Below the pieces are notes generated by a model, which saw only the letters and a program-made list of their open reading frames with translations, did not search any database and had not been told where the DNA came from. A DNA stretch of 64,000 bases from Chryseobacterium sp. 6424. Its GTDB lineage: Bacteria > Bacteroidota > Bacteroidia > Flavobacteriales > Weeksellaceae. Of this stretch, positions 1-64,000 are shown piece by piece (position 1 is the stretch's first letter; each line of letters opens with the position of its first letter). A program made the position numbers and the translations under genes. The DNA lies in NCBI RefSeq assembly GCF_003692615.1, contig NZ_CP023540.1, positions 806,001-870,000 of the forward strand, read 5' to 3'.

Positions 1-168
1 AGGGAATGATTTGCTTGTATAACCGACTTTCAAGGGATGGAAAGGGGATGGAAAAATCAGCTGTATGACGTTGCAAGTTCAGAAACGACCGGCATGATTC
101 CATGGACAGGATTGGCTGAATATTGTTCTTATTTAAATTTTCTGTATTTTTAAAGAAAAACATTTGAA

Positions 169-702
169 ATGAAAAAAATTTTACTATTAACTGCCCTCTT
201 TGTTTTTAATTTTGGGTTTTCACAGAAGCCTCTGACTAGTAGTTTGGAAAATCTTGATCAGAAATTTCTAAAAAAATTTCACATTAAAAAAGATGTATTC
301 GATAACAAAACTGTTATTTACGAGAAGAAATCGTACGGACAAAACATCCGTATAAAACCGTACCTTGTTATAAAAGATGGGCTGGTATTTTACAGGGTGG
401 GATTAATGTTTGATGGTTATTCGGAATGGCCGGATATGCACACCTTCAAGTTTCTTATTGATGATCAAGTATATAATCTACCGCTAGGAGAAACTCGTAA
501 GAAAATAAGCCATCAAATTACAGCCGTAGAGACTTCTAATTTATTACTTAACGATGAAGAAATAGAAATCTTCCGAAAAGTAGGATCTGCAAAAACGCCG
601 GTACAATACAGGATTAGCGGGAATAAGAATACGGATCTGAAGTTATATGTAAATAGTTATATAAAAATAACGAAAGAGTTATACGATATGCTTACTAAAT
701 GA
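169..702 (+). CDS. Small secreted protein of unknown function (177 aa)
   Basis: I do not recognise this family. The first 18 residues (MKKILLL..., hydrophobic, ending FGFS-Q) form a typical signal peptide, so the mature protein of about 159 residues is probably periplasmic or outer-membrane associated. The rest is hydrophilic and rich in beta-strand-like stretches, with no cysteines and no catalytic motif that I can see. The ATG at 169 is chosen because the signal peptide starts there. A good hairpin terminator follows about 20 bases after the stop, so it is a single-gene unit. AT-rich like the accessory DNA around it. Confidence 0.75.
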   Translation: MKKILLLTALFVFNFGFSQKPLTSSLENLDQKFLKKFHIKKDVFDNKTVIYEKKSYGQNIRIKPYLVIKDGLVFYRVGLMFDGYSEWPDMHTFKFLIDDQVYNLPLGETRKKISHQITAVETSNLLLNDEEIEIFRKVGSAKTPVQYRISGNKNTDLKLYVNSYIKITKELYDMLTK

Positions 703-724
703 AAATATATAGCGCGACAGTTTA

Positions 725-751
725 AGCCACTCATTTTACAGTGGCTTTTTT
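725..751 (+). terminator. Rho-independent terminator of the secreted-protein gene
   Basis: AGCCAC (725-730) pairs with GTGGCT (741-746) across a 10-base loop and is followed by TTTTT. It lies 23 bases after the stop codon at 702. Confidence 0.8.
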
Positions 752-852
752 GTTTCCTGAAAGTATTGCTCGTAGCTAAACTTCATAAACATTATAGAAT
801 ATATTTATGCACCATGGTAGATATTTGGGTGAAGAGCGGAATATCAGCGCGG

Positions 853-1045
853 TGGAGAGGGATGGAAAAAACAGCGGTATGACGGTGTGCCGGAGCCAAA
901 ATAAAATAGAAAAATCCCGGTATACCGGCATACTGCTGTGCGCGGTGACGGAAGCGTATAGTTGGCTGTAACGGAACGGCCGGGGACGTCCGTGAAGTGA
1001 AAGCCGGCTATGTGCTGGAGGAACTTGGGAAAGCGATTGGCTACC
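853..1045. repeat. Degenerate GC-rich intergenic repeat, copy A
   Basis: This 340-base gap (703-1040) holds blocks that recur at 1459-1655. ATACTGCTGTGCGCGGTG at about 930-947 recurs at 1625-1642. CTGGAGGAA-TTGGGAAAGC at about 1013-1034 recurs at 1461-1483. A GGATGGAAAAA/CAGCGGTATG block at about 860-882 recurs in altered form at 1526-1556 and, more weakly, at 36-70. The stretch is visibly richer in GC than its neighbours and its short reading frames look non-coding. What it is, is unknown to me. Confidence 0.5.
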
Positions 1046-1373
1046 ATTTTAGCGGATTTCGAATAGTATAGTTGGCTGCCATCGTTTCAATTTCATCTTT
1101 TGTTGTTTGCCTGTACTTCTTTAACCAGTCATCAATATCTTTTTTTACGAAATAGATTCTTTTGCTTCGTTTAGTAAATGGGATCTCATTCTGTGAAGTT
1201 AATTTATAAACGTGGGAAGCAGAGAGTTCCAAGTAAGAACATAATTCTTTTAATGTCAGAATTTCTTTGTTAAAATGGGCATTTGTCATCGCTGCTTCGG
1301 TAGGAACTAAACTTACCAGAAGCTTTTCAATTCTGTCCAGTCTTTCAATGATTGATTCAAATGGATTTTCCAT
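1041..1373 (-). CDS. Helix-turn-helix DNA-binding protein, excisionase-like (110 aa)
   Basis: The middle (about residues 38-90) is a MerR/HTH_17-type winged helix: LTLKELCSYLELSASHVYKL, then a wing around IPFTKRSKRIYF and VKKDIDDWL. This is the standard shape of the small 'helix-turn-helix domain' proteins that travel with Bacteroidetes integrases and primases, where they act as excisionase or module regulator. The N-terminal 30 residues predict a short coiled coil (ESIIERLDRIEKLL), as in the second such protein at 30091-30372. It stands alone here, flanked by the GC-rich repeats, so it may mark the far edge or a remnant of a mobile element. Confidence 0.75.
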   Translation of the reverse strand: MENPFESIIERLDRIEKLLVSLVPTEAAMTNAHFNKEILTLKELCSYLELSASHVYKLTSQNEIPFTKRSKRIYFVKKDIDDWLKKYRQTTKDEIETMAANYTIRNPLKW

Positions 1374-1458
1374 AACATGTTGATTTAATGGGTTATTACT
1401 CTCGCAAAATTATAAAAAGAGCCTAAAAAATCAAACTTATACTGTAAGCGGTTGCTGC

Positions 1459-1655
1459 CTATGTCCTGGAGGAATATGGGAAAGCTTCGGCAACTCCATT
1501 GCGATAAAGAAGTACTAAAGGAGCTGGAAAGACAGCGGTATGGAGGGCAATGGAAAAAATGCGTGATGGTGCTGGAGGGGGGCAAAGGGAAAGCGATGGC
1601 TTACGCATTTTTTTGTTGCCCAGAATACTGCTGTGCGCGGTGCTGAAGTGCATAG
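1459..1655. repeat. Degenerate GC-rich intergenic repeat, copy B, in a gene-free gap
   Basis: The gap 1374-2028 contains no gene I would support. The blocks described for copy A return here in rotated order: CTGGAGGAA-ATGGGAAAGC first, then GACAGCGGTATGGAGG/CAATGGAAAAAATGCG, then ATACTGCTGTGCGCGGTGCTGAAG. The rotation suggests a tandem or cyclic unit that has decayed. Further G-rich fragments (GGAGCGGAGTGGAGGGCAAC) occur near 1900. Confidence 0.5.
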
Positions 1656-2028
1656 CCTGTTGACTTACCTGTATTTTCAGAAACTGAATTTGGTACAGGC
1701 TGTGGACTGCAGGCACTTGGCTATTTTAGAACCGTACTTTCCGGGTAGCGCAGTGGATTGGGAAAATAGACTTCTAAATTATAACTATCCTGGCGGCTGG
1801 AAGGCGGTGGCTTGTGTGGGCTTCGCACAGACAAAAGGAAAGCATTTAGCATAATTTTCAATTATAGGTGATAATGGTGCTGGTTTGCACGTAACGCAGC
1901 GGAGCGGAGTGGAGGGCAACGGTTTGCGATGGCAAATTGACTATAATTGCAATTATGTTATTTGCTGTGGCAGAGTGGGGATTTTAAGCCGAATACTGGC
2001 TAAGTTCAATACCATAATAGCTTTGTAA

Positions 2029-3024
2029 CTAGAATAAGGTATTGTTGCCTTCCGCGCTTTTTTTTGCTTCAAGCATTGATTTTTCAAATGAAACATAGTC
2101 ATCTTTTGATTTAATTGTGTGAAAAGACGATATTGCTATTTTTTCAGATTTTAATTCTGTCATTTCAGTAATGCCCTTCCTGGAATTATGAATTATTTCA
2201 ATATTTGCTTCGTAAAACTGTAAGGCATCAGCATCACCGATTGGATTGATTACCGCTAACGGCCGATAATGTTCAGCAAATGCTTTTACTGTGTATTTTG
2301 AGCCACCGGTCAGTGAACTTTGAACCAGCAAGAGGCCATGTGACATTCCGGCTTGGATTCTGCAGGATTTTACTACTGAGAATGTATCCTCTTTTTTGTT
2401 TATGGGCATTTCTGATATCAGAAGCCCACTGTTTTCCAAGATTTTCTCGGCATTTGCGACTGTAGACTTAAGTAGTGTTTTACTAGAATTGTAGTTCAGC
2501 CCCCCTGCAAGAACACCGATCACATTCTCATAATACTTTGTACCATCTTTTATTGAAAAAGTATCAATTCCCTCCGCAAGGCCATTGCATATACTCCATT
2601 TGTTTTCTGAAAAATACCTTCCCACCCGTTTAGAAATTTCTTTTCCTATCTCATTCGGTCCTCTTGTTCCGATGATGCAGACTGTATTGCTTTGGAGATT
2701 TTTTAAGTTGCCCTTTAAAAAAATAACCGGTGGTGCATCTTTGAGGGCTTTTAGCTGCAAAGGATATTCATCGGAAAAAATGGACACAGCCTGAATGTTA
2801 TTTTCTGCTGTTTCGCTGTAAATTTTGTAAGCATTATCGATCTGAAAATTAACCTCGTCAGCATCAAATGTCTTTTTTCCTACAGTCAATATATTTTCGA
2901 TTTCATCCAGTAGATTATCCGAGGCAAAATGAGATGTATTTATATATTTATTTATAAAGGCGGGACCAATTCCCTTTAAGGAAGAAACTGCCAACAAACC
3001 AATCAGTTGAGTATTGCTTTTCAT
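2029..3024 (-). CDS. DprA/Smf-like protein, probable antitoxin or partner of the HAD-PRTase (331 aa)
   Basis: Residues about 85-290 form a DprA/Smf Rossmann domain. Visible are YPLQLKALKDAPPVIFLKG, the nucleotide-binding loop IGTRGPNEIGK (about 116-126), GLAEGIDTFS, VIGVLAGGLN, and later SGLLISEMP and SLTGGSKYTV. The N-terminus resembles the helical DprA extension. Free-standing DprA helps load RecA on incoming DNA, but this copy starts immediately after the stop codon of the HAD-PRTase gene (stop 3025-3027, start 3024), so the two are translationally coupled. From memory, a DprA-like protein plus a phosphoribosyltransferase protein is the layout of the ShosTA toxin-antitoxin/anti-phage system. 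That role is inferred; a housekeeping dprA is the less likely alternative. Confidence 0.75.
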   Translation of the reverse strand: MKSNTQLIGLLAVSSLKGIGPAFINKYINTSHFASDNLLDEIENILTVGKKTFDADEVNFQIDNAYKIYSETAENNIQAVSIFSDEYPLQLKALKDAPPVIFLKGNLKNLQSNTVCIIGTRGPNEIGKEISKRVGRYFSENKWSICNGLAEGIDTFSIKDGTKYYENVIGVLAGGLNYNSSKTLLKSTVANAEKILENSGLLISEMPINKKEDTFSVVKSCRIQAGMSHGLLLVQSSLTGGSKYTVKAFAEHYRPLAVINPIGDADALQFYEANIEIIHNSRKGITEMTELKSEKIAISSFHTIKSKDDYVSFEKSMLEAKKSAEGNNTLF

Positions 3025-4293
3025 TTAGTTAATATTTTCAATGTGACCACAGCCATTACCGCCAAACCTTGCCGGCAGACATGAATAGAATTTTGAACCT
3101 TCGGTTCTTTTGACTTTAATTTTTAAAGGGAGACCGCATTTGGGGCATGGTTTACTAACTATCGGACTAATGAGGTAAAAAAAGGCAATAAACAAGATAT
3201 TTTTGACCCCTTTTGCTCTTAACTGGTGACAAATTTCCCACGCCGTAGCTGAAGATGTAAACTGATCATCCACTACAATAATGTTTTTACCCTGTAATTC
3301 AACGGAAGAGTTTATTTGTAGGTATCTTGAAATGAATTCACGCCTATCTTTGTAATTGGCTTTATTTCTTAAGCTTCCTTCAACATCTCCTGACCATTCA
3401 AACAGCTTATTTTTTGGTGTCTTGGATATTATCATGTCAAAAATTTCCTGCATTTTGTTCGGTGGAACTGTAGTTTTTTTGTCTGAAACATAAGATAAAT
3501 AATCCCAGTGATATTCCGGAAATCGTTCCACAAGATTTAAATAATTAGAAATTCCTTTAGAGAGTGTTTTTAGAAACTCATCTGATCTGTCAGGATTATC
3601 AATTTGATAGTATTTATCCGCCCTGGAAAAACGGTCACACTCTCCATCTTCCTGACGAGCCAAACATCTGAATGCTATAAAACCTTCAGCACTTTTTCGG
3701 TACATAAATCTCACCATTTTTTCCGAATCCACATTCTGAAAAGCAGCTTCAACAGCCAAAAGATTGAGAAAAGGGTTTTTAATTATATTCTGAATATCTT
3801 CATAATTGGTAGCGTAAAATGTTGGACCCATTTTTATGGCTTTCCATGACTGGCCGATGCCGTCTCTTTCTTCCACTGACGATGCTTTATAAAAATCTGT
3901 TAAGACGGTACTCATACCAAGCCTTCTACCAAGTTCAATATCTAACCAGCTGTCACCTATCATAAGACAGGCATCCTTATTTAGGAATTGTGTTTTTAAA
4001 GATGGATTTTCCCCGATAAACTTTAGCGTTTTGTCTGTATTTGGCTTATCAGTCAGACTTACTGCCGGAATATTGAAGACCTCTGCAGCAATTTTGTTTA
4101 CATATCTGGGGTGACTATCTGAAACAATCACCGGCGTATGCCCATCATTTACCAGCTGACGAATAAACTCCTGCGCCCCATTGAACAAGGGAATACTGCT
4201 CACTGCGAAATCATTCAAACCATCTTTATAAGGTTTGAAGTTTTCGTGAGCTGTATCGGTTAATGTACCGTCAAGGTCCAGAAGAATAAGCAT
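3025..4293 (-). CDS. HAD hydrolase - phosphoribosyltransferase - zinc ribbon fusion (ShosT-like, 422 aa)
   Basis: Three parts can be read. (1) Residues 1-150: HAD phosphatase with DLDGTLTD at 5-12, a VSDSHP segment, and MIGDSWLDIELG near 113. (2) Residues about 180-375: a phosphoribosyltransferase-like domain carrying the PRPP-loop pattern VVDDQFTSSATA near 343. (3) Residues about 385-422: a Cys4 zinc ribbon of the topoisomerase type (CPKCG...C...C). The combination suggests an enzyme acting on nucleotides or on nucleic-acid ends. Together with the DprA-like gene directly behind it, it matches the ShosTA-type pair, in which the PRTase protein is the toxic effector. A 138-base gap separates it from the XseA-like gene upstream, so it could have its own promoter. 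Pair assignment is from memory. Confidence 0.75.
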   Translation of the reverse strand: MLILLDLDGTLTDTAHENFKPYKDGLNDFAVSSIPLFNGAQEFIRQLVNDGHTPVIVSDSHPRYVNKIAAEVFNIPAVSLTDKPNTDKTLKFIGENPSLKTQFLNKDACLMIGDSWLDIELGRRLGMSTVLTDFYKASSVEERDGIGQSWKAIKMGPTFYATNYEDIQNIIKNPFLNLLAVEAAFQNVDSEKMVRFMYRKSAEGFIAFRCLARQEDGECDRFSRADKYYQIDNPDRSDEFLKTLSKGISNYLNLVERFPEYHWDYLSYVSDKKTTVPPNKMQEIFDMIISKTPKNKLFEWSGDVEGSLRNKANYKDRREFISRYLQINSSVELQGKNIIVVDDQFTSSATAWEICHQLRAKGVKNILFIAFFYLISPIVSKPCPKCGLPLKIKVKRTEGSKFYSCLPARFGGNGCGHIENIN

Positions 4294-4431
4294 GCTACTA
4301 AACTAGTGAATTTTTAATTTCAGATGCTAGGAGAGACCTATGGCTTTTGATTGCCAATCCTTTACAGTTGTTGTGAGAATATGATCGAAACTGGATTTTG
4401 ACATGCTGTACAGATCCTGCCATAATGATGT

Positions 4432-5682
4432 TCAGAATTTAGAAATTAGGAAACCAATTATTAATCCGATGACCAGCAACAGTATGTAGGCCATGACATT
4501 AGATTTTTTCTTATCGAGCTCAGTTTTCAGACTAGTGTTTTCTGTATTCACCACTTCTATTTTTGCATTTAGCAAAGCGGTTTCTGACTGGATGGCGGAT
4601 TTCAGGTTTTTCTCGTATAGCGCTGCAATCTCTGCTTTATGTTTAGCTGTTTCGTCTGCCTGGGCTTTCAGCTGCTTCTGATTATTTTCATTGATCTGGG
4701 TAATGTGCTTTGCAGTTTCTTCCTGGAATTTAAAGAATTCTTTATTCTTCTTTCCTAACTGTTCCGTAAGGGTTTTTACCTGTTCTTCAAACTGTTTTGT
4801 AATGTCCTTTTTGACTTCGTCAATCAGGATTGCTCGGGAGTTTGATTTTTCTTCTCTGAGCTTCTCGATGATTTTATGAAGGCCATCGCCATAGTCGTGC
4901 GGAACGTGGAATCTGCGGTCTGCCAGTTTATCGAGCAGACTTTCGTCAACGGTGTGCCCAAGGGCTGTAATGGTGATGCTTTCAAGGTTAATAAATTCAT
5001 TGGCAAGATCCACATCACTGAATACATCAAAGCTCTGGCGGTCTCCACCGCCGCGAACCAGTGCGATAATATCGAACTGCAATGGCTTCAATTCCTGCAA
5101 TTTCTGAAGGATGGAAGTTGCTGAAGTGATATTGCAGGTAAAATCGGTGATTTCAAATTCACCGGAAGAGATGTTTAATCCTTCGTTGAAATCGTGCTGA
5201 ACTATTGCGGAGTGGCCGTAGATGTTTGCAATTCTTATAGGTTCGTTACGCAGTTTTTTTTCACGAATGAAAGTTTCCAGGTCGCGAGAACCTTTTTCGA
5301 GTTTTGCCTGAATTAAATCGTATCTTTTTAAATCTTCTTCTGAAAACTGTCTTTCCTCCTGCTGTACTATTTCTTCTGCTGCAAACCGTAAATCAATACT
5401 GGAGTTCCTGACACTTTTTTCAATAAAACCTTTGAGTATATATACTTCACCATTTACCAATTTGGAGCGAAGTATACCGGATAGCTTTACGCTGATACTG
5501 GTGGTATCGGATTCGGAATACAGGAAATCGTAGTAATAACCGGCATAGGCTTTTCCCTGTCCTTGAGTGTATCTGCCTTTCAAAAAGATTAAACTAACGG
5601 TTTGAGGCAAACGCAGGGCATTGTTGAAAACCCCAATTACAGAAGCGGGTGAATAAACCTGCAGAATATTTTCTTCTGTCAT
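4432..5682 (-). CDS. Exonuclease VII large-subunit-like protein with C-terminal membrane anchor (416 aa)
   Basis: An N-terminal OB-fold-like region (about 1-105) is followed by the XseA catalytic core. ALVRGGGDRQSFDVF near residue 210 corresponds to the RGGG motif, and ITALGHTVDESLLDKLADRR near 243 to the GHE/D...AD motif of ExoVII. A long charged coiled coil follows (about 290-390), then one transmembrane helix at the extreme C-terminus (VMAYILLLVIGLIIGFLISKF-like). Housekeeping XseA has no such anchor, and no XseB small subunit is adjacent. It begins 20 bases after the DruE-like helicase stop, so it is probably the third gene of that operon, perhaps placing a nuclease at the membrane. The ATG at 5682 is preferred over an in-frame TTG at 5688. 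Confidence 0.75.
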   Translation of the reverse strand: MTEENILQVYSPASVIGVFNNALRLPQTVSLIFLKGRYTQGQGKAYAGYYYDFLYSESDTTSISVKLSGILRSKLVNGEVYILKGFIEKSVRNSSIDLRFAAEEIVQQEERQFSEEDLKRYDLIQAKLEKGSRDLETFIREKKLRNEPIRIANIYGHSAIVQHDFNEGLNISSGEFEITDFTCNITSATSILQKLQELKPLQFDIIALVRGGGDRQSFDVFSDVDLANEFINLESITITALGHTVDESLLDKLADRRFHVPHDYGDGLHKIIEKLREEKSNSRAILIDEVKKDITKQFEEQVKTLTEQLGKKNKEFFKFQEETAKHITQINENNQKQLKAQADETAKHKAEIAALYEKNLKSAIQSETALLNAKIEVVNTENTSLKTELDKKKSNVMAYILLLVIGLIIGFLISKF

Positions 5683-5702
5683 TTCCAAAGATTTTCTAAT
5701 AG

Positions 5703-8700
5703 TTACTTGTCAATTGAAATGGTGTAGAGAATAGGATTTAGATCTGCCTTTTTTATTTCAATAACATCAACATCGAAGATGTCCTCAAATTTCTGTGCAT
5801 TCTTGGCAAGCCAGCCATGTTCAACGCCTGCATCAGGTCTTATTATTATTTTAAGATTAGGTGCTTTAAATACAAAAAATCTGTAATGCGGAATTTTTTC
5901 TTCAAGTACTTCCACATTCGGAATATCAAAATTATTTTCTGCATATGACTTTATAAACTGATTTCTTTCAGAAGAATTTTCGAAGTTATTGAAGAACATT
6001 TTTTTATATGAAAACTCTGAAAATTCTTTAAAATGCAAAGTAAAACTTTCAATATTAAAATTTAGATTTTGCCTTAAGCTGTCTAAGAATTGTACTAACA
6101 AAATTGATGAAAAAGGAGATTTCACATATCTATCAAAATACGAAACCTCAAAGTTTTTACCAGACATTTCTTTCTTTAGATCTAATCCTTTGTTTTTTAA
6201 TTCGTTTACAACAAGTAATGAAATTTCATTAGAGTGAATTATATTTTGTTCTTCAATAAATAATTCAAAAGTCGGTAATCCAAAAGACGGTTCTGCTGCT
6301 TTGTCAAAATTTTGAAGTTCTTCTGTTTTTACTCTGAAAGAAGCCCCCTGGGTAACAGTACCCCAATTTTTATTAAATAAATTGTCAAACATTTCTGCAA
6401 AATACTCATAAGTTGTCCCATCAATTAACTTAATAACTGCAATCTTTTGTAAGGAAGCTTTGGTTTTGGTATTGTTTAACAATATTGAGCTCCAAGAGTT
6501 AACATTAACGAATGTTATTTTATCTTGCTGGTTTTGATAAGTCGCTTCCTCATTCAGCACAAAATTAATGTTAACTTTATTACGTAAGCGGTTAATAAAA
6601 TTTGCATCGTCAGGATCCCAAAAGTTTACTTTTGAATCCACAAAAAACCATATTTCCGAGACTGCATTTCTGAATATCTGTTTATTAATATCATCTTTTG
6701 CATTCCCAATTATTTTTTTAATATCGGGAAATTCCTTAACCAGATTTTCAGCAATTGTTTGATCAAGGGCGCTTATGATCCATTCAATCGCAGGATTTCT
6801 ATCTAAAAGATGTAAATTTTTACTTGTATGTCTATCGACAAGGCACTTTGTACAAGCATTTTGACAGTCACAAGTTTGCAATTTTCGAAGTGCAATATTT
6901 AGGATTGATTCTAAATGAAATGAAAACTGAGATGAATATCCCGCGCCACCGCGTGCCGTGTCAAAAATAAAAACTGTTCTATATTTATCGTACTGTTTTA
7001 CACCAAAACTTAATTCCTGCTCTTCAATCGCCAAATATTCAGCTAGTGTTTTTGTAAAAATAACACCCAAGGAATACAGTAATGATTCGTTGTTACTATA
7101 TTCTCCATTTTTTTCTCTGATTCTTACTTCACAAAAGTCCGTCTGATAACGTCCACCCAGAATCACATTCTTTCTTATGGAGTATTTATTTTCGTTTCCT
7201 TCACAGATGTCATTTTCATTTTGGTTTTTACCTCCACGTAAGCGTTTATGGTTCTCCAGACGCTCCTCTGAAAGTTCTGTACGGCCACAATTTAAACAAA
7301 CAGCAAAACCATCCCCTTTTCCTTTATTGTAGTATAAGATTTCAGCATTATCTGAGCTTTCCCTAACATCTATTAACGATGATTCATCGGTGGACCAGGG
7401 TCTAATATTCATTAACAATGGTTCTACAACGTTGAAAGACGAAGACTCAGAAATTTTTCTAGATTTTGAATCTCTGATATCAACTGCAAAACCCACTGGT
7501 TCGATCAATTCTGTAAATCTCCCACTACGTGCATTTTTAAAATTAATTCCGGTGTAATTTTCTTCACCGCAATGAGGACAAGGTGAATTAAGTCCATTTT
7601 CAGCAGTGTTTTCTACAATACGTTGGAAACCACAAGATTTACATGACTGAATTATATCCCGACGTGCCTGATTACCATAAATATTTTTTGTAATGATACC
7701 GCCTGATGTGTAACTCCAGCCATCTAAAACAATTTGATTGCCTGGCGCAAAATCTACTAAAGCTCTGGTAATATGGAAAGATGGATTAGATTTTCTAAAA
7801 TTGCCACCTTTACCTAAGTCGGCTACGGTGGTAAGATCCATATCAACAATACCTGTAGGAATACCGGCGCTTGGCGTAAAGCCTTCTTCTGCAAAATAAG
7901 TCAAAGCATTTTTGCCAATAAACTGAGTAAGCTGATAATTCACGGCTTTATATTCCGGACTTGTTGCCCCATAGGATTCTGCAATTTTTGATAAAGACGT
8001 CTCGAAGTTTCTGATACGTTCAGCTACCTTCGTACTTAATTTTTCAAAATTAAATCTTGCCTTTATGATATATACCGCATTAGCTTTTCCAGAGAGAGTC
8101 GTTCCCTTTACGAGCTGTATAATTTCTTTGTTATATTCATCTTTTGATAACGCAAGCAACCAATTTGAGAATTGCAAACCTAATGGATTACTGCCAGTGA
8201 AGAAACCTTCAATCTTTTCGTTCACATTAATACCCTGAACTGCATCTGACTGAATAAATTTTCCCAAGAAAAAAGCATTTAAGTGTCTATTAACGACTTC
8301 CGGACTATTAAATGACAACATAGGTGGTGCAATTTTATGATCCAAAGCCCAAGAAGGCGTATTGAAGGCGTTCGCTCCGACAGGGTTTGGTGCACAAATG
8401 GTTAATGCCAAAGATTTGTTTTCAGATCGTCGACCAGCTCGACCGGTTCTTTGCAAGTAATTTGCAGGACCTGGTGGTACATTGTTCATAAGTACTGCAG
8501 AAATACCACCAATATCCACGCCCATCTCCATTGTTGTTGAGCAATTCAGTACATTTAGCTTTCCACTTTCGAACTTTTCCTCAAGCTGTTTTAATCTTGC
8601 TTCTTTCTGTTGAGCAGAATGTTCTCCTGCCACAAATAAGGGTTTAATATCTATGACTCTCTCATGAAGACTATTCCAAACTCCATTGTTTCTCAACTCA

Positions 8701-11543
8701 ACAGAGTTTTCACGTATCCATGTCAATGTTTGATTATGGTCAACAACATTTTCACTATTGAGATTGAATGGAAATGGGAATATTGGAAAGTCTACTTGCT
8801 TTTTTATTTTGAAATGTCGGATATTATCAGCTGATAAACGACCTGTTATCCAAGGGGAGTAACCTTTAAAAGCTCTGTCAATAAGTCTTTGCTTGACAGG
8901 ACACAGGAAAAGCTTCGTTGCAAGCTCAAATTCCGTTTTCTCTTCAAAATTTAATCTATACCTTCCTTCATCATTAGTCAGAATATTTGTTGAAATAACT
9001 TTCCACAATTCTAGAATTAAATCATTTATTTCATCAACTTTTTCAGCGGTTAATTCTTCCTTTTCAGTAATATTTAAACCAGCGCAAATTAACAATACAA
9101 GTCTGTTCTGTCTGATACTATTCTCATTTACCTGTGGCCAATCTTCTTTAGTTAATGAACTGCGCCGAAAAAATGAATTAGAATAATTCCACACCGTCTG
9201 CGGGATATGAAAGTTAAAATTTGCTCTCACGAAATAGTCCATAGAAATCTTCAGCAAATCTTTCCACTCGGCTAAATCAATACCTAGTTTTTTTGCAATA
9301 TCAGGTAATTGAGCTTTATCGAAATGGGGATAAACTAAATTTACCATTCCAAGATTCTCCAAAGATCTTTCCCGCGGAATTCGTCGTGCAAATTGGTCAA
9401 AAAACAATGATTGCAGGAAATTCTTCCATTCGTCGTTGTAATTACCACCAATATTATTATTGAATAGTACTTTTAAGCCAGATTTTCCACTTAATAATTC
9501 ATATAACCGATTCCATGATAATCTAGGAGCTGAAGGATCACCTACCGAAGAATTTGCTTTTCGTAAATTATCTATCTGGATTTGGATTTGTGTTCTGAGC
9601 TGATCGTTTGGCGCAAATTCCAACAATTGTTCCAGCTGTTCCGTTCCTAAACCTCCTGAACTATTGGTTGTAGCAGGTTTATGATCTTTAGTCTCCTTAC
9701 AAAGAAAATGATAAACCATTGCTCGTAACCAATTTTTCTCATTGTCTATATTAAGAAGTGCAGAGATTCTAGCTGTGCCCTGCCGGCTGTCTGTAAATGA
9801 AATGTATTTCCGACCATCCCACAACATGGATTCTGTCACGTTTGCATCTTTAGGTGTTTCTTCCAAAAGTATGTCCGACAGTATTCTGTTAATGAAAGTC
9901 GAAGAAATTCTAAAATGTATTGGGTTAACTGTATTTTCTGCACAAAAAGGACAATTTTGTTCTGCCCCCAAATGAGACATAAAATGGGAACTGCTTGAAT
10001 TTGTTCTGCCATTAATATCAAATCCCAGAGACTCCCAATCATCAATTGCCAATTTTTGACCAGCAATATTTCGAATAATCAATACACGATTACTTCCGAC
10101 TTGGTCTAAATCTCGATTAGTTTCATCATCTTCCGCATCAAGGTCAAATGCCGCTTGAGTGACATTACTAATCTGGGTAATTATACGAGCTTTGTTCGAG
10201 TCTGATTTTAGTTCACCTTCGAGCATAAAGTTTCCGCAGGATCTGCAGGCAATTAGTTCTAATAAAGGCCATCCGCAATCACAATTTTTTGCTGATACAG
10301 TATGGAATGTACCTGGAGCTGAAGCCGGTTTATTTGCACCATGTATATTGCAACTCGGATTTGTACAGACGAAAACTCCTCCTATACTTCTGGAAAAGAA
10401 ATGACCTCTAACCGGAAGCGCACCTGTTTCGGCCAACTCATCAACCCATTCAAGAGTATTTATTTTTGGATCTGAATGAAAATACTTGGAAATATTACTT
10501 CTACTAAGGTAGTTTTTGGCAAGAATATCACTTCTTAACTTATCTACCAATTCTTTGTCAATATCTAATGCAGCAATACTTTTAGGATCATAAGAATTCA
10601 AAACTCTTTTACCTTTTATTATGGAGATTTGGGAGGAATCAATCCCACACAAATCAGACATAAATTTTATTAAATGTTCATCGTTTCCATCACCAACAGT
10701 TGCAGAAGTTATAGCAAACCTAATGCTTTTAATATCTGTTTTGAAAGCATCAATTACTCTCCTTATCAGTAGTGCCATTTCCGACGCTGAAGAACCAGTT
10801 AAGGTGTGAGCCTCATCCAATAATATCCATCTTAGTTTTCCTTCTGAATTTTTTAGAAGTTCTGTGTCTTTATTTCTAATCAGAATGTACTCCAACATTG
10901 TTGGGTTGGTAAAAAGGATTTGCGGAGGAGATTGCCTAACCTGTTTTCGAGAAATCAATTGAGGTAAACTTTCAGTAATAGCGCTTTGTGGAGCATCTTC
11001 CGATGTGTTCCCATTGTATACTGCATAGTTGATACCAGGTAATGCTGTACACCATTCATGAATTCTTTTTTGTTGACTTGCAATTAGGGCATTTAAAGGG
11101 TACAGAAAAATAGCATTTACACCTGTGTTATTCCTACAGTTTTCATATATATCCTGCAAAACAGGCAACATAAAACACTCAGTCTTACCAGAACCGGTAC
11201 CAGTTGTAACTGCAATTGATTTTTTTTCTTTTAAGAGTCTTTTCCAACTTTCAATCTGGTGTTTATATGGATTTCTGTCAGCTGGAAATTGAAAATCTTT
11301 TTTCTTGATTTTATCTAAAGCTTCAATAAGTTTGGGATCAAAAATATCCGTTAAATCACTCATTTTTTGTTCTGAAGGTTCCCAAGGAAAAGTATTTTGA
11401 AAAATTGGTTCGGCTATTAGAGGCTTCTTTTCAAAAAGATAATCAAAATACCTCTGCATCGTGCCATCACCTGTAGCCCATAGTGAAGTAATAGAGTCCC
11501 TTAAACGGCTTTCTGTCTTGTTGTAAAAATTATTAAAATTCAT
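5703..11543 (-). CDS. Giant DEAD/DEAH helicase with DUF1998 (DruE-like, 1946 aa)
   Basis: A superfamily 2 helicase with Walker A TGTGSGKT (about 114-121), DEAH box LLDEAHTL (about 241-248), SAT-type motif AITSATVGD, and motif VI QRTGRAGRR near 1030. Two or three Cys4 clusters lie around 380-430 and 1320-1350. The DUF1998 cysteine signature CDCQNACTKCLVDRH lies near 1555. Length and layout fit DruE of Druantia anti-phage systems; DISARM helicases are shorter and have DUF1998 in a separate gene. It starts 9 bases after the 1015-aa gene, as expected for a two-gene type III arrangement (DruH-DruE). The last 350 residues show no motif I know. Helicase identity is certain; the Druantia subtype is inferred. 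Confidence 0.85.
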   Translation of the reverse strand: MNFNNFYNKTESRLRDSITSLWATGDGTMQRYFDYLFEKKPLIAEPIFQNTFPWEPSEQKMSDLTDIFDPKLIEALDKIKKKDFQFPADRNPYKHQIESWKRLLKEKKSIAVTTGTGSGKTECFMLPVLQDIYENCRNNTGVNAIFLYPLNALIASQQKRIHEWCTALPGINYAVYNGNTSEDAPQSAITESLPQLISRKQVRQSPPQILFTNPTMLEYILIRNKDTELLKNSEGKLRWILLDEAHTLTGSSASEMALLIRRVIDAFKTDIKSIRFAITSATVGDGNDEHLIKFMSDLCGIDSSQISIIKGKRVLNSYDPKSIAALDIDKELVDKLRSDILAKNYLSRSNISKYFHSDPKINTLEWVDELAETGALPVRGHFFSRSIGGVFVCTNPSCNIHGANKPASAPGTFHTVSAKNCDCGWPLLELIACRSCGNFMLEGELKSDSNKARIITQISNVTQAAFDLDAEDDETNRDLDQVGSNRVLIIRNIAGQKLAIDDWESLGFDINGRTNSSSSHFMSHLGAEQNCPFCAENTVNPIHFRISSTFINRILSDILLEETPKDANVTESMLWDGRKYISFTDSRQGTARISALLNIDNEKNWLRAMVYHFLCKETKDHKPATTNSSGGLGTEQLEQLLEFAPNDQLRTQIQIQIDNLRKANSSVGDPSAPRLSWNRLYELLSGKSGLKVLFNNNIGGNYNDEWKNFLQSLFFDQFARRIPRERSLENLGMVNLVYPHFDKAQLPDIAKKLGIDLAEWKDLLKISMDYFVRANFNFHIPQTVWNYSNSFFRRSSLTKEDWPQVNENSIRQNRLVLLICAGLNITEKEELTAEKVDEINDLILELWKVISTNILTNDEGRYRLNFEEKTEFELATKLFLCPVKQRLIDRAFKGYSPWITGRLSADNIRHFKIKKQVDFPIFPFPFNLNSENVVDHNQTLTWIRENSVELRNNGVWNSLHERVIDIKPLFVAGEHSAQQKEARLKQLEEKFESGKLNVLNCSTTMEMGVDIGGISAVLMNNVPPGPANYLQRTGRAGRRSENKSLALTICAPNPVGANAFNTPSWALDHKIAPPMLSFNSPEVVNRHLNAFFLGKFIQSDAVQGINVNEKIEGFFTGSNPLGLQFSNWLLALSKDEYNKEIIQLVKGTTLSGKANAVYIIKARFNFEKLSTKVAERIRNFETSLSKIAESYGATSPEYKAVNYQLTQFIGKNALTYFAEEGFTPSAGIPTGIVDMDLTTVADLGKGGNFRKSNPSFHITRALVDFAPGNQIVLDGWSYTSGGIITKNIYGNQARRDIIQSCKSCGFQRIVENTAENGLNSPCPHCGEENYTGINFKNARSGRFTELIEPVGFAVDIRDSKSRKISESSSFNVVEPLLMNIRPWSTDESSLIDVRESSDNAEILYYNKGKGDGFAVCLNCGRTELSEERLENHKRLRGGKNQNENDICEGNENKYSIRKNVILGGRYQTDFCEVRIREKNGEYSNNESLLYSLGVIFTKTLAEYLAIEEQELSFGVKQYDKYRTVFIFDTARGGAGYSSQFSFHLESILNIALRKLQTCDCQNACTKCLVDRHTSKNLHLLDRNPAIEWIISALDQTIAENLVKEFPDIKKIIGNAKDDINKQIFRNAVSEIWFFVDSKVNFWDPDDANFINRLRNKVNINFVLNEEATYQNQQDKITFVNVNSWSSILLNNTKTKASLQKIAVIKLIDGTTYEYFAEMFDNLFNKNWGTVTQGASFRVKTEELQNFDKAAEPSFGLPTFELFIEEQNIIHSNEISLLVVNELKNKGLDLKKEMSGKNFEVSYFDRYVKSPFSSILLVQFLDSLRQNLNFNIESFTLHFKEFSEFSYKKMFFNNFENSSERNQFIKSYAENNFDIPNVEVLEEKIPHYRFFVFKAPNLKIIIRPDAGVEHGWLAKNAQKFEDIFDVDVIEIKKADLNPILYTISIDK

Positions 11544-11552
11544 GATTATTGC

Positions 11553-14500
11553 TTATTGCATTTTTTGTAAACTATAAATTAAAGCTTCAGTAAACCACTC
11601 CGGGTTAAGATCTGTGGAATACTTAATATTACGGCGAACAGTATCACTTCTAAAAGAATTATCCCAAATATCATTATCTCTGTCCTTTATTGATTGTGCA
11701 ACCGCAACTGGTGATTTAAGTAGAATCTTCACGAATGCATTATCTTTATTCACAGGGATGATGTTTTTGTATTCTTCAGAAACTTTAGGGCAAATAGTTG
11801 GAATTTCACTAATTACTCTTGCACCTAAGGACATCCGCAAATTATAAATTTTAGAGCCGAGGGGAAAAGCAAATTCTGGCATACCTGTGCCATAAAAAAA
11901 ATTAAGAGGAATATGCATAAAATTACTGTTAGCTACACTATTTCCTAAAAACTGCCCTAAATCGTCTAAATAAATCTTAGGATTTTTTATCCAATTCATT
12001 GCTAAATGCCAAGAACCACTTGAAAGCCAGTGATAGCTAAAACCTAGATCGTTTTCAAAAATTGGCAGAGTTTGATACAAAAATTCCTCTTCTGGGTTGT
12101 ACATTCGGAGAAAGAAAAATGACTTTGCTGCAATCTCAGGACAAATAGTAACTGTTTTCAAAATGTCAAATGTGGAGTATGGTAAGTCATTAGCTTTGCA
12201 AATGAAAAAATAGTTAATAAATTTCTGCCAGCTTTCATCAGTAAATGCTTCGTTTAAAAGTACTGTTTTATGTTTCTCGACTCTTTCAAGTCTGTCATCA
12301 TCACTTGTTTCTATATTTTCTTCATTCGCAGAAATAAAAAGCGGTAAAACTCTTTCTTCGGTATTGTCTGAGGAAGAAAATAAAATAAATTTTTGAATCT
12401 CCGGGTTTACCATACCAAATTCAAAATTATTATTTTCTTCTTTTACCAAAGCCTGAGTACTTATTTGCGAAGCATTGCAGTCCAGTGGAACTGCAAAAAG
12501 ATCATTCTCGCTATCTCTAACATATCTTAGTCTCAAACTGCCATCTACAAACTCTTTTGATACAGCATTACTATATTTTCTAACAAAAAATTGCTTTTTA
12601 ACCCTTAAAGATTCATCAAAATTTTCTGTACAAAGCTCCAACGTTACTGCAGTTTCAGGATTCAATACATCTGAAAGCAAAAAAAGTTTCTTGAAATCTT
12701 CCAGGAAGGAGTTTACAGGAATAAGTTCCCCATTACATAAACGGCTAATTTTTATTTCATCTTTAAATGTATTTTTAAATCGGACAAAAATTCTACTGTC
12801 CAATCGATTTAATATACGTAAACCATATAAATTGTTCAGCAGTAGTACAGACTTGTCATCAAGTATTTCTCCATCTGAATTTAACAATTCAAGACCTCTG
12901 AATGGAGATGAAATTTCAGTCAGAAGTGATTTGGTGTCTGCCAAGAATTTAAAACTACATTTTATAGATTTTGGAATTTTGCGGTGATCTTTCAATCCAA
13001 TTTGAATATTGCGGTTTTCTCCAATTCTATAATTGCAAAGGGGATTTTCATTTATGGAAACTCCAAAATTCTCTCCTGCAAAGCGAAGCACGGCACTACT
13101 TGTATCTGCCGATTTCATATCCAATGAAAATCTACCGATATTATAAACAAAATCTCTTTCTGAAATACCATCTTTTGTTATTTCTATTTCAAGAATACCC
13201 AATGGTAATGTATTTGGATAATCATTCCAAGCATCATTATTTTTTCTGAATATGATAGATTCTGCAGGTAAGGAATTACCATTTTCATCAAATACCAGAA
13301 CTTTTAAAGAACCTGTGACAACTGGTATATTAGATCTAAGCATCCAATCAGGCTTATCTCCAGTAATAATATAATCCAGTGAGGGCTGACCGGTCTTAAA
13401 TTCAACATCACCATCTGTATTACTTATAATTACAGAATTTTTTAAATCAACATATCTGAATTCAACCCCATTTACTTCTATAAAATTATAATTACTAGTT
13501 TCAAAGCCATTGCTAAACAATACAAGCGCAGCTTCAGCTTTGGTTTTGTTAGATTTTTCCAAAATCCACTGATATTCATTTACCTGACCCCAAAGCATCG
13601 GTGTTTCAATTGAGGGTAAGGTATTTATGATTGATGTGTTGGACCATTTTTCTCCTTTATTATCTGTAATAAATACTTCGGGCAGAATTTCATAAGGATC
13701 CCAAAGAATTTGAGATCTATGCCAATAAGCGTTATAATTCCCGGAAATATTTTGAATCAGTTCGGCAATCAGAGTATCTCCAACAAAAAAAGAATATCTT
13801 TTGTCCAGATCTTCACTATTCAATTTTGGAAACAAACCTAACAGTGAACTCTGTTCAAGCGTTTTGGGAATCTGAATCTGTAAATTTATTCTGTATTTAT
13901 CCTCTTCTTTCGTTAGAATCCAGTTACTTTTGATTGAACTCTTTCTGACTACATTTCCCAATCGGCTTTTTTTAGTAACCAAGCCTCTTATTATTCTCTG
14001 CACATGATGTTGCTCTGCAAAAATGTTTGTGTATGCAGGATCTTCATTCCAAATAGCCTGAACAATTTCCAAACAGCTTTCATAAATTATTTCGTTCCTT
14101 AAAGTCACAGGCAATATACCTATGATATCCGGATCATATGCAAAATCTTCAATAGATTCAGGTCTTAACTCCAAAATCCGATTAAGGAAATTATCATAAT
14201 AGTTATAATTTTGACCTAAATGACGAATAGGTAAACCTCCTTGCGTCAGTAGGGTTCTAAAGAAAAGGGTATTCTGTTTCTGCAGCCATTTAATTCCCAA
14301 TTGCTTGGCTCCCTTTTTTGCGTGTTTGTAAAAATCCTGAGCATCAAAACTGAAATAGCTGTTACCTAGAGAGTTAAATATATTTTGCTTAGAAGGCTTG
14401 CCACCAAAATACTTTTTCTGCCACCAAAATGCATAATACAAACCGGCGTCCCTAGGATCAAGTGCACTAATTCTGGTATTATTGCAAATCTCTGCTTTTA

Positions 14501-14600
14501 ATCTTTCGAACTCATCATCCGTTAAGCGTAGTTCTCGGAAACTTCGCAATGTATTTTTATCAATATTTTTTTCTGCAAGAAGGGTGTTGAAATATGACAT
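11553..14600 (-). CDS. Large protein of unknown fold, candidate DruH-like partner of the helicase (1015 aa)
   Basis: I see no enzymatic motif. The N-terminal 200 residues are helical and basic, with several tryptophans and tyrosines (FWWQKKYFGG, NYNYYDNFLN). The middle 500 residues alternate short hydrophobic strands, suggesting Ig-like or other beta-rich modules. It is followed 9 bases later by the DUF1998 helicase, and from memory Druantia type III consists of a roughly 1000-residue DruH of unknown function plus DruE. Start: the ATG at 14600 is preferred; an in-frame TTG at 14606 would add two residues. A TAnnTTTG box (TACTTTTG, minus strand, 14624-14617) lies just upstream. Confidence 0.6.
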   Translation of the reverse strand: MSYFNTLLAEKNIDKNTLRSFRELRLTDDEFERLKAEICNNTRISALDPRDAGLYYAFWWQKKYFGGKPSKQNIFNSLGNSYFSFDAQDFYKHAKKGAKQLGIKWLQKQNTLFFRTLLTQGGLPIRHLGQNYNYYDNFLNRILELRPESIEDFAYDPDIIGILPVTLRNEIIYESCLEIVQAIWNEDPAYTNIFAEQHHVQRIIRGLVTKKSRLGNVVRKSSIKSNWILTKEEDKYRINLQIQIPKTLEQSSLLGLFPKLNSEDLDKRYSFFVGDTLIAELIQNISGNYNAYWHRSQILWDPYEILPEVFITDNKGEKWSNTSIINTLPSIETPMLWGQVNEYQWILEKSNKTKAEAALVLFSNGFETSNYNFIEVNGVEFRYVDLKNSVIISNTDGDVEFKTGQPSLDYIITGDKPDWMLRSNIPVVTGSLKVLVFDENGNSLPAESIIFRKNNDAWNDYPNTLPLGILEIEITKDGISERDFVYNIGRFSLDMKSADTSSAVLRFAGENFGVSINENPLCNYRIGENRNIQIGLKDHRKIPKSIKCSFKFLADTKSLLTEISSPFRGLELLNSDGEILDDKSVLLLNNLYGLRILNRLDSRIFVRFKNTFKDEIKISRLCNGELIPVNSFLEDFKKLFLLSDVLNPETAVTLELCTENFDESLRVKKQFFVRKYSNAVSKEFVDGSLRLRYVRDSENDLFAVPLDCNASQISTQALVKEENNNFEFGMVNPEIQKFILFSSSDNTEERVLPLFISANEENIETSDDDRLERVEKHKTVLLNEAFTDESWQKFINYFFICKANDLPYSTFDILKTVTICPEIAAKSFFFLRMYNPEEEFLYQTLPIFENDLGFSYHWLSSGSWHLAMNWIKNPKIYLDDLGQFLGNSVANSNFMHIPLNFFYGTGMPEFAFPLGSKIYNLRMSLGARVISEIPTICPKVSEEYKNIIPVNKDNAFVKILLKSPVAVAQSIKDRDNDIWDNSFRSDTVRRNIKYSTDLNPEWFTEALIYSLQKMQ

Positions 14601-14616
14601 AAACAAATATTTTTTT

Positions 14617-14624
14617 CAAAAGTA
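14617..14624 (-). promoter_or_regulatory. Candidate -7 promoter element for the druH-like operon
   Basis: Read on the minus strand the sequence is TACTTTTG, a perfect TAnnTTTG, 16 bases before the ATG at 14600. No clear TTG sits at 17-23 bases further upstream, so the -33 half is missing or weak. Confidence 0.4.
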
Positions 14625-14657
14625 AAAATGACCTGTGCAACCCATCCGCACAAGTCA
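14617..14657 (-). terminator. Imperfect hairpin between HsdR and the druH-like gene
   Basis: TGACCTGTGC (14629-14638) pairs with GCACAAGTCA (14648-14657) with one mismatch. On the minus strand it is followed by TTTTTACTTTT, which overlaps the -7 box of the next operon. It probably ends type I RM transcription and insulates the Druantia-like operon. Confidence 0.55.
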
Positions 14658-14735
14658 TCAAAATGCTCACTCTACTAAATTAGCAATAAATCTTTCATCA
14701 CCCAAAATAGCATTGTCATTTATTGACAATCAACT

Positions 14736-17707
14736 CTATATCCCCCTCACAGCTCTGTCATAAATTTCATTGAACCAAAGGCGTTTAAATTCTTTGTTGA
14801 CGCGGTCTTCGGTGAGTTTGTTGTAGAGAGACAGTTTGCCGTCTATGAAGTTTAAGAGTTCGTCATCAATAGTGTCATTGAACTTGTCCTGAATGTTGGC
14901 TTTTGAATTGTTTTTGTTGAAGAAGGCCATTAAATCTTCATTCTGATACACATTCTCTTTCATCTTGAAGAAATCCACTTTGTCTTCATCACGAAGATCA
15001 ATTCCGAAAGTATCATTCAGAACTTTAATAATTTTGGTGAGTAATTCCAATTCATCTTCATCGGGGCCGGAAGCGCGGCAGGTTTTTGACCACTCATTGC
15101 ATTGTTGCCGGATTCCAATGGTAAATCTGTGGTAAAATTGTGCTGAAGTTTGTAAGATTCCAAGTCCACATCTTCCAAAACTTCAAAAGGTAACATTGTT
15201 TTTTTGTAAGGCAGTTTTTTGTACAAAGCGGTTAAAAGGACATAGTATTTTTCCAACTCCACATCGGTAAAGGAAATGATCTGCGAAAGGAAGCGATACA
15301 GACGGATAAAGTCGTTGGCATCGGATTTAAACGTTTCCTGTTCTTCTTCCGGCAAGGCTTTGTATTTTTCTACAATGGCGTTAAGAATAGGCTGTAATTT
15401 CTCTTTATGATCGCCTTTGCGGAAGAAAATCTCTGCAAAAGATTCCAAATCGTTTTTGTAAATGAGGTTGGTGGATTCTATTTTGTTCAAAACATCATAA
15501 ACGCTGTTCTGATCGGTCTGATCTTCCAATTCCATAAAATTACTGCCGTAATAAGCCTGAAAGTCTTTCTGGATTTTCTCGGGATCGTTTACAAAATCCA
15601 ACACCATTGTGGTGTTTTTGCCTTTTTTGGTGCGGTTGAGTCGGCTTAATGTCTGCACCGAACTTGTTCCGCCCAATTTTTTGTCCACAAACATGGTATG
15701 CAACAGCGGTTCATCAAAACCGGTCTGATACATATTGGCTACAATCAGGATGCGGTATTTCGGTAATTTCAATGCTTCAGGAACTGAAATTCTGCCTTCC
15801 AAGTCGTTCATTGACTGCATTGTATTTTCAGTGTTATTTTCGTGATCCGTTACGGTTCCGCTGAATGCTACCAACGCTTCATAAGGCAGATTCATTTCGC
15901 GCATAATTTCATCAAACTTGCGTTTGTAGCGCACGGCGTGAAGACGGCTTCTGGTTACCAACATTGCTCTGGCTGTGCCCTGAATTTCCTTTTGTGTCTG
16001 CGAAACAAAATGCTCCAACATAATACGGGTTTTCTTTTCAATGGCATGATCCTGAAGATCGACATAATTGGACAGCAAACGCACGGTTTTCTTTTTCGCG
16101 TATTCTTTGTCTTCCACTTCGGAACGCTTTACGAGTTTGTAATAGCGCTTCCACGACATATAATTTTTCAGAACATCGAGAATGAAACCTTCTTTAATCG
16201 CCTGTTCCATTGAATACAGGTCGAATTCCTTTTTGGTTCCGTCCGGCTGAACAGTGCCGAAAATCTCTATTGTTTTCGGTTTTGGTGTGGCTGTAAATGC
16301 AAAAAATGAAATATTTTTCTGGTCGCCTTTGCTTGCGATTTCCTCTTCAATGATAACATCAATGCTTTTTTCGGTTTTATCGGCAGATTCGGATTCTTCC
16401 AAAGACAATGCCTTACGCAAATGGCGTGCAGATTCTCCGGCTTGGGAAGAGTGGGCTTCGTCTATGATCACCGCAAAATTACGGTCTGAAAAACGCGAAA
16501 CCGTTTCTGAAATTACAGGGAATTTCTGTAAAGTAGTTACAATAATTCGGCTTCCGTTTTCTATGGCTTCTTTTAAATCCTGCGAGGTTTTACTTTCATC
16601 AATGTAAGCGACAGCACCTGGAACCTGCTCGAACTGTCGAATGTTGTTCTGGATTTGTTTATCCAAAACGCGTCTGTCGGTAACCACAATAGTAGTATCG
16701 AACAAAGATTTTGCATCGGAAGGATTTTGGTAAAGATCTGAAAGACGGTGCGCGAGCCAAGAAATGGTGTTTGATTTTCCGGAACCGGCAGAATGCTGAA
16801 TCAGATATTTTTGTCCGACTCCTTTTGAACGGACATCTGACAACAATTTGTTGACGGCTCGGCGTTGGTGGTAACGCGGAAAAATAAGGACTTTGGATTT
16901 TTTAGAATCTAATTTTTTGGTCTCGTTATTATAAAATTTTTCTTCGTTTTCCTGAATATTCACGAAATTCTGAATCAGGTCGAGCAACGAATCTTTGGTA
17001 AGAACTTCTTCCCACAAAAATGCGGTTGCAAAACCATTGGGATTAACATTGACCAAATGCTCGTTGAACGGTAGGAAATAAGTGCTTTTGCCCTCTAACT
17101 TTGTCGTCATTGCCACAGATTCTGTAGAAACGGCAAAATGCACGAGGCAACGCTGAAACTCGAAGAGTTTTTCGCGTGGATCGCGGTCGTTTTTGTACTG
17201 CTCAATCGCCTGTGAAAGGTATTGCCCTGTTAAAGCGTTCTTGAGTTCCATTGTAATCACCGGAATACCGTTGACAAACAGCACGATATCCAAAGAATTT
17301 TCATTCTGGTTGGAATATTTTAACTGACGAACCACAGCCAAACGGTTTTTGCCATATTTCTCCAAATGTTCCGGGGTGCGGTTGTGGTTGGGCTTGAAAA
17401 ACGCCATCTGCAGTTTTACACCACGATCCTTGATGGTGCCTTCGCGCAGAATTTTTATAGTTTTGTTGGTGTTGATAGATTTGGCCACATTTTCCACGAT
17501 TTTACGGTCTGTATCTTCACCGTATTCTTTGGAAAGCTGTTCGTATTCTTTGGGTTGTGTGTCTTTTACAAAGGCAATAACCTCTGCCGGAATGAGGCAA
17601 AGGTCTTTATCGTATAACGAGCGGTCTAAAGGCGTGTATTCTTCGAAACGGCCCAAAGATTTTACCACGTCGTATTCAAAATCGGATTCTTTTACTCCTT
17701 CTGCCAT
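14736..17707 (-). pseudogene. hsdR: Type I restriction subunit HsdR, split by a one-base frameshift
   Basis: This is the ATP-dependent translocase/endonuclease subunit of a type I RM system. The N-terminal PD-(D/E)XK nuclease region (VITMELKNALTG near residue 160), Walker A HSAGSGKS near 305, DEAH near 411, and downstream helicase motifs (YQTGFDEPLLHTMF, SRLNRT) are all present. Frame 1 runs to 896 aa and ends in out-of-frame residues. The natural C-terminus (DEDELELLTKIIKVLND...) continues in another frame to 14736. The switch lies at a run of four G (C on the coding strand) at 15063-15066. Restoring one base gives a 990-aa protein, a normal HsdR length. So it is either a recent inactivating deletion, a switchable tract (short for that), or a sequencing error. 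The C-terminal helical domain, which binds the methylase core, would be lost. Confidence 0.85.
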
Positions 17708-17722
17708 AGTTTTTTAATTTTT

Positions 17723-19063
17723 TTAATTTGAAACTGCAATTTTTCCCGTTACTGCTTCAGATATTATGGATTGGCGATATTCTTTAAGTTTTTCAATTTG
17801 AAAATTTAATTTTTGAGATACTTCAAAAAATTTCTTTTCATAATTATCAAGATATTTTGCAATAGATTTTTGTTCTTCCAAACTCGGCAAAAAAATAGTC
17901 AATGATTTTAATAATGTTTGGCTTAATGACGCTCTCGTTACCAAATTCATTTCTTTCGTAAAACTTATTCTTACATAATTGCTTCTAAAAAAATATTTTG
18001 AAAAACCTTCAAATAAGCTACTGTTTAAATCAGGTCTAAATCTTATAGTAAAACCTGAAAAAACTGCATTCGGAATAGTTTCTAAACAGGTTGACGCAAT
18101 CCCAATTTCTTCTATAGTTTCTGAAGTTCTTGTAAAAAAAACATCTCCCTTTTCCACAGAATAACTAATTCTATCTTCTTCAGTAGAATTTGCCAATGCT
18201 TCAACCTTTAATGGTAAAGAGAAATTTTTATAAATATCTCCATAATTAACAAAGGGATAACCTGTTCCAAAATAATCACCGCCTTTACTTACACCATTCT
18301 GAAAAGAACCTAAATAACCAAGTTTAGAAACCTCCCAACTCTCCGGAATATCGCCAATCCATTCAATCCCTGAATCTTTCATGGGAACATTTGGGTTGAG
18401 ACCTTTGGTAACGGCTTCATTGATGACGGATTTTTTCTTTTCTTCGAGGAGCTGGAGGAGTTTCTGTTTTTTCTCGATGATGGTGTCATTCTGCGTGGTT
18501 TTCCGGTCGAGGAAATCGGCGATTTTTTGTTGTTCTGAAAGTGGCGGAACAGGAATTTCAAAATCATTTAAATTGGTTAGCGAAACACCACCAATTAATC
18601 CCGATAATGAACTTTGAAACTGATTTTTAAACTCATTGGATTGAAGAAAATAGTATACGAATTTAGAATGAGTAGTTTCTGTTGATTTAAAACAAGCTAA
18701 CTTATTAACAAAACACACGTCCTCCGTTGTGAAAGTAATTTTTTTACCTGCACTTCCACCTTCAATGCAAAGCAAAGTTGAATTAGACGGTGCTACTTTA
18801 TATTTTGTTTCTGAAGTAGGAATAATAATACCTGTGTCGTAGTTGCACATTCTGGTGCCAACATCAATATCCTTAGAGGAAATATAGTTATAGCCTTTTA
18901 ATTCAGGATTCTCATCAAAGGAGAATCTTAGTTTTTCGCCATCATTCAAGCTATTTCCGGTAAAGATGTTTACCAAAAATTTAAGTTTAGAAATGTGCCA
19001 ATCGTCAGGAATTTGATGAAACCATCTTGATGCGGCGCTTTTGTAATGAATCTCTTCTGTCAT
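17723..19063 (-). CDS. hsdS: Type I restriction specificity subunit HsdS (446 aa)
   Basis: HsdS supplies DNA sequence recognition for the HsdM2S methylase and the full R2M2S complex. It has two target-recognition domains, each ending in the conserved LPPLSEQQKIADFLD-type helix (about 178-195 and again near 400: LPSLEEQKSIAKYLD). The internal boundary is at GIEWIGDIPESWEVSKL near 235, mirrored by SRWFHQIPDDWHISKL at the N-terminus. It overlaps the hsdM stop by one base (TAATG), so the two are translationally coupled; hsdR starts 15 bases after its stop. The recognition sequence cannot be deduced by eye. Confidence 0.9.
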   Translation of the reverse strand: MTEEIHYKSAASRWFHQIPDDWHISKLKFLVNIFTGNSLNDGEKLRFSFDENPELKGYNYISSKDIDVGTRMCNYDTGIIIPTSETKYKVAPSNSTLLCIEGGSAGKKITFTTEDVCFVNKLACFKSTETTHSKFVYYFLQSNEFKNQFQSSLSGLIGGVSLTNLNDFEIPVPPLSEQQKIADFLDRKTTQNDTIIEKKQKLLQLLEEKKKSVINEAVTKGLNPNVPMKDSGIEWIGDIPESWEVSKLGYLGSFQNGVSKGGDYFGTGYPFVNYGDIYKNFSLPLKVEALANSTEEDRISYSVEKGDVFFTRTSETIEEIGIASTCLETIPNAVFSGFTIRFRPDLNSSLFEGFSKYFFRSNYVRISFTKEMNLVTRASLSQTLLKSLTIFLPSLEEQKSIAKYLDNYEKKFFEVSQKLNFQIEKLKEYRQSIISEAVTGKIAVSN

Positions 19064-20805
19064 TAAGCAAAAAGTTCTTTAATTAAATTTGATATTCCTT
19101 TTTCGCCATTGTCGCCGAATTCTAGGGCTTCAATTTCTGCCTGCACTTCTTTGGAAGGACGCAATGGCACATACTGGTAGAAGTATTTGGAGAAATTGAT
19201 TTCGTAGCCAATTTTTATTTTATTGGGATCAGGAAATGCACCGGGAAGATGCGGAACAATGTTTTCCGCAAAGTAATCTTGGATCTTCGCCGTCAGCGGT
19301 ATGCGCTCGGTGCTGTGCTTTTTTGCTTTCGCTTTGGGGTTATCAGGATCTGCTACAAATACATCGGCGCTGAAGTAACCAAAGAAATCGTTTTCAAATA
19401 TTTTAGAATAGGTATTTTCCTCAAAAGCGGTGTAGAGTTTTACCACTTCATCAATATGTCGATCGAGAATATCATTCCTTTTATTTCCCAAACTGCGTTT
19501 GTTGACTACGGCGAAACCTTCTTTTCCAGCACGGCGGTCTTCCACATCGGAAGCGTTGATGAGCTGCACCTTGCCACGGCGGTGTGCTGGTTTGTTATTG
19601 TCTAAAAACCAAATATAAGTGCCAATGCCGGTGTTGTAGAACATATCTTTCGGCAGGGACACGATACAGTCGAGCAAATCGTTGGAAATTATGTATTTGC
19701 GGATGTCGCTTTCGCCACTTCCGGCACCACCAGAAAAGAGCGGAGAACCATTGGTAACGACGGCAATTTTACCACCGTTGTGTTCCATTTTGGAAATCAT
19801 ATGCTGAAGAAACAGCAACTGACCATCGCTTTTTGCAGGAAGTCCGTTGTAGAATCTTCCGGCAGGATTCATTGCCTCATTGGAAACGAAATCGTAATCC
19901 TTTGCCCAGGTAACGCCATACGGCGGATTTGCCAACTGGAAATGAAATTTTTTATCGGGAAACAAATCGTTGGTAAGCGTGTTGCCGTGCTTGATATTGT
20001 CCACATCGCCACCGGTAATGAGTGCCTCTGCTTTTGCAATGGCATAAGACTGTTCGTTAATTTCCTGCCCGTAAGTGAAAATAGTTGGTTTTTGATTTCC
20101 TGAAACCAATTCATCCAAAATATAATTTTTCGCCAAGTTGATCATACCGCCCGTTCCGAGTGTGGGATCGTAGATGGTACGGATGGTTCCCGGTTGTGAA
20201 AGTTCTTCCTTTTTGGTGGAGAACATCACTTTATACATTAACTCGATTACATCGCGTGGGGTGAAGTGTTCCCCCGCAGTTTCGTTGGACTGCTCATTGG
20301 AAATGCGGATGAGTTCCTCGAAAATGTAGCCCATCTGGTGATTGTCGTAATTCTGTAATGACAAATCTACCCTCGTGATAGCCTGAATCATTTCGTAAAG
20401 CAGTTTGTTTTTGATGAGACGCGCCACGATTTTCTCGAACTGGAAGTTGTCCAAGATTTCTGTTACGACCGGATTGAAACCGTTAATGTAATTGTGGAAA
20501 TCAATTTCAATGGTTTTGGTGGATTCTTTAAGGGATTCCAAGGTGTGTTTTGAGATGTTGTAGAAATTGAGATTTCCGGCTGACTTTTTCAGAATCGGCT
20601 CGAGTTTGTCATCGGCAACTTTGCCTTTGAATTTTTCGTAGGCAGAGCGCACCGCTTCGTTTTTGTCTTTCAGAATGGAGTCGATACGGCGAAGCACAAC
20701 GAAAGGCAAAAGTACATCTCCAATTTCGTTTTTCTTGAAGGTGTTCCAGAGGACTTTATCGGTGATTTCGAAGATAAATTTAACGTCGGGGCGTTTTTTG
20801 GACAT
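19063..20805 (-). CDS. hsdM: Type I DNA adenine methyltransferase subunit HsdM (580 aa)
   Basis: N6-adenine methylase of the type I complex. It shows the N-terminal helical HsdM domain, the AdoMet motif around YDPTLGTGGMINLAKNYI (about 215-230), and the catalytic NPPYG near 293. The segment AGEHFTPRDVIELM is characteristic of HsdM. Order M-S-R on the minus strand with coupled starts is a normal operon. Because hsdM and hsdS are intact while hsdR is frameshifted, this strain may methylate without restricting. A weak TATCTTTA box on the minus strand lies about 30 bases upstream. Confidence 0.93.
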   Translation of the reverse strand: MSKKRPDVKFIFEITDKVLWNTFKKNEIGDVLLPFVVLRRIDSILKDKNEAVRSAYEKFKGKVADDKLEPILKKSAGNLNFYNISKHTLESLKESTKTIEIDFHNYINGFNPVVTEILDNFQFEKIVARLIKNKLLYEMIQAITRVDLSLQNYDNHQMGYIFEELIRISNEQSNETAGEHFTPRDVIELMYKVMFSTKKEELSQPGTIRTIYDPTLGTGGMINLAKNYILDELVSGNQKPTIFTYGQEINEQSYAIAKAEALITGGDVDNIKHGNTLTNDLFPDKKFHFQLANPPYGVTWAKDYDFVSNEAMNPAGRFYNGLPAKSDGQLLFLQHMISKMEHNGGKIAVVTNGSPLFSGGAGSGESDIRKYIISNDLLDCIVSLPKDMFYNTGIGTYIWFLDNNKPAHRRGKVQLINASDVEDRRAGKEGFAVVNKRSLGNKRNDILDRHIDEVVKLYTAFEENTYSKIFENDFFGYFSADVFVADPDNPKAKAKKHSTERIPLTAKIQDYFAENIVPHLPGAFPDPNKIKIGYEINFSKYFYQYVPLRPSKEVQAEIEALEFGDNGEKGISNLIKELFA

Positions 20806-20871
20806 GGTATATGAGGGGTTTTATTTTGTGGTGTAAAGATATGATTTTGGTGTGCAGGGGAAGTGCATTGG

Positions 20872-21828
20872 TTAGGGAAAATTTAAGAACCTGGAAACTT
20901 TGTCGCCTATGATGTACTGTTTATCAACATTATCTAAAATTTTTTGGTATTTACTTAATAACTGAAAATACAGGTCATAATAGTTTTTGTTTGCAATACT
21001 CCGGAAAGAAATTATATCTGGCTTCGACATCGGTTTCCCTGTAGGATAAAAATATGCGTTAAATGTTGGGCCGGAATTAATTAAAAAGCAATTATTAAGA
21101 ATAAATCTATCATGTACCATAAAAGACTGGATGATTGTTATATTTGGTTCTTCTTCGTGAAACTTTGCAACAGCGGCTTTCATTTTCCTTTGTATTTCTA
21201 ATAGATCCAAATTAATTTCACCTTGCTTAACAAAAATTACTATGTTGATTTTTTTTCGGTATGTACATCCAATAAAATTTTCTAACATTGGAAATAAGTT
21301 CGCCTCAATATTATCTTCATTTTTAAAGAGGAAGTTGTCTACAATAATTAAATCTGTATAAGGTACATTATGTTTTTTTAAATAAGACCACGAACCAAAT
21401 TTTTCTATAGTTTTAACATCTTCAAAAAAATACTTTGTGTTCTGTAAGAACAACTTTGTAAAAAGCTCAATTTCTTCCCCAACATCTGCGATTAAAATAT
21501 CAGATCTATCTTTCAGTTTGGCCAGATTATCATCTTTAATAAAAAAAGCAGAAGTCAATTGATGTACATCAAAATCTTTATGAGTGTTTGATTTTATTGT
21601 GCGAGCCGGAAATTTTTCTGGAGCAAAAATATGCGTGTTATCTCCACGGCCTTCCGCTAACAACTTTGGAATTAACATTAACAATTCTGATTTTTTTAAC
21701 TCATCCTTACTGAAATTAAAAACTAAGTCTAATTCTTCCTGAATGAGATTTAAACAATTCTGAAAAAACTTATCTTTTGGACTTGATAAAAAAGATTCAA
21801 GGTTTTCTATATCAAAGTATGCTGTCAT
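20872..21828 (-). CDS. Partner protein of ATPase 2, unknown family with C-terminal HDR motif (318 aa)
   Basis: Not recognised. The C-terminal ~160 residues alternate strands and helices: YTDLIIVDNFLF near 160, KINIVIFVKQG, then PNITIIQS and FMVHDRFILNNCFLINSG near 240-258. The same order of elements, including the HDR motif, is seen in the other partner (23410-24348), so I infer a shared C-terminal domain; an HDR tail of this kind also occurs in some PLD-like/MIT-C folds. It starts 3 bases after the stop of ATPase 2 and is the last of a four-gene operon. The N-terminal half is distinct from that of the other partner, perhaps giving each pair its own specificity. Confidence 0.7.
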   Translation of the reverse strand: MTAYFDIENLESFLSSPKDKFFQNCLNLIQEELDLVFNFSKDELKKSELLMLIPKLLAEGRGDNTHIFAPEKFPARTIKSNTHKDFDVHQLTSAFFIKDDNLAKLKDRSDILIADVGEEIELFTKLFLQNTKYFFEDVKTIEKFGSWSYLKKHNVPYTDLIIVDNFLFKNEDNIEANLFPMLENFIGCTYRKKINIVIFVKQGEINLDLLEIQRKMKAAVAKFHEEEPNITIIQSFMVHDRFILNNCFLINSGPTFNAYFYPTGKPMSKPDIISFRSIANKNYYDLYFQLLSKYQKILDNVDKQYIIGDKVSRFLNFP

Positions 21829-21831
21829 GTC

Positions 21832-23394
21832 TTAAAGTAATTCAAAAGCAAGGTTAGTTGACTCGTCAAAAAAGCCGGTCCCGAATTCGTTTTTGAATTT
21901 GCCATCTTCACGGTATTGCATGGACCATGCTATTTTTTCCTCATCAAAATAAAGCACGGTGAAAGGATTTTCATTTGGAGCTATCTGCAGTTCTTTTTCT
22001 TTGACAAAAAGTTGAGTTTTTCGAATGAGGTATTCGGAATGTGTTTCTATAATTAGTTCTATACCTCTTGAATAAACATCGTAGAACAAATCGCAAAGTT
22101 CACTCTGTAATTTTGGATGCAAGTTCATTTCCGGCTCCTCTATGATGATTATCTTTTTTCTAACATCTGAGCTCCTTTCAAATATGCAAACAGCCAACTG
22201 TATTACCAATTTTACTATTTGCACAGCACCCATCCCTAAATCAGCTAGTAATATCTTTTTATTGTCGGCTGAAACGATTTCAACAATGGAATAATCCCCT
22301 TCTATAACTGATACTTCCAGCTTCTCACCGATATCAAAAAAACGAAACCACTTAGTTATAAAGATATCGCACTCGGACCTATTTTCAAAATCCAGATTAG
22401 CATACGCATAAGCAGCCTGGCCAAGTTTATTCTCCTTTGAACGAGTTGGCAATAATGATAATTGTTTTTGCAGAGTTGCCGGTAGATATAATGACGCCCT
22501 TTGTTTTTGTAATTCAAGAATAGACGACATAGTATATTCGAAATATCTGATTTTTTGATAAAAATATCGTAAATTCTCGAATTCGAGAAGACTCTTACCT
22601 CTAAGTGTCTTTGATTGAGATTTTTTAAATAGTATATCATATTTGGAGAGGAATGTTTTAGTAACCTCGCCAAACAGTTTACTAGGAATTGAAGTAGTGG
22701 TGTTGCACTCCAGGAAAAAAGAAGCTATGTCATTAGACTTATTTAAAGATTTTGACTTTTGTTCTTTTAGACTTCTACTATACAGTTGTTCCAACCTATT
22801 TCTTTCAGTTAGGTTTTCAATATATTCCGGTGACAATTTGTTTTCAATAGAATCTAATTCTAGACTTATGTTTTTAATTGCACCGGTAATTTGCTTTAGG
22901 AATTCTTCGCCTTTACCGTCTTTGTGCTCATCTTTAACAATCTGTTGATTTCTGAAATATTCTGTTTTATTTTCAATTTTAAAGTAGTTAATAGCTGGAA
23001 AAAATGAAAAAACAAATTGGTCAGCTAAATCACTAAAGGAAATTTCTAAAACATCTGCTTTGGTATTATTTTGATTTCCAGTAACTTTTATATAGAATTG
23101 ATATACTCCGATTCGATAAATAATATCTATAAAATTACCGCGGGACCGATAATCTAAATTTTTATGGTAAGCTCGTGAATACGTTGAAAAATTGACCGAA
23201 TCAGCATCTTGACTGTCAAATTTGAAAACAGACCAATCTTCGGATTTTAAAAACTGCTCGAATAAAACCAGTGCTTTAATAAAAGTTGATTTTCCGGAAT
23301 TATTTTTACCTACCAAAAAGGTGATGTCGCCAAACTCAATGCTTGGAAATTCTTTGAATTTTCTAAAGTGGTGAAAACCTAAACTATTGCTCAT
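21832..23394 (-). CDS. AAA/ABC-type ATPase 2 of the double-pair operon (520 aa)
   Basis: RecF/OLD-type ATPase related to AAA15/DUF3696 proteins. Walker A is GKNNSGKS (about 28-35), an ABC-signature-like segment DLGMGAVQIVKL sits near 385, Walker B is IIIIEEPEMNLHPKLQ near 430, and a switch His follows in IIETHSEYLI. The central ~300 residues predict a coiled-coil arm. No TOPRIM or HNH nuclease is fused. Such ATPases power many defence systems (Septu, PARIS, Gabija relatives) by sensing and signalling to an effector; the effector here would be the protein encoded 3 bases downstream. The partner does not look like the DUF4435 effector of PARIS or the HNH effector of Septu. Confidence 0.85.
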   Translation of the reverse strand: MSNSLGFHHFRKFKEFPSIEFGDITFLVGKNNSGKSTFIKALVLFEQFLKSEDWSVFKFDSQDADSVNFSTYSRAYHKNLDYRSRGNFIDIIYRIGVYQFYIKVTGNQNNTKADVLEISFSDLADQFVFSFFPAINYFKIENKTEYFRNQQIVKDEHKDGKGEEFLKQITGAIKNISLELDSIENKLSPEYIENLTERNRLEQLYSRSLKEQKSKSLNKSNDIASFFLECNTTTSIPSKLFGEVTKTFLSKYDILFKKSQSKTLRGKSLLEFENLRYFYQKIRYFEYTMSSILELQKQRASLYLPATLQKQLSLLPTRSKENKLGQAAYAYANLDFENRSECDIFITKWFRFFDIGEKLEVSVIEGDYSIVEIVSADNKKILLADLGMGAVQIVKLVIQLAVCIFERSSDVRKKIIIIEEPEMNLHPKLQSELCDLFYDVYSRGIELIIETHSEYLIRKTQLFVKEKELQIAPNENPFTVLYFDEEKIAWSMQYREDGKFKNEFGTGFFDESTNLAFELL

Positions 23395-23409
23395 TTGTAA
23401 CTGTATATC

Positions 23410-24348
23410 TTAGAGTGTCATCGATTTAAACGGCGTGTTCATTTGAGAAATTGAATGCATGTAATTCGTTACCATTCTTCTTCTATGTCTAATCAAGTCG
23501 TAACCCCATTTGTCTAAAAGTGAGTAGCATTCAACTTCTGTGTTGACTGACTTTCTTCCCACTCTTTCAAAGCCTTTTCCGGCTTTTACGATATAGTAAG
23601 GTGTAATAATATTTCTATCGTGAAAGTCATAATCGCCGTCTAATTCGGCATTAACTACAGTGATTTTTATATCAGGGTGTAGGCGCTCCTTTAGGTAAGA
23701 GGACAGAGCAGTAAGTTTTTTCTTTAGATCATCATATCTTCCTCTATCCAAATCTGATGATTTTATCAGTACCTTTAAATGTTCATCCCCAGAATGTAAA
23801 ATTTTATTTATCAGAAAAACGAAGTTATTATCAAATTTTTTTATGTTATTTTTATCTAAATACGCAGCTAAAACATACTTGTCTGTAATTGTTATCGTAG
23901 AAACTAAATTAGTTCGAAGACTCTCAAACTCCTGCCAGGAGTTATTTTCGTCTGGAATAAATTTAAACGTAAATTTATCCTCAAAGGCCTGTAAAGTTTT
24001 AGCAAATCTCTCCGGCGTTAAAAGTAAGACTTTGTGTTTTATCTCCTCATGCCAATCTTTTTTTTCGGCAGCAAGATATATGTGAGCATCATCCTGATAT
24101 TTTTTAAGGTCTTCTTTAAAATCCTTAATCACTAACACCTCATTACTTCCTTTACTACTGATTTTCGCGAATAATATGTCTGAGACCTCTCGTCGTTCAA
24201 AATCCTCAAGTGAAACATCAGCGTTAAAGACCCACGTCACTTCCGCATAATTATCAATTATATTCCACAGGATTTTCACCGCCTTATTATGATCTCTGGG
24301 TAAGGACAAAAAATGATCCTTAAATCCCTGTTCTACATACACCCTCAT
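23410..24348 (-). CDS. Partner protein of ATPase 1, unknown family with C-terminal HDR motif (312 aa)
   Basis: Not recognised. The N-terminal ~130 residues include strand/loop elements such as NEVLVIKDF and HKVLLLTPERFAK. The C-terminal part reads TDKYVLAAYL, FVFLINKIL, HLKVLIKSS, DIKITVVN, then YDFHDRNIITPYYIVKAGKGF near 250-270. That is the same succession as in the protein at 20872-21828, although direct identity is low. The last 45 residues are basic (RHRRR), possibly for nucleic-acid contact. It lies 6 bases after the ATPase 1 stop and 15 bases before ATPase 2. Confidence 0.7.
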   Translation of the reverse strand: MRVYVEQGFKDHFLSLPRDHNKAVKILWNIIDNYAEVTWVFNADVSLEDFERREVSDILFAKISSKGSNEVLVIKDFKEDLKKYQDDAHIYLAAEKKDWHEEIKHKVLLLTPERFAKTLQAFEDKFTFKFIPDENNSWQEFESLRTNLVSTITITDKYVLAAYLDKNNIKKFDNNFVFLINKILHSGDEHLKVLIKSSDLDRGRYDDLKKKLTALSSYLKERLHPDIKITVVNAELDGDYDFHDRNIITPYYIVKAGKGFERVGRKSVNTEVECYSLLDKWGYDLIRHRRRMVTNYMHSISQMNTPFKSMTL

Positions 24349-24354
24349 AGTCTA

Positions 24355-26169
24355 TTAATTTAGCTGTTCGCTATTTAATTTCATTAAATCATATCGAAGT
24401 CTGATGGCTTCGTCGTAAAATCCAGGGCCGAAGTCTTCGGTTAATGTACCATTTTGGTTAATGTTAATCGACTTGACTTTAGGTTCGTGTTCATTTACAA
24501 ATTCATCAGCGTTAAAATAGTAAATCTGAGTAGCATCGGTATCCAGCTCTTTCTTTGCAGTAAGATATTGTAATTTTCTAATTATATACTCGCTGTGTGA
24601 TTCTATTATTAAACGGAGATTTGGAAAGGTTTGCACCGCAAGAACAAAGAAGTCTGCCAGTTTGGATTGTAAATTTGGATGGAGATTAGCTTCCGGCTCT
24701 TCAATAATTAAAATATTTTCATTACTGTTGATTCCTATGAATTTATTACCTGAAACAGCAATCTGCAGAATAATAGGAACAATCTGCGAAAACCCAAATC
24801 CCAAATCTGCAAAAGAAATTTCTTTGCCACCGACTGACATGTAGGGAACCATTATGGTATTTTCAAAACTTTTAACTTCAAATTTTCCTTTGATTTCAAA
24901 AATATCAAAAGCTTTTTCTATAAAGGGCGAAATTTTGGAATTGGTCTTGTTACTTATATTTTCATACTCTATCAGTACTCTGTTCATTTCCAAGTTGCCA
25001 TTGTTTAACAGCACTCTTTCGGTTGATCCTCTTTGCGCGCTTAAAAAGTGAACCTTTTTCAAATAGTTTTCAAAAAGCTGGATCTGTTTCGGAAATTGCT
25101 GAAAAAAAGTAAACCCGGAATCATTATCGCTCCAGTCCCAACCCACCAATTTTTCATTAAAAAGCAATCTATAGATATCATTTTCCTTTAATACCAATGT
25201 ATCAACGGATTCGTCAAATAGCTTCAATTTTACGAGATGCTCCTGAAAATCTTCTTTAATTTTTTTAAATGGCAACATTAAGGTGCTTTTTAAAATTAGT
25301 GAGAAATTATCACCCGGTATATAATGTGGGATTTCTAAAAAGTTTTTAATCAACAGCTCATCTTGTACTTTAATTAAAATATCAGTCAGTGAATCAGTAA
25401 CATTAATATCATTAACGAAAATATCATATAGGGCGTACCTGTTTTTATTTTTAATATTTTTATTTACAACACTATTTATCAGAGAAACAGTTGGAAAGTA
25501 TTCCAGATCGATAAAAGAAGTTTTAAATGACAAGCCATCACGTTCTTCTTCATTCTCTGAATCATAAATTCTGGGATAATCTATACTAAGGATACTTTCA
25601 GGACTTCTATAATTATGAAAAGAAATGGCATCTGTTGAATAAGGATATGTACTCAATTTATTATAACTTACCTTTCTACCGCTAATACCGGAAACAATAT
25701 CTATGTCCTTCTCAAAAAAACAGTCTATAATTTTTTTGTAATTTATCTTTAGGATTAGACTGTCCCAACTCACTGTGCCTGTGATATCCTCGGGATGTGT
25801 AGCAATTGCTGTATATATTTGAAATTCGAAAAAAGCAGTTTCTGAATCACCTATCTCCATTTTTTTAACTGCCCCATCACGGAAAGTTAATTTAGTTGTA
25901 AGGTCACTCTTAAAAAATTTAAAATTTGATGAGAAATCAATTTGAAACTCTTTAACTTCGCTTTGCCAATTTACCGCATTTTCAAATTCTCCAAGATTAT
26001 GTCTTCCTATTTTTAGCTCTAAATTGTCGACACCTAATTTGAGTAACTCTAACAGCTTGGTAAAAGCACTTTTTCCACTATTATTAGGTCCTGTTAGCAG
26101 AACAATTGGCTTGATATTAAAAGACTGATAATCTTTAAATATTCTGAAATTTTGCAGTCCAATTTTCAT
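24355..26169 (-). CDS. AAA/ABC-type ATPase 1 of the double-pair operon, DUF3696-like (604 aa)
   Basis: Walker A GPNNSGKSAF (about 28-37), signature-like DLGFGFSQIVPI near 455, Walker B ILIIEEPEANLHPNLQ near 492, and the switch IESHSEYIIRK are all intact. The C-terminal tail (GTLTEDFGPGFYDEA) matches the DUF3696 ending and recurs as FKNEFGTGFFDES in ATPase 2, so the two ATPases are paralogues. First gene of the operon; a promoter with an operator-like palindrome lies 84-119 bases upstream, behind the WYL regulator. Probable role: NTP-driven sensor in an anti-phage or plasmid-defence system. Confidence 0.87.
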   Translation of the reverse strand: MKIGLQNFRIFKDYQSFNIKPIVLLTGPNNSGKSAFTKLLELLKLGVDNLELKIGRHNLGEFENAVNWQSEVKEFQIDFSSNFKFFKSDLTTKLTFRDGAVKKMEIGDSETAFFEFQIYTAIATHPEDITGTVSWDSLILKINYKKIIDCFFEKDIDIVSGISGRKVSYNKLSTYPYSTDAISFHNYRSPESILSIDYPRIYDSENEEERDGLSFKTSFIDLEYFPTVSLINSVVNKNIKNKNRYALYDIFVNDINVTDSLTDILIKVQDELLIKNFLEIPHYIPGDNFSLILKSTLMLPFKKIKEDFQEHLVKLKLFDESVDTLVLKENDIYRLLFNEKLVGWDWSDNDSGFTFFQQFPKQIQLFENYLKKVHFLSAQRGSTERVLLNNGNLEMNRVLIEYENISNKTNSKISPFIEKAFDIFEIKGKFEVKSFENTIMVPYMSVGGKEISFADLGFGFSQIVPIILQIAVSGNKFIGINSNENILIIEEPEANLHPNLQSKLADFFVLAVQTFPNLRLIIESHSEYIIRKLQYLTAKKELDTDATQIYYFNADEFVNEHEPKVKSININQNGTLTEDFGPGFYDEAIRLRYDLMKLNSEQLN

Positions 26170-26184
26170 ATGTTATTTTTATTT

Positions 26185-26204
26185 AAGAAATATTTATATT
26201 TCTT
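26185..26204. promoter_or_regulatory. 8-bp inverted repeat in the leader of the ATPase operon
   Basis: AAGAAATA (26185-26192), TTTA, TATTTCTT (26197-26204) is a perfect inverted repeat 16 bases upstream of the ATPase 1 start codon, in the predicted mRNA leader. It could be an operator half or a leader hairpin; AT-rich, so chance is possible. Confidence 0.35.
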
Positions 26205-26252
26205 TTGAGTTTAATGTGATAATTTTTTCTCCTTTTATGTTGTTGAAGACCG

Positions 26253-26281
26253 CAAAGGTATCCTGATACAATGCAGTACAA
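26253..26281 (-). promoter_or_regulatory. Promoter of the double-ATPase operon
   Basis: On the minus strand: TTG (26281-26279), 18 bases, TACCTTTG (26260-26253). This fits the Bacteroidetes TTG-N17-23-TAnnTTTG promoter. Predicted transcription start is near 26247, giving a leader of roughly 78 bases before the ATG at 26169. Confidence 0.6.
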
Positions 26282-26288
26282 CTGCATT
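26270..26288. promoter_or_regulatory. Operator-like palindrome overlapping the -33 element
   Basis: AATGCAGT - ACA - ACTGCATT is a perfect 8+8 inverted repeat. It covers the -33 TTG of the ATPase operon promoter and overlaps the stop codon of the WYL gene. The position suits repression of the operon by the adjacent WYL regulator. It might instead be the stem of a short terminator. Confidence 0.5.
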
Positions 26289-27276
26289 AATAAAAACTAA
26301 TTAATTTTTTGATCTTTCCTTTCAATTCTTTGACTAAGTTATCCGGTTCCAAGACTTTCATATTATCTCCAAATGACAAAATGAGAGATGTGAGTTCATA
26401 ATTTAGTTTTACATTAATTTCCAAAATTTTGCCTCTAATTTTTTGTGATCCATGAAGTGGTTTGGATATGATATATGGTAAAATGGAATCGGAAAGCTGA
26501 ATCAATATTTTTTCCGGTTTCTTTTCCATATCATTACTAACTCCCACAATATCTTCAAAATAATCTGTGAAATTTATGGAGCTGACTTCAAAATCCGAGT
26601 CACCAGATTGAATACTAATAATACGGTCTAAAGCCAGATTCTGGATTTTCCTCACCTGATGGTTTAGCCCAAACAGAAACCAGCGGTTATTGTACTGCTT
26701 CAGATAATAAGGAGAAACTGTAAAAACATTTTCCTTATCTGCACTAAATCCTTTGTAGGTAATTGATATGCATTGATTATTTAGTATAAACTGATACAAA
26801 GGATTAAGAAATTCCAGCCCTTTTAAGAATTCATTTTCTTCGAAACTTATGATCTGATGTCTTTGCTTTCCTGTACTAATGCCAGATTGCAGTTTTGTCT
26901 GCAGAGAATTTACCCAGTCGAACCCCGGTATATTATTCATGCGACTAAGCGTTTCCAAGGCTTCCTGTAGGGAATCCATTTCTGCGGGATTTAGGGGTTT
27001 TTTAAGAATTGTAAATTCAGGGTCTGAATATCGGTAAAAAACTTTTCGGCCGTCTTTTACACTTTCAATTGGCGCATCAAAACCGGCCTCGCTTTTCATG
27101 AAATCCATATCGTCAAACATCTGGCGGCGGGAAACCGTAGTTTCCTGAGCATAATGATGGGAAAGAATATCGGAACAATAATCAATTAAATCATCGATGT
27201 AGAATTTTCTGTACTGGTTTGCAAAGCATTTGTCCAAAGCTTTGTATCTTATCTGAGCATTTTTATTTTGAGCCAT
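26287..27276 (-). CDS. WYL-domain transcriptional regulator (329 aa)
   Basis: An N-terminal winged-helix region (about 1-75, with TTVSRRQMFDDMDFM resembling the HTH) is followed by a WYL domain (about 145-230: ISITYKGFSADKENVFTVSPYYLKQYNNRWFLFG) and a WCX-like C-terminus. WYL regulators (BrxR, CapW types) commonly repress neighbouring defence operons and respond to nucleic-acid ligands. It sits directly upstream of and in line with the ATPase operon. Start: the ATG at 27276 gives the conserved-looking MAQNKNAQIRYKALDKC; a longer frame from 27315 would begin upstream of the -7 box at 27305-27298, so I reject it. Confidence 0.85.
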   Translation of the reverse strand: MAQNKNAQIRYKALDKCFANQYRKFYIDDLIDYCSDILSHHYAQETTVSRRQMFDDMDFMKSEAGFDAPIESVKDGRKVFYRYSDPEFTILKKPLNPAEMDSLQEALETLSRMNNIPGFDWVNSLQTKLQSGISTGKQRHQIISFEENEFLKGLEFLNPLYQFILNNQCISITYKGFSADKENVFTVSPYYLKQYNNRWFLFGLNHQVRKIQNLALDRIISIQSGDSDFEVSSINFTDYFEDIVGVSNDMEKKPEKILIQLSDSILPYIISKPLHGSQKIRGKILEINVKLNYELTSLILSFGDNMKVLEPDNLVKELKGKIKKLISFY

Positions 27277-27297
27277 TCCAGGATTTCGTGTGAATCT

Positions 27298-27305
27298 CAA
27301 ATATA
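27298..27305 (-). promoter_or_regulatory. -7 element of the WYL regulator gene
   Basis: Minus-strand TATATTTG, a perfect TAnnTTTG, 21 bases before the ATG at 27276. No clear -33 TTG. It lies within CAAAT...ATTTG symmetry (27298-27318), which could allow autoregulation. Confidence 0.45.
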
Positions 27306-27343
27306 CGCATTGCATTTGAAAGTAAAAAAGGGAATCTGTAAAA

Positions 27344-27548
27344 GGGAGTAAGTAAGTAAGTGAATTTGGGCAAAATATTTTTTTTATTTTTTGGTTTTGA
27401 AAACATGTATTAAAACGAATATTTTAAATGCAAAATAATAAACAGTAAGTGATTGTTTGCAGCCCCTTACACTGGATTCATATGTTTTTTTTAGCAGAAA
27501 AAAAATAAATTTTGTTTTGCGAAAAAGTACTTACTCCACTTACTCCCA
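27344..27548. repeat. Inverted GGGAGTAAGT repeats in the gap upstream of the WYL gene
   Basis: The gap 27277-27622 contains no gene. At about 27344-27361 it has GGGAGTAAGT followed by AAGTAAGT. At about 27528-27548 it has ACTTACTCC-ACTTACTCCC, i.e. the same word inverted and doubled. The two clusters face each other across about 165 bases of very AT-rich DNA. Iteron-like or operator-like; function unknown. Confidence 0.45.
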
Positions 27549-27570
27549 TAATTCAGTGAATGTAAAAGAA

Positions 27571-27595
27571 AATGAGTGCACTTTTTGCACTCATT
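27571..27595 (-). terminator. Terminator of the VapE primase gene
   Basis: AATGAGTGCA (27571-27580) and TGCACTCATT (27586-27595) form a perfect 10-bp stem with a 5-base loop, followed on the minus strand by TTTCTTTT. It starts 28 bases after the primase stop. Confidence 0.85.
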
Positions 27596-27622
27596 CATTT
27601 TTCAGGTAAATATGGTAAGATT

Positions 27623-29776
27623 TTACTCAAATAATGCCTCCTCCAATTTATCACCAGACTGCTTATTTTCCTTATCTACTGCCTCGAATTCCTTGAGTAA
27701 AACAGGGTAAACGTAGGTTTTGTTTTTGGAGATTCTTGTAAAGCCATGTTTCTTGAGGGCCATCCCGATTTTCCGGATGGTTGTTTCGGTGATGTTTAAG
27801 TTTGCTCTGGAGGAAAGCACCTGCGCGATCTGTGTGGTGGTAAAGAAATATTCTGCACTGTGTTTTTCTGCTGGTTCGAACCATATCAAAAGGAGTTCTT
27901 CTTCAGGACTTTTCAACTGATACTGTTCATTATTTGCATCAATGTTTTTAATTTCTTCCTTGTTGAACCAATGGCGGAAGCCGTCTTTGTAAAGTTTTAA
28001 TGCCTGAGCATAGCACAAGTTGATATCTACTTCGTGTTGGTACTCGATGTTTTCGAGCTCGAAGCAGAGGAAGCGGCGGGAGCCGGTGGTGTCGTTAAGG
28101 AATTGGGCGGTGTTTACGCTGCCGGCGAAGCTGGCACGGCGTGGCATATTTTCGTTGTTGTGGCCATAGGCTTTTCGCATTCTGATGTGCGTTTTTGTGA
28201 TGAGTTCTTTCAGGGAACCGATTTCTGTACGGTTCAAATTTTCGAGCTCGTCCAGGTTGATGAGCATGCATTCTGCCAGGTGAATTAAGGTGTCCTTGTT
28301 GTTTGGGTTTACGGTTCCTGAAAAGATGTACTGTTTGAGTTCCCTAGGCATTAGTTTTTCTATCCAGGTTGTTTTTCCGAGTCCCTGTTTGCCGGAAAAG
28401 ACAATTACAGTTTGATTGATTTGCTTTTCGTCCAGAACACACGCAACCATTGCGACAAACCATTTTTTGAAACATTCTTTCCAGAGATCCTGTTTTGTAG
28501 TGGTAATCGTTAAGGCTAATTCTTCTATGTAGTCTTTATCTCCCGTATATTCCGGCAAATTTTCGAAATAATCTTTGAACGGATCGTACATTTCGCAGAA
28601 GTCGGAATGAAGCAAATTTCGAAGAGAATTGATGCTGCAGCGGACTTTTGCTTTCTGGATTTCGCGAAGGATTGAGTTTTCTTTAAAGTCGGTGATGTAT
28701 TTCCATACTTTGCCGTTTACACGTTTGTATTCGAGTTTTCCCAGGACTTCGTTGTAGCGGAATTTGTATCGGTTGTTAAGGAAGTTTTCGAGCTTGTCGA
28801 TTTGGGCGGGTTCTTCTTCATCGTCGATGGCCATGGATTGTGATGCGGTGGCTGGCGCGGATGAGTCACTATCGATTCTTCTTTCGCGCACGGATTTCAC
28901 AGATTTCACAGATTTATTTTGGGGCGTGAAATTGTCGGTGGCATGTTCGGAGGTATTGGAATAGGCGCTTTTTACGGCGGTCATTACTTCCTGGGTGTTG
29001 TAATCGTAATCGGCTAAAATGTAGCCTAAGGCAAGACTTTCGGGAACTCCTTTTCTGTTCAGGTTGTTGGCTAAGGTGAATACAAAGTAATTGCGGCTGC
29101 CTTCTACAAACTGGTATTTTTTCTCGGTGAATTGGATGCAGTGGGCGTACAAAGCATCGTAATTGTCAGAAGCTGGAAGCTGGGTGCTGGGTGTCGGTGC
29201 AGGCTTTTCTATTTCAGGTTGTTCTCGTGATTCAATGACCGAGAATTCTTTTGAGTTCTCATTGAGATAAAGTTCAGGATCATAGGAAAAGAAGCAAAGT
29301 CGGGTGATGTCTTTGCCGGATTTGTCGATTTCGAGCTGGAGAAGGTTTTCGAAATATTCCTGAAGTTTCAAGAATGTTTCTTTGTGTTCGGTTTTGTCGG
29401 TACTGACTTTTACAAAGATTTTCAGGCCGTTTCCTGATGGGCTGGTGAAGGCTGCAAATACAAACTCGTTTTCTGCGAGTTTTTCTTTGGATTCAGTGAG
29501 TTTTTCTTTGGTGATCTTGTCAATGTCGAGAACTACTAAAGCATTATAGGCTGTTAGGAATTCCATTTTCCTGCCGCCTTTAAAGGTAGCTGAGGGTGTG
29601 AATGCCGGAAGGGATTTTTTGGCGCGTTCTGCGGCTTCTTTTTTGTCCTCGGCAAGGGATTTTCGGAGGTAAGTGATGGCGTTGCGGTAGGTTCCGGTTT
29701 TAATATCGTCGAGGATTTTCAGGATGTCTTTTTGTTCGATGACTTCATTGAAGTTTTTGAATATGGTAGATTTCAT
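27623..29776 (-). CDS. VirE-N / VapE-type primase-helicase of a mobile element (717 aa)
   Basis: The N-terminal ~200 residues match the BT4734/VirE-N type (FKGGRKMEFLTAYNALVVLDIDKI; FTSPSGNGLKIFVKV), a primase-like module of Bacteroidetes elements. The region around 210-290 is a primase C-terminal-like helical module. The C-terminal half is a VapE/D5-like ATPase with Walker A SGKQGLGKTTW near 464 and Walker B-like LINLDELENL, then a sensor-type SVNTAQFLND. It probably replicates the excised element. Followed by a strong terminator; the HTH gene and integrase lie upstream on the same strand. Confidence 0.88.
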   Translation of the reverse strand: MKSTIFKNFNEVIEQKDILKILDDIKTGTYRNAITYLRKSLAEDKKEAAERAKKSLPAFTPSATFKGGRKMEFLTAYNALVVLDIDKITKEKLTESKEKLAENEFVFAAFTSPSGNGLKIFVKVSTDKTEHKETFLKLQEYFENLLQLEIDKSGKDITRLCFFSYDPELYLNENSKEFSVIESREQPEIEKPAPTPSTQLPASDNYDALYAHCIQFTEKKYQFVEGSRNYFVFTLANNLNRKGVPESLALGYILADYDYNTQEVMTAVKSAYSNTSEHATDNFTPQNKSVKSVKSVRERRIDSDSSAPATASQSMAIDDEEEPAQIDKLENFLNNRYKFRYNEVLGKLEYKRVNGKVWKYITDFKENSILREIQKAKVRCSINSLRNLLHSDFCEMYDPFKDYFENLPEYTGDKDYIEELALTITTTKQDLWKECFKKWFVAMVACVLDEKQINQTVIVFSGKQGLGKTTWIEKLMPRELKQYIFSGTVNPNNKDTLIHLAECMLINLDELENLNRTEIGSLKELITKTHIRMRKAYGHNNENMPRRASFAGSVNTAQFLNDTTGSRRFLCFELENIEYQHEVDINLCYAQALKLYKDGFRHWFNKEEIKNIDANNEQYQLKSPEEELLLIWFEPAEKHSAEYFFTTTQIAQVLSSRANLNITETTIRKIGMALKKHGFTRISKNKTYVYPVLLKEFEAVDKENKQSGDKLEEALFE

Positions 29777-29785
29777 TTGGGGAGA

Positions 29786-29850
29786 TTTTAGATTGTGGAT
29801 TTTAGATTTTAGATTGAGATTCTTCGCTTCGCTCAGAATGACAGATTCAA
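29786..29850. repeat. Short dispersed repeat in the gap between primase and HTH gene
   Basis: The gap 29777-30090 has no gene I can support. It begins with a TTTAGATT/GGATTTTAGA stutter followed by GATTCTTCGCTTCGCTCAGAATGACAGA-like sequence, a motif that I recall as a common intergenic REP-like repeat. The remaining 200 bases show nothing recognisable. Confidence 0.35.
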
Positions 29851-30090
29851 GGTTTAAATGTTCTGTTTACTCTTTTGTCTTGAAACAAAAGAATCAAAAG
29901 TTCAAGACTGGATTTATTTGCTAAAATTTTCGAAGGGTTTCCTAAAATTCCCAGAACTCGCGCGATTGTGGCTGGTTTCTTCGGTTGAAGATTTTAGCGC
30001 GCTCAAACAATGGAAATTTTTTAACGGAAACCCTTCAAAATTTTTTAACGCAAATAACTCCTAGGTCATTTTTTCAGTGCCGGATTATTG

Positions 30091-30372
30091 CTATTTTTTA
30101 GCGAAGGCGGAATTGCGGTAGTCCTGGATGAATTTTTCTACGTCGGAGAGTTTGTAGTAGATTTTGTTGCCGACCTGGGAAAAGGTGATCTTTCCTTCGT
30201 CGCGCCAGGATTGTGCAGTGCGGAGAGATACATCAAGCATTTCCATGAACTGTTTGTTGTTCAGATAGGTTTCTGTTTTGGCAGATCTGGAGGAATTCAA
30301 CTTTTGATTGATTTCTTCGATTTTTGAAAGGAGCTCGTTGAACTGGTCTTTGGTAAGGATGATTGCTTCCAT
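30091..30372 (-). CDS. HTH_17-type helix-turn-helix protein of the mobile element (93 aa)
   Basis: A short coiled-coil start (MEAIILTKDQFNELLSKIEE) is followed by a MerR-like winged helix: LNNKQFMEMLDVSLRTAQSWR, IGNK-like IYYKLSDVEKFI. Probable excisionase or regulator of the integrase/primase module. Start: the ATG at 30372 (MEAIIL...) is standard for the family; a longer frame from 30456 is unlikely. A paralogue with the same layout sits at 1041-1373. Confidence 0.85.
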   Translation of the reverse strand: MEAIILTKDQFNELLSKIEEINQKLNSSRSAKTETYLNNKQFMEMLDVSLRTAQSWRDEGKITFSQVGNKIYYKLSDVEKFIQDYRNSAFAKK

Positions 30373-30461
30373 AATTTTTATTGGGTTTAAGATTATGAAG
30401 CAAAATTGCAAGATAGAATGAAGTCCCCAGGTCCCCATTTGGTCCCCGGGGACCAAGTTTT

Positions 30462-31369
30462 TTATATGAGTGTATTCAAATCTATTCTTTTACCGTTGTT
30501 TGGGCGTTTTTCTTCTTTGGAAGGTTTCAGAATTGTCTTTACCGTCTGGGGACTTATTGGATTTCCGTCCTTATCGACGAAGTTATTGACGATAATTTCG
30601 GCTAATTGGTTGGTGTTTGCATCGATATAAGGCAGGTTGTCGGGAGTGCGCAACGTGCTTAATTGGTAGAATACATCGGCAATCTGGTTGATATTGATGT
30701 TGATTTTTATTTTAGGCTGAACGGTCCCCAGGGACTTTTCAAAAGTCACTTCTTTTTCCAGGTCCTGTTTGAGTTTTTTCATGGCATAAATCTGCTGGAT
30801 TTCTTTTTCGCACTGTTCATCATACGCCAGGGTGTTGATGTTTACCGTCTCAATGCAGGATTGTTGGTACTCGAACTTTTCTTTGGTAAGCAACATGATC
30901 CGTTCGGCATCACAGCCCAGATTTGCAAGGTCTTTTTTTAGTTCATGGAAGGAGAAATACCGGTCTTCGCTTTCGGCGTTGATGTATTTTTTGGCAGGTT
31001 TTACCCTTGTTGTTTTGGCTTGCTCGTCCAGGATCCGGTTTCTTTTCGTTTCAATGCTGACCATGAATTTTGTATGCCGGTGCTGGTTGCGAATGCCATT
31101 AAAAAGATCGTCGTTAAGGAAAGCAGTTTTTCGAATTTATTGAGCCACTGTACAGGATCTTTCACCAAAAGGCAATGATGGCAGATGAACTCGGGGATCT
31201 GGGAGTGGGTGATGCTGAAAGACCGGTTGATGAGCTGCTGGCAATATTCATCCAGAGTCTGCTTGGGTGTTTTTTCAATATCGAATTCGGGGTTAAAGTC
31301 ATCCGTCGGTTTTACGGATGAAAATTGCACGAAGGGTGCGGTTTCTTTCAGCAGATACTTTTCCGACAT
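30462..31369 (-). pseudogene. Mobile-element protein of unknown function, split by a frameshift (about 302 aa if repaired)
   Basis: Two overlapping frames, 31369-31001 and 31064-30462, read as one gene. Frame 1 is good up to QWLNKFEKLLS. The other frame continues sensibly as LNDDLFNGIRNQHRHTKF and then MVSIETKRNRILDEQ, well before its own first ATG. The switch lies near 31111-31125 (coding strand TTTCCTTAACG), and adding one base restores a 302-aa frame. The C-terminal part (NININQIADVFYQLSTL) resembles proteins I have seen beside integrase/HTH/primase modules in Bacteroidetes (RteC-like, uncertain). Real lesion, programmed slip or sequencing error cannot be told apart. Confidence 0.65.
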
Positions 31370-31515
31370 AGCAGATTTGTGTTTTTAAAATAATAATACC
31401 GTTAAGGGAGGGGGAAGTTCTAATCAAAGCATCGGGAAACAAAAATCGCGCGGCAAAAGGCAAAGCTTAGTGGCAGATTCTGTTCTTTTCATCATCAAGC
31501 TAATTTATGAAATTG

Positions 31516-31549
31516 GGTGCAAAAAAACGCACCTTCTTTTGAAAAGAAA
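31516..31549. promoter_or_regulatory. Two small palindromes downstream of the integrase
   Basis: In the 270-base gap 31370-31640, GGGTGC/GCACC (31515-31534) and TTCTTTT/GAAAAGAA (about 31533-31548) overlap. Neither has a proper U-tract. Terminator or protein site; low confidence. Confidence 0.3.
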
Positions 31550-31640
31550 GTGCAAAAGTTTTCAACAAAATTTTTTTGGAATTATGATCTTATTAATTTG
31601 GTAGTCAGGCAGAGGGAAAACATTTTTTTGGTTATAAAAA

Positions 31641-32858
31641 CTAGAAAATGTATTTGTCTACTGCATCGTCGAGTTCGGAATTAACGATTTTTGCATAAAT
31701 CTGAGTGGTGCTGATATCACCGTGATCCATCAGTTTGCTCACGTATTCGATCCGCATTCCGTTTTTTAAAGCATTCGTTGCGAAAGTATGACGGCTCAGG
31801 TGAAAAGTCAGGCTGAATGGGAATTTTAACTCTTTGCCCAGTCTTAGTAAATGGTATCCACATAATCTGTTAGTTCTTGCAATCTCCTTAGATTTGTTTT
31901 CTTTGCTTTTTTCGAAGAACGCCACGTCTTCTAAAACCGGAAATATAAAGGATTCAGGATTACAGTTTTTCGGTCTGTACCTCTTAATAATATCCGAGGC
32001 TTTACTCGCTACTTTGAACTGATGCTGCCTGTTGGTTTTTTTAATCGTTTTAATGACTCGGTGTTCTTTGAGATCATATTCTGACCATTTTAAGGAAACG
32101 ACGTCGCTGAATCTTAATCCGCCAGCATATACGGCAAAAAGGAACATATCGCGGAACACTGAACATTTTCCCGGGCCTTCTATTTGGTGGTTTTTGAGTT
32201 TTTCCAGCTGATCATTGTCCAGGAATGTCCTGGTTCCTTTTTCTTTTTTGAGTTTGATTTTTTTGAAAGGGAAGAGGGTGTCCTCGATGAGATCTTCATT
32301 GTTAGCGCTGGTGAACATATGTGAGAGCGCTTTTAGTGAACCAATTATCGTATTGCTGCTGTTGCCTTTCACTTTCCGGAGATAATTGATATAATCGTTT
32401 AAAAGCAGGACGGTGATATCGTCAAAATCCAAATCCCGGGTACCCACAAAGTTTTCAAATTTTTTAATGTCCATTTTATAATTCCGGCAGGTGCTGACAG
32501 AGTGGGTGAGTGCAAGTTTTTTTAATCTGTCATCGGCATAATCGAAGAAATTAACGGTCGGCTTTCCTTTGATGGCATCTTTTAATCTGCGGGCTGATAT
32601 GTTGTTTGTTTTGCGCTCACTGTCGGCCAACATAGCGGACGCATCTGACAATTGTTTCAAAAGAAGGGCATTCATGCGGGCACTGTTAGGGTGATTCTTC
32701 TTTACTCTTCCATTTTCGTCATCCCATTCGTTGAGTTTTAATTTTACTCCGGTTGTGATAAATTTTGTTTTCCGGTCCTTAATCACGCGGATATAAATGG
32801 GGTAGTGGCCAGTGTTGTCTTTCTTTTGAGTTCGCAGAACCAATTTTAATGATGCCAT
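31641..32858 (-). CDS. Tyrosine recombinase (integrase) of the defence island (405 aa)
   Basis: N-terminal Arm-DNA-bind_5 type domain (SLKLVLRTQKKDNTGHYPIYIRV; KFITTGVKL), a SAM-like core-binding domain (about 105-200), and a catalytic domain with AGGLRFSDVVSLKW (Arg box near 250), LTFHLSRHTFATNAL (HxxR near 357-360), MDHGDISTTQIYAKI (second His replaced in context by MDHGD, Tyr near 392). This is the common integrase of Bacteroidetes integrative elements, clearly different from the integron integrase at 44803. Last gene on the right side of the island, with repeats in its upstream region. Confidence 0.93.
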   Translation of the reverse strand: MASLKLVLRTQKKDNTGHYPIYIRVIKDRKTKFITTGVKLKLNEWDDENGRVKKNHPNSARMNALLLKQLSDASAMLADSERKTNNISARRLKDAIKGKPTVNFFDYADDRLKKLALTHSVSTCRNYKMDIKKFENFVGTRDLDFDDITVLLLNDYINYLRKVKGNSSNTIIGSLKALSHMFTSANNEDLIEDTLFPFKKIKLKKEKGTRTFLDNDQLEKLKNHQIEGPGKCSVFRDMFLFAVYAGGLRFSDVVSLKWSEYDLKEHRVIKTIKKTNRQHQFKVASKASDIIKRYRPKNCNPESFIFPVLEDVAFFEKSKENKSKEIARTNRLCGYHLLRLGKELKFPFSLTFHLSRHTFATNALKNGMRIEYVSKLMDHGDISTTQIYAKIVNSELDDAVDKYIF

Positions 32859-32861
32859 GAT

Positions 32862-32971
32862 GGTACAATTTTTTAAGATTTGTTTTTGAGTGCAAACGGA
32901 TGAAATTCATGTAGACTGCCTATTCATAATCAACTGCATCCTAATACAAAGGTACAACATTAGGTACAACA
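32862..32971. repeat. GGTACAA direct repeats upstream of the integrase, in the gap before the core genome
   Basis: GGTACAA occurs at 32862-32868. AGGTACAACA occurs twice at 32950-32959 and 32962-32971. Spacing and position suit arm-type integrase binding or excisionase sites near the island end. The rest of the gap (32972-33165) shows nothing I recognise; no tRNA gene is present. Confidence 0.4.
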
Positions 32972-33165
32972 AATGCTTAATTTGCTTGCATTTTGTTGCA
33001 TTATTTTAATAGTATTTTTTTTAATATTGTCGATTTAATGGGCATTTAAGAGTAATTACTTCAAAAAATTTGAATATTACTGTTATCCTGGGAATGGCAG
33101 AAGTACTTGGACACGGGTAAGTCGATAGAATATTAGCTACAGGAACGTTGCCTTCGCCATTGTAC

Positions 33166-33197
33166 AAAAAAAATCCTGGAACACATATGTTCCAGGA
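33166..33197 (-). terminator. Terminator of the TonB-type receptor gene
   Basis: TCCTGGAACA (33174-33183) and TGTTCCAGGA (33188-33197) make a perfect 10-bp stem with a 4-base loop, followed on the minus strand by TTTTTTTT (33173-33166). Confidence 0.9.
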
Positions 33198-33250
33198 ATT
33201 TCTATTATGTGGGTAGATTGTGCAATCCGCCGCAGTTATTTGCAGTCGCC

Positions 33251-35827
33251 TTACATTGGGCCCTGCATTTCCTCATCGCCGGCAGCATTGCTGTTGATGT
33301 CTTTTTTGCGGCGTGGCTGGTCAATCTTCTCACCCTGTCTGAAGCGGTAAGTGAGCGATACGCTGAACTGACGTGGCTGCCACTGCATCTCCATCTCGCG
33401 GGTAAACTGTGGGGTGTCCGAGTAGTTTCGCATTCTTCGGGTGTTGAAGATGTCGCGCACATTCACTGCGATGGTACCGTTACCGTTCCAGATCATCTGT
33501 GAGGCCCCGAAATCAAATCCATACATCGCTTTCCGGTTGTTCATAGCCGTTTTCTCGCCTGCTCTGTAGAATGACTGTAACTGCATGCTTAGGTTTTTAG
33601 TAGGCCTGAAGATATTGTTGAAACGTATTCTGTAAGAAAACCCGTCCCCGGAGAAATCATTTGCAGTGATAGGATTATCAGGGAAAAGGTTGTAGCTGCC
33701 TTCGTTCTTATACCCATACAGATCGGTAGAGAGCATGACTTTCCACCATCTGAACGGGTCGAAAGTCGCATTAAGGTCTAACCCGTAATTGGTTTCTGTA
33801 CCTGCGTTTACCGGGATGGTGTTGATGGCGCCCATACCGTCAACGTACTGGTAACGGTTCTGTTCATCCTCAGATTTTTTGAAATAGATGGTAGGGTTGA
33901 AGGTTATTTTGTTCTTTGAAAGGCTGTAGCCAAGCTCAAAAGAGTTCTCATAGGTAGGGTTTAGGTTCGGGTTACCACGGAAGTAGTTTCTGTCGTCATC
34001 AAATGACATAAACGGAATCAGGGAGAATGCTCTTGGCCTGTTGATCCTTCTTGAATAATTAAGCAATATCTGGTTGTTCTTGCCCAGATCATAACTTAAA
34101 AATACCGACGGGAAGAATTGCGTGTAGTTTTTCTTTACCTCTGGTTGTTCAATGGCCTGTCCAAAGTTGTTGAAATTGGTAAAATTAATGTCGATGGCGG
34201 AAGTTTCACTTCTTAAACCTAGCTGGTAGCCTAACTTTTCGCCCAGTTTGCTTTTGAACTGTGCGTAGGCCCCCAAGATACTTTCGGAGTAAATGGTGTT
34301 GCTCGTAAAATCATAGCGGGTATAGAAAGCCTGGCCGTTGTCACTTTGATTTACAAAATAATCGTACGTGTTTTTGTTATAATCGTAACGGATACCGGCT
34401 TCAAGTTTTGATGTTTCACCGATGGGCAGTTCATAATCTGCCTTACCGATGAAGGTGTCGCTTTTAGAATCTGTAGTTACGTTGTTAATAGAGTTACCGG
34501 TGGCCTGCAACACATTGCCGATAAAGGTATTCTGTACAATCTGGTTGCTGCCTTCGTTTTTATTGTTTTGGATGCTCCCTGATAGCGTCAGCAATTGTCC
34601 GTTGTCGCCTATTTTCTGGTCTAAGCCGAAGTCGATCTGAGTAGCAAAGTTGCTGTTATCACCGAAACTGTTACGGTTTCTGTTAATATCATTAAATGCC
34701 GAAGCGTTTGTGTAGATTCTTTCTTCATAACTGTTCAGTGTGTTTGATTTGTTATCAAAACTTCTCAGCATTCCCGAAAAATTTATTGAAGTTTTATCGC
34801 CAAGATCATGCACGAAACCGGCGGTCAGGTTATAATTTTCGCCGTCGCGCTCACTTTTCCCTATCTGGTTTGAATATTGTGTGAATGGGAAGGCGCTGCT
34901 GGCAAGGCTGCTCAGGTTGTCCTTTCGTGTAACGGTATTCTTGCTGGAGCTTTCATTCTCACTGTAGCCACCACCACCGTTCACATACCAGGTCCAGTTG
35001 CCTTTTCTCCAGTTAAGGTTCGTGTTCAGGTTTGTTCTTGGTAAATATCCTAAAGTACCCGTCACGGTACCGTTGAACCCCATCTTCTTATCCTTTTTCA
35101 AGATGATGTTCAGAATACCTGCGGTTCCGCTGGCTTCAAATTTCGAGGAAGGATTGGTGATGACTTCAATTCTTTCAATCTGTTCCGCCGGGATCGACTG
35201 TAAGGCATTAGCGCCGTCATCAATACCTAACAGAGAGGAAGGTTTCCCGTTGATGAGGAATCTTACATTGGTATTCCCTCTCATCGAGACTGTTCCATCG
35301 GTATCTACAGAAACCGATGGCACGTTTGAAAGCACATCCTGAAGGTTTCCGCCTTTTGATACGATGTCGAGTGAAGGGTCATATACTTTTTTGTCAATTT
35401 CCACACGGTAAGGCTTTACGGCCTGCGCGGTAATCACTACACCCTGGATGTCCTGTGTCTTTGCGCTGGTAAGCGAAGCTTCAGCCTCAATTGTTAGATT
35501 TCCCAAACTTCCACCGGAGGTGATCTGGCGGTTGAATACGGCTGTCTTATAATCAATGGCTTCTACGGTAATGTCGTAATTTCCGGGTGCCAGCGCAAGG
35601 GTATAGGCACCTTTTTCATCAGTTAAAACTGCATCGCTGAAGAGTTTATTGACCTTGTTGCTAAAGCTTACAGAGGCGTAAGGTACGGCGGCATTTCCTT
35701 TGTCGCGAATAACGCCCGATACGTTTACTTTCTGCTGCGCAAATGCTAAACTTGCTGCACCGAGGACAAAGGTGAGGCCTAATGTCCGCTTTCTGATCAT
35801 CGATGTAATTTCAATTTTGTCTGTCAT
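33251..35827 (-). CDS. Outer membrane beta-barrel TonB-dependent receptor family protein (858 aa)
   Basis: Signal peptide (about residues 10-30, ending LAFAQ), then a carboxypeptidase-regulatory-like domain (VNVSGVIRDKGNAAVPYASV), a plug domain (LQDVLSNVPSVSVDTDGTVSMRGN; IPAEQIERIEVITNPSSKFEASGTAGILNI), and a long beta-barrel ending in alternating aromatic strands, with the last strand region FSVSLTYRFRQGEK. A His/Lys/Met-containing tail follows. The family imports or binds unknown ligands. Start: 35827 gives MTDKIEITS before MIRKRTLG; the second Met (35800) may be the true start because it places the signal peptide at the N-terminus. Core-genome GC content. Confidence 0.9.
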   Translation of the reverse strand: MTDKIEITSMIRKRTLGLTFVLGAASLAFAQQKVNVSGVIRDKGNAAVPYASVSFSNKVNKLFSDAVLTDEKGAYTLALAPGNYDITVEAIDYKTAVFNRQITSGGSLGNLTIEAEASLTSAKTQDIQGVVITAQAVKPYRVEIDKKVYDPSLDIVSKGGNLQDVLSNVPSVSVDTDGTVSMRGNTNVRFLINGKPSSLLGIDDGANALQSIPAEQIERIEVITNPSSKFEASGTAGILNIILKKDKKMGFNGTVTGTLGYLPRTNLNTNLNWRKGNWTWYVNGGGGYSENESSSKNTVTRKDNLSSLASSAFPFTQYSNQIGKSERDGENYNLTAGFVHDLGDKTSINFSGMLRSFDNKSNTLNSYEERIYTNASAFNDINRNRNSFGDNSNFATQIDFGLDQKIGDNGQLLTLSGSIQNNKNEGSNQIVQNTFIGNVLQATGNSINNVTTDSKSDTFIGKADYELPIGETSKLEAGIRYDYNKNTYDYFVNQSDNGQAFYTRYDFTSNTIYSESILGAYAQFKSKLGEKLGYQLGLRSETSAIDINFTNFNNFGQAIEQPEVKKNYTQFFPSVFLSYDLGKNNQILLNYSRRINRPRAFSLIPFMSFDDDRNYFRGNPNLNPTYENSFELGYSLSKNKITFNPTIYFKKSEDEQNRYQYVDGMGAINTIPVNAGTETNYGLDLNATFDPFRWWKVMLSTDLYGYKNEGSYNLFPDNPITANDFSGDGFSYRIRFNNIFRPTKNLSMQLQSFYRAGEKTAMNNRKAMYGFDFGASQMIWNGNGTIAVNVRDIFNTRRMRNYSDTPQFTREMEMQWQPRQFSVSLTYRFRQGEKIDQPRRKKDINSNAAGDEEMQGPM

Positions 35828-35948
35828 AGGTATAGTTTACTTTTTTATACTGATGGTTTTTTTTAGGGTTAGTTAAATGCCGCTTACCCATAAAATCTCT
35901 GTTCAGTACACAACTGGCTGAACGGTAGGAGGTAAGACCGCTGAAAAA

Positions 35949-36983
35949 TTATTTAATATTTTTTGAATTCAGCCAGTTTTGATAGTCTTTGGCATTTTTG
36001 GCATGTTCTGTATCGCTGGCCGTGAAACGATGGTAACCCAACCTGTCGGGATCGGCAGCCATGAAGATGTAATTGTTGTCCTCGGCGTTTAAGACCGCGT
36101 CCACCGAGTTCTTATCGGTAATACAAATCGGGCCTGGCGGGATGCCGGGATTCGCGTAGGTGTTGTATGGCGAAGGGTGAGAAAGATGTTTGTAAAAAAC
36201 CCTTTTGATTGGTGTGGTAAAATTACTTTCTTTATTGATGGCATATATCACCGTTGGGTCGCTCTGCAACTTCATGCCTTTACGATAGCGGTTCAGGTAG
36301 AGGCCGGCAATGGTTTTCTGCTCATCGGGTTTTCCGCCAGATTCTTTGTAAACAATGGATGCCAAGGCGTAGATCTGGTTACGCGTAAGCCCGCTCTGCT
36401 TTTCTTTGGAGACGCGTTCTGCGGTCCAGAAGCCGTTATACTGATCTTCAAATTTACTGAAGAACTCTTCGGGAGTGACAGTCCAGTAAAAGTTATACGT
36501 ATCGATGAAAAAGTATTTTTTAAGATCCTCAGCGTCGCGGTAGCCTTTTTTAACGGCGATGTTGTTAAGGTCTTTCACAAACCGCAACGAGTCGAGTTCC
36601 GTTTTTCGGGTGACGCGGCCGATCATTTGGTACACATCACCAAAATCCCCAATTCTGAAGGTGTCTTCGGTTTGGTTACCGGCTTTTATCATGTTCACAA
36701 GGGCAGAGTTGTCCGCGCCTTCCTGTATGTGGTAGCGGCCGGCATGGTAAAACTGGTCCAGGTTTTTGCTCAAAGCCACCTCTTCAAACTGTTTGGGATT
36801 TTTCAGATAAGGGGAAACCGAATCGAGTATCGCCTTGAAATTTGAGTTATGAGGAATCAGCACGTAGCCTTCTTTCGCCACATTGTTGCCGAAGAACTTC
36901 TGATAATAGCGAAAGCCGAAAACTGCTAACACCAAGAAAATGACTGCGCCCGCAATAGCAAGCACTTTAATATTTTTATTCAT
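35949..36983 (-). CDS. mltG: Endolytic peptidoglycan transglycosylase MltG (344 aa)
   Basis: MltG/YceG cuts nascent glycan strands at the inner membrane. One N-terminal transmembrane helix (about 7-25), a LysM-like region, then the YceG domain with catalytic Glu in ASIVYKESGGKPDE (near 213), followed by GLYLNRYRKGMKLQSDPTVIYA and SPYNTYANPGIPPGPI, all classic family motifs. It lies 25 bases after dapF and is probably co-transcribed with it. Confidence 0.95.
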   Translation of the reverse strand: MNKNIKVLAIAGAVIFLVLAVFGFRYYQKFFGNNVAKEGYVLIPHNSNFKAILDSVSPYLKNPKQFEEVALSKNLDQFYHAGRYHIQEGADNSALVNMIKAGNQTEDTFRIGDFGDVYQMIGRVTRKTELDSLRFVKDLNNIAVKKGYRDAEDLKKYFFIDTYNFYWTVTPEEFFSKFEDQYNGFWTAERVSKEKQSGLTRNQIYALASIVYKESGGKPDEQKTIAGLYLNRYRKGMKLQSDPTVIYAINKESNFTTPIKRVFYKHLSHPSPYNTYANPGIPPGPICITDKNSVDAVLNAEDNNYIFMAADPDRLGYHRFTASDTEHAKNAKDYQNWLNSKNIK

Positions 36984-37008
36984 AGATTACACGATTAAAT
37001 AATACGCT

Positions 37009-37785
37009 TTAAATATCCAACTTACCCCGGAAAACCTGCTTTGCAGGGCCTTCGAGCCAAATATTACGGAACGAATCTCCTTCGCGGTCCGCATAAATAC
37101 GGAGGTTTCCGCCCAATACCTTCACCTGTACCGACCTTAGATCGTGCTGCTGCATGAACACGAGTGCGGCAGCCGTGGCACCGGTCCCACAACTGAGGGT
37201 TTCATCTTCCACGCCACGTTCATAGGTACGCACGAAGATTTCTGACTCCGACAGCGCTTCGGTGAAGTTTACATTAATCCCTTCCGCAGAGTAAGTCGGC
37301 GAATTTCTTATTTTGTTACCTTCGGCATACACGTCATAGTCCTGAAGGTTTGTTACAGCCTTCACGAAATGGGGCGATCCGGTGTTGGTTACCCAGTTTT
37401 CACCATCTTTAAGCAGGTGCTCTACATCAATCATTTTTAACTTTACGGTCCCATTGTGGATTTGTGCTTCGTGCCCCCCGTCTATAGCCTCAAAAACAGT
37501 GGTGTCTTCAAAGATATCGAGGAAATGGGCGAAGGCGACAATACAGCGGCCACCGTTTCCGCACATTGTACTCTCGTTCCCGTCAGAATTGTAATATACC
37601 ATTCGGAAATCGGCCTGATCATGATTTTCAAGCAGAATAAGCCCATCGCCGCCAATGCCGAAACGCCGGTCGCAGAGTTTACGGATGAGTTCTTGATCTT
37701 TAGGGAACTGAAGGTCGCGGTTGTCGATCATTACGAAATCGTTCCCGGTACCCTGATACTTATAAAATTCGATTGTATTTTGCAT
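37009..37785 (-). CDS. dapF: Diaminopimelate epimerase (258 aa)
   Basis: DapF interconverts LL- and meso-diaminopimelate for lysine and peptidoglycan synthesis. Family signatures are clear: YQGTGNDFVMIDNR at the N-terminus, the first catalytic Cys in MCGNGGRCIVAF, the second in ETLSCGTGATAAAL, and NTGSPHFV in between. Start: ATG 37785 (MQNTIEFYKYQG) is chosen over an upstream in-frame ATG at 37824, because the -7 box at 37819-37812 lies between them. Operon with mltG. Confidence 0.96.
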   Translation of the reverse strand: MQNTIEFYKYQGTGNDFVMIDNRDLQFPKDQELIRKLCDRRFGIGGDGLILLENHDQADFRMVYYNSDGNESTMCGNGGRCIVAFAHFLDIFEDTTVFEAIDGGHEAQIHNGTVKLKMIDVEHLLKDGENWVTNTGSPHFVKAVTNLQDYDVYAEGNKIRNSPTYSAEGINVNFTEALSESEIFVRTYERGVEDETLSCGTGATAAALVFMQQHDLRSVQVKVLGGNLRIYADREGDSFRNIWLEGPAKQVFRGKLDI

Positions 37786-37811
37786 ATATTCAGCCGCTGA
37801 ATTGCGGATGG

Positions 37812-37819
37812 CAAAGATA
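37812..37819 (-). promoter_or_regulatory. -7 element of dapF-mltG
   Basis: Minus-strand TATCTTTG, a perfect TAnnTTTG, 26 bases before the dapF ATG. No clear TTG at the -33 distance. Confidence 0.5.
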
Positions 37820-37882
37820 CTCAAATTCTTACCCGGCCATTCGTGGGCAGGGTGTTAAAAAACTCTTAATTTATATCGAAAG

Positions 37883-38554
37883 TTACGATAGCTGCGTATT
37901 TTTCGGTGATTTTCGCCACTCGAAATACCCGATAGTTGCCATTACAGTAAAAACCACATACTGCACGCTGGTGATTCCAAGGCCTTTATATAGCATGATC
38001 GGGACACAAATTAAGTCACCAATGATCCAGAAGATCCAGTTTTCAATTTTCCTTTTTGCCATCAGCCACATCCCGACCAAGAAGATGGCGGTCGTAAAGA
38101 CGTCCAGCCAGTTGGCCCAGTCCAGATGACCGAAGCCGGCTATCGCCTGCTGTTGCGACAAATGCCCGTCGAGCAGTGGTTTATAATAATATACAGCCGT
38201 AATCAGCAATAAACTGATGATGAACAGGATGCTGACCACCACCCATTCCTTTCTGCTGGTGTACGAAACTTCTACATGTACATGATCATCGGCGCTTTTA
38301 GCCCACAATACCCAGCCATAGACACTCATCGCAGTGTAATATACATTAATCAGCATATCTCCCAACAGCCCGAATTTATAAAGGATATACACATAAAGTG
38401 CGGTAGAGATGATGCCGGTAGGGTACACCCAAATGTTCTTTTTGATGGAAAAAAACACAGAAAGCAAACCAAAGAAAGCCGCGGTAAACTCCAGGGCGAT
38501 CTGGTAAGGTTCATACGTTTGGTAAGGCACGATGAAAAGTTCGTATATACTCAT
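37883..38554 (-). CDS. pnuC: Nicotinamide riboside transporter PnuC (223 aa)
   Basis: Inner-membrane facilitator for the vitamin B3 precursor nicotinamide riboside. About seven transmembrane helices; family motifs include LEFTAAFFGLLSVFFSIKKNIWVYPTG near the N-terminus, the INVYYTAMSVYGWVLW helix, and the C-terminal W-rich helices with DLICVPIMLYKGLGITSVQY. N- and C-termini agree with PnuC length. A TATCTTTG box ends 5 bases before the ATG, so the mRNA may be leaderless. Confidence 0.92.
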   Translation of the reverse strand: MSIYELFIVPYQTYEPYQIALEFTAAFFGLLSVFFSIKKNIWVYPTGIISTALYVYILYKFGLLGDMLINVYYTAMSVYGWVLWAKSADDHVHVEVSYTSRKEWVVVSILFIISLLLITAVYYYKPLLDGHLSQQQAIAGFGHLDWANWLDVFTTAIFLVGMWLMAKRKIENWIFWIIGDLICVPIMLYKGLGITSVQYVVFTVMATIGYFEWRKSPKNTQLS

Positions 38555-38559
38555 ACGTT

Positions 38560-38567
38560 CAAAGATA
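38560..38567 (-). promoter_or_regulatory. -7 element directly before pnuC
   Basis: Minus-strand TATCTTTG at 38567-38560, only five bases before the ATG (38554-38552). The predicted transcription start would fall on or next to the start codon. Confidence 0.5.
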
Positions 38568-38688
38568 AAATAAAATCCGGAGGATTTTAATTTATTATTT
38601 ACATATGAAAATCAGATTTTTAGGTTATATACAATAATTTATATAAAGAAAAACAACGGAAAAATGCTGGTGGTGTTTAAATTTTTAT

Positions 38689-38696
38689 ATTTTTGA
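38689..38696 (+). promoter_or_regulatory. -7 element of the APC permease gene
   Basis: TATTTTTG, a TAnnTTTG match, 21 bases before the ATG at 38718. The -33 region has no clean TTG at the usual distance. Confidence 0.45.
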
Positions 38697-38717
38697 AAAT
38701 CTTAAAATTAAATAAAA

Positions 38718-40259
38718 ATGGCGAATATCTGGATTAAGAAACCCATGGAAGCGTATGAAGCGGACATAAAGAAGAGTCAGCTGAAACGTGTACTTGGGAA
38801 ATGGAGTTTAACAGCAATTGGTATCGGGGCGATTATTGGCGGGGGCATCTTTGTACTTACCGGTACCGGCGCATATTATAACGCGGGTCCCGCGCTCGCA
38901 CTTTCTTTTGTAATCGCGGGGATCGCGTGTGTTTTCGCGGCGCTTTGCTACGCTGAATTTGCGTCTATCCTACCAGTGGAAGGTTCTGCTTATGCTTATG
39001 CGTATGGCACCGTGGGTGAAGTCTTTGCATGGATCATCGGGTGGGGCCTCATCCTCGAATACGCGATGGGCTCCATGACGGTGGCTGTATCATGGTCCGG
39101 GTATTTCGCCAAATTCCTGAAGATGTTTGGGCTGCATCTGCCTGCCTGGCTTACCACCGATCCTCAGACGTTTGCCGCGGCTGGCGGCAATGGTTTTTCA
39201 ATGAATCTGCCGGCGTTGCTTATCGTACTTTTTGTAATTTCTATTCTGATCCGTGGTACCAAGGGCGCCGCGAAAGCCAATAACCTGATTGTGATTATGA
39301 AAGTATCTGCCATCATCTTCGTTATTGTGGCAGGTGTATTCTTCATTAATGTTGATAACTGGATTCCTTTCATCCCAGAGCCAACGACTATTGTTGAGAA
39401 TGGTGTCTCGCATTCTGCCTATGGTTATGCAGGTATTGTAGCGGGTGCTTCGGCGATTTTCTTTGCGTATGTAGGTTTCGACGCCGTTTCCACCCAGGCT
39501 GGGGAAGCCATCAATCCGAAGAAAGATGTTCCGTTCGCTATTATTACATCACTGGTCATCTGTACCATACTGTATATTTTGGTATCCTTGGTATTGACTG
39601 GGATGATGCATTATTCCGACTTTAATCCGCTCGGTAAATACCCGGACGCGATAAAAGCTCCTGTAGCGTATGCCTTTGATATCGCCGGGCAGGCCTGGGC
39701 CGGATACATTATTACCATTGCTGCGACTGTAGGTCTCATATCTGTACTGATGGTGATGATTATGGGGCAGTCTCGTATTTTCTTAGGCATGTCTAAGGAC
39801 GGTTTAATCCCCAAAACATTTTCAAAAGTAAACCCAATAACCGGTGTACCGAAGAAAAATTTGGTCATTTTGGGGGTTGTCATCTCTATTGTAGCGGCAT
39901 TTACTCCGATTAACGATTTGGCGCATATGACAAGTTTCGGTACTTTATTCGCCTTTACCATGGTGTGTGTAGCGGTATGGATGCTGCGTGTGAAGCAGCC
40001 TAACCTGCCAAGGAGTTTCCGGGTGCCGTTTTTACCGGTAATCGCGACATTGGGGATTTTAATCAATGTATATCTGATCATCAACCTGAGTATCGAAGCA
40101 CAGACGTACTCATTCATCTGGTTGCTGTTAGGTGTAATCATTTACTTCCTGTACAGTAAAAAACACTCTAATCTACAAAACGGTGGTTTTGGTGAAACCT
40201 TTAAGGCAGAGCAGGAGCCACTTGAAAAAGTAGATGTAGATATTGATAATAAAAAATAA
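38718..40259 (+). CDS. APC-family amino acid permease (513 aa)
   Basis: A 12-13 helix inner-membrane transporter of the cationic amino acid/YfnA-like type. LTAIGIGAIIGGGIFVLTG at about 30-48 is the conserved first-helix substrate-binding segment; FFAYVGFDAVSTQAGEAINPKKDVPFAI near 245-275 is the helix 6 motif of this subgroup. The cytosolic tail is short and acidic. Substrate cannot be fixed by eye. Own promoter and own terminator, so a single-gene unit. Confidence 0.92.
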   Translation: MANIWIKKPMEAYEADIKKSQLKRVLGKWSLTAIGIGAIIGGGIFVLTGTGAYYNAGPALALSFVIAGIACVFAALCYAEFASILPVEGSAYAYAYGTVGEVFAWIIGWGLILEYAMGSMTVAVSWSGYFAKFLKMFGLHLPAWLTTDPQTFAAAGGNGFSMNLPALLIVLFVISILIRGTKGAAKANNLIVIMKVSAIIFVIVAGVFFINVDNWIPFIPEPTTIVENGVSHSAYGYAGIVAGASAIFFAYVGFDAVSTQAGEAINPKKDVPFAIITSLVICTILYILVSLVLTGMMHYSDFNPLGKYPDAIKAPVAYAFDIAGQAWAGYIITIAATVGLISVLMVMIMGQSRIFLGMSKDGLIPKTFSKVNPITGVPKKNLVILGVVISIVAAFTPINDLAHMTSFGTLFAFTMVCVAVWMLRVKQPNLPRSFRVPFLPVIATLGILINVYLIINLSIEAQTYSFIWLLLGVIIYFLYSKKHSNLQNGGFGETFKAEQEPLEKVDVDIDNKK

Positions 40260-40264
40260 ACGAT

Positions 40265-40288
40265 AAGTCCGTATTTGCGGACTTTTTT
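40265..40288 (+). terminator. Terminator of the APC permease gene
   Basis: AAGTCCG (40265-40271) pairs with CGGACTT (40278-40284), then TTTTT. It starts 6 bases after the stop codon and ends 8 bases before the next gene. Confidence 0.85.
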
Positions 40289-40295
40289 TATACCT

Positions 40296-41309
40296 ATGAA
40301 AAAGATCATCGCTGTCATAATATCCTGTGTTACCGTACATGTGTATGCCCAGAAGGTTTCGTTCACACCACTTTTAGAAGACGCTGTATCCATCCGCTCG
40401 CTGCAAATCTGGGATGGAAAAGTCTGGTATTCGGGCACAGATTCTAAGTTTGGCTATGTGCACCTAAATAATCCGTCTGACAAAAAACAACTGAAACTCA
40501 CCGCAGAAAAATTGCAGTTCAGGACACTTGCGCAGGACCATCAGGCTTTCTACGCGATCAATATTGAAAGTCCGGCGCGTTTTTTCAGGATTGATAAGTT
40601 GACGCTCAATTCAGCAATTATATATCAGGATCCCGCTGAAAACGCCTTTTACGATGCCCTACACTTTCATAAAAACCGCCTTTACACCTTCAGTGATCCC
40701 GAAAAAGACCTGCGTTTGAAATTCGCTGAGATCCTCATCCAAAAAGGTAAGGCAGAACCCAGGTACTATTCAAGCTATATCCTGAACTCCGGCGAAGCAG
40801 CCTTCGCGGCAAGTAATACCAATATTGCGGCACGAGGAAAGTATGTGTGGTTGACTACAGGTGGCACTTCTTCACGGGTTTTCCGGCTGAATACCCGAAA
40901 GCGTAAGATTGAAATCTTTGATACACCATTCATTCAGGGCAACTCTTCGCAGGGAATCTACTCGATTGATTTCTATGACAAGGATTTCGGTATCGCGGTG
41001 GGTGGGGATTACACCAAGCAGACCGAGAATACCAACAATATCGCTACGACGCACAATGGCGGTAAAACCTGGCAGATACAGGCCTCCGGAAAGAATGGCG
41101 GTTATAAAACCTGCGTGAGGATCCGTCCCGGCTCCGGTGGAAAAGAAATTATTGCCGTCGGTGACCAAAATATTGAATATTCAAAGGATTTTGGGCATAG
41201 CTGGACGACCATTTCGGAAGAAAAAGGGCTGTACGTATGTGAATGGACGAGCGCAAGCACCGTGGTCTTAGCCGGTAAAAACAGAATAATCCAGATGAAA
41301 TTCGAGTAA
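40296..41309 (+). CDS. Secreted BNR/Ycf48-like beta-propeller protein (337 aa)
   Basis: Signal peptide MKKIIAVIISCVTVHVYA-Q, then propeller-like repeats with BNR/sortilin-type signatures THNGGKTWQI (near 255) and DFGHSWTTISEE (near 300), and SIDFYDKDFGIAVGGD typical of Ycf48-like proteins. Probably periplasmic or surface located; function unknown. Start: the ATG at 40296 places the signal peptide first; an upstream in-frame ATG at 40275 lies inside the preceding terminator and is rejected. Confidence 0.8.
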   Translation: MKKIIAVIISCVTVHVYAQKVSFTPLLEDAVSIRSLQIWDGKVWYSGTDSKFGYVHLNNPSDKKQLKLTAEKLQFRTLAQDHQAFYAINIESPARFFRIDKLTLNSAIIYQDPAENAFYDALHFHKNRLYTFSDPEKDLRLKFAEILIQKGKAEPRYYSSYILNSGEAAFAASNTNIAARGKYVWLTTGGTSSRVFRLNTRKRKIEIFDTPFIQGNSSQGIYSIDFYDKDFGIAVGGDYTKQTENTNNIATTHNGGKTWQIQASGKNGGYKTCVRIRPGSGGKEIIAVGDQNIEYSKDFGHSWTTISEEKGLYVCEWTSASTVVLAGKNRIIQMKFE

Positions 41310-41530
41310 CCTATAACATTAAATGGATATTGCTTTTTCATTGAATACATATTGTAGTCATCTAAAGCTGATGCGAATATCCTCGCTTGACGAAGTATGA
41401 AGTATGATGGTTGCAGTATTTTTCCCATTTAACACATAAGTAAAACGAAGCAGACAACGAGGTAATATTAGGTGGAAATGAATATTTCTTTAAAGATTTT
41501 CCCATCTGCAGCTTGACATTTCTCAGCCGA

Positions 41531-41557
41531 TTGCCATAAATAAATTGCGTATTTTTG
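41531..41557 (+). promoter_or_regulatory. Promoter of hemN
   Basis: TTG (41531-41533), 16 bases, TATTTTTG (41550-41557). The -7 box ends four bases before the hemN ATG (41562), which predicts a leaderless or nearly leaderless mRNA. Confidence 0.5.
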
Positions 41558-41561
41558 CAGG

Positions 41562-42935
41562 ATGAATACTTCACTCATCGACAAATATAATATCCCAGGT
41601 CCGCGGTATACCTCTTATCCTACCGTGCCCTTTTGGGATGATGCCGCTTTCAGTGCGGATCTGTGGCAGCAGTCGGTCATCCGTTCATTCCGCGAGAGCA
41701 ACGCATCCGAAGGGATCTCTATCTATATACACCTGCCGTTCTGCGAGCAACTTTGCACTTTTTGTGCCTGTCATAAACGTATCACCAAGCAACATTCTGT
41801 AGAAACGCCTTATCTGGAGAGCGTACTGAAGGAGTGGGATCTCTATCTTGAACTTTTGGCTACCGAAACCGGCCAAAAACCCATCATCAAAGAACTTCAT
41901 CTAGGGGGCGGAACACCGACTTTCTTCTCACCAGCCAACCTGCGTATGCTGCTTGAGGGGATTTTCTCTAAAGCCATCATCGCTGAAAACCCTGAGTTTT
42001 CCTTTGAAGGACACCCGAACAATACCACGTACGATCATTTGAAGACTTTGTATGATCTAGGTTTCCGCCGTTGCAGTTTCGGGGTTCAGGATTATGATCT
42101 GCAGGTTCAGAAAGCCATCAACAGGGTTCAGCCTTTCGAGAATGTAGCGAATGTCACCAATTGGGCACGGGAAATCGGCTACAAGGGCGTTTCGCATGAT
42201 CTGGTTTTCGGTTTGCCTTTCCACACCTGGGAAAAGATGGAATATACCATTAGAAAAACCCTTGAATTAAAACCTGACCGCCTTGCCTTCTATTCCTATG
42301 CGCATGTACCGTGGATCAAAGGAGTCGGACAGCGTGGCTTTGATGAAAATGACCTGCCAAGTGGTGAAGAGAAAAGAAAACTGTACGAAAACGGAAAAAA
42401 ACTGCTGGAAGAACTCGGTTATAAAGAAGTCGGGATGGACCATTTCTCGCTTCCACATGATGATCTATATCAATCCATGATTTCAGGGGATATACACCGG
42501 AACTTTATGGGTTACTCTTCCAGCAAAACCCAATTGATGATCGGTCTTGGGATGAGCGCCATCTCCGATTCCTGGTATGCCTTTGCACAGAATGAAAAAA
42601 CGGTGGAGGGTTATCAGAAGATGGTGAATGAAGGGAAGATCCCGGTGGTGAAAGGGCACATCCTGAATACGGAAGACCTGAACATCCGTCAGCACATCCT
42701 GAATCTGATGTGCCGCCTGGAAACATCCTGGACGCTGGAAACAGCATTCCCCGAATTACCAAACGCCTTGGAAGCCTTACAGGAAATGGAAAAAGACGGT
42801 TTGGTGGAACTCACTGAAAGTTCGATAAAAATCACCGATAAGGGCCGCGCTTTCACCCGAAATGTAGCGATGACCTTCGACCTCCGGATGATGCGGAACA
42901 AACCCGAAACGCGCATCTTTTCGATGACGATTTAA
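41562..42935 (+). CDS. hemN: Oxygen-independent coproporphyrinogen III oxidase HemN (457 aa)
   Basis: Radical-SAM enzyme that converts coproporphyrinogen III to protoporphyrinogen IX in anaerobic heme synthesis. N-terminus NIPGPRYTSYPTVPFWDD is the family signature; the [4Fe-4S] motif is in HLPFCEQLCTFCACHK (C-x3-C-x2-C, near 65-75); then LGGGTPTFF, FEGHPNNTT and RCSFGVQDYDLQVQKAINR. The HemN_C domain closes the protein. Full length, so authentic HemN rather than an HemW-type homologue. Confidence 0.97.
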   Translation: MNTSLIDKYNIPGPRYTSYPTVPFWDDAAFSADLWQQSVIRSFRESNASEGISIYIHLPFCEQLCTFCACHKRITKQHSVETPYLESVLKEWDLYLELLATETGQKPIIKELHLGGGTPTFFSPANLRMLLEGIFSKAIIAENPEFSFEGHPNNTTYDHLKTLYDLGFRRCSFGVQDYDLQVQKAINRVQPFENVANVTNWAREIGYKGVSHDLVFGLPFHTWEKMEYTIRKTLELKPDRLAFYSYAHVPWIKGVGQRGFDENDLPSGEEKRKLYENGKKLLEELGYKEVGMDHFSLPHDDLYQSMISGDIHRNFMGYSSSKTQLMIGLGMSAISDSWYAFAQNEKTVEGYQKMVNEGKIPVVKGHILNTEDLNIRQHILNLMCRLETSWTLETAFPELPNALEALQEMEKDGLVELTESSIKITDKGRAFTRNVAMTFDLRMMRNKPETRIFSMTI

Positions 42936-42943
42936 AGAATGAT

Positions 42944-42967
42944 AAAAGCGGCCTTAGCCGCTTTTTT
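42944..42967. terminator. Bidirectional terminator between hemN and the sugar dehydrogenase
   Basis: AAAAGCGGC (42944-42952), CTTA, GCCGCTTTT (42957-42965), then TT. Serves the two convergent genes. Confidence 0.9.
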
Positions 42968-42968
42968 G

Positions 42969-44325
42969 TTATTTCACCATCAGTTTGCCGGTGTATATTT
43001 TAAATTGCGATTTTTTTACCGTTATGTAGTAAATGCCGGGTTCCAGCGCGGAAATGGCAAGGCTGCCATCCTCAGCGATAGTGCTGTCTAGCACAAGCCT
43101 TCCGTCGGCTGAGATGATTTCTGCGGTGTTTCCTTTGCCCTTCAGACCGTGGATGAATACTTTATCACGTGCCGGATTCGGATGAATTTTAATGGATTCC
43201 GTTTGGTTTTCATTGGTCGCAAGGTCAGTAGTGGTGATTTTATATATCTGGCCATTGTTAATGGCTGCAACATATAATTCTTTATTCACATCCTGTCCGA
43301 AAGTACTGAAGTTATTACCGGTGAATGCAGATGACCACGTAATGGCACCATCTGTATTCATGATCCCGATCTGTGCAGCGCAGTAATCTGCGAAGATGTA
43401 CTTACCTGAAAAAACAGGATACTGAGTGCCGCGATACACATATCCGCCCGTGATAGAGCATTTGCCACCGGAGTGGTTATACACCGCCAGAGGGAAGATC
43501 ATGGCAGAGACAGGCGCGCAGCCTGTATCGTTATATTGTAGTGTTACCTTCGTAGCAGCGCCAGCCGTAATTGACGCCGGATTGTGTAATGAACGTGCGG
43601 TTGATCTCTTCAAACTGTCCTTGGCCGACATCAGCGATCAAGACATTCCCGGCAGTGGTGTCAAAAGAGAACTTCCAGGCGTTTCGCAATCCGTAAGACC
43701 AGATTTCATCAGCACCATTGGCTCCAACAAACGGATTATCGGGTGGGATGTTGTATGCCCCGTCCGAATTAACATCGATCCGCAGCATCTTCCCGAGCAA
43801 AGAATTGATGTTTTGCGCGTTGTTGTTTGGGTCGCCACCGCTGCCACCATCACCGGTAGAAACCCACAACATGCCATCTGGCGCAAAATGTATGCTTCCA
43901 CCGTTATGATTTGTAAATGGTTTTGGTATCGTAAGCAGCACTTTTTCTGATGCGGGATTTGCTACGTCTGCATTGCTGCTGACCGTATAACGAGCCACGG
44001 TGATGGCCCCGGCCATGTTGTTATAGAACACAAAAAAATAGCCGTTTGAAGCGTATTGTGGATGGAATGCCAATCCCAACAGTCCCTGCTCGCCACTGAA
44101 TGTTATTCTGCTGCTGATATTCAGGAAGCTGGCGCTGTTTACCACTCCTGTAGGTTGTACGATACGGATGATCCCGTTTTGCTGCACTACAAACAGGCGA
44201 CTGTCGTTGGCGTGGGTAATTTCTACGGGGCTCGTAAAACCTGTGGCAAAACTGCTCAGTACAACACTTTGTGCCGAGACTACGGCAACGATAAAGGTGG
44301 CCGATAATAATAAAAATTTTTCCAT
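42969..44325 (-). pseudogene. Secreted PQQ-dependent sugar dehydrogenase-like protein with T9SS tail, frameshifted
   Basis: The repaired protein would have about 451 residues: signal peptide (MEKFLLLSATFIVAVVSA), a glucose/sorbosone dehydrogenase-type six-bladed propeller (FSGEQGLLGLAFHPQYASNGYFF; NHNGGSIHFAPDGMLWVSTGDGG; VNYGWRCYEGN), then a Por/T9SS C-terminal sorting domain (IHPNPARDKVFI ... GIYYITVKKS). The propeller frame stops just after RCYEGNT, while YNDTGCAP continues in another frame. One extra base near 43535-43545 explains it (total length is 3n+1). Start ATG 44325 places the signal peptide first. It may be a true pseudogene or a read error. Confidence 0.8.
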
Positions 44326-44370
44326 AATGATTTGGTGTTTAGTGTTTTGTGAAGTTACGTATAATTTCAT

Positions 44371-44802
44371 TTATCAATGCTACACCTTAGATAAGGTATG
44401 AAAAGATCAAACAGCTAAAGCTGGGTTGATTGCTGACACTCAATTTGAAAAACCAATAATTTGATCCAAATATTGATGGCGGAGATTGAGATACTGGGAT
44501 AATGAATATAAAAGGAATGAATGAAACAGTTTCTGCATCAGGTTAAACCCATTTAATATAGAACGGTTAGATTATCTTTTAGTAATCCAAGAACTGGAAG
44601 AAACTGATGTCGGAAATGTCTATATAAAGAATAGTCACAAATAATTTTATAGTATGAGTTTGCTGGGCAAATCTTCACAATAAGACCAAGAGATAAAAAC
44701 CCTGGAAATTCAAATAATGAAATGAGCTAAAAAGCTAAAATTAAATGAATAAATAAGGAATGTCTTCAGAATGTATGACCATTTGACTGATCTGTCATTA
44801 AT
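44371..44802. other. Gene-free gap between core genome and integron integrase
   Basis: About 430 bases of AT-rich DNA with no supported reading frame, no tRNA, no hairpin terminator with U-tract and no copy of the attC ends. I see nothing in it beyond low-complexity stretches. Confidence 0.5.
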
Positions 44803-45897
44803 TCATATATCAGAAAGGCGGTCGAGTGGGGACCGCACGGTACGGGTGTTTTTATCGGCGATATGGGTGTAGGCGAGGGTGGTTTTCAAGTCCTGATGCC
44901 CCATCAGTTTCTGGATGAGGGTGATATCGGTACCGCATTGCAGCAGGTGAGTGGCGTAGCTGTGGCGCAAAGAATGTATGCCGACTGTTTTTACGATGCC
45001 CGCCTTATTCATGGCGGTTTTGAACACGCTTTGTACAGTCCGGACATTGATTTGCCCGCCATACATACCTTCGAAAAGATATTCGCGTGGGTGTTCCTTC
45101 TTGTAATACGCACGGAGTTCGTGTAATATGCTTTCAGGCAGGTTGACATAGCGGTCTTTTTTGCCTTTTGCCCTAGAAATAAGTACGCGCATGGTGCCAC
45201 TGTCGATGTCCTGAATCTTCAGGTTTACGATTTCGCTCACGCGCAGGCCCATTCCGTAGCAGAGTTGGATGATGAGTTTGTGTTTGGGGTTTTCGGTTAC
45301 TTCAATAATTTTTAGAATTTCTTTTGTGTTAAGGGCTTTTGGCAGGAGCTGAGGTTTTTTAGGTCGAGGAATATCAAGGAATATTTTAGGCTGGTGCAGT
45401 ACTTTCTCGAAATAGAACTTCACTGCATTCATACGGCTGTGGATTTGATTTTCTGAAAGCTGAAGTGTCCGGTGGCAATATAAAAAGTAGCTCTGCAGTT
45501 TTTCTCTTGAAAGGCGCTCTACCGGAAACTCGCCAAGTAAGTAAAGCAGTTGCGCGAATTCTGTAGTATAGGTACGGATGGTGTTGGTAGAAAAACCTTT
45601 GAGTGTTAATTGATTTTGATAATCGGTAAACGCAGGGAGGTTTGTGGGATGAATTTTACTCAGGGCCTGTTTACCAATATTTTTGGGCGTAAGGTTACAT
45701 AATATTCTGTTCTGTTGACTGTCGGGGATATGCCAGGCCTTATTTTTTGAGGACCAACGGGCTTTTACGTTTTGGCGCAGCATGGTAATAAGTTCCTGCT
45801 CGTAAGGAAACTTAAGCCAGATTACCTCCTTTCCCTCATATTCACCTAAAGAAATTTCATACAGCAAAGGGTTGAAAACAGGTTTCGCATTTTCCAT
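44803..45897 (-). CDS. Integron-type tyrosine recombinase lacking the IntI-specific segment (364 aa)
   Basis: Catalytic residues: Arg219 in YGMGLRVSE, Lys near 244 in RAKGKKDR, His308/Arg311 in HSLRHSYATHLL, His334 in LMGHQDLKTT, Tyr343 in AYTHI. From Arg box to HxxR is 89 residues. I recall about 131 in IntI1 (R146 to H277) and about 96 in XerD, so the extra IntI patch that reads folded attC seems absent. The C-terminus VRSPLDRL nevertheless matches the IntI ending. Residues 1-65 are an added domain with a W...K.W.IP pattern (RWSSKNKAWHIP); the core-binding SAM-like domain spans about 85-165. Position and orientation opposite the array support its role as the integrase. Confidence 0.88.
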   Translation of the reverse strand: MENAKPVFNPLLYEISLGEYEGKEVIWLKFPYEQELITMLRQNVKARWSSKNKAWHIPDSQQNRILCNLTPKNIGKQALSKIHPTNLPAFTDYQNQLTLKGFSTNTIRTYTTEFAQLLYLLGEFPVERLSREKLQSYFLYCHRTLQLSENQIHSRMNAVKFYFEKVLHQPKIFLDIPRPKKPQLLPKALNTKEILKIIEVTENPKHKLIIQLCYGMGLRVSEIVNLKIQDIDSGTMRVLISRAKGKKDRYVNLPESILHELRAYYKKEHPREYLFEGMYGGQINVRTVQSVFKTAMNKAGIVKTVGIHSLRHSYATHLLQCGTDITLIQKLMGHQDLKTTLAYTHIADKNTRTVRSPLDRLSDI

Positions 45898-45919
45898 AAA
45901 CTGTAAATAAATTTATATC

Positions 45920-46002
45920 ATATACGCAAATATACATTATTTGTAAGCCACTGAATCTAATGGTTTTATGGTAATTTGCAGGAATGGATTATTTGCGTAT
46001 AT
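45920..46002. repeat. 12-bp inverted repeat framing the attI region
   Basis: ATATACGCAAAT at 45920-45931 and its exact complement ATTTGCGTATAT at 45991-46002, 59 bases apart. Each arm overlaps a TATATTTG promoter box, one pointing to the integrase, one to the cassettes. Candidate integrase accessory-binding sites or a shared operator. Confidence 0.7.
45927..45934 (-). promoter_or_regulatory. -7 element of the integrase gene
   Basis: Minus-strand TATATTTG, a perfect TAnnTTTG, 29 bases before the integrase ATG (45897). It overlaps the left arm of the 12-bp inverted repeat. The -33 half is weak. Confidence 0.55.
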
Positions 46003-46005
46003 TTG
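45975..46005 (+). promoter_or_regulatory. Cassette promoter Pc inside attI
   Basis: TTTG (45975-45978), 19 bases, TATATTTG (45998-46005). Predicted start of transcription is around 46010, the very base where the first cassette is joined. It would drive whichever cassette is newest. Confidence 0.65.
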
Positions 46006-46008
46006 GGA

Positions 46009-46015
46009 GTTAGCG
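46009..46015 (+). other. attI core site
   Basis: GTTAGCG, with the cut inferred between G46009 and T46010. The bases to the right belong to cassette 1, because GTTAGCGGT is complementary to ACCGCTAAC at the left arm of attC 1 (46555-46563). The bases to the left are the fixed attI part. Confidence 0.8.
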
Positions 46016-46072
46016 GTCAGGCTAAAAAAACGTGACACAGAATAAAAACATTCAACAATTGAGTATAGAAAA

Positions 46073-46522
46073 ATGACAAGTTTAATTACGATAAGAGAAT
46101 ATGAACCAAGCGACAAAAATGATGTAATTAATTTGATTAAGTTGAATACACCAGAATTTTTCGCAACTGACGAAGAAGAAGACTTAAAAAAATATTTAGA
46201 GACCGAAAGAGAGCTATATTATGTATTACTGTATGACGAAAAAATCGTTGGTTGTGGCGGAATTAACTTTTCAGGCGACAAAACAATAGGCAAAATTAGT
46301 TGGGACATATTTCATCCTGACTATCAAGGAAAATCTTTGGGAACAAAACTATTGAAGCACAGAATTGACAAACTTAACTCAATTGACGGTATCCAAAAAA
46401 TTACTGTTAGAACTTCACAGGTTACTTACAAATTTTATGAAAAGCAAGGTTTTGAACTATTTGAAATTAAAAAAGATTATTGGGCAGATGGATTTGATAT
46501 GTACAATATGGAATACAAATAG
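46073..46522 (+). CDS. Cassette 1: GNAT acetyltransferase (149 aa)
   Basis: GNAT fold: acetyl-CoA motif A in HPDYQGKSLGTKLLKHRI (near 82-100), preceded by strand VGCGGINFSG and followed by VRTSQVTYKFYEKQGFELFEI, the typical C-terminal strand-helix. The acceptor substrate cannot be inferred; antibiotic, protein or small-amine acetylation are all possible. As the first cassette it should be the best expressed, from Pc about 70 bases upstream. Confidence 0.88.
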   Translation: MTSLITIREYEPSDKNDVINLIKLNTPEFFATDEEEDLKKYLETERELYYVLLYDEKIVGCGGINFSGDKTIGKISWDIFHPDYQGKSLGTKLLKHRIDKLNSIDGIQKITVRTSQVTYKFYEKQGFELFEIKKDYWADGFDMYNMEYK

Positions 46523-46556
46523 CACTGAAAACAAAACTGACAAAAGAAGCCCGAAC

Positions 46557-46688
46557 CGCTAACAAGGTATTGCCAAAAGCGGGGCTGAACGGCTTCGATT
46601 GGGCATTTGTGCAAGGTTCAACTTTCGTTCTTCGATTGAACTTTAGTACTAAAAATCCCCGCCTTCGGCAATACCCAAACCGTTAGCC
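46557..46688 (+). repeat. attC 1 (short class, 132 bp)
   Basis: Left end CGCTAAC (46557-46563), right end GTTAGCC (46682-46688). Inner arms AAGGTATTGCC and GGCAATACC, then GCGGGG and CCCCGC, fold into one long imperfect hairpin. The left arm ACCGCTAAC pairs with the start of cassette 1, the right arm belongs to cassette 2. Confidence 0.9.
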
Positions 46689-46696
46689 GCAATATT

Positions 46697-47536
46697 ATGA
46701 CAAAACCCCTCATAGACAAAATTCGAGAAGGAATTGAAAAATCAGGATTTCCATTAGAGATGAAAATTGGGAATATTTTACAAAATAATAATTGGAGATA
46801 TTCTATTGGTAATATATATGAGGACTTTGAAACAGGGAAATTTCGAGAATCTGATATAAGTGCTTCAAAATTGATTAATGGCATTCAAGTTGACATTTTT
46901 ATAGAATGCAAAAAATCCGTTAATAGACAAATTGTTCTTTACGCACCCAAAAATCAAAAAAAAATATTTTTAGCAAGTTCTTGGTTTAAATATTTTCCAA
47001 AGGTTAAAAAATTTTCGCTTCTTAAGCAGTTTTATGAGAACACTTCAAAGTTATTACTTTTTGATGAACAAATACCCTTTTCAAAAAGCCTAATAGTTAT
47101 GACCGGCGATAAAGTAACAGAGGAAAATATTAAATATTTAAGTTCTATAAATGGACTTATAAAACGCTCAATAAGTACTGGTCGTGATGGTTATATTGAA
47201 ACAAATTTTAGAATTTTATTTTTCTATGTCGTAATCTTCGATGGCGAATTATATCAACTATCAAGTTCTTTAACGGAAAATTTTGATTTGAAAGAGATTG
47301 ACTATGGTCAATATGAATATACTCATAAACACATTTTCAATTCTGAATTTACAAATGATAAAGATTTAATTGATACCGCAAAAATGTTAGGTGACAAATA
47401 CGTAGTTGAATTTATGAAACCAGAAATATTTGAAAATCATTTGCTTAAACTTGAAGAAAGTATTTCGAATTTTGATAATGACAAACTGAAATTTTGGGGC
47501 GATAAGTGGCCAATTGTAAATTTAAATAAAAAGTAA
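46697..47536 (+). CDS. Cassette 2: PD-(D/E)XK nuclease-like protein (279 aa)
   Basis: The N-terminal third carries a restriction-endonuclease-like pattern: GFPLEMKIGNILQNNNW (helix with Glu), YEDFETGKFRESDISASK (strand with Asp), and VDIFIECKKS (E-x-K). This order, a GW/NNW strand, RExD and ECK, is seen in orphan nuclease-like defence proteins. The rest has no motif I know. No methyltransferase shares the cassette. The ATG is only 14 bases from the cassette edge, so expression must come from upstream. Confidence 0.65.
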   Translation: MTKPLIDKIREGIEKSGFPLEMKIGNILQNNNWRYSIGNIYEDFETGKFRESDISASKLINGIQVDIFIECKKSVNRQIVLYAPKNQKKIFLASSWFKYFPKVKKFSLLKQFYENTSKLLLFDEQIPFSKSLIVMTGDKVTEENIKYLSSINGLIKRSISTGRDGYIETNFRILFFYVVIFDGELYQLSSSLTENFDLKEIDYGQYEYTHKHIFNSEFTNDKDLIDTAKMLGDKYVVEFMKPEIFENHLLKLEESISNFDNDKLKFWGDKWPIVNLNKK

Positions 47537-47542
47537 TACTGC

Positions 47543-47737
47543 GGCTAACATAGTATTTGCAAAAGGCGGGGTTGAATATTTAATAGAACCATTAGTTGCA
47601 TTTAGTCGCGCCTGCTTTTTCGTTCCACAATTTTTTTGTAGTTTAGTTCCACGAAAAAAGCATTCGCTTCGGTTGGTCAAAATTGAACCTTTCGGTTAAA
47701 TTTAGCCCGCCCTTCGCAAATACTTTTTCCGTTATAG
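47543..47737 (+). repeat. attC 2 (long class, 195 bp)
   Basis: GGCTAAC (47543-47549) to GTTATAG (47731-47737). Left arm GCGGCTAAC is complementary to GTTAGCCGC at the start of cassette 2. Inner arms TAGTATTTGC and GCAAATACT, then GGCGGG and CCCGCC. An apical stem GCTTTTTCGT/ACGAAAAAAGC is present. Confidence 0.9.
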
Positions 47738-47772
47738 GCAATGCGATTTGAGAGACTGCTAAAAATTAACGG

Positions 47773-47802
47773 TTGAACCAAAACTAAAATTTGCTATCTT
47801 TG
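47773..47802 (+). promoter_or_regulatory. Cassette-borne promoter of the EcoRV-like RM genes
   Basis: TTG (47773-47775), 19 bases, TATCTTTG (47795-47802): a full Bacteroidetes promoter inside the cassette. The ATG at 47807 starts four bases later, suggesting a leaderless mRNA. Confidence 0.7.
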
Positions 47803-47806
47803 AAGA

Positions 47807-48724
47807 ATGGATTTGAAAGAAAAAAATAAGTATAAAAAGGCATTCAAAGAAGCATTAGACAAGTTTACTGACAAACTTGAAAAATACGTTTCGACTGAAA
47901 ATGGAGATTGGTCTGTGAAAGGATTTATTGATGTTTATAAAAACATTTACACTATTTCTTCTGATACAAAAATCGTTTCCAAAATTCTTGAAATCCATAT
48001 TTTTCCACAAATTTTGCAATTTGCAGAAGAAAACGATTATAACATCATTCTTACTGAACATCAAAACTATTATCCTGATTTGACTTTTATTCACAAAAAG
48101 AATGAAGAAGTTAAATTTGCTGTTGATTTAAAAACTACATACAGAAAGAAGAATGGAATTTCGAGTTTTACACTTGGAAGTCACGGTAGTTACTTTAAAG
48201 AAAGAGATAAAAAGAAAAATATTCAATTTCCTTATAGTCAATATTTAGGACATTATTGCTTAGGTGTAATTTACACAAGAACAGATATGTCTGATGATGT
48301 TTCTGAAACAGAAATTTATCAAGTTCAAGAACTTCAAGAAGAATATGAAACTCCTAACAAAAAAGTTGGAGAAAGAGAAGTTACAACAGTTGATAATTTA
48401 AAGTCTATTACTTCAGTAATTAAAGACTTTGACTTTTTTGCTGCTGAAAAATGGAAAATTGCAAGTGATAAACAAGGTTCAGGAAATACTGCGAATATCG
48501 GTTCGACTTTAAGTATTGAAGATTTAAGAAATGAAAACGGAATTTTCAGCAAATTAGGCGAAGAATGGTTTGACGAATATTGGATAAATTATGGTTCTGC
48601 CACAATGGTTAAAGATGGCAAAACAACTAAAATAACCAACTTAAAAGACTTTTTAGAATTTAAAGGTCAAACAGATTTATGGGATAAAATTGTAACAAGA
48701 ATTTCTAAAAATTCAAAGAAATGA
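47807..48724 (+). CDS. Cassette 3a: EcoRV-like type II restriction endonuclease (305 aa)
   Basis: The PD-(D/E)XK site reads NYYPDLTF (Asp91) and FAVDLKTTYR (Asp107, Lys109). Spacing 16 and 2 is identical to EcoRV Asp74, Asp90, Lys92, and the neighbouring words match what I recall of EcoRV (HYPDFT, DIKTTYT, FTLGGY vs FTLGSH, and GSGNT-NIGS near 225). The protein is about 60 residues longer than EcoRV, with the extra length around residues 165-215. It probably cleaves an EcoRV-like site (GATATC is a guess). It overlaps the methyltransferase by ATGA, and carries its own promoter, unusual for a cassette. Confidence 0.85.
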   Translation: MDLKEKNKYKKAFKEALDKFTDKLEKYVSTENGDWSVKGFIDVYKNIYTISSDTKIVSKILEIHIFPQILQFAEENDYNIILTEHQNYYPDLTFIHKKNEEVKFAVDLKTTYRKKNGISSFTLGSHGSYFKERDKKKNIQFPYSQYLGHYCLGVIYTRTDMSDDVSETEIYQVQELQEEYETPNKKVGEREVTTVDNLKSITSVIKDFDFFAAEKWKIASDKQGSGNTANIGSTLSIEDLRNENGIFSKLGEEWFDEYWINYGSATMVKDGKTTKITNLKDFLEFKGQTDLWDKIVTRISKNSKK

Positions 48725-49710
48725 AAGTAATTGTTCCACCTATAAAAAGTCAAGGTATTAAAACCAAGCTCGTTCCTTGGATTAAAGATTTAGTTGCTAT
48801 TGCCGACCAAAAAGGAAAATGGATTGAACCTTTTTTGGGAACAGGTGTTGTGGCTTTTAATTCTGGTTACAAAAAAGCAATTCTGAACGACACAAATCCG
48901 CATATTATAAATTTTTACAAAAGTGTTCAAATAAAAAAGATTACAGCACCTTTGATGAAACAACATCTTGAAATTGAAGGAAAGTTGTTAAGTGAAGCAG
49001 AAAATAACGGGTATGAACATTATTTAGAGGTACGTTCTCGTTTTAACAGCGGAGAGTTCTCTCCTCTCGATTTTATCTTTCTTTCAAGAGCGGGTTTTAA
49101 TGGAATGATGCGTTTTAATAATAAAGGGCATTGGAATATTCCTTTTTGTAAAAAACCTGAAAGATTTGCTCAAGCATATATCACCAAAATAACAAATCAA
49201 GTTTCGACCGTATCTCAAATTATACAGCCAGAACCCGATTGGACTTTTTATAACAAATCATTTGCTGAAATCATCCCTTTAGCAACAGAGAACGACATCA
49301 TTTATTGTGACCCTCCTTATTATGGAAGACACGTAGATTATTATAATGGTTGGACAGAAAAAGATGAAGAACATTTATTTACGTTATTATCTGAAACTAA
49401 AGCAAAATTTATTCTTTCAACTTGGCATCATAACGACTGGAGAGAAAACGAAATGATAAACAAGTTTTGGAATAAATTCAACATTATTACCAAAGACCAT
49501 TTTTATCATAACGGAGGAAGTATTGAAAACAGAAGAACTGTTGTAGAAGCATTAGTTTGTAATTTTGATGTAGCAAATATTGAACAACATAATCACGGAC
49601 AAAAAGAAAAATATAAGACCAAACAATTAGAATTTGAATGGCTTACTGAAAAGTCCGCACTGCCTATAACATCGGTTTTGCAAAAGAGCGGGTTAAATGC
49701 AAAATTGTAA
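48721..49710 (+). CDS. Cassette 3b: Dam-family adenine methyltransferase (329 aa)
   Basis: D12-class N6-adenine methyltransferase. KSQGIKTKLVPWI and IEPFLGTGVVAFN at the N-terminus form the AdoMet site, FLSRAGFNGMMRFN is the family middle motif, and DPPYYGRH (near 196) is catalytic motif IV. It protects the site of the EcoRV-like enzyme, with which it overlaps by four bases. The last ~15 codons run into attC 3: the stop at 49708-49710 lies 47 bases past the left edge of the site, so the C-terminal tail is encoded by recombination-site DNA. Confidence 0.92.
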   Translation: MKVIVPPIKSQGIKTKLVPWIKDLVAIADQKGKWIEPFLGTGVVAFNSGYKKAILNDTNPHIINFYKSVQIKKITAPLMKQHLEIEGKLLSEAENNGYEHYLEVRSRFNSGEFSPLDFIFLSRAGFNGMMRFNNKGHWNIPFCKKPERFAQAYITKITNQVSTVSQIIQPEPDWTFYNKSFAEIIPLATENDIIYCDPPYYGRHVDYYNGWTEKDEEHLFTLLSETKAKFILSTWHHNDWRENEMINKFWNKFNIITKDHFYHNGGSIENRRTVVEALVCNFDVANIEQHNHGQKEKYKTKQLEFEWLTEKSALPITSVLQKSGLNAKL

Positions 49711-49857
49711 GTTTGTGCTTTTTATCCGCAAAAACCATTTTTTATTTGCTCTTTTTTGTAATTTAGCAAATAAGAAAATGGTTTTGCTTACGTTGATGCA
49801 AAGTTGAAAGTTTCGCCTTTCTAATCCGCTCCTTCGCAAAGCCCTTTTCCGTTGTAG
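49664..49857 (+). repeat. attC 3 (long class, 194 bp), overlapping a coding end
   Basis: CTATAAC (49664-49670) to GTTGTAG (49851-49857). TGCCTATAAC is complementary to GTTATAGGCA at the start of cassette 3. Nested apical stem: AAAACCATTTT, TATTTGCT and their complements around a loop with TTTTTTGTAATTT. Confidence 0.92.
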
Positions 49858-49969
49858 GCAATTTTTGCAGACCGCTTAAACAAAACAGACAAATAATTGT
49901 TTAACCTAAAAATCGGACAAGCCGAACACCGAGTTAAGAAGTAGGCCAAACAAATAATTTTAGTTTAAA

Positions 49970-50719
49970 ATGAAGGTAAAAATTTTAGCGACATCGCTTC
50001 TAACATTGACCATTCTTTCTTGTAATCAAGGAGAAAAAACTGAAAGACAAAAGGAAGTTTCAGCAGAAAAAAAAACAGAGCAGACACAAGTCGTAAATCA
50101 CGTTATGACTAAGGAGCAACAGGCAGCTTTGACACCAGACGCTGTCGTTCAAGACTTTATTGAAGGGAATAAACGCTTTCATTCAGGTGTTAAAACAGTA
50201 AGAGACCACAGCGAACAAATACGTAAAGCTGTACCTGGACAATTCCCAAAGGCAGTAGTTTTAAGTTGCTTAGACAGTCGTGTTCCTGTAGAAGATGTTT
50301 TTGACCAAGGTTTGGGCGACATTTTTGTAGGTAGAGTAGCAGGTAACTTTGTTAACGAAGACCTATTAGGAAGTATGGAGTTTGCATGTAAAGTGGCAGG
50401 TGCGAAACTAATTTTAGTAATGGGTCATCAGCATTGTGGTGCTGTAAAAGGTGCAATTGACGATGTAAAGTTGGGTAACATTACTGCAATGCTTGCCAAG
50501 ATAAAACCTGCTGTGCAAATGAGTCAAGATTTTGCAGGAGAAAAAACGAGTAAAAACGATGAGTTTGTAGAGCACGTTTCAGAAAATAATGTAAAATATG
50601 CCATGCAGCAAATCAGAGAAAAAAGCCCTATTTTGAAAGAAATGGAAAACAAAGGCGAAATCAAAATTGTAGGTGCTTTTTATCGTTTAACGGACGGAAC
50701 TCTTGAATTTGTAAAGTAA
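49970..50719 (+). CDS. Cassette 4a: beta-carbonic anhydrase lipoprotein (249 aa)
   Basis: Interconverts CO2 and bicarbonate. Lipoprotein signal (LLTLTILSCNQG, lipobox LSC near residue 18), a charged linker, then the beta-CA core: zinc ligands in VLSCLDSRVPVED (Cys-x-Asp-x-Arg) and VMGHQHCGAVKGA (His-x-x-Cys), all intact. As a lipoprotein it would work in the periplasm or on the outer membrane. It precedes a DUF2490 gene by one base, so both are one transcription unit in one cassette. Confidence 0.93.
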   Translation: MKVKILATSLLTLTILSCNQGEKTERQKEVSAEKKTEQTQVVNHVMTKEQQAALTPDAVVQDFIEGNKRFHSGVKTVRDHSEQIRKAVPGQFPKAVVLSCLDSRVPVEDVFDQGLGDIFVGRVAGNFVNEDLLGSMEFACKVAGAKLILVMGHQHCGAVKGAIDDVKLGNITAMLAKIKPAVQMSQDFAGEKTSKNDEFVEHVSENNVKYAMQQIREKSPILKEMENKGEIKIVGAFYRLTDGTLEFVK

Positions 50720-50720
50720 A

Positions 50721-51503
50721 ATGCAGAGAAACATATTGATTATACTTGTTTTGACTTGTTTCGTTAGCAATAATGTTTCAGGTCAAAACAATCGTATAAA
50801 TACAAACGAAAATATTGGTTGGTACAACTATTTTGGCACTTTCAAATTGTCAAAAAAAATGGGTTTACACACCGAGTATCAGTGGCGTAGAGATAATTAC
50901 ATTACAAATTGGCAACAAAGCCTTTTGCGAGTAGGTGTAAATTACCAACTTAACCCAAGAGTATTGTTTAGGGCAGGTTATGCTTGGATAGAAACGTTTC
51001 CCTATGGCGAAATACCTATTAACGGATTTGGTAGAGATTTTACTGAACATAGAATCTTTGAGATGGTGCAGCTTTCGCACAAAGAAGGAATTTTAGATTT
51101 TTCTCACCGTTTTATGTTAGAGCAAAGATTTGTAGGAAGATATAGTTCAAGCAATGTAGAGAAAGAAGATGAATTTCCGTTACTAAACAGATTGAGATAT
51201 ATGGTAAGACTTCAATTACCCTTGAAAGGAAAAGAAATAATAGACAAAACCCCTTATTTAGCTCTTTATGACGAGATTTTTATTGGCTTTGGAGAGAATG
51301 TAAATGCAAACATTTTTGACCAAAATAGAATTGGTGTTTTATTGGGTTATCGCTTCAACAAAAATGTAAGAATTGAAGGTGGGTATCTAAATCAAATCAT
51401 TCAATTTGGCAGACAAATAAATGGACAGAATGTTTTTCAAAACAACAATGGCTTAATTCTAAACGCCAACTTTAATATTGACCTGACCCAGAAATCAAAT
51501 TAA
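50721..51503 (+). CDS. Cassette 4b: DUF2490 outer-membrane-like protein (260 aa)
   Basis: Signal peptide (about 1-21, ending NVSG-Q), then repeated amphipathic strands with W-Y-N-Y-F and QWRRDNYITNWQQSLLRVG motifs and a final strand NGLILNANFNID, typical of DUF2490 beta-barrel proteins. Function unknown. It starts one base after the carbonic anhydrase stop, so a joint role at the outer membrane is likely. Confidence 0.8.
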   Translation: MQRNILIILVLTCFVSNNVSGQNNRINTNENIGWYNYFGTFKLSKKMGLHTEYQWRRDNYITNWQQSLLRVGVNYQLNPRVLFRAGYAWIETFPYGEIPINGFGRDFTEHRIFEMVQLSHKEGILDFSHRFMLEQRFVGRYSSSNVEKEDEFPLLNRLRYMVRLQLPLKGKEIIDKTPYLALYDEIFIGFGENVNANIFDQNRIGVLLGYRFNKNVRIEGGYLNQIIQFGRQINGQNVFQNNNGLILNANFNIDLTQKSN

Positions 51504-51509
51504 AACTGC

Positions 51510-51704
51510 CTACAACATCGCATTGGCAAAATGGCGGGTTAAGTGCAAAACTCAACTTTTGTGCTTTTTATTCCGCCGAATGTGTTTCACATTCGCTTTT
51601 TTGTTGTAAGTTAGCGATGTGGAAACACATCGGCTCGCTGTCGTGCTAAATTGAACTTTTTGTCCAATTTATCCGCCACTTCGCCAAGCCGTAAACCGTT
51701 AGCA
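51510..51704 (+). repeat. attC 4 (long class, 195 bp)
   Basis: CTACAAC (51510-51516) to GTTAGCA (51698-51704). TGCCTACAAC matches the start of cassette 4 (GTTGTAGGCA). Apical stem GATGTG/CACATC-like around 51580-51632. Only six bases separate the DUF2490 stop from the site. Confidence 0.92.
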
Positions 51705-51734
51705 GAAATTCTAAAAAACAAAGAAATAAACAAA

Positions 51735-52493
51735 ATGAACAAAATAATAAGAATAATTGTAGTATTAATATTTTCATGCTTTTTTCTAAGTTGTCATTCT
51801 CAAAAAACAGAATCGTTTAATCCAAAAATATTGTACAAATCTGAGAATTTAATTATTACTCAGGTTTCAAAAAACACCTTTGAACATACCTCATATAAGC
51901 AAACTGATCAGTGGGGAAAAGTTCCTTGCAATGGATTAATTGTACAAGATGAAGGAGAAGTAATCGTTTTTGATACTCCAACAAATGATGCCACTTCAGT
52001 TGAATTAATTAACTGGATCAATACTAAACTTCACAGTAAAATTGATGCAGTTGTTCCTACGCATTTTCATGATGATTGTTTGGGAGGTTTAAAGGCATTT
52101 CACGATCGTAAAATCCCTTCTTATGCTTATTCCAAAACGATAGAACTTGCAAAAGAAAACAATTTTGAAGTTCCTATTAATAGCATAAAAGATTCAATGA
52201 CACTTAAAGTTGGAAAGGAAGTTGCTTTGGTCAAGTTTTTTGGAGAAGGACACACCAAAGACAATGTTGTTGGATATTTCCCAAGCGACAATGTTTTGTT
52301 TGGAGGATGTCTAATAAAAGAACTGAACGCGAGTAAAGGTTATCTTGGTGATGCCAACACAGAAGCCTGGTCAAGTACAGTTGATAAAGTGAAAAAACAA
52401 TATCCAAATGTAAAAGTTGTTATTCCAGGTCATGGTGAATTTGGAGATAAAAAACTACTTGATTATACAATTAAACTATTTGAAATAAAATAA
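51735..52493 (+). CDS. Cassette 5: subclass B1 metallo-beta-lactamase, lipoprotein form (252 aa)
   Basis: Zinc enzyme that opens beta-lactam rings, usually including carbapenems. All B1 ligands are present: His110, His112, Asp114 (HFHDD), His173 (GEGHTKDN), Cys192 (FGGCLIK) and His233 (IPGHGEF). The B1 lysine follows Cys192 and the GDANTEAW segment is typical. By memory it is nearer to CcrA-like enzymes than to BlaB or IND. The signal IVVLIFSCFFLSC has a lipobox, so the enzyme is probably membrane-anchored as in NDM. Start 51735 is chosen because a longer frame from 51651 begins inside attC 4. No promoter is seen in the cassette. Confidence 0.9.
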   Translation: MNKIIRIIVVLIFSCFFLSCHSQKTESFNPKILYKSENLIITQVSKNTFEHTSYKQTDQWGKVPCNGLIVQDEGEVIVFDTPTNDATSVELINWINTKLHSKIDAVVPTHFHDDCLGGLKAFHDRKIPSYAYSKTIELAKENNFEVPINSIKDSMTLKVGKEVALVKFFGEGHTKDNVVGYFPSDNVLFGGCLIKELNASKGYLGDANTEAWSSTVDKVKKQYPNVKVVIPGHGEFGDKKLLDYTIKLFEIK

Positions 52494-52500
52494 GAACTTC

Positions 52501-52693
52501 TGCTAACATTGTATTGGCAAAATGCGGGGTTAAATATATAGTAGAAAGATTTGAAATATTTATCCGCCGCTGCTTTTCATATAATCTTTTTTCACTAAAT
52601 TAGCTTATCTGAAAAAGCATCGGCTCCGTTTGGTCGAAATTGAACATTTTGTCCAATTTAGCCCGCACTTCGCCAATACTTTTTCCGTTACCT
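52501..52693 (+). repeat. attC 5 (long class, 193 bp)
   Basis: TGCTAAC (52501-52507) to GTTACCT (52687-52693). TTCTGCTAAC is complementary to GTTAGCAGAA at the start of cassette 5. Inner arms TTGGCAAAATGCGGGG and CCCGCACTTCGCCAA. Confidence 0.92.
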
Positions 52694-52810
52694 GCTATGT
52701 TAGGACGACCGCACAGAACGACACGTTTTGACCGATTTACATCCGACATTTGCAGAAAACGGGAAAGCTGAAAACCGAACAGAGTAGGCAAAAAATTATA
52801 AATCAAAATA

Positions 52811-53113
52811 ATGGCTCTATCAGACGTAAAAACAGACGGAAGTTGGATTAAAACTTTCGATGAAAAAGGAAAACACATTTCTACAATGTCATCATCTGGA
52901 AAAGATGTGGTTGGTATTGGTTCAGACTTTTTTGTATGCTTAGAAGGTTCTTGGATTAAAACTTATGACGAGAAATGTAAACACATTGCAACAATGTCAA
53001 GTAGTGGGAAAATTGTTCGTGTTGCCGCTGGACAGACTTTTACTTGCAAAGAAGGTTCTTGGATGAAGACTTATGATAAGAACTGTAAACATCAAAACAC
53101 AAGAAGTGCATAA
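52811..53113 (+). CDS. Cassette 6a: small triple-repeat protein (100 aa)
   Basis: Two full repeats and one partial repeat of about 36 residues, each opening with GSW(I/M)KT(F/Y)D and K(G/C)KH, and containing TMSSSGK. No signal peptide. The second and third units share cysteines (CKH, TCKEGSW). Function unknown; repeat geometry could give a small beta-rich fold. A strong symmetric hairpin follows, and then a GmrSD-like gene in the same cassette. Confidence 0.7.
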   Translation: MALSDVKTDGSWIKTFDEKGKHISTMSSSGKDVVGIGSDFFVCLEGSWIKTYDEKCKHIATMSSSGKIVRVAAGQTFTCKEGSWMKTYDKNCKHQNTRSA

Positions 53114-53123
53114 AATAATATTT

Positions 53124-53152
53124 TATCAAAGGTGGCTTTGCCACCTTTGATA
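53124..53152. terminator. Perfect 13-bp hairpin between the two genes of cassette 6
   Basis: TATCAAAGGTGGC (53124-53136), TTT, GCCACCTTTGATA (53140-53152). Flanked by A/T runs on both sides; likely a terminator or mRNA-processing hairpin that sets apart the two genes. Confidence 0.75.
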
Positions 53153-53173
53153 TTTAAATACGGAATTTATCTA

Positions 53174-54859
53174 ATGGAAGCATCAACAACTATAAAACAA
53201 ATGTTGGCAGGCAACAAAATTTTTGTGCCGACATATCAAAGAGCATATTCTTGGGACACAGAACTTGAAAAAACAAATTCACCAAAGCAGACAAATGTAT
53301 TTTTATCTGACTTGGAAGACTACAATAAAAGTTCGACCAAATCAAAATACTATTTCGGACACTTTTTATTTGAAGAAAAAGACGAGAAAAAGTTTGGAAT
53401 AATTGACGGACAACAGCGAATGACGACAATCGTCATTTTCTTATCAGCATTATTCAGCAGACTAAAACAAATCCGACCTTTAAACGAAAACGAACAAGAA
53501 ACATTTGAAGACATCATAAAACGGAACTCAACTTATCGTTTTGAAACAGTTGATTATGACGACAGATTTTTCAAAGATTGCGTAATTGACCAAAGTAAAA
53601 AAGACAGAAATGGAATAAAAACAGTTTCTGCAAAACGCATTGCAATTGCATTTGACTTTTTCACATCACAACTTGCAGACAAAGACGAAACGTATTTGTT
53701 AAAAATGTTGGACACGGTTCAAAACGCATCTTGCACAACACATCCAGTAAAAGACGCATCGGAAGCAATCCAAATGTTTATTTTCCAAAATAACAGAGGT
53801 AAAAAACCTTCAAATTTGGAAATTATCAAGGCTCAATTTATGTTTAACGTTCATCTTTATGGTGGCGAAGAAAAAGAAAGTCTAATAAAAGAAATCAAAG
53901 ACCGATTTGAAGAAATTTACAAATCAATTTCATCAATTGAATATAGAATTAACGAAGACGATGTTTTGGTTTACACACTTCGTGTTCATTTCAATTCACT
54001 TTGGGAAACAAACGCAATCGACAAAATAAATAAGTTGTTGTCGGAAGCAAACCCAATTCCATTTATCAAATCTTTTACTCAATCGCTTGCTATAAGTTTT
54101 GAACATCTAACAACATTTTTCAGCAAAGACGAAAGAGAAAATTTAGAAATTCATTCGCTTGTAACACTTGGCGGAATTGGTATTGCAATGCCTTTCATTA
54201 TCAAAGCATATAAATTTGGTTTGCCAATAAGTCAAATCAATTTGCTTTGTAGCAATTTGGAAACAATGGTTTTACGACACAGACTAATCGGAACAAGAGC
54301 AGAAATAACGTCACGCTTAAATGATGTTTACCAAAAATTCACTTCTGAAAATCCTGACATTACACCAATAAATGTTAGAATTGATTGGATGAAAACTACA
54401 CAAGATTGGTGGTGGTCATATTGGGGAAACAAAGAATTGGAGCGTTCAATTCAAGGCGGAATAAATCACACGACCGCAAAATATTTACTTTGGAAATACG
54501 AAAACCATTTAGAAGGACAAGGAAAAAGTGGTTACACAGCAACACGTTTCGACAAAATCGTTAGTCCAGAATTAGAACATATTGCACCGCAAACTGAAAA
54601 TCCAGAAACAGGCTATGACAGTTATGACGAGGAATTTGTAAATCAATACATCAATTGTTTAGGAAATTATTTGTTGCTTTCTAAATCACATAATTGTTCA
54701 GTTGGTAACAAACCATTTGCAGACAAACGCAATAGTTACAACCATTTGGAGCAACAACGAGAAATACAAAAAATGACGGCTGAAAGTGCGACTTGGACGA
54801 AAGAACTTATACAGCAACGTAAAGACAAAATCATTAAATTCGTAATAGAAAATGTGTAA
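53174..54859 (+). CDS. Cassette 6b: GmrSD-like DUF262/DUF1524 protein (561 aa)
   Basis: N-terminal DUF262 with FVPTYQRAYSW and the DGQQR motif (Asp78: GIIDGQQRMTTIVIF); C-terminal DUF1524 HNH-like nuclease with ELEHIAPQ (His469) and the N-x-LGN-LLL...N..VGNKPF block. This is the architecture of GmrSD-type, modification-dependent (type IV) restriction enzymes. Start: ATG 53174 (MEASTTIKQML) is the family start; an upstream in-frame ATG at 53132 lies inside the hairpin and is rejected. Confidence 0.9.
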   Translation: MEASTTIKQMLAGNKIFVPTYQRAYSWDTELEKTNSPKQTNVFLSDLEDYNKSSTKSKYYFGHFLFEEKDEKKFGIIDGQQRMTTIVIFLSALFSRLKQIRPLNENEQETFEDIIKRNSTYRFETVDYDDRFFKDCVIDQSKKDRNGIKTVSAKRIAIAFDFFTSQLADKDETYLLKMLDTVQNASCTTHPVKDASEAIQMFIFQNNRGKKPSNLEIIKAQFMFNVHLYGGEEKESLIKEIKDRFEEIYKSISSIEYRINEDDVLVYTLRVHFNSLWETNAIDKINKLLSEANPIPFIKSFTQSLAISFEHLTTFFSKDERENLEIHSLVTLGGIGIAMPFIIKAYKFGLPISQINLLCSNLETMVLRHRLIGTRAEITSRLNDVYQKFTSENPDITPINVRIDWMKTTQDWWWSYWGNKELERSIQGGINHTTAKYLLWKYENHLEGQGKSGYTATRFDKIVSPELEHIAPQTENPETGYDSYDEEFVNQYINCLGNYLLLSKSHNCSVGNKPFADKRNSYNHLEQQREIQKMTAESATWTKELIQQRKDKIIKFVIENV

Positions 54860-54875
54860 CCAAAAACAACACAGC

Positions 54876-55007
54876 AGGTAACAGCAGTTTGGCAAAATGG
54901 CGGGTTCAGTGCTAAATTCAACGGCAGTTCTTCGATTGAACTTTTGTGCAAAACTGAACATTTGTGCTTCGATTTCCGCCACTTCGCCAAGCTGCAAAAC
55001 GTTATCT
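54876..55007 (+). repeat. attC 6 (short class, 132 bp)
   Basis: AGGTAAC (54876-54882) to GTTATCT (55001-55007). AGCAGGTAAC is complementary to GTTACCTGCT at the start of cassette 6. Same length as attC 1, so both share the shorter apical region (TTCTTCGATTGAA present in both). Confidence 0.9.
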
Positions 55008-55139
55008 GCTATCTCATAAAAAACACTGTAACAAATTGAAATTTAAGAGATTGAATTTAACGGGCGTAAAATTAACCAAACAAAACCCTTCCTTTTCGTC
55101 CTTAACTTCAGAGAGAAGTAAATTGGAAAACTCAAAACT

Positions 55140-55655
55140 ATGAAAAAACTACTCTTTTCTGTTGCTCTGACTTTTGCAACTCTGACAATTAACGCACAAA
55201 CTAAAGAAAATTCTGTTGAAGGATATAGTTTCGCTAAATATCCTGCAAAAACCGAAAAAGTTACAAAAGCAAAATTGAATTTAACAAGTAACTCTCTCGG
55301 AAAAACTTACAAAACTCAAATCTCTAACCAATACAAAACTGAAAAAATAAACTTTGGCGGACATTATGTATTAACTTTTTGGGGTGCTGGTGCAGGATTA
55401 ACACAGGGAGCAATGATTGACGCAAAAACAGGAAAAATCTATGAATTGCCATTAACGGAACAAAACTCGATTAGAGATTGTGTGTATAACGATAACGAAA
55501 ATATTTTTTACAAACCAGACAGCAACTTATTTGCAACCTTTAAATGCGAACCCAACAAAGACGAAAAAATTAAATTGACATACTCCTTCTACAAATGGGA
55601 CGGAAAACAATTTAAATTTATTGGAAAAAAGGAAAGAATAACAAACGTTGAATAA
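55140..55655 (+). CDS. Cassette 7: secreted protein of unknown function (171 aa)
   Basis: Signal peptide MKKLLFSVALTFATLTINA-Q. The core NFGGHYVLTFWGAGAGLTQGAMIDAKTGKIYELP resembles a family of small periplasmic proteins I have seen as 'hypothetical'. No catalytic motif. The start lies 138 bases into the cassette; this leader contains no clear TTG/TAnnTTTG pair. Confidence 0.75.
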   Translation: MKKLLFSVALTFATLTINAQTKENSVEGYSFAKYPAKTEKVTKAKLNLTSNSLGKTYKTQISNQYKTEKINFGGHYVLTFWGAGAGLTQGAMIDAKTGKIYELPLTEQNSIRDCVYNDNENIFYKPDSNLFATFKCEPNKDEKIKLTYSFYKWDGKQFKFIGKKERITNVE

Positions 55656-55665
55656 AAGAGACAGC

Positions 55666-55861
55666 AGATAACATGGGTTTTGCAAGATGCGGGGTTGAAG
55701 GAAATCTCAGAGAAATTCTAGAAAGTACCCGCAAAAAACTTTTCCATTTTTTAGTTTTTTCGTAATTTTAAAAAATGGAAAAAGTTTTTGCTAGCTATCG
55801 GTTCTCCTCTCCACTTTCGGTTGCAGTAGCCCGCACCTCGCAAAGCCCTTTTCCGTTAGCT
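55666..55861 (+). repeat. attC 7 (long class, 196 bp)
   Basis: AGATAAC (55666-55672) to GTTAGCT (55855-55861). AGCAGATAAC is complementary to GTTATCTGCT at the start of cassette 7. Apical stem AACTTTTTCCATTTTTTA/TAAAAAATGGAAAAAGTT is long and nearly perfect. Almost identical in sequence to attC 11. Confidence 0.92.
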
Positions 55862-55886
55862 GTAAGTTTCCAAAAAAACCGTATAA

Positions 55887-56300
55887 ATGAAGAAAATATT
55901 TACATTGTTTATTTTATTAACAACTTTAATTTCTTGCTCAATAAATGATAAATCTCTTGAAAACTATATTTCTACTGAAATAGAAAATTCAAATAAATTA
56001 AATCTTTCTAACTATCATGAGTTTGATTGGGATTCTATAATAATTCTTGGTCCATATTCTAATTTGGCAAAAATTGAGAAGGAAAAGAATATTGATTTAT
56101 CTAATGTGAATAATTCTATTGAAAGTTTGGATAGTATAAACCTTATAATATTTTTGAAAGACAGTAAAGCTGTGAAATATTCTGAAATTAGTAGAAATAT
56201 TACAGATTTTGACACTTACCAAGAAATTATTAAAAAGGAAAACGCAAAATTTATTTTGGACGCAAATCAAAATAATTCGAAAATTCTAAAAATAGAATAA
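55887..56300 (+). CDS. Cassette 8: lipoprotein of unknown function, copy 1 (137 aa)
   Basis: Lipoprotein signal with lipobox LISC (FTLFILLTTLISCS). The mature part is acidic and asparagine-rich with IIILGPYSNLAKIEKEK and NLIIFLKD; it looks like a small immunity-type or periplasmic lipoprotein, but I cannot name the family. The entire cassette recurs without visible change at 62924-63562. Confidence 0.75.
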   Translation: MKKIFTLFILLTTLISCSINDKSLENYISTEIENSNKLNLSNYHEFDWDSIIILGPYSNLAKIEKEKNIDLSNVNNSIESLDSINLIIFLKDSKAVKYSEISRNITDFDTYQEIIKKENAKFILDANQNNSKILKIE

Positions 56301-56307
56301 AACCTAC

Positions 56308-56500
56308 AGCTAACAAGGGTTTGGCGCAATGGCGGGTTAAGACTAAAATTGAAGTATCGGCTTTCTATTTCGCAAAAAGCCAATTATATTGACTTTTTTC
56401 TTTAATTTATTCAATTAATTGTCTTTTGCTTACTGTGTCGCTAAATTGAAACTTTTCGCTTCAATTTCCGCCACTGACGCCAAGCCCCGCAACGTTGTAG
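56308..56500 (+). repeat. attC 8 (long class, 193 bp)
   Basis: AGCTAAC (56308-56314) to GTTGTAG (56494-56500). TACAGCTAAC is complementary to GTTAGCTGTA at the start of cassette 8. Inner arms TTTGGCGCAATGGCGG and CCGCCACTGACGCCAA. Confidence 0.92.
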
Positions 56501-56535
56501 GCAATGCTACAAAATAAAACGCATAAAAGACCAAA

Positions 56536-57840
56536 ATGAAATTGAAAATTTTTGTAATATTTTTATTCGCAACAATAAATTTATTCGGACAAGTTACCAA
56601 GAAAAACTTTGTTTATTCCGATATTCAGAATTTTTGGAACGCTTACGACAAAATTAGAACAACAAAAGATTCTACACAACAATATAACTATCTAAATTCA
56701 CTTTTTCTCGATAAAGGAACTGAGGGGTTAAAAGCAATAATGGGAGTAAGAAATTACAACGCAAAATCTTATATTGATGCTATAAACAACTATCCAAAGT
56801 TTTGGAATTCTGTAAGAAATAACACTTTGCGGGCAAAAGATGTTTCAAAAAAAATTGAGAAAAATATAATCAAATTCGGAAAATTATATCCACAAACAAA
56901 GCCTGCAAAAATTTACTTTACTATTGGTGCATTAAGAACAAACGGAACAACTTTATCCGATAAAATTCTTATTGGAAGTGAACTCGCATTTGCAGACGCA
57001 CAAACTGAAACCTCTGAATTCCCTAATTATTTTTCTCACTTATCCAATTATTTCAAGTCGAATCCCATTAAGCATATTGTTTTTTTAAATGTTCACGAGT
57101 ATATACACACACAACAAAAAAATACCATTGGAAAAAATTTATTGGAACAGTGTATTATTGAAGGAGTTGCCGAATTCCTTGCAGAGTTATCGACAAAACA
57201 AAATTCGACTGCACCTGCAATTTCTTATGGAAAACAAAACAACCAAAAGGTTAGAGAAGTTTTTGAAAAACAAATGTTCAATAAAAATAATGGATTTTGG
57301 CTATATTCCAGTGCAGAAAATGAATTCCAAACCCGAGATTTAGGTTATTATATTGGCTATGCTATTTGCGAAAGTTTTTATAAAAGATTTGACAATAAAA
57401 AGCAAGCAATTAAAGAAATGATTGAACTTGATTATGAAAATCCAAAATCTGTATCTTCGTTTGTTGACAAATCTAAATATTTCTCAAACTCCTTTGACGA
57501 ACTGAAAAATAATTATGAACAATCCCAACCAAAAGTTTTGGGAATTAAAGAATTTGAGAACGGAAATAAAAATGTTAACTCTAAACTTCAACAATTCACT
57601 ATTTTATTCTCCCAACCGATGAATAAAAATTACAGAAGTTTTGAATTTGGACCATTAGGAGAAAAAAATGTATTAAAAATTTCAAAAGTCATCGGCTTTT
57701 CAGAAGATGGAAAATCATTAACAATTGAGACAAAATTAGAACCTAATAAAGTATATCAACTATTAGTAAATGACGGATTTAGAAACTTGTCGGGAACGAG
57801 TTTGAAACCTTATCTTATTGACATTAAAACAACTGAATAA
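56536..57840 (+). CDS. Cassette 9a: secreted HExxH metallopeptidase-like protein (434 aa)
   Basis: Signal peptide (FVIFLFATINLFG-Q). Middle region: IKHIVFLNVHEYIHTQQ contains an HExxH zinc motif (near 187-191), followed by IEGVAEFLAELS, which offers the third ligand Glu, a gluzincin-like or DUF2268-like arrangement. The C-terminal ~110 residues look like an SbsA/Big_5 Ig-like domain (FTILFSQPMNKNY ... LVNDGFRNLSG). Substrate unknown. The cassette shows no promoter. Confidence 0.72.
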   Translation: MKLKIFVIFLFATINLFGQVTKKNFVYSDIQNFWNAYDKIRTTKDSTQQYNYLNSLFLDKGTEGLKAIMGVRNYNAKSYIDAINNYPKFWNSVRNNTLRAKDVSKKIEKNIIKFGKLYPQTKPAKIYFTIGALRTNGTTLSDKILIGSELAFADAQTETSEFPNYFSHLSNYFKSNPIKHIVFLNVHEYIHTQQKNTIGKNLLEQCIIEGVAEFLAELSTKQNSTAPAISYGKQNNQKVREVFEKQMFNKNNGFWLYSSAENEFQTRDLGYYIGYAICESFYKRFDNKKQAIKEMIELDYENPKSVSSFVDKSKYFSNSFDELKNNYEQSQPKVLGIKEFENGNKNVNSKLQQFTILFSQPMNKNYRSFEFGPLGEKNVLKISKVIGFSEDGKSLTIETKLEPNKVYQLLVNDGFRNLSGTSLKPYLIDIKTTE

Positions 57841-57898
57841 AAGTCATATTTTAAAAAACCCGTCAAATCAAGAAAAAAATAAAAAATTTAAAAAATAT

Positions 57899-58465
57899 AT
57901 GAAGAAAACAATTTTACTTTCAGGAATTTTATTTATTTCAACATTTTCTAATGCTCAAACTTCAAATTCACAAAACTCTACAGTTGAAAAAAGTGTAACG
58001 GGAGCGCAAATTGGACTTTTTGGTCTTGACATTTATAATGAAGCAAGACTTGCGGACAAAGTTGCGCTAAGAAGTGAAGTAAGTTTATTTCCTGCAGTTT
58101 GGGGCGGAGATATGTATGCGAAAACAGGATTTGCTTTTTATCCTGCATTAACTCTTCAACCTAAATATTATTACAATATTTCAAAAAGAGCCGAAAATGG
58201 GAAAAACACAAAAAATAATTCCGCTAATTATTTTGGTTTGCAAGTAAGATATATTCCGAATTGGTTTGTAATATCAAATGACAAAAATTTGAGTTTAACA
58301 AATCAACTGAATTTTATTCCAACTTTTGGAATAAGAAGAAATTTTTCTGAAAATTTCAACTATGAATTTAGAGCAGGATTTGGTTATGGAACAACTATAG
58401 GAAATGATAAAAATACTTCGGGGGGAATTCTTGACTTGAGTATAAAAATTGGATACGACTTTTAA
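57899..58465 (+). CDS. Cassette 9b: small outer-membrane beta-barrel protein (188 aa)
   Basis: Signal peptide (MKKTILLSGILFISTFSNA-Q). Alternating strands follow: GAQIGLFGLDIYNEARLADKVALRSEVSLFPA, LTLQPKYYYNISKRA, NYFGLQVRYIPN and a final YEFRAGFGYGTTIGN ... LDLSIKIGYDF ending in Phe, as in Bacteroidetes outer-membrane barrel proteins. The start at 57899 is the signal-peptide Met; an earlier in-frame start at 57818 overlaps the previous gene. Confidence 0.75.
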   Translation: MKKTILLSGILFISTFSNAQTSNSQNSTVEKSVTGAQIGLFGLDIYNEARLADKVALRSEVSLFPAVWGGDMYAKTGFAFYPALTLQPKYYYNISKRAENGKNTKNNSANYFGLQVRYIPNWFVISNDKNLSLTNQLNFIPTFGIRRNFSENFNYEFRAGFGYGTTIGNDKNTSGGILDLSIKIGYDF

Positions 58466-58482
58466 AAATATCTGAGAAAAAC

Positions 58483-58560
58483 AGCAGATAACAGATTCTA
58501 TGAAATGCAGGGTTGAAGGTATAATAGTAAGTGTCTGCACAAGTGGGCAAATAAAAGCAC
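58483..58560 (+). repeat. Truncated attC left half inside cassette 9
   Basis: AGCAGATAAC (58483-58492) followed by GATTCTATGAAATGCAGGGTTGAAGG resembles the left half of an attC, but no right half follows before the complete attC 9. It would have paired with a cassette starting GTTATCTGCT, which is missing. Sign of two fused cassettes. Confidence 0.65.
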
Positions 58561-58563
58561 TGC

Positions 58564-58758
58564 CTACAACATTGTATTGGCAAAATGCGGGGTTAAATGT
58601 ATAATAGAAAGACTTGAAAAATTTAGCCGCCGCTATTTTTCCATTCCACTAAATTTTTGTAAGTTCGTTACATGGAAAAAATATCGGCTCCGTTTGGTCT
58701 GAACTTGAACATTCGTTCAAATTTAGCCCGCACTTCGCCAATACTTTTTCCGTTGTAT
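58564..58758 (+). repeat. attC 9 (long class, 195 bp)
   Basis: CTACAAC (58564-58570) to GTTGTAT (58752-58758). TGCCTACAAC is complementary to GTTGTAGGCA at the start of cassette 9 (56494). Strongly similar to attC 5 in the left inner arm. Confidence 0.92.
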
Positions 58759-58835
58759 GCAATATTTTCCAAACTCTCGCCCTGAATCCAAAATTTTTAC
58801 GATATTTGATTCCAAATAAAAGATGGTATTTGGTA

Positions 58836-59714
58836 ATGGAAATATTTACTGACATAAAACTTGGAGACAGCACGGAAATTTTAAAAAAACTTCCTGACAA
58901 CTCTGTTGACTTAATTTTCACTTCACCACCTTACGCAGACCAAAGAAAAAATACATACGGCGGAATTCACCCAGATAAATATGTTGATTGGTTTTTACCA
59001 ATTTCAAAAGAATTATTGAGAGTTTTGAAACCTACAGGAACTTTTGTTTTAAACATTAAAGAAAAAGTTGTTGATGGAGAAAGAAGCACTTATGTTATGG
59101 AACTTATAATCGAAATGAGAAAACAAGGTTGGCTTTGGACTGAAGAATTTATTTGGCACAAAAAAAACTCATTTCCTGGAAAATGGCCAAATCGTTTTCG
59201 TGATTCCTGGGAAAGATTGTTGCAATTCAATAAAGAGAAAAAATTCTCAATGTATCAAGACCAAGTTATGGTTCCTATGGGAGATTGGGCAAAATCACGC
59301 CTTAAAAACTTAAGCGAAACCGACAAAGTAAGGGACGAATCAAAAGTAGGAAGTGGATTTGGAAAAAAAATTTCAAATTGGGTAGACAGAGAAATGGCTT
59401 ATCCAACAAATGTCCTACACCTTGCAACAGAATGTAATAATAAAAATCATAGTGCCGCTTTTCCAGAAGCGTTACCGGAATGGTTTATTAAATTATTTAC
59501 AAAAGAGGAAGATGTAGTTTTAGATCCATTTATGGGTTCTGGAACTACGAATTTTGTTGCACAAAGAATGAGCAGAAACTCGATTGGTATTGAAATCCTT
59601 CCAGAATATTTTAATATGGTAAAAAAACAGTTGGAACCTGTTAAACTTGTTTTATTTGATCCCCACACTAAGTATGAAAAAACTAAATATAATGGAAGTC
59701 ACGCAGTTCGTTGA
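58836..59714 (+). CDS. Cassette 10a: DNA methyltransferase, N4-cytosine or N6-adenine (292 aa)
   Basis: Beta-class order: catalytic TSPPYADQR near residue 29, then the AdoMet motif DPFMGSGTTNFVAQR near 228. TSPPY is most common in N4-cytosine enzymes; an adenine target is possible. IKLGDSTEILKKLPDNSVDLIFTSPPY is the typical N-terminus. ATG 58836 is preferred; a TTG at 58806 would add ten residues. It overlaps the start of the endonuclease gene by 23 bases, forming an RM pair in one cassette. Confidence 0.92.
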   Translation: MEIFTDIKLGDSTEILKKLPDNSVDLIFTSPPYADQRKNTYGGIHPDKYVDWFLPISKELLRVLKPTGTFVLNIKEKVVDGERSTYVMELIIEMRKQGWLWTEEFIWHKKNSFPGKWPNRFRDSWERLLQFNKEKKFSMYQDQVMVPMGDWAKSRLKNLSETDKVRDESKVGSGFGKKISNWVDREMAYPTNVLHLATECNNKNHSAAFPEALPEWFIKLFTKEEDVVLDPFMGSGTTNFVAQRMSRNSIGIEILPEYFNMVKKQLEPVKLVLFDPHTKYEKTKYNGSHAVR

Positions 59715-60408
59715 GCGAAATATTGGAACTTTTCACCAAAAAAGAATTGATCGATTAAAGAATCTAAAATTAAAAACGGTTCTTCAAAAGAAAAACCCTT
59801 ATTTGTTCAAAGCCAAAAACTTGATGACTGCAAGTGAAATTGTGCAGGGAATTACAGATGCGTTTATTTCGTCAAATGAAGAAACAATTTTTGGAGATTG
59901 GCTTGAAGGACTTGCAATTTTTATTAATGAAAAAGTTTACAATGGAAGAAAGTCGGGAATTGCAAACATAGATTTGGAATTTGATAAAGACAATGTTCGC
60001 TATATTGTAAATATTAAATCTGGTCCAAATTGGGGTAACAGCAGTCAAGTAGCGAAAATGAAAGCAGATTTTAAAACCGCCCAGAAAACCTTAAGAACAA
60101 GCAATTCAAATTTAATTGTTGTTTCGGTTAATGGTTGCTGTTACGGAAAAGAAAATGTTCCTGATAAAGGTGATTATTTCAAATATTGCGGACAAGAATT
60201 CTGGGAATTTATTTCTGGAAACAAAAATCTTTACACAGACATAATTGAACCGTTAGGACACAAAGCAAAAGAGCGAAACGATGAATTTGCAGAATCTTAT
60301 GCAAAAATGTTAAACAAGTTTACCGCAGAATTTATTACTGATTTTTGCAAAAAGAATGGAGAAATTGACTGGCTAAAACTTGTGGAATTTAATTCTAAGA
60401 AAAAGTAA
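59692..60408 (+). CDS. Cassette 10b: PmeII-like type II restriction endonuclease (238 aa)
   Basis: The block KKNPYLFKAKN...TASEIVQG, EETIFGDWLEGLAIFI, SGIANIDLEFD...YIVNIKSGPNWGNSSQ and VNGCCYGK matches what I remember of the PmeII family. Asp in IDLEFD and the NIKSG lysine are the likely PD-(D/E)XK residues. Start: ATG 59692 (MEVTQFVERNIGTFHQ) fits the family; ATG 59674 is an alternative. It lies downstream of and overlaps its cognate methylase, and ends 13 bases before the attC 10 core. Confidence 0.85.
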   Translation: MEVTQFVERNIGTFHQKRIDRLKNLKLKTVLQKKNPYLFKAKNLMTASEIVQGITDAFISSNEETIFGDWLEGLAIFINEKVYNGRKSGIANIDLEFDKDNVRYIVNIKSGPNWGNSSQVAKMKADFKTAQKTLRTSNSNLIVVSVNGCCYGKENVPDKGDYFKYCGQEFWEFISGNKNLYTDIIEPLGHKAKERNDEFAESYAKMLNKFTAEFITDFCKKNGEIDWLKLVEFNSKKK

Positions 60409-60421
60409 GTAATAATACTGC

Positions 60422-60615
60422 ATACAACAGTGTATTGGCAAAAGACGGGGTGAATACTGTCTTTGAGGATTCGGTTAACAAAATCCGCAAAAATGCTTTT
60501 CATATCTCTATTATCCGTAATTTAGAAATCTGAAAAGCATTTTGCTCAGGCTCGGTCTTCCTTTGAAATTGTCAGCAAAGTAGCCCGTCCTTCGCCAATA
60601 CTTTTTCCGTTATCT
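60422..60615 (+). repeat. attC 10 (long class, 194 bp)
   Basis: ATACAAC (60422-60428) to GTTATCT (60609-60615). TGCATACAAC is complementary to GTTGTATGCA at the start of cassette 10. Apical stem AAAATGCTTTTCA/TGAAAAGCATTTT. Confidence 0.92.
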
Positions 60616-60643
60616 GTAATCGCAACCAAATTCACGTTCTAAA

Positions 60644-61258
60644 ATGAAATTAAACTTTTTGAAAATTGGTTTTGGCATTGGAATAATTCCTATCCTTGGA
60701 GTAATTTTTTTATTTACAATTTTTTATTTTAGCAGAGAAATATTTGCACTAGACATTAACATCGATGGTATTGGATTTCTATTCTTAATTTTAAGTTTGA
60801 TCCTACTTCTATTAGGAATAATATTAATAATAATATCAATTTTCGCACAAAAAAATGTAAAAAAATCTATTATTGCTCTTCTTATAATTTTGACAACGGT
60901 ACTTATCATTTTTGAGATTACAAAATTACATGCTAAAATTTCCAGCAGAGGATACATCGAATTTGTTAACAAATCTGGAATTGACTTTCACGATGTTCAA
61001 ATTGAAGAACCGAATGAACATCACTTTTTCTCAAAATTAAAAAATAATAAAACACAAATTCTTCATTTTTATCCTGATTATGGAACTTATAACAAAAAAG
61101 AACTTGCAGGAATGAGTGAAAACTATCTACTACTTCAAACAACTTACGATAATTTTCTTAAAATCAAAATTCCAATTATTCATCCGGGGGAAATTCATAA
61201 AATTATCATTGATGAAAACCTGCAATTAACTGATTATCATCTTAATAAAATTGAATGA
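60644..61258 (+). CDS. Cassette 11: membrane protein of unknown function (204 aa)
   Basis: Three hydrophobic helices in the first 100 residues (about 7-28, 42-70, 74-92; very rich in Ile and Leu), then a soluble domain (about 100-204) with SSRGYIEFVNKSGIDFHDVQI and IHPGEIHKIIID. The soluble part may be a small beta domain outside the membrane. No family recognised. Confidence 0.7.
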   Translation: MKLNFLKIGFGIGIIPILGVIFLFTIFYFSREIFALDINIDGIGFLFLILSLILLLLGIILIIISIFAQKNVKKSIIALLIILTTVLIIFEITKLHAKISSRGYIEFVNKSGIDFHDVQIEEPNEHHFFSKLKNNKTQILHFYPDYGTYNKKELAGMSENYLLLQTTYDNFLKIKIPIIHPGEIHKIIIDENLQLTDYHLNKIE

Positions 61259-61269
61259 AATGCGACTAC

Positions 61270-61465
61270 AGATAACATGGGTTTTGCAAGATGCGGGGTT
61301 GAAGGAAATCTCAGAGAAATTCTAGAAAATACCCGCAAAAAACTTTTCCATTTTTTAGTTTTTTTGTAATTTTAAAAAATGGAAAAAGTTTTTGCTAGCG
61401 TTCTGTTCTCCTCTCCACTTCCTGTTGCAGTAGCCCGCACCTCGCAAAGCCCTTTTCCGTTAGCC
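61270..61465 (+). repeat. attC 11 (long class, 196 bp)
   Basis: AGATAAC (61270-61276) to GTTAGCC (61459-61465). TACAGATAAC is complementary to GTTATCTGTA at the start of cassette 11. Body almost identical to attC 7 (shared AACATGGGTTTTGCAAGA and GCGGGGTTGAAGGAAATC blocks) although the genes are unrelated. Confidence 0.92.
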
Positions 61466-61466
61466 G

Positions 61467-61805
61467 TCATTGTAAACGACCATCCTGCATAATAAATTTT
61501 TCTTGAAGTTTTCCCCATTCAAAAAGACGTTCTAAAATGTCAACTAAAATTTTTCCATTATCAGTCAAATAATATTCAACCTTTGGAATTTTGGTATCAT
61601 ATTGTTTGCGTATAATAATGTTATCTTTCTCCATTTCCTTTAATACTTGTGCTAACATCTTAATAGAAATCCCAGAAATTTGTTTCCGAATTTCCCCGAA
61701 CCTCAAAACTGAATGAAGATGCAGCCTCCATATAATTCTGCCCTTGTGTTTACCCCCGATTTGAGAAAAAGCATATTCAAGCGGGCATTTTTCTACATTT
61801 TCCAT
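61467..61805 (-). CDS. Cassette 12a: HxlR-family transcriptional regulator, antisense to the array (112 aa)
   Basis: HxlR-type winged helix: conserved Cys in EKCPLEYAFSQIGGKHKGRIIWRL, recognition helix around RFGEIRKQISGISIKMLAQVLKEME, wing with IIIRKQYDTKIPKVEYYLT. Full family length. It is the only complete gene of the array on the minus strand; its stop codon begins eight bases from the cassette edge. Divergent from the hydrolase gene, whose promoter it probably controls. Confidence 0.92.
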   Translation of the reverse strand: MENVEKCPLEYAFSQIGGKHKGRIIWRLHLHSVLRFGEIRKQISGISIKMLAQVLKEMEKDNIIIRKQYDTKIPKVEYYLTDNGKILVDILERLFEWGKLQEKFIMQDGRLQ

Positions 61806-61825
61806 ACTAACTTTTTGGTTACTAA

Positions 61826-61856
61826 TTGTTTCATAGTTATCTCTTGGTTAATTTAG
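61826..61856 (+). promoter_or_regulatory. Candidate promoter of the hydrolase gene in cassette 12
   Basis: TTG (61826-61828), 20 bases, TAATTTAG (61849-61856, one mismatch to TAnnTTTG). Two TTGGTTA words (near 61815 and 61844) flank it and could be HxlR sites. Confidence 0.4.
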
Positions 61857-61869
61857 CAAAAAAATACAA

Positions 61870-62721
61870 ATGCTTAAAATAATAAATCTTTGTTCAGTAT
61901 TAGTAATATTATTCACCATTAATTGTAAATCTATAGAAATCATGGAAAAAGAAAAAAAGATTGACGGCAAGCTATCTTATATAGATGCAGGTCGGGGAGC
62001 AAAAACTATCGTTTTTCTTCACGGAGCGTTTATGAATAAAGAAATATGGGTTCCGCAAATAGAAACCCTTAAAAAAAGTTACAGGGTAATTGCTGTAGAC
62101 TTACCTGGGCATGGAAATTCAGATGTGAAAGATAATGAAGTTTCAATTCAAGATTTTGGAAAAAAAATTTCAGAACTCTTAGAAAGCCTGAAAGCAAATA
62201 ATGTAATTCTAGTTGGCCATTCCATTGGCGCCGATGTATGTTTAGAAATTTATAGCAATTACAAAGAGGATATCATTGGGTTTGTTGCAGTAGATTATTT
62301 TAAAAATATTGGCCAAAGCTTGCCTAAATCAGAAGTTGACAAAATCATCGATCAAATGAACTCAAATTATCCAGCAAGCCTGCAATATTACGTTGAAAAC
62401 AATTTGGTAACTAAAGATACAAGTCTTGCTTTAAAGAGAAAGATTGAAAATAATTTTATTAATAGCAATAAAAAATTTGGTATTGAATTAAATAAGAAAG
62501 TTTTTGAATATAGTGAAATGGAAAGTGAAAATTTAAAGAAAATTAACTCTAAAGTATATTTTATTAATGTAGATTATTTTCCTACTGACGAAAAAACTCT
62601 GGAAAAAAAATTGAAAGATAATTTTGAATTTGTAAGTATACACGGAACTTCACATTATCCAATGCTTGAAAATCCTGAAGTGTTTAATAAATTGTTAGAA
62701 GAAATAATTAATAAAATTTAG
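61870..62721 (+). CDS. Cassette 12b: alpha/beta hydrolase, probable lipoprotein (283 aa)
   Basis: Lipobox-like FTINC near residue 19. Alpha/beta hydrolase fold: oxyanion strand VFLHGAFMNKEIW, VDLPGHGNS, nucleophile Ser in LVGHSIGAD (near 119), and catalytic His in HGTSHYPMLENPE near 260. The acid is probably Asp in the strand VYFINVDYFPT. Esterase or lactone-type substrate unknown. Paired with a divergent HxlR regulator, so perhaps an inducible detoxification unit. Confidence 0.85.
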   Translation: MLKIINLCSVLVILFTINCKSIEIMEKEKKIDGKLSYIDAGRGAKTIVFLHGAFMNKEIWVPQIETLKKSYRVIAVDLPGHGNSDVKDNEVSIQDFGKKISELLESLKANNVILVGHSIGADVCLEIYSNYKEDIIGFVAVDYFKNIGQSLPKSEVDKIIDQMNSNYPASLQYYVENNLVTKDTSLALKRKIENNFINSNKKFGIELNKKVFEYSEMESENLKKINSKVYFINVDYFPTDEKTLEKKLKDNFEFVSIHGTSHYPMLENPEVFNKLLEEIINKI

Positions 62722-62736
62722 CCTGATACAACGAAC

Positions 62737-62929
62737 GGCTAACATTGTATTTGCAAAAGGCTGGGTTGAATATATAATAGAAAAACCCGATGCATTTAGT
62801 CGCAACTTGCTTTTCATATTGTATTTTTTTGTAATTTAACAATCTGAAAAAGCAATTTGCTTCGTTCGGTCGAAATTGAACTTTTCGTCCAATTTAGCCC
62901 GCCCTTCGCAAATACTTTTTCCGTTAGCT
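62737..62929 (+). repeat. attC 12 (long class, 193 bp)
   Basis: GGCTAAC (62737-62743) to GTTAGCT (62923-62929). ACGGCTAAC is complementary to GTTAGCCGT at the start of cassette 12. Right inner arm CGCCCTTCGCAAATAC is shared with attC 2. Confidence 0.92.
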
Positions 62930-62954
62930 GTAAGTTTCCAAAAAAACCGTATAA

Positions 62955-63368
62955 ATGAAGAAAATATTTACATTGTTTATTTTATTAACAACTTTAATTT
63001 CTTGCTCAATAAATGATAAATCTCTTGAAAACTATATTTCTACTGAAATAGAAAATTCAAATAAATTAAATCTTTCTAACTATCATGAGTTTGATTGGGA
63101 TTCTATAATAATTCTTGGTCCATATTCTAATTTGGCAAAAATTGAGAAGGAAAAGAATATTGATTTATCTAATGTGAATAATTCTATTGAAAGTTTGGAT
63201 AGTATAAACCTTATAATATTTTTGAAAGACAGTAAAGCTGTGAAATATTCTGAAATTAGTAGAAATATTACAGATTTTGACACTTACCAAGAAATTATTA
63301 AAAAGGAAAACGCAAAATTTATTTTGGACGCAAATCAAAATAATTCGAAAATTCTAAAAATAGAATAA
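62955..63368 (+). CDS. Cassette 13: lipoprotein of unknown function, copy 2 (137 aa)
   Basis: Translated product is identical to that of 55887-56300. The whole 639-bp cassette, including its non-coding leader and attC, is repeated. Same lipobox LISC. Confidence 0.75.
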   Translation: MKKIFTLFILLTTLISCSINDKSLENYISTEIENSNKLNLSNYHEFDWDSIIILGPYSNLAKIEKEKNIDLSNVNNSIESLDSINLIIFLKDSKAVKYSEISRNITDFDTYQEIIKKENAKFILDANQNNSKILKIE

Positions 63369-63375
63369 AACCTAC

Positions 63376-63568
63376 AGCTAACAAGGGTTTGGCGCAATGG
63401 CGGGTTAAGACTAAAATTGAAGTATCGGCTTTCTATTTCGCAAAAAGCCAATTATATTGACTTTTTTCTTTAATTTATTCAATTAATTGTCTTTTGCTTA
63501 CTGTGTCGCTAAATTGAAACTTTTCGCTTCAATTTCCGCCACTGACGCCAAGCCCCGCAACGTTAGCT
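63376..63568 (+). repeat. attC 13 (long class, 193 bp)
   Basis: AGCTAAC (63376-63382) to GTTAGCT (63562-63568). Same as attC 8 except for the bases after GTT, which here belong to cassette 14 (GTTAGCTGCG). Confidence 0.92.
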
Positions 63569-63595
63569 GCGATTATAAAACCAACCTGCATAAAA

Positions 63596-64000
63596 ATGAA
63601 AAAACTTTTGACATTATTATTTTTTGTGACAACACTTAATCTTTTTGCACAAAATCAACGTTACGAAAATCTGAATATTTACAAAACTAAATTTGACGAT
63701 GCAATTCCTGTATTAAATGTAGCAACATTTCATATGGGAGAAACTTCAGACGCAAACTCAACGGATTTTGATGAAAACGACAAAAAAAATCAGCAAGAAA
63801 TTAAAAAATTAGCTAGGTTATTGGCTGAATTTAAACCCACAATAATTGTTATTGAAGATTTACCTAAAAACGATAGCATAAGACAAATTTCATATTCAGA
63901 TTATTTAAAAAATCCATTGAAAAAGTTTATAAATCCTGACGAAAGAGAATTGTTAGCTTATGAAGTTGGAAGACTTAGCGGAGCAAAAAAGATTTATGGA
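63596..64000 (+). CDS. Cassette 14: DUF5694-like secreted protein, cut by the window end (135+ aa)
   Basis: Signal peptide MKKLLTLLFFVTTLNLFA-Q. VLNVATFHMGE (near 37) followed by QQEIKKLARLLAEFKPTIIVIEDLP matches the start of DUF5694, a TraB/EreA-like fold of unknown activity. The frame is open to the last base. The downstream attC must lie outside the window. Confidence 0.75.
   Translation, partial: MKKLLTLLFFVTTLNLFAQNQRYENLNIYKTKFDDAIPVLNVATFHMGETSDANSTDFDENDKKNQQEIKKLARLLAEFKPTIIVIEDLPKNDSIRQISYSDYLKNPLKKFINPDERELLAYEVGRLSGAKKIYG

What the first reader, a model, noticed from the sequence alone, without database searches (positions are those of the whole stretch)
44803..64000. An integron with 13 complete cassettes in a Bacteroidetes-type chromosome
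Seen directly: every one of the 13 cassettes begins with 8-10 bases that are the reverse complement of the left arm of the site at its own end, e.g. GTTATAGGCA/TGCCTATAAC, GTTACCTGCT/AGCAGGTAAC, GTTGTATGCA/TGCATACAAC. These words differ between cassettes, so chance or simple repeat decay cannot explain the rule. It is what recombination at G^TTR predicts. Adjacent halves in the array (e.g. attC 1: ACCGCTAAC then GTTAGCCGC) do not match fully, also as predicted. Chromosomal integrons are best known from Proteobacteria and Spirochaetes; I cannot check how far this lineage has been described.
Basis: partly seen in the sequence, partly recalled or inferred. Interest (0 to 1): 0.95.

Follow-up and report, generated by a model that had tools for sequence, protein, structure and literature searches.

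The report
Integron-like array without IntI
A bacterium related to Kaistella carries a row of 34 swappable gene cassettes that behaves like an integron, but the enzyme beside it lacks the part thought essential for integrons and the cassette ends follow a rule of their own, so this looks like an overlooked sister system that also carries known antibiotic-resistance genes.

Summary
The window's 13 complete cassettes begin a 34-cassette array. Each cassette's first 15 bases are the reverse complement of the arm at its own end, interrupted at position 11 (31 of 34, always A against C) or by a small loop (3 of 34). 148 of 183 cassettes elsewhere obey; 4% of random re-pairings do. Canonical IntI arrays show 10-11 paired bases and no fixed mismatch. 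Among 37 near-identical cassette pairs, right flanks are unrelated in 36 and left flanks in all 35 assessable, so cassettes move as units cut at G^TT. The adjacent recombinase lacks the IntI-specific insertion, scores below the IntI cut-off and forms its own clade. A conserved attI-like site lies between it and cassette 1. On plasmids, tet(X2), ere(D), aadS, catB and erm(F) sit in such cassettes. It works like an integron but fails a defining test. Recombination was not shown biochemically, and related sites also occur where no close copy of the enzyme was found.

The parts
44803..45897 (-). tyrosine recombinase (364 aa), reading away from the array; lacks the IntI-specific insertion; N-terminal extra domain of about 85 aa
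   Evidence: PF00589 134.5 bits; TIGR02249 184.6 of 265 bits, NF040815 208 of 220; alignment and tree; spacing 23 residues in relatives against 54 in most IntI
45992..46024 (+). attI-like insertion site, TTTGCGTATATTTGGGA^GTTAGCGG; first cassette starts at G 46009
   Evidence: relaxed motif found in 14 of 31 loci; attI 110-214 bp from the integrase start in the 15 loci with a first-cassette match of at least 11/14
46010..46682 (+). cassette 1: GNAT acetyltransferase (46073-46522); arms of class 2
46557..46688 (-). attC-like site 1 (bottom strand folds)
46683..47731 (+). cassette 2: 279-aa protein with no Pfam match (46697-47536)
47543..47737 (-). attC-like site 2
47732..49851 (+). cassette 3: EcoRV-type endonuclease (47807-48724) and Dam-family methyltransferase (48721-49710)
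49664..49857 (-). attC-like site 3
49852..51698 (+). cassette 4: beta-carbonic anhydrase (49970-50719) and DUF2490 protein (50721-51503)
51510..51704 (-). attC-like site 4
51699..52687 (+). cassette 5: subclass B1 metallo-beta-lactamase (275 bits, cut-off 200), nearest CHM (425 bits, below its cut-off of 475); ATG probably at 51735
52501..52693 (-). attC-like site 5
52688..55001 (+). cassette 6: 100-aa repeat protein (52811-53113) and GmrSD-type protein (53132-54859)
54876..55007 (-). attC-like site 6
55002..55855 (+). cassette 7: 171-aa protein with no Pfam match (55140-55655)
55666..55861 (-). attC-like site 7
55856..56494 (+). cassette 8: 137-aa protein with no Pfam match (55887-56300), identical to cassette 13
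56308..56500 (-). attC-like site 8 (one bulged base)
56495..58752 (+). cassette 9: DUF2268-like protease (56536-57840) and 187-aa protein (57902-58465)
58564..58758 (-). attC-like site 9
58753..60609 (+). cassette 10: N4/N6 DNA methylase (58839-59714) and EcoO109I-type endonuclease (59647-60408)
60422..60615 (-). attC-like site 10
60610..61459 (+). cassette 11: 204-aa protein with no Pfam match (60644-61258)
61270..61465 (-). attC-like site 11
61460..62923 (+). cassette 12: HxlR regulator on the minus strand (61467-61805) and alpha/beta hydrolase (61870-62721); arms of class 2
62737..62929 (-). attC-like site 12
62924..63562 (+). cassette 13: identical copy of cassette 8 between different neighbours
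63376..63568 (-). attC-like site 13
63563..64000 (+). cassette 14, cut by the window end (DUF5694 protein); sites 14-34 follow in the genome, the last at C1:894471

Best explanation
This is an active or recently active integron-like system run by a non-IntI tyrosine recombinase from the sister group of IntI. The enzyme recombines one folded strand of a cassette's hairpin site with the double-stranded attI-like site beside its own gene, or with another hairpin site, cutting at G^TT. Shown from sequence: array, arm rule, attI-like site, covarying hairpin, unit-wise cassette movement, and association with the integrase. Inferred: that this enzyme is the catalyst, that the bottom strand is the one used, and that the fixed G.T wobble or loop at arm positions 10-12 helps choose the strand, in place of the extrahelical bases of canonical attC.
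For: Arm rule: 34 of 34 cassettes here and 148 of 183 elsewhere, against 4.3% of random re-pairings. Movement: 37 near-identical cassette pairs, right flank unrelated in 36 of 37 and left in 35 of 35 assessable, 14 of them between genomes; some cassettes occur in several pairs, so these are not 37 independent events. Integrase and sites: genomes with 5 or more model hits are 57 of 68 with the integrase and 44 of 228 without (own genome included, at most 8 candidates scored per genome, relatedness not corrected). In 18 of 22 assessable named loci a site lies within 3 kb on the divergent side of the gene; in two of these (L049, L053) the only one is within 252 bp of the start codon, too close to end a cassette. 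Canonical IntI is over cut-off in 0 of 296 family genomes and in 70 of 247 phylum genomes, the positive control. Hairpin: 11 of 18 consensus pairs have two-sided changes, and the bottom strand is the more stable in 28 of 28 sites folded. The residues taken as the active site (recalled pattern RKHRH-Y) R219, K246, H308, R311, H334 and Y343 are invariant in the 26 aligned sequences, the window's included.
Against: No reaction was observed. Sites of this kind also occur in many genomes without a close copy of the enzyme: 128 of 228 in the family, and 84 of 247 in the phylum, where 3 have the close enzyme at E 1e-80, the own genome counted in both. Of 16 such genomes examined, 13 hold a diverged homologue and 3 none at E 1e-25; the 16 were picked for many or strong hits. 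One of 68 integrase-bearing genomes had no site hit. In 4 of 22 named loci no site lies on the divergent side within 10 kb. 7 of 105 measured IntI relatives also show a short spacing, and one survey says the insertion is not fully conserved in its integron-like subgroup. The bottom-strand preference in folding follows from A.C against G.T pairs and is not independent evidence of strand use.
Confidence: 0.82

Rival explanations
1. An ordinary integron whose IntI has merely diverged or secondarily lost its insertion; the sites are ordinary attC.
For: The SP[LFMVA][DE] tail is shared: 117 of 120 relatives and 100 of 120 IntI. IntI plus these enzymes group apart from XerA and XerD at 100/96. The cassette-end rule at G^TT is canonical for the first 10 bases. 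One survey's integron-like subgroup is said to hold members without a conserved insertion (PMC8138268, passages).
Against: Separate clades at 100/99 and 100/100, no nesting inside IntI. 114 of 114 measured relatives have 23 residues where 96 of 105 measured IntI have 54. The 15-nt interrupted arm is absent from the canonical control.
Confidence: 0.12
2. The array is moved by another enzyme, such as the host XerC/XerD pair or an IntI acting in trans; the neighbouring recombinase is incidental.
For: Many genomes have sites but no close copy of the enzyme; CTXphi is a known case in which Xer enzymes recombine folded single strands (PMC4792948, passages).
Against: The gene lies on the same side and orientation beside sites in 18 of 22 loci, with a conserved attI-like site between them in 15 loci. 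Diverged homologues lie within 12 kb of a listed site in 8 of the 13 genomes that have one. No canonical IntI over cut-off in 296 family genomes.
Confidence: 0.1
3. The array is a degenerate relic: the repeats were once mobile, and their order is now inherited.
For: 25 of 183 pairs elsewhere show no complementarity, though some are missed or false sites.
Against: Identical cassettes with no difference sit between different neighbours here (cassettes 8 and 13); 34 of 34 arms are intact; a cassette 100% identical over 881 bases of interior is shared between two genomes (G056 and L046); the integrase frame is intact.
Confidence: 0.05

Closest known systems
Canonical integron (IntI, attI, attC)
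   Same: Divergent integrase, attI-like site, hairpin attC sites, G^TT cut, cassette ends complementary to each other, single-gene or operon cassettes, duplicated and exchanged cassettes
   Different: No IntI-specific insertion in the recombinase, separate clade, extra N-terminal domain, 15-nt arm with a fixed interruption at 10-12, no conserved one-sided extra bases in the consensus stem
XerA / XerC / XerD recombinases
   Same: Same catalytic fold without the insertion; 4a8e first by Z (22.9), IntI 2a3v first by Foldseek E-value
   Different: Chromosome-dimer enzymes act on dif (recalled); the window enzyme's relatives sit beside cassette sites
IS91/ISCR-associated tyrosine recombinases (such as the one beside tet(X3) on Acinetobacter plasmids)
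   Same: Near the array clade in the tree; 45% identical over 236 residues
   Different: Shorter, beside an IS91-family transposase; no site of this type was found in the stretch read
CTXphi integration by XerCD
   Same: Xer enzymes on a folded single strand without extrahelical bases (PMC4792948, passages)
   Different: No array, no dedicated enzyme, no cassettes
Direct repeats DR1-DR3 and homology-independent gene uptake in Riemerella anatipestifer
   Same: 217-bp repeats DR3 flank ereD and occur on pRA0511 (PMC4481100, passages); an attC-like fold lies downstream of aph(3')-IVb (PMC13148043, passages); pRA0511 carries sites of our kind
   Different: The passages seen name no integrase; I did not compare DR1-DR3 or the aph(3')-IVb segment letter by letter

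Membership tests
Canonical integron | Integrase with the IntI-specific additional domain | tested here: not met
   TIGR02249 184.6 of 265 bits; spacing 23 against 54 residues; alignment. PMC9668308 (passages) calls the domain a defining characteristic and says IntegronFinder uses it
Canonical integron | Integrase inside the IntI clade | tested here: not met
   Two separate supported clades among 53 rows; several outgroups have long branches and only 13 IntI were included
Canonical integron | attI site beside the integrase gene | tested here: met
   Conserved site 110-214 bp from the start codon, 15 loci; function not tested
Canonical integron | attC sites that fold as single strands, with conserved structure | tested here: met
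   11 of 18 pairs with two-sided changes; bottom strand more stable in 28 of 28
Canonical integron | Extrahelical bases in the attC stem | tested here: inconclusive
   No conserved one-sided bulge in the consensus fold. A lenient aligner places extra left-arm bases in 15 of 34 sites here and in 24 of 24 canonical sites
Canonical integron | Cassettes bounded at G^TT with own ends complementary | tested here: met
   34 of 34; movement at the boundary
Canonical integron | Integrase-dependent recombination | not testable with these tools
   Needs a bench assay
XerA/XerC/XerD | Above the curated model cut-off | tested here: not met
   NF040815 208 of 220; TIGR02224 165 of 335; TIGR02225 158 of 330
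XerA/XerC/XerD | Resolves chromosome dimers at dif | not tested
   The genome has two other full-length Xer-like matches at 32% and 27% identity

The most novel reading that the evidence does not exclude
A second class of integron, spread over the Bacteroidota and beyond, uses recombinases from the sister group of IntI that never had the IntI insertion. It reads hairpins by an interrupted outer arm instead of extrahelical bases, and it is the home of mobile tet(X2), ere(D), aadS, catB and erm(F) cassettes. Recombination of folded single strands would then predate, or have arisen apart from, the IntI insertion.
Probability: 0.6. Interest if true: 0.93.

Novelty: new variant of a known kind. Interest (0 to 1): 0.87.

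Why it matters
The IntI insertion is described as necessary for integron recombination (PMC9668308, passages; PMC8138268, passages), and a 2016 study proposed that its gain permitted the recognition of folded single strands (PMC4792948, passages). An array system without it makes that proposal testable by comparison. Surveys that require the insertion should miss this enzyme (inference; IntegronFinder was not run), which may help explain why one survey found a single complete integron in Bacteroidetes proper, in Salinibacter ruber (PMC9024848, passages). It also offers a mechanism for how resistance genes of Flavobacteriia and Bacteroides, tet(X2) among them, were assembled, and for homology-independent uptake in Riemerella, whose mechanism was left open (PMC13148043, passages).

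Tried and rejected
A first list of 30 sites missed four; cassettes that seemed to break the rule (numbers 20 and 29 of that list) turned out to be two and three cassettes. Two of the 28 sites folded (those same numbers) were therefore paired with the wrong cassette start; 26 had the right one. Its controls were simple shuffles, 50 per site. The automatic finder gave one site judged false at 48110 and missed 56494 and 63562 because of a bulge. A strict search for canonical attC in 17 control stretches found almost none. A looser one was at chance in most. Four stretches and R388 were then used; the 15 of 29 pairs with a core match of at least 6 of 7 came from three of them, and choosing on the core inflates columns 1-7. 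The count of extra bases in the stem did not cleanly separate the two kinds. Rfam had no family matching the sites at E 1 in 44000-64000. The first IntI search rang in no control genome, so absence could not be read from it alone; the phylum search supplied the control, 69 of its 70 positives in other classes. The site model also hits some genomes that hold canonical IntI, so it may pick up ordinary attC. The N-terminal domain's fold was not searched on its own; pTM is 0.48, so domain arrangement is not to be trusted. A simple pattern for that domain matched 59 of 120 relatives. The Acinetobacter, Sinorhizobium, Pontibacter, Salmonella and Chryseobacterium oryzae plasmid stretches gave no intact cassette pair. 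Loci L067-L070 were left out of the neighbourhood count as poor or partial matches, and four loci had under 300 bases of room (22 of 30 used). Seven near-duplicate rows and one interrupted IntI were dropped before the tree.
Full report
What is there. The window is C1:806001-870000 of a 2,586,303-base genome in one contig. The nearest relatives of its integrase with a name are a Kaistella and a Weeksellaceae metagenome protein at 78% identity; named Weeksellaceae strains of Kaistella, Halpernia, Chryseobacterium and Cloacibacterium lie at 56-66%. The recombinase gene (44803-45897, minus strand) reads away from an array of cassettes that starts at G 46009. The first 13 cassettes are complete in the window. 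The array goes on to C1:894471, with 34 sites in all. Cassettes carry single genes or small operons, including two restriction-modification pairs (EcoRV-type and EcoO109I-type), a GmrSD-type protein, a subclass B1 metallo-beta-lactamase and a carbonic anhydrase.

The end rule. For the 30 sites first found, bases 1-10 of each cassette match the reverse complement of its own terminal arm in 26-30 of 30, base 11 in 0 of 30, bases 12-15 in 26-29 of 30, and base 16 falls to background (8 of 30, control 9.1). With all 34 sites, 31 show ten pairs, one mismatch and four pairs (allowing one further miss on each side), always start A against end C on the top strand; 3 show nine pairs, a 2x3 internal loop and four pairs. 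Elsewhere 148 of 183 cassettes fall in these two classes (138 of 140 in class 1 with A and C); 2 have position 11 paired, 8 keep only the inner arm and 25 show none, some of which will be missed or false sites. Random re-pairing gives 4.3%. On the bottom strand the top-strand A.C mismatch is a T.G wobble.

Control. In arrays beside genuine IntI genes from other classes of the phylum, 15 of 29 consecutive pairs passed the core test. They show complementarity to about base 10-11 (0.87 at base 10, 0.67 at base 11), then decay (0.47, 0.40, 0.20, 0.27 at bases 12-15), with no fixed mismatch. The first ten bases are therefore the known integron rule and the rest is peculiar to this system. The control is small.

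Hairpin. The consensus of 25 sites has 18 pairs in the inner stem, 11 of them with two-sided changes. Folded as reconstituted sites, the bottom strand is more stable in 28 of 28 and well below shuffled sequence (z -6.3 to -11.7; two of the 28 had the wrong partner).

Movement. Cassettes 8 and 13 are identical to the base and lie between different neighbours; identity stops within 6 and 3 bases of the G. Over 217 cassettes from this and other arrays, 37 pairs are at least 85% identical over 90% of the interior. Right flanks are unrelated in 36 of 37, left flanks in 35 of 35 assessable; 14 pairs are between genomes. Several pairs share a cassette.

The enzyme. It scores 184.6 bits on the integron-integrase model (cut-off 265) and 208 on the archaeal XerA model (cut-off 220). 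Between the KDR motif and the following strand, 114 of 114 measured relatives (6 of 120 not measured) have 23 residues; of 105 measured IntI relatives (15 of 120 not measured, all drawn from the nearest matches of IntI1) 96 have 54, 7 have 27 and 2 are longer. In a tree of 53 rows, 30 array enzymes form a clade at 100/99 and 13 IntI a clade at 100/100; IS91-linked and plasmid recombinases lie nearest the array clade, and all these group apart from XerA and XerD at 100/96. Long outgroup branches limit the deeper order. The AlphaFold model (mean pLDDT 81, pTM 0.48) matches archaeal XerA best by Z, then IntI; Foldseek's E-value puts IntI first.

attI. Between the gene and the first cassette lies TTTGCGTATATTTGGGA^GTTA; a relaxed form of the motif occurs within 300 bases of the start codon in 14 of 31 loci, and in 15 loci the first cassette's start matches its own end in at least 11 of 14 positions, 110-214 bp from the start codon.

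Distribution. The enzyme is in 68 of 296 family genomes at E 1e-70 and 3 of 247 phylum genomes at E 1e-80, own genome counted. The site model hits 195 of 296 and 84 of 247. Canonical IntI is over cut-off in 0 of 296 and 70 of 247. Five or more site hits occur in 57 of 68 genomes with the enzyme and 44 of 228 without. Of 18 phylum genomes picked for many or strong hits, 2 have the close enzyme; of the other 16, 13 hold a diverged one at E 7.7e-48 or better and 3 none. In 8 of the 13 it lies on the same contig within 12 kb of a listed site. Of 87 consecutive site pairs in stretches from 13 of the 18 genomes, 29 are class 1 (28 with A and C on the top strand), 7 class 2, 5 keep the inner arm only and 46 show nothing at the looser cut-off used; orientation was chosen by best fit. 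Some site hits fall in genomes that hold canonical IntI, so the model may also pick up ordinary attC.

Resistance genes. On Riemerella pRA0511 and a Bacteroides xylanisolvens plasmid, tet(X2) lies in a 1327-base cassette with 14 of 14 arm matches and the fixed mismatch; catB, ere(D) and aadS cassettes show the same, and erm(F) fits class 2. The Flagellimonas plasmid has erm(F) in such a cassette beside a recombinase 40% identical to ours. A Chryseobacterium plasmid with a 38% identical recombinase has one 14 of 14 cassette. Others noted unexplained repeats (PMC4481100) and an attC-like fold with homology-independent uptake (PMC13148043) in Riemerella; I saw passages of both.

What is known. 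PMC9668308 (passages) says IntegronFinder requires the IntI-specific domain and that integrons have been detected in Bacteroidota. PMC9024848 (passages) reports one complete integron in Bacteroidetes proper, Salinibacter ruber. PMC2426708 (passages) reports intI in the Bacteroidetes/Chlorobi group, selected for the additional domain. PMC8138268 (passages) says the insertion is essential yet not fully conserved in its integron-like subgroup, which may hold such enzymes. PMC8352920 (passages) has no occurrence of 'Bacteroid' in its main text. The ten paper searches listed no paper whose title or abstract start describes this system; of the longer results only part was listed (20 of 67, 15 of 184). 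Only open-licence papers and no preprints were searched, so prior reports elsewhere remain possible.

Verdict. It works like an integron, with high confidence on cassette movement and moderate confidence on the enzyme and strand. It is not filed as a member of the IntI family, because the insertion and clade tests failed.

Noticed in passing
window 47807-49710 and 58839-60408: Two complete type II restriction-modification pairs travel as cassettes (EcoRV-type with a Dam-family methylase, EcoO109I-type with an N4/N6 methylase).
   Followed up: partly
window 52758-52790: Rfam DUF805b RNA (41.4 bits, above its gathering score of 35.6) sits in the leader of cassette 6.
   Followed up: no
window 42969-44370: A secreted dehydrogenase-like gene beside the integrase seems split into two frames (by eye from the ORF list; not searched).
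   Followed up: no
L009:6569-6962 and L010:2557-3344 (cassettes 20, 30 and 31): A near-identical 394-base cassette with no ORF listed inside it (cut-offs 100 and 110 aa) occurs three times, twice in tandem.
   Followed up: partly
L093 (Acinetobacter plasmid): The recombinase beside tet(X3) and an IS91-type element is a short relative of this integrase; no site was found in the stretch read.
   Followed up: partly
L065, L092: In a Cytophagales contig and a Chryseobacterium plasmid the sites lie on the other side of the recombinase, a same-direction layout.
   Followed up: no
L064: A Treponema-labelled metagenome contig carries a member of the enzyme clade that groups with a Dysgonamonadaceae one: transfer or binning error.
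   Followed up: no
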